This document shows, piece by piece, positions 1-23,893 of a stretch of DNA of 23,893 bases (position 1 is its first letter; each line of letters opens with the position of its first letter). Both the position numbers and the translations under genes were made by a program. This stretch comes from Treponema sp. UBA1226 (GTDB lineage Bacteria > Spirochaetota > Spirochaetia > Treponematales > Treponemataceae): the NCBI GenBank assembly GCA_002309195.1, contig DBWY01000012.1, forward strand, positions 185,069 through 208,961, read 5' to 3'. The notes beneath the pieces are model-generated. The model had not been told where the DNA came from and ran no database searches. It saw nothing but the letters and a program-made list of their open reading frames with translations.

Positions 1-22
1 GTACCAGCTGAGCTAATCGTCC
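1..22 (-). tRNA. 5' part of a tRNA gene, cut by the window edge
   Basis: Read on the minus strand, the first 22 bases give a 7-base acceptor strand (GGACGAT), then TA, then the conserved D-stem and D-loop start GCTCAGCTGG followed by TAC. This is the classical 5' third of a bacterial tRNA. The anticodon lies outside the window, so the amino acid cannot be stated. A well-formed promoter sits directly upstream at 35-63. The gene is in the same direction as the upstream DUF1189-like gene but probably has independent transcription. Confidence 0.8.
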
Positions 23-34
23 GTCGATGTTGTT

Positions 35-63
35 AATATATAATTTTTACCAAAAAGTGTCAA
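35..63 (-). promoter_or_regulatory. sigma-70 promoter of the tRNA
   Basis: On the minus strand a perfect -35 TTGACA (63-58) is followed by a 17-base spacer and TATATT (40-35, five of six consensus bases). The expected start is about 7 bases downstream, a few bases before the mature tRNA 5' end at 22. This is the best -35 match in the window, which is usual for stable RNA genes. Confidence 0.75.
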
Positions 64-78
64 TAGGGTAGGCAAAAA

Positions 79-900
79 TTATTTTTCTGCATCCGGATTG
101 TCCCTGGTTTCATTCTGTTTCTGGTTTTTATATTCTTCTACGGCTTTTCTTATCGTTAAAAGTGCCCATAAAAGATAGCAGAGTATTACAGAAGGCTTTA
201 TGATGAAAAAATCAAATCCTATGAACGATAAAACCATTTTGTCTGCAATTGTAGCCGGAACAGAAGCAAAAACAGCAGTTGAATACAGATTCTTCTTAGG
301 CATTCCAAATTTGAGCATCTTAAGAAACAGGAGCCCTGCAAGAAAATAAATGAGACCTGCCAATAAAAGACCAAGAAAGTCCAGAGCGAAAAACAGGAAT
401 ATAATAAAATAAAAAAGGAATGTGAGCATCCCGTGTGCAAAATCTACAAGACTCTTTTCGTTAAACACACCGCCAAGCATGTTATACGTCAATGCCTGAG
501 GGCCAAGTCCTGCATCTTTGTTTCCTGTAACGATTGCATCTTTGTAGATTCTAAAAATATATTTTTCGTCTTCCTGCACAGCTTCTTTTGAATTTTTTTC
601 TGAGTCTATAAGAAGAAATTCTGTTCCGTCAGAAAACTTGTATTCAAACCTCTGTTTTTCATCTTTAATTTCGAGTGCATTGTCTTTTACAGAGAACTCT
701 GGAAGTACTTTTAAAATCGGTTCAATTTCATTTCTGGAAATATTCTTTATTTTTATATCGACAAATACAGTTTTGGGAATTGATGTAAATATCGATACGA
801 TGAGTGCAAGAACAAAAATATTATATCTGTTTCTGCTTACTTCCAGAAATGATTTTGAGTCATAAAAGGATTTGAAAATTACTTTAATGTATTTTAACAT
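79..900 (-). CDS. DUF1189-like integral membrane protein
   Basis: 273-residue membrane protein. It has one hydrophobic helix near residues 27-48, then a hydrophilic extracytoplasmic-looking domain (about 50-150, rich in Lys, Glu and Asp), then a cluster of strongly hydrophobic helices (about 155-190, 205-222 and 232-250) and a charged cytoplasmic tail. This one-helix, soluble domain, multi-helix layout and the N-terminal block (aromatic and basic residues, then a TM helix with SIPKT) resemble the DUF1189 family, whose function is unknown. The start codon overlaps the serS stop by one base (TAATG), so translation is probably coupled to serS. I saw no catalytic motif. The family assignment is by overall pattern only. 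Confidence 0.5.
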   Translation of the reverse strand: MLKYIKVIFKSFYDSKSFLEVSRNRYNIFVLALIVSIFTSIPKTVFVDIKIKNISRNEIEPILKVLPEFSVKDNALEIKDEKQRFEYKFSDGTEFLLIDSEKNSKEAVQEDEKYIFRIYKDAIVTGNKDAGLGPQALTYNMLGGVFNEKSLVDFAHGMLTFLFYFIIFLFFALDFLGLLLAGLIYFLAGLLFLKMLKFGMPKKNLYSTAVFASVPATIADKMVLSFIGFDFFIIKPSVILCYLLWALLTIRKAVEEYKNQKQNETRDNPDAEK

Positions 901-2174
901 TATTTCTTTTCGATTTTGTCAAAGCCGCAGAGAGGACGCAGAACTTCTGGAATCGTAATCGAACCGTCTTCGTTCTGATAGTTTTCGATTATTGCAAGCA
1001 TTGCTCGTCCTACAGCGATTGCGGTTCCGTTTAACATGTGAACGTATTTGTTTTTACCATCATCGTCCTTGTAACGAACATTGAGGCGGCGGCTCTGATA
1101 GTCTGTACAGTTAGAAGTAGAAGTTACTTCACCGTATTCTCCACCGTTGCGTCCAGGCATCCATGCTTCGAGGTCCCACTTTCTGTAGGCTGGAGCCCCA
1201 AGATCTCCTGTACATGTATCTACAACATGGAACGGAAGTCCAAGTCCTGTAAATATTTCCTCTTCGATTAAGCGTAATTTTTCGTGAAGCTTGTCTGAGT
1301 CTTCAGGAAGACAGTAAACAAACATTTCTACTTTATCAAACTGGTGAACACGGTACAGACCTTTTGAGAACTGACCTGCTGCCCCTGCTTCTCTTCTAAA
1401 ACAGTGAGAAAGTCCGCAGTAGAAAAGTGGAAGTTTTGATTTATCAAGGATTTCTCCTGAGTGGTAACCACCGAGTGTAATTTCTGCAGTTGCTACAAGA
1501 CATGTTCCTTCTTCTTCGATAGAGTAGACGTTAGATTCGTTTCCGCGTGGATTAAAACCGATTCCTTTTAATACTTCTTCTTTTGCAACATCAGGTGTGA
1601 TAAAAGGAGTAAAGCCGTGTTTTCTTAATGTATTGAGTGCATACTGAATTAGTGCCTGTTCGAGGAAAACTGCGTCGTTTTTAAGGTAGTAGAATTTAGG
1701 ACCAGAAACTTTTGTTCCGCGTTCGAAGTCGATTAAGTCGAGGTTTTCCATAAGTTCTACGTGATCTTTTGGTTTAAATTCAAACTTACGTGGAGTACCG
1801 ACTTTTTTTACTTCGAGGTTTTCTGTATCGAGTTTTCCAATCGGTGCGTCCGGATGAGCCATGTTAGGAATTTTTCTTGCTGCTTCTTCAAGTTGTGTTT
1901 CTACTTCTGCAAGTGTTTTTTCTGCATCTGCAAGTTCTTCTTTTATCTTTTTTCCTTCGTCAATAAGTTTCTGTCTTGCATCGTTATCAAGTTTCTGCTT
2001 CATTGCCTGTGCGTTTGCATTTCTTTTTTCCTGCAAAGCCTGGCGGTCTGTAACGAGCTTTGTACGTTTGTCGTAAAGTTCAACTACGATATCTGCATCC
2101 GCGTGCATGTTTCTGTTTTCGATGTTCTTTTTAACTGCTTCGAGATTGTCTTTGATAAATTTATAATCCAGCAT
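900..2174 (-). CDS. serS: seryl-tRNA synthetase
   Basis: Cytoplasmic class II aminoacyl-tRNA synthetase that charges tRNA-Ser (and tRNA-Sec where present) with serine. The 424 residues match the usual bacterial length. Residues 1-110 form the expected antiparallel coiled-coil tRNA-binding arm, rich in Lys, Glu, Ala and Gln. The serine-binding loop TAEITLGGYHSGEIL, motif 2 with FRREAGAAG and the following RVHQFDKVE, and motif 3 TAIAVGRAMLAIIENYQ are all intact. The ribosome-binding site GAGGG lies 5-6 bases before the ATG. The gene lies about 50 bases after the lipoprotein gene and shares a TAATG overlap with the membrane protein downstream, so it is probably part of the smc operon. I saw no T-box leader upstream. 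Confidence 0.97.
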   Translation of the reverse strand: MLDYKFIKDNLEAVKKNIENRNMHADADIVVELYDKRTKLVTDRQALQEKRNANAQAMKQKLDNDARQKLIDEGKKIKEELADAEKTLAEVETQLEEAARKIPNMAHPDAPIGKLDTENLEVKKVGTPRKFEFKPKDHVELMENLDLIDFERGTKVSGPKFYYLKNDAVFLEQALIQYALNTLRKHGFTPFITPDVAKEEVLKGIGFNPRGNESNVYSIEEEGTCLVATAEITLGGYHSGEILDKSKLPLFYCGLSHCFRREAGAAGQFSKGLYRVHQFDKVEMFVYCLPEDSDKLHEKLRLIEEEIFTGLGLPFHVVDTCTGDLGAPAYRKWDLEAWMPGRNGGEYGEVTSTSNCTDYQSRRLNVRYKDDDGKNKYVHMLNGTAIAVGRAMLAIIENYQNEDGSITIPEVLRPLCGFDKIEKK

Positions 2175-2224
2175 TTTTTCCCTCTTGTTTTATTTAATTC
2201 GTATAAACGACTTTAATACTTATT

Positions 2225-3751
2225 TTAACGAATATCAATATAGAAGCGTTTTAAGTAAATGCTTCGTTCGCGTGCCTTTTTCCACAGACGGCTCTGAGGC
2301 CAGTTGTTTACGACTGTGTCATAGGCGCTGATTGATTCCTTTATATCCTGAACGCTCGAATCTGCTTCAAGAATCTGGCCTTCAAGATAAAGTCCTTCAT
2401 CAATTCTTGATGTTGCATCTGCAAAAAACTGTTTTACAAGATTTAATGCGTCTTCGTAGCGTTTTTCGTTATAAGCTTTTTGAGCAAGTTCAAGCAGGTC
2501 AGACTGAACTGCAGTTTCTTCTGCAGGAGTTTCTGTCTTTGGTTTTGAATCTGCTTTTGAAACAGAATTTGTTCCCGGAATAAAATTAAGGCTGTTTTGG
2601 TTTTCTTCTGTATCAGAATTTGAAATTCTTGTTTTTGTATTTAAATCTGGTTCCGAAGATTCTTCTGTATGAGAGTCTGCTATTTTGTCTTTTGGTTTTG
2701 TGCTTTCTTTTTTACTCTGAGGAATTTCCTTCGTTTCTTTTTCTGTTTCCTGAGGAATTTCTTTAACAACTTTTTCTGGTTTTGGCGGAACAATCGATGC
2801 ATAGTCAGGCGCAACTTCGTGATTGCTGTCTGTTGCAGATTCTGAACCGACTGTAACCGTCAGATAGTCATCGATATATTTCTGCGAGAGTGTGTCATTT
2901 TTATAGAAGTGAAGGGTAGCAGTTCCGCTTTTTTTTGACTGGAGGGTAAATACCGTATTACCGTCCACAACTTTTCTTCCGTAAAATACTAAAAGTCCCT
3001 GGCGTTCAAGTTCTCCAAGATAAATCCATCCTGTTCCAGGATATTTTATGTCGAGGAACTGATGATTTTTTATAACAGAGGCTCGTGATGGTGCCGGAAT
3101 AAATTCTTCTTCTGGTTCTGTTTGAGTGCTGTTGTCTGTAACTTCTGAAAGTTCTTTCTGAAGGTCAAAAGAAGATTCTTTTACAGGAGTTGTCGGATTT
3201 GTCTGAGCCTTTTGTGCGGGTACAGGCTTTTGTTCTGCAGGTTTTACAGGTGCTGTAGCTGCAGCAGGGTTTTGAGCAGTTTTTGGTGCAGTATTTTTTG
3301 TTTCGCTTTGTACTGGAGTTGTCGTAGTTTTAGAATCTGCCTGTTTATCTGCAGCTTCGTTCTGAGTATTTGCAGAAACTGCATTTTCTGTTCCCTGAGT
3401 TTTTCCGTTTAAGAGATCTATATCTTCTTTTAATTCATCCTGAGAAATTGATTCTTCTTTATATCCGTTGTCTTCATTTATTTTTTCTTCAAACTGAATT
3501 TCTGCAAGATTATTTTCTTCTTCGAGAGTTTCATTTGTCTGAGCATCTTCTTCGTGAGAAATTGTTTCCTGTTCAGTCTGTTCGGCTCCGGTGTTTTCTG
3601 TGACTTCTGTGTCAGATGATTCAGATTCTATCTGAGTGTTCTCTACTGATGGAGTGCTGGCTTCTACGTCAGAGCCTGCATCTTTTTTCGTTGAAACGCA
3701 AGAGACAAGTGACATTAAAATAATTAGAAAAAATAAAGTGATTTTTTTCAT
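2225..3751 (-). CDS. large lipoprotein with low-complexity linkers and a TPR-like C-terminus
   Basis: 508 residues. The N-terminus is a lipoprotein signal peptide (positively charged start, hydrophobic core, lipobox LVSC with Cys18). Residues about 20-220 and 305-410 are low-complexity, rich in Glu, Thr, Ser, Gln, Lys, Pro and Ala, and probably disordered spacers. Between them (about 225-300) is a compact beta-rich stretch with YPGTGWIYLGE and a conserved-looking SGTATLHFYKND. The last ~95 residues are helical, with two TPR-like units (AQKAYNEKRYEDALNLVKQF and a second ending in a WP-containing helix), resembling YbgF/YfiO-type periplasmic repeats. The ribosome-binding site GGAGAGG lies 4 bases before the ATG, and the start overlaps the previous stop (ATGA, 3748-3751). 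It probably sits in the periplasmic leaflet or outer membrane as a scaffold. Function is unknown. Confidence 0.75.
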   Translation of the reverse strand: MKKITLFFLIILMSLVSCVSTKKDAGSDVEASTPSVENTQIESESSDTEVTENTGAEQTEQETISHEEDAQTNETLEEENNLAEIQFEEKINEDNGYKEESISQDELKEDIDLLNGKTQGTENAVSANTQNEAADKQADSKTTTTPVQSETKNTAPKTAQNPAAATAPVKPAEQKPVPAQKAQTNPTTPVKESSFDLQKELSEVTDNSTQTEPEEEFIPAPSRASVIKNHQFLDIKYPGTGWIYLGELERQGLLVFYGRKVVDGNTVFTLQSKKSGTATLHFYKNDTLSQKYIDDYLTVTVGSESATDSNHEVAPDYASIVPPKPEKVVKEIPQETEKETKEIPQSKKESTKPKDKIADSHTEESSEPDLNTKTRISNSDTEENQNSLNFIPGTNSVSKADSKPKTETPAEETAVQSDLLELAQKAYNEKRYEDALNLVKQFFADATSRIDEGLYLEGQILEADSSVQDIKESISAYDTVVNNWPQSRLWKKARERSIYLKRFYIDIR

Positions 3752-4119
3752 GGCGCCTCTCCGAGAATATCATCTACGAGTTTGTCGTTTGCAGTTTCGA
3801 GTTTCTTTAAAGCATCTTCATCCGGGAAAGTAAAATACTCGATAGCTTCATCTTCTGTCCATTTGTCGTGCGGTTCTCTTGTAAGTGTATAACCGTCCGG
3901 GATAGATGGACCGTCTGGAGTAACTATTTTCTGATCCGGATTTAACGGGAGTTCTGATTTAATGATTGTTTTTTCTTTCTGCGGATGACAAGCCTGAACT
4001 GTAAAAACAATCAGAGCAAGGAAGAATAATACTACGATTACCGTAATAATGATTGAGAGAATCTTTTTTTCTCTGTAGAAATCCCTGATTGTGTCAAGGA
4101 TCTCCGTAAAATCCATCAT
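3748..4119 (-). CDS. small single-pass membrane protein, function unknown
   Basis: 123 residues. It has a short charged cytoplasmic N-terminus (residues 1-19), one strong transmembrane helix (about 20-42, rich in Ile, Val, Leu and Phe) ending near Ala-Cys-His, and an extracytoplasmic domain of about 80 residues with proline-rich strands and an acidic C-terminal helix. The gene overlaps smc upstream (ATGA at 4116-4119) and the lipoprotein gene downstream (ATGA at 3748-3751), so all three are probably translationally coupled. The first ATG is followed directly by a second, so the start could be one codon later. I do not recognise a family. The context suggests a partner of the downstream lipoprotein in the periplasm. 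Confidence 0.7.
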   Translation of the reverse strand: MMDFTEILDTIRDFYREKKILSIIITVIVVLFFLALIVFTVQACHPQKEKTIIKSELPLNPDQKIVTPDGPSIPDGYTLTREPHDKWTEDEAIEYFTFPDEDALKKLETANDKLVDDILGEAP

Positions 4120-7100
4120 TTATCGTTTCCTTCTGTCTGTTCGTTCTGTGCTTCATTGTTTTCTGCGTTTGTGTCAGATGATGTATTATTTTCATCAGTG
4201 TTCTGTTCTGTGACAGACTGTTCGTCGCCTTGAGTCTGTTCAGCTTTTTTACGAGGCTCAGGTCTCTGTGGAAGAACTACACCCTGTTCTGGTTCTACAT
4301 CTTCTTCTACAAAGTCGTCATTTTCGTTAATGACTTCGGCACGGATTTTTTCTATGTCATCGTCAAGACGAAGTGCAATGATTTTACTTATACCAGATTC
4401 TTCCATCGTTACACCAAGCATAGTACCGGCTCCCATTACAGTTTTCTTGTTATGTGTAATAACGATGTACTGGCTTATATTTGCAAACGAAGTCAATGCA
4501 GTTACGAAGCTCGAAACGTTTTTATCATCGAGCGCTGCATCAATTTCGTCTAAGAGACAGAACGGGCTTGGGCGTACCTGATATGTTGCAAAGAGAAGGG
4601 CAATGGCAGTCATTGTCTTTTCTCCACCAGAAAGTAAGGCGATGTTTTCGAGCTTCTTTCCAGGTGGCTGTGCAAGAATATCAATACCGGTTGTAAGAAT
4701 GTTTGCAGGGTCTTCAAGACGAAGTTCTGCATGACCTCCGTTAAACAGACGTCTGAACATGTTATGGAAATTCTTTTTAATTTTGTTGTATGTATCAAGG
4801 AACATGTCGCTCGATTTTGCCTTGATTTCGAGAGCAACCTGTTCGAGGTCTTCGAGAGATTTGAGTGTATCCTTGTAGTTTGCTTCCTGTCTTTCGTAGC
4901 GGTCTTTAACTTCTGTAAATTCTTCTGGTGCCATGAGGTTAATGTTATGACCGAGGCTTTCGAGGTTAGCTTTTGCCTTTGCAAGCTCTTCCTTTAATTT
5001 TTCTGGAGGAGTTGTAATTGTATACATGTGCTCTTCATATTCCATGAGGTCGCGTGAATACTGTTCGCTAAAGTTCTGTTTTACATTGCGTATTTCTGTA
5101 TCGAGCGAACCGATGGAAATTGAAAGGCGTTCAAATTCGCGCTGGATTTTATCCTGCTGCTCCTGTTTTTTCTGCAGATCATTCTGCTTACCAGAAACCT
5201 TGTTGTTGCATTCGTCAATCTTGCTGTAGAGTTCGCGCTGTTTGTCACCAATCTGTGCACCGCGCTGTTCGATTTCTGCAAGCTCTTCCTGAATGTTTGC
5301 AATCTGTTCTTCTGTATCTTCGTATCTGCGCTGTTCTGCGTAGACTTCATCATCATTGGTTCTTAAGTTAACTTCTTCCTGACTTATGCTTCTCTGGAGC
5401 ATAGTGATTTTTTCTTCATTCGACTTTAACTGCTCTGCTATTGCAACTTCATTCTGCTTGAGTTTAGAAAGGGTATCTTTATACTCATTGATTTTCATAG
5501 AAAGAGTTACATTGCTTGCGTTAAGGTCTTTGATCATCTGATTCAAGTCATTTACAAGCTTTATGTTATCAGAAATCTTTGAATCGATTTCGCGTTTTTT
5601 AGTAATGATTCCTTCTGGTGCAAGGAATTCGCTGATGAATGCAGGAGAAGCATCGATGTAAGATTTAAGCGATTCTTCAAGAGAAAGAATCATGTTGTGA
5701 GTTTCTTCAAATGCTGCAGTAGCTTCATTAAGAAGTTTTGTTCCTTCTTCTGCAGAGCGGCAGCCTGTTTTTGAAGCATCTCCAAAAACATTTTTTCTTC
5801 CTTCTGTAAAAATGCGGAGTCTTCCGACAATTTCTTCAAGCTTAGCTTTTGCCTGATTCATTGCGCCTTCTGAATATCCGGCATCTTTTAATTTTGCATC
5901 AAGTTTTGTTACGATGTCTTCTGTTATTGCAGTCAATTCTTTCTGAAGCTGAACTCTCTGTGATTCGAGTTCTTCTATCTGCTTTCTTTTTTCTGCTGCA
6001 CGTTCATCGTTTTCTGTTATCTGACTTCCTGCAACTTCGATGTTCTGCTGGAATGATTCAATATTCTTTTTTGTATCTTCAAGATATTTTTTCTTTTCGT
6101 GAAGATTACTCTGCGCGTCTCCGACTTCTTCGTTTAAGTTATCGATGCGGTTCTGTATGTTTGTTTTTTTAATTTCGAGCTGGTTGATTTTGTCTTTTAT
6201 TTCTGCCAGACGTGTGCTCTGCTGCTTCTGAAGTTCGAGCTTACCGTTTTTCTCTCCCATGATTTTTGTAAGCTCGTTCTGACATGCATAAACCTGTTCC
6301 TGCAGATCTTTTACAAAGTCTGTATTTTCTGTAAGCGAGTTCTGAATGTCTTCGATTTCTTTTCTTACTTTATTTCTTTTTTCTTCTACTTCTACGATAG
6401 AAGTTTCATTGCGAGATTTTGTTTCGATGAAATTCTTTAATTTTAAAAGCTGTATATCAAGCTGAATATTAAAAATTTCCTCTTTTATTTTTCTGAATTT
6501 CGTTGTCTTTTCTGACTGAATTTTTAATGTATCGTAGCTTCGCTTGATTTCTGCTAAAGAAATTTCTATCTGCTGTAAATTCTGTTTTGTTTTTTCAAGT
6601 TCGCGTTCTGCGTCAGCGCATTCTGCTTTTGAACGGCTTATTCCGGCTGCCTCTTCAAAAAGATAGCGTCGGTCTTCTGGTTTGCTCGAAAGAATCTGAT
6701 CGATTTTTCCCTGTTCCATGACAGAGTAGGCAGCCTTTCCGACACCGGTGTCCATAAAGAGCTTGCGGATTTCTGAAGGACCAACCTGACGTCCGTTTAT
6801 AAAATACTGCGCTTCACCTGAACGGTAGAGGCGGCGTTTAATTTCGATTTCGGTATCTTCCAGAGGAAGGAGACTGTTTTCATTTGAAATCGTGAGGGCA
6901 ACTTCTGCAACGTTAAGGGCCGGTCTGTTTGCAGTTCCGGCAAAGATAACGTCTTCCATTTTATCTGCACGAAGGTTTTTACTCTTGCTTTCTGCAAGAA
7001 CCCATTTCATTGCGTCAACTACGTTACTTTTTCCGCATCCATTAGGACCGAGAAGTGCTGTAATTCCGCTTGAAAAATCTATATGCGTTCTGTCTGCGAA

Positions 7101-7139
7101 CGATTTAAATCCAAATATGTCAAGACTTTTTAAAAACAC
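4116..7139 (-). CDS. smc: Smc-type chromosome condensation ATPase with atypical centre
   Basis: 1007 residues from the GTG at 7139. The N-terminal head has GFKSFADRT, the Walker A motif GPNGCGKS (31-38) and the Q-loop region. Two long coiled-coil arms (about 160-410 and 520-760) surround a central non-coil segment. The C-terminal head has the ABC signature LLSGGEK (~835) and Walker B with LLDEIDAALD (~862). Smc dimers organise and segregate the chromosome. The protein is shorter than the usual ~1150-1200 residues, and the centre lacks a recognisable hinge (see findings). The last ~70 residues are an acidic Glu/Gln/Asn-rich tail. The GTG start is preferred because AGGTGGA lies 6 bases before it and homologues begin with a similar MFLKxLxxxGFKSF. 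An in-frame TTG at 7163 has no Shine-Dalgarno. Confidence 0.93.
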   Translation of the reverse strand: MFLKSLDIFGFKSFADRTHIDFSSGITALLGPNGCGKSNVVDAMKWVLAESKSKNLRADKMEDVIFAGTANRPALNVAEVALTISNENSLLPLEDTEIEIKRRLYRSGEAQYFINGRQVGPSEIRKLFMDTGVGKAAYSVMEQGKIDQILSSKPEDRRYLFEEAAGISRSKAECADAERELEKTKQNLQQIEISLAEIKRSYDTLKIQSEKTTKFRKIKEEIFNIQLDIQLLKLKNFIETKSRNETSIVEVEEKRNKVRKEIEDIQNSLTENTDFVKDLQEQVYACQNELTKIMGEKNGKLELQKQQSTRLAEIKDKINQLEIKKTNIQNRIDNLNEEVGDAQSNLHEKKKYLEDTKKNIESFQQNIEVAGSQITENDERAAEKRKQIEELESQRVQLQKELTAITEDIVTKLDAKLKDAGYSEGAMNQAKAKLEEIVGRLRIFTEGRKNVFGDASKTGCRSAEEGTKLLNEATAAFEETHNMILSLEESLKSYIDASPAFISEFLAPEGIITKKREIDSKISDNIKLVNDLNQMIKDLNASNVTLSMKINEYKDTLSKLKQNEVAIAEQLKSNEEKITMLQRSISQEEVNLRTNDDEVYAEQRRYEDTEEQIANIQEELAEIEQRGAQIGDKQRELYSKIDECNNKVSGKQNDLQKKQEQQDKIQREFERLSISIGSLDTEIRNVKQNFSEQYSRDLMEYEEHMYTITTPPEKLKEELAKAKANLESLGHNINLMAPEEFTEVKDRYERQEANYKDTLKSLEDLEQVALEIKAKSSDMFLDTYNKIKKNFHNMFRRLFNGGHAELRLEDPANILTTGIDILAQPPGKKLENIALLSGGEKTMTAIALLFATYQVRPSPFCLLDEIDAALDDKNVSSFVTALTSFANISQYIVITHNKKTVMGAGTMLGVTMEESGISKIIALRLDDDIEKIRAEVINENDDFVEEDVEPEQGVVLPQRPEPRKKAEQTQGDEQSVTEQNTDENNTSSDTNAENNEAQNEQTEGNDK

Positions 7140-7180
7140 AAAAAATCCACCTGTTTTTTTCAATTACAAAGTATTATTAC

Positions 7181-7209
7181 ATTATATCAAAAGAACGGAG
7201 TGAATTCAA
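7181..7209 (-). promoter_or_regulatory. extended -10 promoter of the smc operon
   Basis: On the minus strand TTGAAT (7209-7204) is followed by 17 bases and a perfect TATAAT (7186-7181) preceded by TGA, an extended -10. Transcription should begin near 7174, leaving a leader of about 35 bases with the Shine-Dalgarno AGGTGGA before the GTG at 7139. The -35 begins directly after the helicase stop codon, so the smc operon can be transcribed separately from the helicase. Confidence 0.75.
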
Positions 7210-8370
7210 TTAAGATTCTTCGAAATCCGGCGCTACTACTTTACCTTTGTATAGCATTTTAGGGTAAACCGTGAGGCCAAATTTCTTTTCGAGGGCAGCG
7301 TATTTCCTCATTTCGTATTCATCCCCGATTACTACGTTTATTCCGCTTTTACCCGCACGCGCTGTACGGCCTGATCGGTGCACGAAAAAGTCCTCGTTTG
7401 ACGGAAGATCCATCTGTATTATGTGGGTTATCCCCTGGATATCAAGTCCGCGGCTTGCAAGATCGCTTGTGACAAGAAAACGGCATTTTCCGTTCCTGAA
7501 CCGGTCTATGGCGGCTTTTCTTTCTTTTTTGTCTGTTTTTGCATGGAGCGCCATGCAGTCGATTTTCTTATACTGGAGCTTCTGGGCGATGTTTTCTACC
7601 TGGTCGGCCCGGCTTGTAAAAATGAGCGCTTTTTCGGGATTTTCTGCAAGAAGAAAGCTCTTTAAAGTCGAAATCTTGTCCCGGGCTTCGGCAAAAATTG
7701 CCCAGTGGGTAATCTTTTTTGAAAGTATATCCTCTTTTGGAAGAATAATTTCTTTAACGTTTGAAAAGAAGTTTTCGAGATTCTTTTTTGTATTCTGATT
7801 TATCGTTGCAGAGCATGCTATAAACTGTGCGTCACACGGAATGTTTGAAATAAGCTTTTTCGTTTCTTCTGCAATTTCTACGCTTACAAGACGGTCAGCT
7901 TCGTCGAGCACAAGGGCCTTTACGTTTGAAGTCTTTATTTTTTTTAGGTGAATCAACTCAAGGATTCTTGAAGGATTTCCTATTATGATTCGAGGTTTGT
8001 CTTTTAAAAGTTCAATCTGGCGTTTTATAGGAGTTCCGCCTATTAATAGGGCAGATTTTAACTCGGTTATGCGCTGTGCCGTAGATTTTATCTGTGAAGC
8101 AAGCTCGTAAGTCGGGGCTAAAATTATGATTTTATTTTCTGCATTGTTTTCTGCTTCGAGCTTCTGAACGAGGGGAAGGAGGTATGCAAAAGTTTTTCCT
8201 GTTCCGGTTTCGGATTCAAAGATTACATTTGAATTTTCTAAAACTACAGGAATCGTTTTCTGCTGAATAAGTGAAGGTTCTGAAATTCCAAACGAATTAA
8301 GTTTTAAAATAAGTTCAGTTTTAATGCCGAGTAAAGAAAAATCTTTTATTGTGTCTGCCTTTTCGTCCAT
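7210..8370 (-). CDS. DEAD-box ATP-dependent RNA helicase
   Basis: 386 residues from the ATG at 8370. It unwinds or remodels RNA duplexes in the cytoplasm using ATP. Motifs in order: Q-motif region with FSLLGI and Gln36-Gln37; Walker A SETGTGKT (53-60); Ia PTYELA (86-91); GG (111-112); Ib NPSR (132-135); II DEAD (156-159); III SAT (187-189); IV ALIFTSRAD; V TSDLASRGLDI; VI HRSGRTARAG (~330). Ia (usually PTRELA) and Ib (usually TPGR) are variant. There is no long C-terminal extension, so the protein is a minimal two-RecA-domain helicase; the specific subfamily (RhlE, CshA, DeaD) cannot be fixed. The start at 8370 is chosen because a -10 hexamer lies 6 bases upstream (leaderless). In-frame ATGs at 8376 and 8388 lie within or upstream of that promoter. 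Confidence 0.92.
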   Translation of the reverse strand: MDEKADTIKDFSLLGIKTELILKLNSFGISEPSLIQQKTIPVVLENSNVIFESETGTGKTFAYLLPLVQKLEAENNAENKIIILAPTYELASQIKSTAQRITELKSALLIGGTPIKRQIELLKDKPRIIIGNPSRILELIHLKKIKTSNVKALVLDEADRLVSVEIAEETKKLISNIPCDAQFIACSATINQNTKKNLENFFSNVKEIILPKEDILSKKITHWAIFAEARDKISTLKSFLLAENPEKALIFTSRADQVENIAQKLQYKKIDCMALHAKTDKKERKAAIDRFRNGKCRFLVTSDLASRGLDIQGITHIIQMDLPSNEDFFVHRSGRTARAGKSGINVVIGDEYEMRKYAALEKKFGLTVYPKMLYKGKVVAPDFEES

Positions 8371-8376
8371 GAACAT

Positions 8377-8385
8377 ACTATAGCA
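8377..8385 (-). promoter_or_regulatory. extended -10 for the helicase, predicted leaderless
   Basis: On the minus strand TGC (8385-8383) and TATAGT (8382-8377) form an extended -10. Six bases (ATGTTC) then separate it from the ATG at 8370, placing the transcription start at or next to the A of the start codon. No Shine-Dalgarno precedes that ATG, and the -35 is weak. Confidence 0.6.
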
Positions 8386-8400
8386 CATTAAAAAATTCTA

Positions 8401-8409
8401 TGCTATAAT
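8401..8409 (+). promoter_or_regulatory. extended -10 for the glycosyltransferase, predicted leaderless
   Basis: TGC (8401-8403) plus a perfect TATAAT (8404-8409) is followed by CACTTT and the ATG at 8416, exactly 6 bases. There is no Shine-Dalgarno and the -35 region is weak. It is divergent from, and almost a mirror image of, the helicase promoter, with the two hexamers only about 20 bases apart. Confidence 0.7.
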
Positions 8410-8415
8410 CACTTT

Positions 8416-9525
8416 ATGAAAGTCGGAATAGATACTTTCGGTCTTGATCATGGTCAGTCGGGCTTAGGCTCATATCTTTATTATCTTATGAGCAACCTTC
8501 CTTATGAAGAAGACATGACTTATGAACTTTTTGGCGAAGAATCGGACCGTTATACATATAAAGCAAAATTCGATACACAATATGCTCCTGTAGAAATTTC
8601 AGAAAAACTCAACGTGCAGAGAAGCTGGCATATTTTTAAATTGAATAAATTCTCGCGACAGCGAAAATATGATGTAGTGCTTTACAGTGCTGCAACAAGA
8701 ATGATTCCTTCAAAATTTTCTGTAAAGGGAATTGCAATCGTAAATGACGTACTTTCTTTTCTTCTTGCAGGAACTCATCATAAATATTTAAAGACAATCG
8801 GACTTCACGGTTTAAAAAAAGCAGATGCAATCATTGTCCCGAGTGAATATGTAAAAAACGATTTGATTTCTTTCGGACTTGCAAAAGATAAGATTAAAGT
8901 TATTCCAAACGGAATTGACCACAGTATTTTTTATCCTCAGAATCTTTCTGAAGGTGAATATGTTGATATAAAACCCTTTGCAATAAAAAGGCCTTATCTT
9001 ATTTATCCTTCAAAGATTTCACACGAAGCAAAAAAACATATTCAGCTGATAAAAGCATTTAACGTTTTTAAAGAAAAAACAAAGCTTCCTCACAGGCTTG
9101 TTCTTGCAGGAAGCCAGGATGATTATGCTGACGAAGTCCAGAAATATGTTCTTGATTCACCATATGCAAGCGATATTTTTATGACAGGATTTTTCCCTCA
9201 TAAAGAATTAGGGCTTTTGTATTCAAACGCTGATGCATGTATTTTCCCGTCGAGTCAGGAAGGAGTAGGGCTTTCTATCCTCGAGACAATGGCATGCGGA
9301 ATTCCTGTTGCATGTGCAGACAGCGCGGCTCTTCCTGAAGTCTCAGGGGGTAATGCTGTTCTTTTTAATCCTGATGACATAAACCAGATGGCACAGTCAA
9401 TCGAAAAGGTTGTGTGCGATAAAGAACTTCGCGAACATCTTGTTACCGGCGCTCTTGAGTGGACTAAAAAGTTTACATGGGCAAACACTGCTTCTAAACT
9501 CGTAGAAGTAATAAAAAGCCTCTAG
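8416..9525 (+). CDS. GT4-family glycosyltransferase
   Basis: 369 residues with the GT-B fold pattern of family GT4, retaining enzymes that transfer a sugar from a nucleotide-sugar donor. The N-terminal acceptor domain begins with a beta strand and a Gly-rich loop (GQSGLGSY, ~15-22). An interdomain block has IVPSEYVKNDL and VIPNGID, and the donor domain has YPSKISHEAKKH (equivalent to the usual GR..x.KG loop), GFFPHKELGLLYSNADACIFPS and the E-x7-E element (Glu282 to Glu290, in EGVGLSILETMACGIPV). It has no signal peptide and is probably cytoplasmic or membrane-peripheral. Donor and acceptor are unknown; lipid-linked surface glycan or glycolipid synthesis is the likely role. The gene stands alone between a divergent helicase and a convergent coaE, and its stop codon overlaps the coaE stop in a shared CTAG. 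Confidence 0.9.
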   Translation: MKVGIDTFGLDHGQSGLGSYLYYLMSNLPYEEDMTYELFGEESDRYTYKAKFDTQYAPVEISEKLNVQRSWHIFKLNKFSRQRKYDVVLYSAATRMIPSKFSVKGIAIVNDVLSFLLAGTHHKYLKTIGLHGLKKADAIIVPSEYVKNDLISFGLAKDKIKVIPNGIDHSIFYPQNLSEGEYVDIKPFAIKRPYLIYPSKISHEAKKHIQLIKAFNVFKEKTKLPHRLVLAGSQDDYADEVQKYVLDSPYASDIFMTGFFPHKELGLLYSNADACIFPSSQEGVGLSILETMACGIPVACADSAALPEVSGGNAVLFNPDDINQMAQSIEKVVCDKELREHLVTGALEWTKKFTWANTASKLVEVIKSL

Positions 9526-10145
9526 TTTTTAACTGTCGTAATCGTACAGCCAAAATCCTTATACTTATCAAGAAGATTTTTCTGCGCCGTAAAACGCTGC
9601 AGGATTTCAAGTTCGCGTAATCCGCCGCGCTTTCGGGCTCTGTTAAATCTTTTAATCCATGATGCTTCGACAAAAATTACAAGGTCACATTTATTAAGAA
9701 GCGACGGGATTTTATAAAGCACTGTTGCGTTTAAAATTATTCCGCGAAAATTTCCTTTAGCCTTTGTCTGCTTGATGACCTCTTTTATTTTTTCTGACAA
9801 AGCGGGGTATAAAATCTTTTCCTGTTTTTCTAGAAGTTCAGGATAAGAAAAAAGAAGAACGCCAAGTGCTCTTTTATCAACTTTGCCTTCCTGAGTTTTT
9901 ATTACAAGGCCTGTTTCCTCTGCATTTTTTTCAAATGTCTTTAATATTTCATCATTCTTTTCTTCTATTAAAAAGTGAACTTCTTTATCAAAGTCGATGC
10001 AGAGAAAATTTTTTGATTCAAAAAAACTGCTTATAAAGTTTTTTCCTGCAGCCATTTTTCCTGTAACGCAGAAAACCGGAAACTTATTTTCTTTAAATTC
10101 ATTTATGATTGCGTCTATCTGCCTGTCGATTTTTTTTGAATTCAT
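9522..10145 (-). CDS. coaE: dephospho-CoA kinase
   Basis: 207 residues from the ATG at 10145. It catalyses the last step of coenzyme A synthesis, phosphorylating the ribose 3'-OH of dephospho-CoA. Recognisable elements are the P-loop GKMAAGKN (29-36), CIDFDKEVH (the usual IDxDxxxH), LLFSYPELLEKQEKILYPAL, LNATVLYK in place of the usual VPLLFE, and QRFTAQ. Two oddities are an N-terminal extension of about 20 residues and Asn at the last P-loop position instead of Ser or Thr. The start is chosen because GGAG lies 6 bases before this ATG; other in-frame ATGs at 10148 and 10157 are less well placed. It follows polA by about 19 bases, and polA-coaE linkage is also known in other bacteria. Confidence 0.85.
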   Translation of the reverse strand: MNSKKIDRQIDAIINEFKENKFPVFCVTGKMAAGKNFISSFFESKNFLCIDFDKEVHFLIEEKNDEILKTFEKNAEETGLVIKTQEGKVDKRALGVLLFSYPELLEKQEKILYPALSEKIKEVIKQTKAKGNFRGIILNATVLYKIPSLLNKCDLVIFVEASWIKRFNRARKRGGLRELEILQRFTAQKNLLDKYKDFGCTITTVKN

Positions 10146-10164
10146 CATATGCTCCATTTATATT

Positions 10165-13053
10165 TTAGTGGAACTGACCCCAGTTTTTACCGTATTCAAT
10201 TGAAACTCGAAGCGGAACAGAAAGTTCTACGGCGTGTTCCATATTCTGCTTTATAAGCTCGATTGTAGCATCGATTGTTTTCTGGTCGTCAGGGCATTCA
10301 AAGATAAGTTCGTCATGAACCTGAAGCAGAAGCTTAGCTCCGGTCGGGTTTTCAAGCAGTGCTTTGTTTACTTTAAGCATTGCTGTCTTTACTATATCTG
10401 CAGCGCTTCCCTGGATAGGCGTGTTTATTGCAATGCGTTCTGCGGCCGCCTGGTCGTTTTTATTTGTATTATTTATAGTAGGAATATATCTTGTTCGGCC
10501 AGAAATCGTAGAAACCCTGTATTTTTCGTGCGCAGTTGCAATTGTATCTGCAATGAATTTCTGGATTGCAGAATATTCAGTAAAGTAATTTGCAATAAAA
10601 TCCTGTGCCTGAACTCTTGAAATACCCAGTTCTGCAGAAAGCCTGAAGGCGCTCATTCCGTAGATAACGCCAAAGTTGATTGTCTTTGCAAGGCGTCTCA
10701 TTTCTGGTGTTACGTCTTCTTCCTTTACCTTGTAGATAAGCTGTGCGGTCGCCTTATGAACGTCTGTTCCGTCGATGAACGCTTTACACATTGCAGGGTC
10801 TTTTGAAAGATGTGCCATTACTACAAGCTCAATCTGCGAGTAGTCTGCAGAAATAAAAACTGTTCCCGGCTTTGCAGTAAAGCCAGAGCGTATTCTTCTT
10901 CCTGCATCACTTCTTACAGGAATGTTCTGTAAGTTAGGGTCTTTGCACGAAAGTCTTCCTGTTGCAGTTCCAGTCTGAACAAAAGTAGTGTGGATGAGGC
11001 TTTCTTTATCGCAGAGTTTTGGAAGTGATTCTACATAAGTTGACTGCAGCTTTGAAAGCTCTCGGAACTCAAGAATTTTCTTTGGAACAGGATCATAAAC
11101 TGCAAGTTCTTCGAGAACAGAAGTGTCTGTAGAATAGCCTGTCTTTGTTTTTTTTGATGGCTTTAAGCCGCGTTCTGTAAACAAAACTTCCTGAAGCTGC
11201 TTTGTCGAAGAAATATTAAAATCATGTCCGACAATAGAAAAGATTTCTTTTTCTGCTTCTTCTATCTGTTTGCTTAATTCTTTGTTGTATGAGTCAAAAA
11301 GCTTTGTATCTATGTGGATTCCTTCAAGCTCCATTTCTGCAAGAATTGGAATAAGAGGAAATTCCATTTCGTATAAAAGTTTTTCCTTGTAATATTTTTT
11401 TACATAAACTTCGAGTGCAGGCCAGAGCTGGAGCGTTATGTCTGACTTTTCACATACAAAACTGCAGGCATTTTCTTCGCTCATGTCAAAGAAAGTCTGG
11501 CCTTTAGCAAGAACTTCATCATAATCTGTTTTTATAACAGCAAGTTTTTTCTGTGCAATATTTAAAAGTGAATATGGCTCAGAACCGTTTTCGTCAGGCG
11601 ATAAAATCCAGGACGCAACCATAGTGTCTATAAAACGTTTTGAATTTTTTATACATGATGTCCTTATATCTTTAAGTCCGCTAAAGCGAAGCGTTTTATA
11701 AATAAATTTCATGTCATGAAAAATAAGCGTAAGGTTTTCATCATCAAACAGCCTCTGAATTTCTTTTACCGCTTCTTCTTTTGTAACGCCGGACGATGAA
11801 AATAAATCCTGTCCCTGCGTTAACGGAATGTAAAAACCTGTGTGGATTTTATTGCTTACAGAAATTCCTGCAAGTGTAGAAGAGTAGAGGTCACTTTTTT
11901 CTGTTTCTACTGCAATTGAAACAGGATTTTTTTCGCTTATAAATGAGTCAGTAAGTTTTTCTAATTCTTCTTTTGAAGAAATCGTTTTATAAGTTCCGTC
12001 TGCTTTATGAAGCGGAATAAGCTTATCCTTTAATTCTTCTGCATCTTGTTTAAGCTGTTCTTCAGGAGATTTTGCAGTTCGTGATTTTTTTTCGTCTGAG
12101 GCTTTGTCTGCTTTTTTCTCGTCTGAAGACGATTTATCGTCAGAAACTTTGCTGTCGCTTACATCATAGCCTGCAAGTTCTGCGTAAAGTTTTGCACACG
12201 ACGGAATCTGATATTTAAAAAGTTCATCGGCTGCTTTTTTATAATTGAGCGCAAGCGGAACAAATTTATTTATATCAATTTCAGGGCATGGAACATCATA
12301 GCAAAGCTTTACAAGATCGCGTGAGAAAAAAGCATCTTTTTTACCGTCACGGATTTTCTGACCGATTGCGCCTTTAATTTCGTCGGCGTGTTCATAGATT
12401 CCTTCAAGAGAACCGTACTGGTCTAAAAATTTACATGCGGTTTTAACACCGCAGCCCTTTACACCCGGAATATTATCTGCTGTATCTCCGTAAAGTGAAA
12501 GTAAGTCCAGCATTTTTTCTGGATCTACACCCCATTCAGCTTTAACTCCTTCTTTTCCCACGATTTTCCAGACATCGCTATGATCCGGTTTTAAAATCTG
12601 GGTTGTGTCGGTAACAAGCTGCATGAGGTCCTTGTCGCCCGATAAAATCCTGCAGGGGCGTCCTGCTTTTTCGCACTGTGCGGCAACCGTGGCGATAATG
12701 TCGTCGGCTTCGTAGCCGTCACACTGCAGGGTAGGAATTCCCATTGCGCTTAAAACATCGCATATCCACGGAATCTGCGCATGAAGGTCTTCCGGGGTTT
12801 TAGGGCGATTTGCCTTGTACTGGTCGTACATTTTATGTCTGAAAGTCGGTGTTTTTGAGTCCATTGCAGCCGCAATATACGAAGGCTTGTAATGCGAAAG
12901 AATCGTATAAAGGTTTCTGAAAAAGCCGAAAAGTGCAGAGACATTTTCTCCGCGCGAATTAGTCAGCGGCCTTGAAATAAAAGCAAAATAGCAGCGGTAA
13001 ATTAAACCGTATGAATCAAGAATATAAACAGTATTGTCGTCGTTTGTAGCCAT
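10165..13053 (-). CDS. polA: DNA polymerase I
   Basis: 962 residues from the ATG at 13053. It fills gaps and removes RNA primers in replication and repair. The 5' nuclease domain (1-~300) has ILDSYGLIYRCYFAF, QYKANRPKTPEDL, CDGYEADDIIA, ILSGDKDLMQLV and GDTADNIPGVKGCGVKTA. A Lys/Ser/Asp-rich linker (~305-345) follows. The 3'-5' exonuclease domain (~365-560) is present but its catalytic motifs are altered. The polymerase domain has motif A DYSQIELV (~737), motif B RRLAKTINFGVIYG (~785-798) and motif C QVHDELIFE (~910). The start is set by an extended -10 exactly 6 bases before this ATG; an in-frame ATG at 13080 would lie upstream of that promoter. The gene is co-transcribed with coaE. Confidence 0.95.
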   Translation of the reverse strand: MATNDDNTVYILDSYGLIYRCYFAFISRPLTNSRGENVSALFGFFRNLYTILSHYKPSYIAAAMDSKTPTFRHKMYDQYKANRPKTPEDLHAQIPWICDVLSAMGIPTLQCDGYEADDIIATVAAQCEKAGRPCRILSGDKDLMQLVTDTTQILKPDHSDVWKIVGKEGVKAEWGVDPEKMLDLLSLYGDTADNIPGVKGCGVKTACKFLDQYGSLEGIYEHADEIKGAIGQKIRDGKKDAFFSRDLVKLCYDVPCPEIDINKFVPLALNYKKAADELFKYQIPSCAKLYAELAGYDVSDSKVSDDKSSSDEKKADKASDEKKSRTAKSPEEQLKQDAEELKDKLIPLHKADGTYKTISSKEELEKLTDSFISEKNPVSIAVETEKSDLYSSTLAGISVSNKIHTGFYIPLTQGQDLFSSSGVTKEEAVKEIQRLFDDENLTLIFHDMKFIYKTLRFSGLKDIRTSCIKNSKRFIDTMVASWILSPDENGSEPYSLLNIAQKKLAVIKTDYDEVLAKGQTFFDMSEENACSFVCEKSDITLQLWPALEVYVKKYYKEKLLYEMEFPLIPILAEMELEGIHIDTKLFDSYNKELSKQIEEAEKEIFSIVGHDFNISSTKQLQEVLFTERGLKPSKKTKTGYSTDTSVLEELAVYDPVPKKILEFRELSKLQSTYVESLPKLCDKESLIHTTFVQTGTATGRLSCKDPNLQNIPVRSDAGRRIRSGFTAKPGTVFISADYSQIELVVMAHLSKDPAMCKAFIDGTDVHKATAQLIYKVKEEDVTPEMRRLAKTINFGVIYGMSAFRLSAELGISRVQAQDFIANYFTEYSAIQKFIADTIATAHEKYRVSTISGRTRYIPTINNTNKNDQAAAERIAINTPIQGSAADIVKTAMLKVNKALLENPTGAKLLLQVHDELIFECPDDQKTIDATIELIKQNMEHAVELSVPLRVSIEYGKNWGQFH

Positions 13054-13059
13054 ATTGTA

Positions 13060-13068
13060 AATATAGCA
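13060..13068 (-). promoter_or_regulatory. extended -10 for polA, predicted leaderless
   Basis: On the minus strand TGC (13068-13066) plus TATATT (13065-13060) is followed by TACAAT and the ATG at 13053, again 6 bases. The -35 position is only a run of T. There is no Shine-Dalgarno. Confidence 0.6.
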
Positions 13069-13105
13069 CATAAAAAACATATAAAAAAGTACAGAAGAGT
13101 ATAAA

Positions 13106-13135
13106 ACAGAAAAAGTGCAGGAGCAGTTTTTCTGT
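13106..13135. repeat. strong inverted repeat between the polA and ROK promoters
   Basis: Arms ACAGAAAAA (13106-13114) and TTTTTCTGT (13127-13135) are perfectly complementary. Inside them, after a G:G mismatch, TGC and GCA pair around an AGGA tetraloop, giving a 12-pair stem with one mismatch. It lies upstream of both divergent promoters, so it is not an obvious terminator of either gene. It may be a protein-binding dyad or a DNA cruciform. Confidence 0.6.
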
Positions 13136-13157
13136 CTTACATATGAAGGTACTTTAT

Positions 13158-13182
13158 TTAGTTGAATAAATCAATAAACTAA
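13158..13182. promoter_or_regulatory. XylR-type operator overlapping the ROK promoter
   Basis: Arms TTAGTT (13158-13163) and AACTAA (13177-13182) are perfect inverted repeats separated by 13 bases; one more T/A pair extends them outward. As I recall it, the Bacillus xylO site bound by the ROK-family repressor XylR has the same 6-base arms and the same 13-base spacing. The site covers the -35 of the ROK gene and ends 2 bases before its -10, the right place for autorepression. Confidence 0.65.
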
Positions 13183-13190
13183 AATAAAAT
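13162..13190 (+). promoter_or_regulatory. promoter of the ROK-epimerase-luxS operon, predicted leaderless
   Basis: TTGAAT (13162-13167), a 17-base spacer and TAAAAT (13185-13190) form a standard sigma-70 promoter. The ATG at 13197 follows the -10 by exactly 6 bases (ACCCGT), with no Shine-Dalgarno. Confidence 0.65.
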
Positions 13191-13196
13191 ACCCGT

Positions 13197-14357
13197 ATGC
13201 GTGTACTCAATTCACTGTCAGATTTAAATGTCATGCGTATTCTAAGGCTTATTTACCTCGAAAAGAAAATAAGCCGTGTCGACATCGCTTCTCGCCTTGC
13301 AATGGATAAATCTACAGTCACGAAAATTACTTCAGAACTCTGCACTAAAAACCTCATACGCGAAGCCGAAGTGGGAAACTCTGGTCCTCAGGGTGGTCGA
13401 AAACCTGTATTTCTTGAGCTTAACGGGCAGTACGCTGCTATAGGTGGAATCGAAATCAACTCCGAACATTTTTATGCTTTAATTTTAAATCTTAGCGGGA
13501 ACCTCATTTTTGAGTACACAGAAAAAATCAATCCCGATGAATATTTAAAAATCGGCTTTATGGGATTTTTTAAAAAAGCATTGATCGTAATAAAAAAACA
13601 CGCAGAAAAAATCAACATACGTCTTTTAGGAATCGGAGTTGGAGTTCCGTCGCTTGTAGATTATGCAGAGGGCAAGATTATTAACTCAATTCCTCTTATG
13701 ATTTACAAGCCAGTTGAATTTACAAAAGAAGCTTCTAAGATTGCAAAAATTCCTGTGTTTATCGATAACGATGCACGGTGCTGCTGCTATACAGAAAAAA
13801 GTAATTGTGAAAATTCAGCACGCGAAAAAAACATGATGTACGTAATGATACAGTACAGGCAGCAGAAACCGGTTAAGGGTTCGCAGAAAGATATTTCTGT
13901 AGGTTTTGGTTTTAAACTTGGAGGTAAAGTTTACCGCGGAACAAATTCTCTTGCAGGAGAATTCCGCAGTATGATGTGGAATCCTGAAAGTAAAAACCAG
14001 TTTTCTAATTCTACAAACTACATAGAAGATTTATCTGATACAAAAAAAATTAATCCGCTTTTTAAGGAACTTGCAAAGAACGTTGCCTTTATCGTAAATC
14101 TTTTAAATCTTGATATAGTTTATGCCGGCGGAATCGATGAAAAATACACGACGAAAATCGTTCAATATATAAAAGAAGAAATTTTATACCTCTGGCCGTA
14201 TGAAAAAAATGTGTGCCCTGATATAAAGACTTCAGAACCACATGACAGAGTTGTTTCAGAAGGGGCCGCACTTATGGTTTTAGACAGGCTCTTTAGTGTT
14301 CCAGAATTTTCTGATAATATGAAACAGGAGGTTTTGTATGCCGCGCTTTGGATATAA
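13197..14357 (+). CDS. ROK-family transcriptional regulator (XylR-like architecture)
   Basis: 386 residues. Residues 1-75 form a winged helix-turn-helix (ISRVDIASRLAMDKSTVTKI is the HTH, with the wing ending in GGRKP), as in XylR/NagC/Mlc-type regulators. The rest is a ROK sugar-kinase fold: AAIGGIEINSEHF in place of the phosphate loop, VGVPSLVD, FIDNDARC (~188-196), GGKVYRGTNSLAGEF and a C-terminal VSEGAALMVL. The ExGH sugar-contact motif reads GEFRS and the Cys-rich zinc motif is absent, so the sensor is degenerate and the ligand may not be an ordinary free hexose. A XylR-type dyad over its own promoter supports autoregulation. Its 3' end overlaps the next gene by 20 bases. It probably controls that gene and luxS. 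Confidence 0.85.
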   Translation: MRVLNSLSDLNVMRILRLIYLEKKISRVDIASRLAMDKSTVTKITSELCTKNLIREAEVGNSGPQGGRKPVFLELNGQYAAIGGIEINSEHFYALILNLSGNLIFEYTEKINPDEYLKIGFMGFFKKALIVIKKHAEKINIRLLGIGVGVPSLVDYAEGKIINSIPLMIYKPVEFTKEASKIAKIPVFIDNDARCCCYTEKSNCENSAREKNMMYVMIQYRQQKPVKGSQKDISVGFGFKLGGKVYRGTNSLAGEFRSMMWNPESKNQFSNSTNYIEDLSDTKKINPLFKELAKNVAFIVNLLNLDIVYAGGIDEKYTTKIVQYIKEEILYLWPYEKNVCPDIKTSEPHDRVVSEGAALMVLDRLFSVPEFSDNMKQEVLYAALWI

Positions 14358-15015
14358 TGACATGAAAGAAAAATATGAAAAACTTTTTGACTACTATAAG
14401 GACACTTCAAGCGAACTTGTCAAACCGTTTTTATTTGAACAGATGAAAAAAGAACTTCCTGATGAAAATGACGAAGTTGATGTTTATCTTTTGTGTCAGC
14501 TTCTTGAGTTTTTTTCAAAAGCAGTTCGTCTTGTAAGCGAAGATGAATATTTAGAAAGTGCTGATTATCTTTATGAAAGGGTAGTTCACGAGGCATTTGA
14601 TACTACATGCGGTGGATATTACGAAAGATTAAAGAGTGAAGGAAGCGTATTGAGTGATAAAAAGCTTCTTAAAACCCAGTATATGGCTATGGTTGCACTC
14701 GGTGAATATGCGTGTGCAAAAAAGATTTCTAAAGACGAAGAATATCACTACACTGCAGTTTTAAACCGTGCTCTTGCTCAGTATACAATGATTACTCATT
14801 ATGCAATAATAAAGGGAACAGAAAACCTTTATCCTGTAATGAATAAGGACTGGAGTGCTTCAGAAACTGACGGTACTTCATCAGGCTTAAATCCGGACGA
14901 TAAAGAGTGCGTTGCAAAAGCGTTCCGTCATTTATATGCTGACCTTGCTTTTATAGACCCGAAGGCTACAGCAACCTTAAACCTTATAAGCGAGACTGCT
15001 TCTAAATTTGAATAA
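14338..15015 (+). CDS. possible N-acylglucosamine 2-epimerase-like (alpha/alpha toroid) protein
   Basis: 225 residues, almost all helical, with no signal peptide. The stretch HEAFDTTCGGYYERL followed by a short loop, then LSDKKLLKTQYMAMVALGEYA, resembles the repeating unit of the N-acylglucosamine 2-epimerase/cellobiose epimerase alpha-toroid family (a GG-aromatic loop, then D-K-x-L and Q-x-x-x-x-x-AL). At 225 residues it is only about 60% of the usual ~380-400, so it may be a half-barrel or simply a helical protein of another family. I see no catalytic His pair typical of the epimerases. AGGAGG lies 6 bases before the ATG, inside the end of the ROK gene. It lies between a ROK regulator and luxS in an apparent operon, which suggests sugar-related or AI-2-related metabolism. 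The function is not established. Confidence 0.55.
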   Translation: MPRFGYNDMKEKYEKLFDYYKDTSSELVKPFLFEQMKKELPDENDEVDVYLLCQLLEFFSKAVRLVSEDEYLESADYLYERVVHEAFDTTCGGYYERLKSEGSVLSDKKLLKTQYMAMVALGEYACAKKISKDEEYHYTAVLNRALAQYTMITHYAIIKGTENLYPVMNKDWSASETDGTSSGLNPDDKECVAKAFRHLYADLAFIDPKATATLNLISETASKFE

Positions 15016-15035
15016 ATTATAAAGTGAGGAAAAAA

Positions 15036-15509
15036 ATGAACTTAATACCTAGTTTTACGATTGACCATACAAAACTTAAACCCGGCATTTACATTTCACG
15101 TGTAGATGATGTAAACGGAACTGAAGTAACAACCTATGATATCCGCATGAAGTGTCCTAATATTGAGCCTTGTGTGGATCTTCTTGGTATGCATACGATT
15201 GAGCATCTTGTTGCAACTTATCTTAGAAATGATGAAGAATATAAAGAAAAATTAATTTACTGGGGACCAATGGGCTGTCTTACAGGATGCTACATGATTT
15301 TAAAAGGCCGCCCGTCGCCGGAAGAGGTTTGTAAAATAATCATCAGGGCATTCGAATTTGTTGCAGGTTACGAAGGAAAAATCCCTGGAACAGCACCGGA
15401 AGAATGCGGAAACTATCTTCTTCATAATCTTACGCTTGCAAAATACGAAGCAAAAAAATACGTGGAGATTCTTAAAACAAATCCATGCTTCGAATATCCG
15501 AAGGCGTAG
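15036..15509 (+). CDS. luxS: S-ribosylhomocysteine lyase (AI-2 synthase)
   Basis: 157 residues from the ATG at 15036, the normal LuxS length. It splits S-ribosylhomocysteine into homocysteine and DPD, the precursor of autoinducer 2, in the activated methyl cycle. Metal ligands His53 and His57 (in HTIEH, with base Glu56) and Cys124 (ECGNY) are present, as are Ser6, Arg37 and the active-site Cys81 (MGC). The segment after that Cys reads LTGCY rather than the common RTGFY, marking a divergent clade. GAGG lies 6 bases before the ATG, so this start is preferred over an in-frame GTG at 15024 that overlaps the Shine-Dalgarno. It is the last gene of the ROK operon, 20 bases after the previous stop. 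No pfs (mtnN) gene is in the window. Confidence 0.95.
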   Translation: MNLIPSFTIDHTKLKPGIYISRVDDVNGTEVTTYDIRMKCPNIEPCVDLLGMHTIEHLVATYLRNDEEYKEKLIYWGPMGCLTGCYMILKGRPSPEEVCKIIIRAFEFVAGYEGKIPGTAPEECGNYLLHNLTLAKYEAKKYVEILKTNPCFEYPKA

Positions 15510-15518
15510 ATATAGGGT

Positions 15519-15570
15519 GCGCGGTGTCTGACAGCATATGTCTGTCCGGCGTGCGCTTTGCGTTTATTTT
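15519..15570 (+). terminator. probable terminator between convergent luxS and capA-like genes
   Basis: An inner stem GACAG (15530-15534)/CTGTC (15542-15546) with a 7-base loop is flanked by GCGC (15519-15522)/GCGC (15553-15556). It is followed by a T-rich run (15557-15570) that is interrupted by GCG. The G+C-rich stretch stands out in an AT-rich region. The stem is imperfect, so the call is moderate. Confidence 0.45.
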
Positions 15571-16772
15571 AAAACTACTTTTGTGTCTTCTATCGTCGCA
15601 AGATGCTTTTCAAAATAAAGCGGACGGTTATTTACAAAACCGACTCTTACTACCATCGTATCTGTTGCATTAGGCATGTCATCCATTCCCGGAAAAACAA
15701 AATTACCGAGTGAATAAACTATAATCGAATTATTATACATTTCAACCGGCTCAAGGACATGCGGGTGAGAACCAAATACAACAGCTGCTCCTGCATCGCA
15801 GACTTTATGATAAAGTTCAATCTGATCATCAGAAGGCTGTAAACTGTATTCGTACCCGCCATGAATGTTTACGATTATTATTTTATCATCCGGTTTTTCG
15901 TACGTTTCATCTTCGATAAGCTTGATTGTTTCGTCAGACTTCCATAGAATTCCTGCTCTTGTATCTGTTGCCGATGCATGAATCAAGCCGTCAAAACCTG
16001 TTCTTTCTGTCGGGAACGCACCAAACGAAAGGATGCTTAAATTTGTTCCGTCTACATTTTCGCGGTAAAAACGGGCCGCGTCAAAATAAGTATAACCTGC
16101 ACCAGAAGTTGCAAAACCTTCTTCACGCACTGCAGTCAGAGTGTCAACAAAACCTTTTTCGTTGTAATCATAGCAGTGGTTGTTTGTAAGCATGAGGTAA
16201 TCAAAACCCGCATCGTGCAGAAAATGAAGGACGCTCTTTTTAAATTTAAATCTGTATGTCTTTGGCCACGGAATGTCGTGTTCGGTTACGGCGCCTTCGA
16301 GATTTCCTATAGCATAGTCGCTGTCTTTAAAAAGATTCATCGTGTCGGTAAAAACTGCCTCTGCAGAATTTTCTTCTTCGAGTACTTCTGCAATTCCACG
16401 GTTTAAGATGATGTCTCCGGCAGCTGCAACAAAAAAAACTTTGTACAGTTTTGTCTGAGGCTGAATTTTACAAATGACTTTTTCGATTCTAAAAAGCGGG
16501 TAATCACTTGATGAAGGGTAGAGTATTGTTCCGCCTTTTTTAACAGGAAGGGCTATATAGCCTGCAGGAATTTCTTCGAGGGCATAGAAAGTTACGTTTG
16601 AAGGATTTTTTTCTCCCGTTGTGTCGTCAGGGCTGTCTGCGTCGTAATATTCATATTTAAGGTTTTCATCAAAGGGAACGCAGGGAAATAAAAGCGTCCT
16701 TTTTTCATAAGTCTTTTTGCATGACAATAAGGCCATTGCCAGAAGCAGTACGGGTAATGTTTTTTTAAGCAT
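15564..16772 (-). CDS. CapA/PgsA-like metallophosphatase lipoprotein
   Basis: 402 residues. A lipoprotein signal peptide ends in lipobox LLSC (Cys18). An N-terminal domain of ~90 residues (20-110) has no recognised motif. The rest is a CapA (poly-gamma-glutamate synthesis) domain of the calcineurin-like fold: AAGDIILNRG (~117-126), GNLEGAVT, LTNNHCYDYNEKG (~195-207), VNIHGGYEY (where HWGxEY is usual) and GSHPHVLEPVEMYNNSIIVYSLGNFVF (~332-360). Homologues act outside the cytoplasm in poly-glutamate export or as phosphatases/hydrolases; no capB or capC is nearby, so a general envelope hydrolase role is more likely than capsule synthesis. It stands alone, convergent with luxS. The ATG at 16772 follows a promoter without a Shine-Dalgarno. 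Confidence 0.88.
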   Translation of the reverse strand: MLKKTLPVLLLAMALLSCKKTYEKRTLLFPCVPFDENLKYEYYDADSPDDTTGEKNPSNVTFYALEEIPAGYIALPVKKGGTILYPSSSDYPLFRIEKVICKIQPQTKLYKVFFVAAAGDIILNRGIAEVLEEENSAEAVFTDTMNLFKDSDYAIGNLEGAVTEHDIPWPKTYRFKFKKSVLHFLHDAGFDYLMLTNNHCYDYNEKGFVDTLTAVREEGFATSGAGYTYFDAARFYRENVDGTNLSILSFGAFPTERTGFDGLIHASATDTRAGILWKSDETIKLIEDETYEKPDDKIIIVNIHGGYEYSLQPSDDQIELYHKVCDAGAAVVFGSHPHVLEPVEMYNNSIIVYSLGNFVFPGMDDMPNATDTMVVRVGFVNNRPLYFEKHLATIEDTKVVLK

Positions 16773-16777
16773 AGGTA

Positions 16778-16806
16778 ATTTTATATTGAAGAGCAGTTTT
16801 TAACAA
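16778..16806 (-). promoter_or_regulatory. promoter of the capA-like gene, near-leaderless
   Basis: On the minus strand TTGTTA (16806-16801), 17 bases, then TAAAAT (16783-16778), five bases before the ATG at 16772. An overlapping TATAAA (16785-16780) gives a 7-base gap with a shorter spacer. Either way almost no leader is left and no Shine-Dalgarno is present. Confidence 0.5.
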
Positions 16807-16845
16807 CAGAAAAAAACTAATGTTTATTTGTTTACTTCCGATATA

Positions 16846-16851
16846 TATAGT
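16846..16851 (+). promoter_or_regulatory. weak candidate -10 for the small gene at 16880
   Basis: TATAGT lies within an ATATATATAG run, about 15 bases before a Shine-Dalgarno. No convincing -35 is visible at the correct distance. The site is plausible mainly because some promoter is needed between this gene and the divergent capA-like gene. Confidence 0.35.
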
Positions 16852-16879
16852 AGAAACTTATTAAATGGAGGTAAGTGTT

Positions 16880-17278
16880 ATGATTACAAACATGCATAAT
16901 TTAAGTCCGTACTCTTATAATACAGTTGCCTCTTATGGTGCAGGCTCAAAGCTTTACGTTCCTGTAAGCCCGTCAAGCGTGGTTTATGCCCAGTTTGACC
17001 ATATTTCGGGCATTGCTGCAAAAGGCGGCCAGCACGGAGTTTCTATTACAAAAATTCAGATTTTAAATGCCCTTATCGAAAATCTTTCAAAGATTAAGGC
17101 AAATGCAAAAGTAAATCCGGTTTCTAAAGAGACAAACCTCTCAGAAGATCAGGTAAATAACCTTATCAAAAATTACCAGGCTCAGCTTAAGCAGACAGTA
17201 GCCAGCGCACAGTCAACACCATACCTTCTTGCAGGCGTAAAACCTCAGAACGGCACACTTTTTTCTATTGATGCGTAA
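16880..17278 (+). CDS. small conserved-looking protein of unknown function
   Basis: 132 residues from the ATG at 16880. GGAGG (16867-16871) is 8 bases before this ATG; an in-frame ATG at 16865 overlaps that Shine-Dalgarno and is rejected. It has no signal peptide or membrane helix. Residues about 1-40 are rich in Tyr, Ser, Pro and Val. A compact block with FDHISGIAAKGGQHGVSI precedes two amphipathic helices (~60-112) separated by a Pro/Ser turn, with a low-complexity tail. I do not recognise the family; the FDHISGI..GGQ block looks like a motif worth searching. An unusual bulged hairpin follows its stop codon. Confidence 0.7.
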   Translation: MITNMHNLSPYSYNTVASYGAGSKLYVPVSPSSVVYAQFDHISGIAAKGGQHGVSITKIQILNALIENLSKIKANAKVNPVSKETNLSEDQVNNLIKNYQAQLKQTVASAQSTPYLLAGVKPQNGTLFSIDA

Positions 17279-17313
17279 GTTCATATGTCACATCAATGCC
17301 AATTGATATGAAC
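17279..17313 (+). repeat. bulged hairpin directly after the stop codon of the small gene
   Basis: GTTCAT (17279-17284) pairs with ATGAAC (17308-17313), and ATCAAT (17292-17297) pairs with ATTGAT (17302-17307) around a GCCA tetraloop. A 7-base bulge (17285-17291) lies on the 5' side. The alternative outer pairing GTTCAT-AT with AT-ATGAAC gives 8 continuous pairs. No T-run follows, so it is not a standard terminator. The rest of the 165-base gap up to 17442 holds a -10-like TGG-TAAAAT (17386-17394) but no firm -35. Confidence 0.55.
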
Positions 17314-17442
17314 CCAAACGGGCTTTTGGTAAATTCAGCATAGAAAAACAGTTTTCTCTAAACTATGGTCAAAAAATAACATTTTTGGTAAAATTGTCAT
17401 AACTTTATACAGTTTGAAAGTGTTTTACTTTCGGAGGTTTTT

Positions 17443-18510
17443 ATGAGATTTTCTAAAAAAGTTGTTTTAGGTGCAGTTTTTGCAGCTTTGGGATTTATGG
17501 CTTTTGCATACAATCCACCTGTTCAGGGTGAGAACATGACGGGTTTTATTAATCCTTTCCAGATTACTTCGGGATTCTCTACGGCCGGTGGTCCGCTTTT
17601 TAATATTACTCCTGCAGGAACTATGGTAAACCCTGGCCTTGCAGCTTATCAGAACCGTACAAGTCTTGATATCGGTTATACTGCAATCGTTGCAGATGAC
17701 GACAACAGTCCTTACGGTCACAGTTTTGGAACAGGTATTATCGTTCCGACTAAATGGTGTAACTTTGGCGGTGAGTTTTTTGGTATCTGGTCTGAATCCT
17801 ACAAAATGTGTTTTGCTGATTCTGCTAACTTAAAGCTTATTGCAGCAAAGGAAGTTGCAGAAAATTTTGCAATCGGTGTAGGTCTTGGTGCAGGTTATCT
17901 CTGGGGTTACGGCGAAAAAGACTGGAGCCTCGTGTTTGATGCAGGTGCCGTTTATAAATGGGGCGAACTTGGTCCTATGAAGAATTTCCGCCTTGCAGCA
18001 TCAGTTTTAAATGCAGGAAAAGTTTACAATAAAGCTCACATATATGGAATAAAAGGTGCACATGATGACAGTCAGTGGAGTACTTTCCCGGGCTTTTTGA
18101 CTATGAAAGCAGGGGCTGCTGCAGAGTTTATCAACCAGAAAAACTTTGTTTTAGGCCTTTCTGTAGATGTAACCACTCCGTTTTTTCAGAACTTTATTAT
18201 TGATGCCGGTGTAGAAATGCATATGCTCAAATTTATCATTCTTTCTTCAAGCTGGGAATTTAACATGGCTGAATGTGTAGAAGGAAAAATGAGCTGGCTT
18301 CCTACTGTAGGTTTGACTTTTAAGTTTGCCCTAGATACGTCTTTTACAAAAAAAGATGCATGGCAGAAGAGTGATATGCAGGTTGGAGCTGCATACAAAA
18401 ATGTTCATGACGGTGTAAATGTATTTTCTGCCGGAGCTGCCTTTAATCTTGGTCAGCCGGACAGACAGGCACCAAGCATTAATGTAGATGCGAACATTGA
18501 AGAAGAATAG
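17443..18510 (+). CDS. UPF0164/FadL-like outer-membrane beta-barrel protein
   Basis: 355 residues. A signal peptide (residues 1-22, cleavage likely after MAFA) is followed by a Gly/Tyr/Phe-rich protein with alternating short amphipathic strands, as in outer-membrane barrels. The mature N-terminus (TSGFSTAGGPLFNITPAGTMVNPGLAAYQNRTSLDIGYTA) matches the pattern of treponemal UPF0164 proteins, related to FadL/PorV transporters for hydrophobic compounds: a plug-like start with a P-A-x-x-x-NPG-x-A signature, then repeated GxGxGY and strand motifs such as LGLSVDVTTPF. GGAGG lies 6 bases before the ATG. It is followed after 74 bases by a large OmpA-domain protein, probably co-transcribed. Substrate is unknown; fatty acids are a reasonable guess because of the family. 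Confidence 0.75.
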   Translation: MRFSKKVVLGAVFAALGFMAFAYNPPVQGENMTGFINPFQITSGFSTAGGPLFNITPAGTMVNPGLAAYQNRTSLDIGYTAIVADDDNSPYGHSFGTGIIVPTKWCNFGGEFFGIWSESYKMCFADSANLKLIAAKEVAENFAIGVGLGAGYLWGYGEKDWSLVFDAGAVYKWGELGPMKNFRLAASVLNAGKVYNKAHIYGIKGAHDDSQWSTFPGFLTMKAGAAAEFINQKNFVLGLSVDVTTPFFQNFIIDAGVEMHMLKFIILSSSWEFNMAECVEGKMSWLPTVGLTFKFALDTSFTKKDAWQKSDMQVGAAYKNVHDGVNVFSAGAAFNLGQPDRQAPSINVDANIEEE

Positions 18511-18568
18511 AAGACTGAGTTTTGTTGCACACATGTGCATCCACGCAACACCGCTGACGCGGAGTCTT
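18511..18568 (+). ncRNA. predicted three-way-junction RNA structure between the UPF0164-like and OmpA-like genes
   Basis: AAGACT (18511-18516, directly after the stop codon) pairs with AGTCTT (18563-18568), closing a junction. One arm is GTTGC (18524-18528)/GCAAC (18545-18549), with an alternative hairpin TGCAC-ACAT-GTGCA (18526-18539); the other is CCGC-TGAC-GCGG (18551-18562). The next gene's Shine-Dalgarno AGGAG follows within ~6 bases. It may be a processing site, a partial terminator or a control of the downstream gene. The structure is by eye only, and ncRNA is the nearest available type. Confidence 0.4.
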
Positions 18569-18584
18569 TAACAGGAGATGATTT

Positions 18585-21500
18585 ATGAGAGTTCAGACAA
18601 AGATTACTATTGCAGCAGCTGTTTTTGCAGCAGCATGTACTCTTGCATTTGGATTTACTGTATTAAAATATTTTTCACCAAACAATGACGGAACAAGGGA
18701 TGTTTTAGAATTTCCTTTTTCTGCTTCTGATGACGGGCGCATTGTTTCGTGGAAGATGGTTATAGAAAATTCCCGCGGTAAGGTTGTAAGAACTATCGGA
18801 AATAAATCTACTCTTCCTTCAAAGATTACGGCCGGTGGTGTAATTAAATCTCTCGGCCGCGCAAAAGAAAGCGTTATCATTCCAAAGAGTGTAATCTGGG
18901 ACGGAACCATGGACGACGGTACTATGGCTCCTGACGGAGAATATTTTTATTACATCAGTGTAAAAGACGAAAGTGATAACGAATCTACTACAAAAAAATA
19001 CAATGTATTTCTTGATAACACAGCACCAGAAAGTTCTGTAACGGTTCCGACCGGTGAGGATCTTGTTTTTGGAGAAGGTGCTAAAGCGGTTTTCCAGATT
19101 AAGCAGACTGGTTCAAAAGAAAAAAAATGGACTGGAAAAATAACTGACCGTGACGGTAAAGAAGTACGTACTTTAAATTGGGACGACAATAAGCCTGCAA
19201 ACTTTTCATGGGACGGAACTGACGACACCGGAATGATTGTTCCTGACGGTGTTTACAATTATGTTCTTATCGGAGAAGACAGGGCAGGTAACGTAAGCGA
19301 AGAGCGCGGAATTAAAAACATTATTTTTTCTGCAGAAAAACCTGCGACAAATATTTCGATTAACGGAACAAAATATTTTTCTGTTGCATCAAAAAGCGAA
19401 AAGACAAAAATTGTTTTTGATGTAGATATTCCGCAGCCTAAAAATGCAAACAAGCTCGTAGACTGGAGCGTCGTAATTTCTCAGAAAGATAATGCAGGAA
19501 ATGCAAAGACAATAAGAACTTACAATGCAAAGACAACCGGTAAAACAGTTCCTCCTTCTGTAATTGAATTTGACGCAAAAGACGATAACGGAAGCCTTAT
19601 TGCAGAAGGCGAATATTTTGCAACCGTAAAAGCGCGTTATCTTAACGGATATGAAACAACTCCTGTAAATACAAGCCTTTTTACGTTTGATACTACATCG
19701 CTTTATGCAAAAATTGATGCAAGCTCAAATATATTCAGTCCGGACGGTGACGGAAGAAAGGATATTATTACATTCAGCATAGCAACAGATCAGAAAGGCG
19801 GATCGCCTGTCGATTTCTGGAAGGGTGTAATTAAAAACATGCAGGACTCAAGCGAAGTAAAGAAATTTGAGTTTGGTCTTTTTGTTCCGGAAGAAGTTAA
19901 ATGGGACGGACTTGATGAAAACGGAAAGCTCTGTTCTGATGGAAAATATGAGTTCGTAGTTTCTGGTTCTGATATGGCTGGAAACTCAATAACAGTAAAG
20001 ACAGACGAAGATTTTGTTCTTGATACTTCTAAAACAGAAGTTCTTCTTGCAACAGATTATACATATATTTCTCCGGATGCGGTTTCGCAGAATGCAGTAG
20101 CATTTACTCCGGTAGTAAAAGAAAATGCTGATGTCGTAAAATATAATTTTGAAATTAAAAATGCTTCAGGTCAGGTAGTGTTCTCTAAAAAAGAACAGTC
20201 TCGTGTTCCTTCTTCTATCGTATGGAACGGAAAAACTCCTGATAAAAAAACATTAAAAGACGGAACATATTCTGCAACGCTTACTACAGAATCTGCAAAC
20301 GGTTCTGTTGCAAAAGCAGCAGTTCCGCAGCTTGTAATTGATACTGTAGCTCCGAGTGCAGATCTTTCTCTTGAAAATAAAATATTCAGCCCGGATGGCG
20401 ACGGAAGAAAGGATGAACTTTTGATTCATTCAAAAAACTGTTCAAAAGAAAAACTCTGGACTGTTGTAATTTCTGATAAAGGCGGAAAAGCTGTAAAAGA
20501 ATACAAGTTCAATAAATATATAAACAACAGTTCTTCGTCTGTAATTAAATGGGACGGAACAGATGAAGCCGGAAACAAAGTTTCTGACGGAACTTATTCT
20601 GTTGCAGTAAAATCGGCTGACGAAGCAGGAAATAAATTTAATTTAACACTTCCTTCTGTTACTGTAGATACAAGACCTGTTAAGGTTTATGTAACTGCAG
20701 AATACGAAGGATTTTCTCCTCTTTCTACAAATGGTGTTAAGGCACAGAAATTTAATTTAAGGACTTCAATTCCTGATGGAATCAAGTTCTGGGAATTTGA
20801 TGTTGTCGACGAAAAGGGCAACAGCGTTTATACAGTTCAGTCTGATGACAAAAATAAATCGCTTCCAAAAGAAATCATCTGGAACGGTACAAAAGAAGAC
20901 GGAACTTATGCAGACGGAATTTTCTTTGGCGAACTTTCTATGGAATATGAAAAAGGAAATGACGTTTACGAAAAATCTTCGCAGTTTGTTTGTTCAAACT
21001 CTGCACCTAAGTTGAATGTAGTTACAGCTCCGGAGTTCTTTAGTCCTGATAACGACGGAACAGATGATGATCTTTTTATCAAGTTAAGTGCAAGATGTGC
21101 AGGAAAAATTACTGCATGGTCATTTACTATTTTAAATCCTGAAGAATCGGGAAGAGCCGGAAAACCATTCTGGAAAACTTCCGGAACTTCAAAGATTACA
21201 GAACAGATTATCTGGAACGGTTTGAGTAACGTTTCGACAGAAAAGAACGGACAGGCAGAAAGAGTTCAGTCGGCAATGGATTATCCATGGCAGTTTACCG
21301 TAACAGATTCTCTTGGACTTACTTCTACGGTTACAGGAAAGATTTCTGTTGATATTCTTGTAATCCGTGACGGAAACGTATTAAAGATGGCTGTTCCAGC
21401 GATTATATTCAGATCTAATGCGGCAGACTTTAAGACTGCAAAAGAAGCTCCTGGAAGTAAAGTTACCCCTGAACAGGCTGCAAACAACGAGCGTGTTCTT

Positions 21501-21788
21501 AAGCGTGTAGCAGAAATCCTTAAGAAATTCCCTGACTATACGATTACGATTGTAGGTCATGCAAATAACATAACCGGAACCGAAGCCGAGGAAACATCTG
21601 GCGACATTCCGCTTGTACCGCTTTCTCAAAACCGCGCTGCCTTTGTAAAGACAAGACTTGAAGCTTATGGAATCGAAAGCTCAAGAATGAAGACAGAAGG
21701 TAAGGGTGGCCGCGAAAGAATCGCATCGCTTAAAGACAGAGAAAACTGGTGGAAAAACCGCCGCGTTGAATTCTTGCTACATAAGTAA
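18585..21788 (+). CDS. giant periplasmic protein: FlgD-Ig-like repeats plus C-terminal OmpA domain
   Basis: 1067 residues with a signal peptide (residues 1-~23; the AAAC inside it makes a lipoprotein possible but less likely). Residues 30-~920 carry repeated modules. FSPxxDGxxD calcium-type loops lie near 31, 384, 601 and 819. At least six W-(D/N)-G-x-x-D-x-G...DG-x-Y units, typical of FlgD Ig-like repeats, lie near 105, 207, 439, 546, 655 and 765; a seventh near 875 is partial. Residues ~930-1065 form an OmpA-like peptidoglycan-binding domain (IVGHANNITG, LSQNRAAFVKTRLEAYGI and the final WWKNRRVEFLL). It probably links an envelope structure to peptidoglycan. AGGAG lies 7 bases before the ATG. 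The upstream UPF0164-like protein is the likely partner. Confidence 0.85.
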   Translation: MRVQTKITIAAAVFAAACTLAFGFTVLKYFSPNNDGTRDVLEFPFSASDDGRIVSWKMVIENSRGKVVRTIGNKSTLPSKITAGGVIKSLGRAKESVIIPKSVIWDGTMDDGTMAPDGEYFYYISVKDESDNESTTKKYNVFLDNTAPESSVTVPTGEDLVFGEGAKAVFQIKQTGSKEKKWTGKITDRDGKEVRTLNWDDNKPANFSWDGTDDTGMIVPDGVYNYVLIGEDRAGNVSEERGIKNIIFSAEKPATNISINGTKYFSVASKSEKTKIVFDVDIPQPKNANKLVDWSVVISQKDNAGNAKTIRTYNAKTTGKTVPPSVIEFDAKDDNGSLIAEGEYFATVKARYLNGYETTPVNTSLFTFDTTSLYAKIDASSNIFSPDGDGRKDIITFSIATDQKGGSPVDFWKGVIKNMQDSSEVKKFEFGLFVPEEVKWDGLDENGKLCSDGKYEFVVSGSDMAGNSITVKTDEDFVLDTSKTEVLLATDYTYISPDAVSQNAVAFTPVVKENADVVKYNFEIKNASGQVVFSKKEQSRVPSSIVWNGKTPDKKTLKDGTYSATLTTESANGSVAKAAVPQLVIDTVAPSADLSLENKIFSPDGDGRKDELLIHSKNCSKEKLWTVVISDKGGKAVKEYKFNKYINNSSSSVIKWDGTDEAGNKVSDGTYSVAVKSADEAGNKFNLTLPSVTVDTRPVKVYVTAEYEGFSPLSTNGVKAQKFNLRTSIPDGIKFWEFDVVDEKGNSVYTVQSDDKNKSLPKEIIWNGTKEDGTYADGIFFGELSMEYEKGNDVYEKSSQFVCSNSAPKLNVVTAPEFFSPDNDGTDDDLFIKLSARCAGKITAWSFTILNPEESGRAGKPFWKTSGTSKITEQIIWNGLSNVSTEKNGQAERVQSAMDYPWQFTVTDSLGLTSTVTGKISVDILVIRDGNVLKMAVPAIIFRSNAADFKTAKEAPGSKVTPEQAANNERVLKRVAEILKKFPDYTITIVGHANNITGTEAEETSGDIPLVPLSQNRAAFVKTRLEAYGIESSRMKTEGKGGRERIASLKDRENWWKNRRVEFLLHK

Positions 21789-21803
21789 GATTTTTGGTAT
21801 AAT
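21774..21803 (+). promoter_or_regulatory. extended -10 promoter, predicted leaderless, for the glycerophosphotransferase
   Basis: TTGCTA (21774-21779), an 18-base spacer and TATAAT (21798-21803) preceded by TGG (21795-21797). The ATG at 21810 follows the -10 by exactly 6 bases (CAGTTT). No Shine-Dalgarno precedes the ATG. The -35 lies within the end of the previous gene. Confidence 0.65.
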
Positions 21804-21809
21804 CAGTTT

Positions 21810-23057
21810 ATGGTGGTAAATGAGTTTGACTTTCTATACATTGACCCTGGAACGGGGTCAATGCTCATATCGATTATACTTGGAGCAGCGGCAACACTGT
21901 TTTTTCTTGCGAGAGCAGCGTGGTTAAAGGTAAAACTTCTTTTTACAGCTCGTAAAAATGGTGTTTCTGCCGCCGCTGACCAGCATTTTAAGAAATATGT
22001 AGTTTATAATGAAGGAATCCAGTACTGGAATACCTTTAAGCCTGTCTGTGATGAATTTGAAAAACGCAGAATTGAACTTACATATTATACTTCTGCAAAA
22101 AATGACCCTTGTTTTGAAGCAGGTTACGAATTTGTAAAGCCTGAGTTTATAGGTGAGGGAAACATCGCTTTTGTAAAACTCAATATGCTCAGTGCAGGAA
22201 TTGTTTTAATGACGACACCGGGCCTGCAGGTTTATCAACTTAAGCGAAGCAAAAATGTAAAGCATTATGCCCATGTTCTTCATATGCCTAATGATGCAAC
22301 GACATACAGACTTTTTGGACTTGATTATTTTGATTCAGTTCTCCTTTCTGGAGATTATCAGAAAACAGATATAAGGTTTCTCGAACAGCAGCGCGGAATA
22401 AACAAAAAACAACTTGTTACTGTTGGATGCCCTTATCTTGATGTTTATAAAGAAAATATCGCACAAATTCCAGAAGAAGAAAATCATCCTTTCACAGTCT
22501 TAGTTTCTCCAAGCTGGGGTGATGTAGGAATTTTAAAGAAATATGGCGAAAAGCTCCTTGATCCACTTGCAGCAACCGGATGGCGTATCATTGTAAGGCC
22601 GCATCCGCAGTCAAAGAAATCCGAAGCAGATATGCTTTCTCATCTTGAAGAACGCTATAAAGATAATAAAAATGTTGAATGGGATTATGAACGTCAGAAT
22701 ATATTCAGTTTAAAGAAAGCTGACGTAATGATTTCGGATTTTTCTGGAATTATTTTTGACTATACATTCCTTTGTGATAAGCCTGTCATGTATGTAAGTG
22801 ATAAAATTGATTTAAGGCCTTACGATGCATATGATCTTGGCGAAAAAAAATTATGGCAGTATGAAAGCCTTGAGAAATTCGGTAAAAAACTGGATGAAAA
22901 AGACTTTGCTGATATAAAAGAAGTTATAAAGAATATGAGCGACAGCAGAGAACTTGCAGATGCCCGTGCTAAAGCAAAGGCAGAAGCATGGATGCATATC
23001 GGAGAAGCTGGTAAACGCATAGTAGACTTTATGGTGCAAACAATGGATAATAAATAA
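21810..23057 (+). CDS. CDP-glycerol glycerophosphotransferase-like enzyme
   Basis: 415 residues. The N-terminus (FDFLYIDPGTGSMLISIILGAAATLFFLARAAW) is a membrane anchor beginning with the YIDPGTGSM motif. The C-terminal half matches the CDP-glycerol:poly(glycerophosphate) glycerophosphotransferase family (teichoic acid TagF/TagB fold): LVSPSWG, IVRPHPQS (~262-268) and ADVMISDFSGIIFDYTFLCDKPVMY (~304-328), where the family has SDYSSIxFD. Such enzymes add glycerol-phosphate or ribitol-phosphate units at the cytoplasmic membrane face. Spirochaetes have no classical teichoic acids, so the acceptor is probably a surface glycan or glycolipid. A PEP-mutase gene follows after 18 bases with its own Shine-Dalgarno, indicating an operon. 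The first ATG (21810) is preferred over that at 21820 because of the promoter spacing. Confidence 0.88.
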   Translation: MVVNEFDFLYIDPGTGSMLISIILGAAATLFFLARAAWLKVKLLFTARKNGVSAAADQHFKKYVVYNEGIQYWNTFKPVCDEFEKRRIELTYYTSAKNDPCFEAGYEFVKPEFIGEGNIAFVKLNMLSAGIVLMTTPGLQVYQLKRSKNVKHYAHVLHMPNDATTYRLFGLDYFDSVLLSGDYQKTDIRFLEQQRGINKKQLVTVGCPYLDVYKENIAQIPEEENHPFTVLVSPSWGDVGILKKYGEKLLDPLAATGWRIIVRPHPQSKKSEADMLSHLEERYKDNKNVEWDYERQNIFSLKKADVMISDFSGIIFDYTFLCDKPVMYVSDKIDLRPYDAYDLGEKKLWQYESLEKFGKKLDEKDFADIKEVIKNMSDSRELADARAKAKAEAWMHIGEAGKRIVDFMVQTMDNK

Positions 23058-23075
23058 ATACAGGAGATATAACTG

Positions 23076-23893
23076 ATGAAAACTGTTTACCTTGGAATTA
23101 CAGGAGATATTATTCACCCTGGAATCATCAATATCATTAACGAAGGTGCAAAACTTGGAGAACTTACAATAGGTCTTTTGACAGACAGCGCAATCGTTTC
23201 TCATAAGCGTCTTCCTTACCTTACATATGACCAGAGAAAGACTGTCGTAGAAAATATAAAGGGCGTTGCAAAGGTTGTTCCGCAGGAAGACTGGAGCTAT
23301 GTTCCTAACCTTAAAAAATTAAAACCGGATTATATCATTCACGGTGATGACTGGAAGACAAATTATCTTAACCACATCCGTGACGAAGTTTTTGAAGTAA
23401 TGAAAGAGTGGGGTGGCCAGGTTGTAGAAATCCCTTATACTCAGGGAATCAATTCTACTGCCCTTGCAGAAAACGCATCGAGCATCGGAACAACTCCTGA
23501 TGTACGTCGTGCAACTTTACGCCGCCTCATCGCTGCAAAACCCATTGTTCGTATCATGGAAGCTCACAGCGGTTTGAGCGGACTTATCGTTGAAAATGCA
23601 GAAATCGAAAAGGAAGACGGAATCCATCGCTTTGACGGAATGTGGTCTTCTTCTTTGACAGATTCAACTTCAAAAGGAAAACCGGATATCGAAGCTGTAG
23701 ACCTTACGACCCGTATGCAGTCTCTTACAGATATTCTTGAATGTACAACAAAGCCGATTATTTATGACGGCGACACAGGTGATATTCCTGAACACTTTGT
23801 ATTTACGGTTCGTACTCTTGAACGTAACGGTGTAAGTGCTGTTATCATCGAAGATAAAAAAGGTCTTAAAAAGAATTCTCTTTTTGGAACAGA
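23076..23893 (+). CDS. cytidylyltransferase-phosphoenolpyruvate mutase fusion, partial (3' end outside window)
   Basis: 272 codons plus two bases are visible. The N-terminal ~130 residues are a nucleotidyltransferase domain of the CTP:glycerol/choline phosphate type (LGITGDIIHPGIINII, TDSAIVSHKRLPYLTYDQR, YIIHGDDW). A PEP mutase domain follows: GMWSSSLTDS (~189-198), GKPDIEAVDLTTR, the metal-binding DGDTG (231-235) and the signature EDKKGLKKNS (259-268). PEP mutase converts phosphoenolpyruvate to phosphonopyruvate, the first step of phosphonate synthesis; the fused transferase would activate the resulting aminoethylphosphonate or a similar product as a CMP derivative. The HxGH motif reads HPGI (14-17). 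AGGAG precedes the ATG by about 9 bases. Decarboxylase and aminotransferase partners would be expected just beyond the window. Confidence 0.93.
   Translation, partial: MKTVYLGITGDIIHPGIINIINEGAKLGELTIGLLTDSAIVSHKRLPYLTYDQRKTVVENIKGVAKVVPQEDWSYVPNLKKLKPDYIIHGDDWKTNYLNHIRDEVFEVMKEWGGQVVEIPYTQGINSTALAENASSIGTTPDVRRATLRRLIAAKPIVRIMEAHSGLSGLIVENAEIEKEDGIHRFDGMWSSSLTDSTSKGKPDIEAVDLTTRMQSLTDILECTTKPIIYDGDTGDIPEHFVFTVRTLERNGVSAVIIEDKKGLKKNSLFGT

Follow-up and report, generated by a model that had tools for sequence, protein, structure and literature searches.

Candidate leaderless sigma-70-type promoters six bases before the start codon in a minority of genes of a treponeme group

Does the recurrence of a single distance between a promoter-like hexamer and the start codon mark genes that are transcribed without a leader? 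The question is raised by a stretch of 23,893 nucleotides from Treponema sp. UBA1226, referred to here at its full length as the window, in which the original prediction placed a -10 hexamer exactly 6 bases before the ATG of five genes. All five sites were confirmed when the sequence was read again. The features are listed below, with promoter elements taken from the sequence and genes assigned from Pfam matches.

7210..8370, minus strand: DEAD/DEAH-box helicase gene (PF00270, PF00271), proposed leaderless start 8370
8377..8382, minus strand: -10 hexamer TATAGT of the DEAD-box helicase gene, preceded by TGC at 8383-8385, 6 bases from the ATG (TGC-TATAGT-atgttc-ATG)
8404..8409, plus strand: -10 hexamer TATAAT of the glycosyltransferase gene, preceded by TGC at 8401-8403, ATG 6 bases on (TGC-TATAAT-cacttt-ATG)
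8416..9525, plus strand: glycosyltransferase group 1 gene (PF00534), proposed leaderless start 8416
10165..13053, minus strand: polA, DNA polymerase I (PF00476, PF02739, PF01367, PF01612), proposed leaderless start 13053
13060..13065, minus strand: -10 hexamer TATATT of polA, preceded by TGC at 13066-13068, 6 bases from the ATG (TGC-TATATT-tacaat-ATG)
13162..13167, plus strand: -35-like TTGAAT of the ROK-family gene, 17 bp 5' of the -10 hexamer
13185..13190, plus strand: -10 hexamer TAAAAT of the ROK-family gene, ATG 6 bases on (TAAAAT-acccgt-ATG)
13197..14357, plus strand: ROK-family gene, regulator-like (PF00480 and an N-terminal MarR-type match), proposed leaderless start 13197
16778..16783, minus strand: TAAAAT of the capA-like gene (PF09587), 5 bases from the ATG at 16772, a doubtful member of the set
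21798..21803, plus strand: -10 hexamer TATAAT of the glycerophosphotransferase-like gene, preceded by TGG at 21795-21797, ATG 6 bases on (TGG-TATAAT-cagttt-ATG)
21810..23057, plus strand: CDP-glycerol glycerophosphotransferase-like gene (PF04464), proposed leaderless start 21810

An extended -10 element (TGn), claimed for four of the five sites, is present in four, and the fifth, that of the ROK-family gene, has its TTGAAT at 17 bp. The capA-like gene, described as near the pattern with 5 or 7 bases, does carry its TAAAAT at 5. The window background, taken at 15-39 bases upstream of 38 in-frame ATGs near the starts of 17 ORFs, averages 0.3 strict hexamers per position, and the Poisson probability of five or more at one position by chance is 1.6e-5. 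Scanning every ATG in the window gave eight strict sites with the 6-base spacing, the five named and three others: TAGAAT before 8388 (minus strand), nested in the same helicase frame; a site at 15147, in frame and internal to an ORF; and one at 14799 (minus strand) that precedes a 12-codon frame.

A peak at 6 bases over related genomes had been proposed as the check on this pattern. Such a peak was found, and the contrary outcome, a profile with no peak, was not observed, when strict -10 hexamers before in-frame ATGs were counted by distance in relatives of the window's genome (samples from four genomes of one Treponema group, G001, G080, G046 and G048; 1,506 kb and 1,217 ORFs). The hexamer stands at 5 bases in 3 genes, at 6 in 65, at 7 in 35, at 8 in 34 and at 9 in 18, against a background mean, taken over 15-39 bases upstream, of 18.6 genes per position. 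Every genome taken singly repeats the step from 5 to 6 bases (0 to 11, 3 to 18, 0 to 13 and 0 to 23). The enrichment at 7 and 8 bases comes chiefly from two of the four genomes, and a broader rise over 6-8 bases is seen in G080 (18, 13, 9) and G046 (13, 15, 15), so that a spacing of precisely 6 is not universal. Promoters of this type would serve roughly 4-9% of genes, a minority mode. The 6-base peak is seen for ATG (66 of 1,914) and not for GTG (4 of 440), TTG (4 of 1,117) or CTG (2 of 680), a weak control since codons of these last three kinds will often not be true starts.

The 65 genes with the hexamer at 6 bases also have other features of promoters. A -35 element with at least four of six matches to TTGACA, which played no part in their selection, lies at a 17-bp spacer in 29 of the 65, whereas each of the other spacers from 12 to 22 bp accounts for 0-5 genes. 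The same element accompanies only 3 of 60 hexamers at 0-5 bases, and is found with 22 of 170 at 10-19 bases and 23 of 168 at 20-29 bases; the hexamers in these last two ranges are presumably in part ordinary promoters. The TGn extension occurs in 20 of the 65 genes as compared with 2 of the 60 with hexamers at 0-5 bases. The set thus has the marks of sigma-70-type promoters, a -35 at about 17 bp or an extended -10, and a promoter of another type was rejected on the resemblance of both elements to the sigma-70 consensus. When the A of the ATG is taken as +1, the -35 and -10 elements land on the standard numbers by which sigma-70 promoters are described in textbooks. Transcript starts favor a pyrimidine at the preceding base, and a pyrimidine lies directly 5' of the ATG in 52 of the 65 genes as compared with 569 of 1,111 over first ATGs. 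A Shine-Dalgarno-like motif is found in none of the 65, versus 130 of 292 genes with a hexamer 13-29 bases away, although a hexamer at 6 bases fills the place of such a motif and thereby partly imposes its absence. The genes also have the features of the TA-led class of leaderless genes, namely TANNNT about 10-12 bases upstream, no Shine-Dalgarno signal and a position-specific excess over chance.

The reading we favor, at a probability of roughly 87% on the sequence evidence, is genuine leaderless transcription from sigma-70-type promoters, used as a minority mode and more commonly by first genes. A sigma-70-type -10 element would end 6 bases 5' of the start codon, and RNA polymerase would start either on the A of that codon or a base or two earlier, so that the mRNA would lack a leader. 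The ribosome would then bind the AUG at the 5' end and use no Shine-Dalgarno sequence. Both the transcript start at the A and this mode of ribosome binding are what we infer. The alternative that survives best, although we think it improbable, also takes the promoters as real and supposes that the mRNA has a leader of only about 1-5 bases and is translated with no Shine-Dalgarno sequence. The enrichment at 7 and 8 bases fits this, with starts at -1 or -2 or a choice of start site by the polymerase; the abrupt step from 3 to 65 genes between 5 and 6 bases, however, is what is expected if the normal start is the A and the ATG is kept whole. Functionally such short leaders are nearly the same as none, and they may apply to part of the genes.

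The spacing was next compared among relatives of the five genes. For polA these were the 30 best from the 95 genomes with a match (of 98 genomes of the genus) plus three others, and the other four genes were sought in 24 of the 98, chosen from those with the most similar polA; 9 of 115 loci were left out (seven without a readable 5' end and two without an ATG), and locus L002 was omitted as a duplicate of L085. TANNNT stands at exactly 6 bases before polA in 28 of 33 relatives, despite differing flanks and hexamers, and at 5, 7 and 8 bases in 3, 2 and 1, the most frequent other position being 11 (8 relatives). It is at 6 bases in 10 of the 20 helicase relatives with a readable start, in 7 of 21 glycosyltransferase relatives (with 5 more at 7-8) and in 5 of 10 relatives of the ROK-family gene. 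Relatives of the glycerophosphotransferase mostly differ, with a Shine-Dalgarno-like motif in 18 of 22 and TANNNT at 6 bases in 2 of 22; this arrangement is not conserved.

These comparisons also bear on the start codons, four of which the pattern was said to correct. Measured against longest-ORF starts, the claim holds for the helicase (8370 instead of 8388) and polA (13053 instead of 13080), whereas the other three ORFs already start at the named ATG. That the true start codons lie elsewhere and the hexamers are ordinary promoters with leaders is very improbable and was rejected. The helicase gives it some footing, with three in-frame ATGs close together (8388, 8376 and 8370) and chosen starts that vary among its relatives. 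Against it, the Pfam match to the exonuclease domain of polA starts at residue 9 counted from the proposed ATG, and the start therefore cannot be much further downstream; in many relatives an ATG that aligns with the proposed one, or sits no more than two codons from it, follows the hexamer by 6 bases. L154, the closest helicase relative at 80% identity, has an aligned ATG with TATATT at 6 bases.

The original prediction spoke of regular use for first genes. The hexamer at 6 bases is indeed commoner there: it precedes 28 of the 290 divergent genes and 23 of the 313 whose same-strand gap is at least 60, versus 12 of 531 closely following genes (backgrounds per position of 6.5, 5.0 and 5.9, respectively); as a minority mode, it is no rule for first genes. 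Relatives of the same genes, when downstream in an operon, more often have a Shine-Dalgarno site instead. Among the relatives of the five genes, a strict hexamer at 5-9 bases occurs in 40 of 57 first genes versus 14 of the 48 that follow a same-strand ORF (Fisher p 3.5e-5), a test that is indicative only, as related loci were treated as independent and the ORF rule is crude; 10 of 115 loci were left out (seven without a readable 5' end, two without an ATG and one polA locus with <400 bases upstream). Exceptions run both ways, the hexamer being kept in those 14 downstream relatives and absent from 17 of the 57 first ones. Within the window, the claim that most downstream genes have clear Shine-Dalgarno sites holds only in part: sites are plain before the ORFs at 3751 (minus strand), 14338, 17443 and 18585, and not before the longest start of coaE (10157, minus strand).

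Across the 98 genomes of the genus, counted like those of the phylum without regard to kinship, TATAAT-N6-ATG occurs 6,958 times, N5 3,411 and N12 2,902 times. N6 outnumbers both others in 95 of 98 genomes, and in 3 it is not above N5. In a phylum scan of 60 genomes for the exact TATAAT, N6 exceeds N5 in just 15, and a 1.5-fold N6 excess with at least 10 matches is seen in four, G001 among them, which counts against a phylum-wide feature. In AT-rich genomes chance matches overwhelm such raw counts. The count was therefore repeated around genes (one stretch from each of 40 of the 60 genomes; 602 kb, 468 ORFs), and this gene-aware sample had no peak, with 6 genes at 6 bases versus 12.2 per position. 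Thus, the feature is not general to spirochaetes. A chance origin of the hexamers in AT-rich upstream DNA, as the 38.6% G+C of the window, the commonness of TANNNT and the two of eight strict window sites away from gene starts might suggest, can be dismissed in view of the single-position peak, the single -35 spacing, the ATG preference, the first-gene bias, the conservation in polA and the non-spirochaete loci (569 kb, 437 ORFs), which have 7 hexamers at 6 bases versus 6.9 per position and a -35 at 17 bp in none. The sequence statistics document the position, spacing and conservation of the predicted promoters, the lack of Shine-Dalgarno signals and the bias toward first genes.

A wider interpretation is tentative and, in our estimate, has the odds somewhat against it. 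In this one genus, unlike the rest of the phylum as sampled, the exact 6-base leaderless spacing might be a derived trait, kept by selection and linked to gene order, with the same gene leaderless if first and Shine-Dalgarno-led if internal; polA might have stayed leaderless through great sequence divergence, perhaps for distinct translation control.

The data indicate that gene expression in a large treponeme group regularly relies on leaderless promoters and that these are conserved; no published account of this was found in the literature searched. The hexamer spacing offers a rule for locating true start codons in this group. Where gene order has changed, orthologs with leaderless starts can be compared with Shine-Dalgarno-led ones, a natural set in which the evolution of initiation modes becomes directly testable.

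Leaderless genes have already been predicted in Spirochaetes and mapped in Leptospira, and the treponemes are therefore a new lineage of a known phenomenon. In the TA-led leaderless genes of Zheng et al. 2011 (PMC3160421), the first T of TANNNT lies around 12 bases before the start, a distance exactly that of the hexamer plus 6 bases, as in the treponemes. The table in that study gives leaderless genes in 6 of 18 spirochaete genomes (1.8-6.9% of genes), whereas its main text does not name Treponema; conservation gene by gene inside a spirochaete group, described here for treponemes, was not seen in that text. In Leptospira interrogans, likewise a spirochaete, about 440 mapped transcripts start within 10 bases of the start codon and 170-184 exactly there (PMC5243855), so that its leaderless mRNAs are mapped experimentally, whereas those of the treponemes are predicted. 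Mycobacteria and Deinococcus, which belong to other phyla, also have many transcripts starting at the start codon, and such genes are more numerous there, with PMC5243855 citing 1,174 for D. deserti and 505 for M. tuberculosis. The archaeon Sulfolobus solfataricus, with leaderless opening cistrons and Shine-Dalgarno-led distal ones (PMC1397820), has the same division by place in the transcript as the treponemes, although its promoters and ribosomes are different and its opening cistrons are leaderless generally, as compared with a minority in the treponemes.

All five sites of the original prediction, which placed a -10 hexamer precisely 6 bases before the ATG of genes heading a transcript, are present in the window, each consisting of a -10-like hexamer, six bases and the ATG. 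The proteins and start positions concerned are:

8370, minus strand, DEAD-box helicase
8416, plus strand, group 1 glycosyltransferase
13053, minus strand, DNA polymerase I (polA)
13197, plus strand, ROK-family protein with an N-terminal match of MarR type
21810, plus strand, CDP-glycerol glycerophosphotransferase-like protein

The background is only ~0.3 hexamers per position among the 17 ORFs of the window, and five sites sharing one position is therefore unlikely as chance (p = 1.6e-5). For the helicase, another such site is nested at 8388.

Relatives were named from a polA scan, and the closest, Treponema sp. Tb.RUG.459 (locus L002, genome G001), was the centre for the genus and phylum searches. 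The gene-level sample comprised 1,217 ORFs from four genomes of its genus, G001 among them. ORFs were called by length only and every in-frame ATG near the start was counted, so that the hexamer counts are independent of any annotation. A strict hexamer (TA, a middle with at most one mismatch to TAA, then T) was found at 5, 6, 7, 8 and 9 bases from an in-frame ATG in 3, 65, 35, 34 and 18 cases, respectively, against a background of 18.6 per position further upstream; the peak at 6 bases anticipated for related genomes was thus recovered. No comparable peak preceded GTG, TTG or CTG in these sampled genomes. Across 98 genus genomes including G001, TATAAT-N6-ATG totaled 6,958, as compared with 3,411 for N5 and 2,902 for N12, and N6 exceeded both in 95 of the 98.

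Promoter marks accompany the hexamers at this spacing, although neither was used in choosing the 65 genes. At least four matches to TTGACA lie exactly 17 bp upstream in 29 of the 65, and TGn precedes the hexamer in 20; the corresponding values are 3/60 and 2/60 for hexamers at 0–5 bases, 22/170 and 20/170 at 10–19 bases, and 23/168 and 14/168 at 20–29 bases. None of the 65 carries a Shine-Dalgarno-like motif, an absence partly forced by the position of the hexamer, as compared with 130 of 292 genes whose hexamer is 13–29 bases off. A pyrimidine directly precedes the ATG in 52 of the 65. With the A of the ATG as origin, the -35 element spans -35 to -30 and the -10 element -12 to -7, which is the textbook numbering for a transcript starting at that A.

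The original prediction also held that first genes use this arrangement regularly. The hexamer at 6 bases is indeed commoner in divergent genes (28/290, 6.5 expected) and in genes behind a gap of at least 60 (23/313, 5.0 expected) than in closely following genes (12/531, 5.9 expected). The excess at 6 bases, however, amounts to ~46 to 55 of the 1,217 genes (roughly 4%), and that at 6–8 bases to ~78 to 104 (roughly 6–9%), taking a background of 18.6 upstream or ~10 near the start; the arrangement is therefore a minority mode, and the window holds more such sites than average. Across relatives of the five genes, a strict hexamer lies at 5–9 bases in 40 of 57 first genes versus 14 of 48 downstream genes, a crude but consistent sign that start mode tracks gene order. 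In G080, another of the four genomes, the glycosyltransferase gene directly follows that of the helicase on one strand; there a Shine-Dalgarno-like site precedes it and the hexamer is absent (locus L185).

Conservation differs from gene to gene. For polA, TANNNT lies exactly 6 bases ahead of the ATG in 28 of 33 relatives (46–72% protein identity) and at 5 or 7 bases in three more, with a Shine-Dalgarno-like motif in its place in L001 and L019. The 6-base spacing was found in 10/20 helicase relatives (7–8 bases in 5 more), 7/21 glycosyltransferase relatives (7–8 bases in 5 more) and 5/10 ROK relatives; 18/22 glycerophosphotransferase relatives carry a Shine-Dalgarno-like motif. The last ~2.4 kb of L002 (JAEEVR010000014.1, a Treponema MAG contig) matches window 8761–11193 at 97.7%, and the overlapping locus L177 matches 8761–11022 at 99.2%; deeper into polA L002 is only ~72% alike. 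This points to a probable chimeric end of the contig with its junction within polA, or to a recent recombination.

Some further starts and promoters in the window deserve mention. The divergent helicase and glycosyltransferase ATGs are just 45 bases apart (8371–8415), with two extended -10 elements head to head as an inverted repeat (TGCTATAGT / TGCTATAAT); similar pairs occur in many relatives. Since each -10 sits about at the expected -35 place of the opposite promoter, the two may be mutually exclusive. The ORF from 16865 opens ATGGAGG, in which GGAGG resembles a Shine-Dalgarno site; translation more likely starts at the ATG that this site would serve, in frame at 16880. The long ORF at 4116–7163 (minus strand), whose N terminus we take from its motif to be SMC-like, runs from a TTG in its longest form; an in-frame GTG, eight codons further on and with GGTGG ahead of it, seems the better candidate. 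A TGATATAAT lies 17 bases upstream of the TTG, which suggests a leader for this first gene.

In wider samples no peak was seen, either in 40 phylum genomes sampled by one stretch each (6 genes at 6 bases, 12.2 per position) or in non-spirochaete loci (7 and 6.9). The exact spacing therefore seems to mark this genus or a slightly larger group, and not the phylum as a whole; it also precedes polA in the Treponema MAG locus L003, where polA is 46% identical. Exact TATAAT counts across 60 phylum genomes gave 5,307 for N5 and 4,318 for N6, with N6 ahead in only 15, the N5 surplus perhaps coming from a reading-frame effect. The absence of a peak in the phylum sample does not argue against leaderless mRNAs elsewhere among spirochaetes; they occur in Leptospira (PMC5243855).

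In the portions of the literature covered here, "leaderless" in Treponema-related papers was applied to peptides (PMC9200625) or stood in a reference title (PMC12687308) or in a remark on Sulfolobus (PMC1397820). A 2025 T. pallidum transcriptome study applied a start-site predictor, and its main text contains neither "leaderless" nor "UTR" (PMC12223175). Zheng et al. found such genes in 6 of 18 Spirochaetes genomes (1.8–6.9% of genes) and described a signal identical in kind and position to the one seen here (PMC3160421). As that signal is described, as leaderless mRNAs have been mapped in Leptospira, and as in Sulfolobus opening cistrons are described as leaderless and distal ones as led by Shine-Dalgarno sites (PMC1397820), the leaderless genes predicted here, well supported at the sequence level, are a new lineage of a phenomenon already known.
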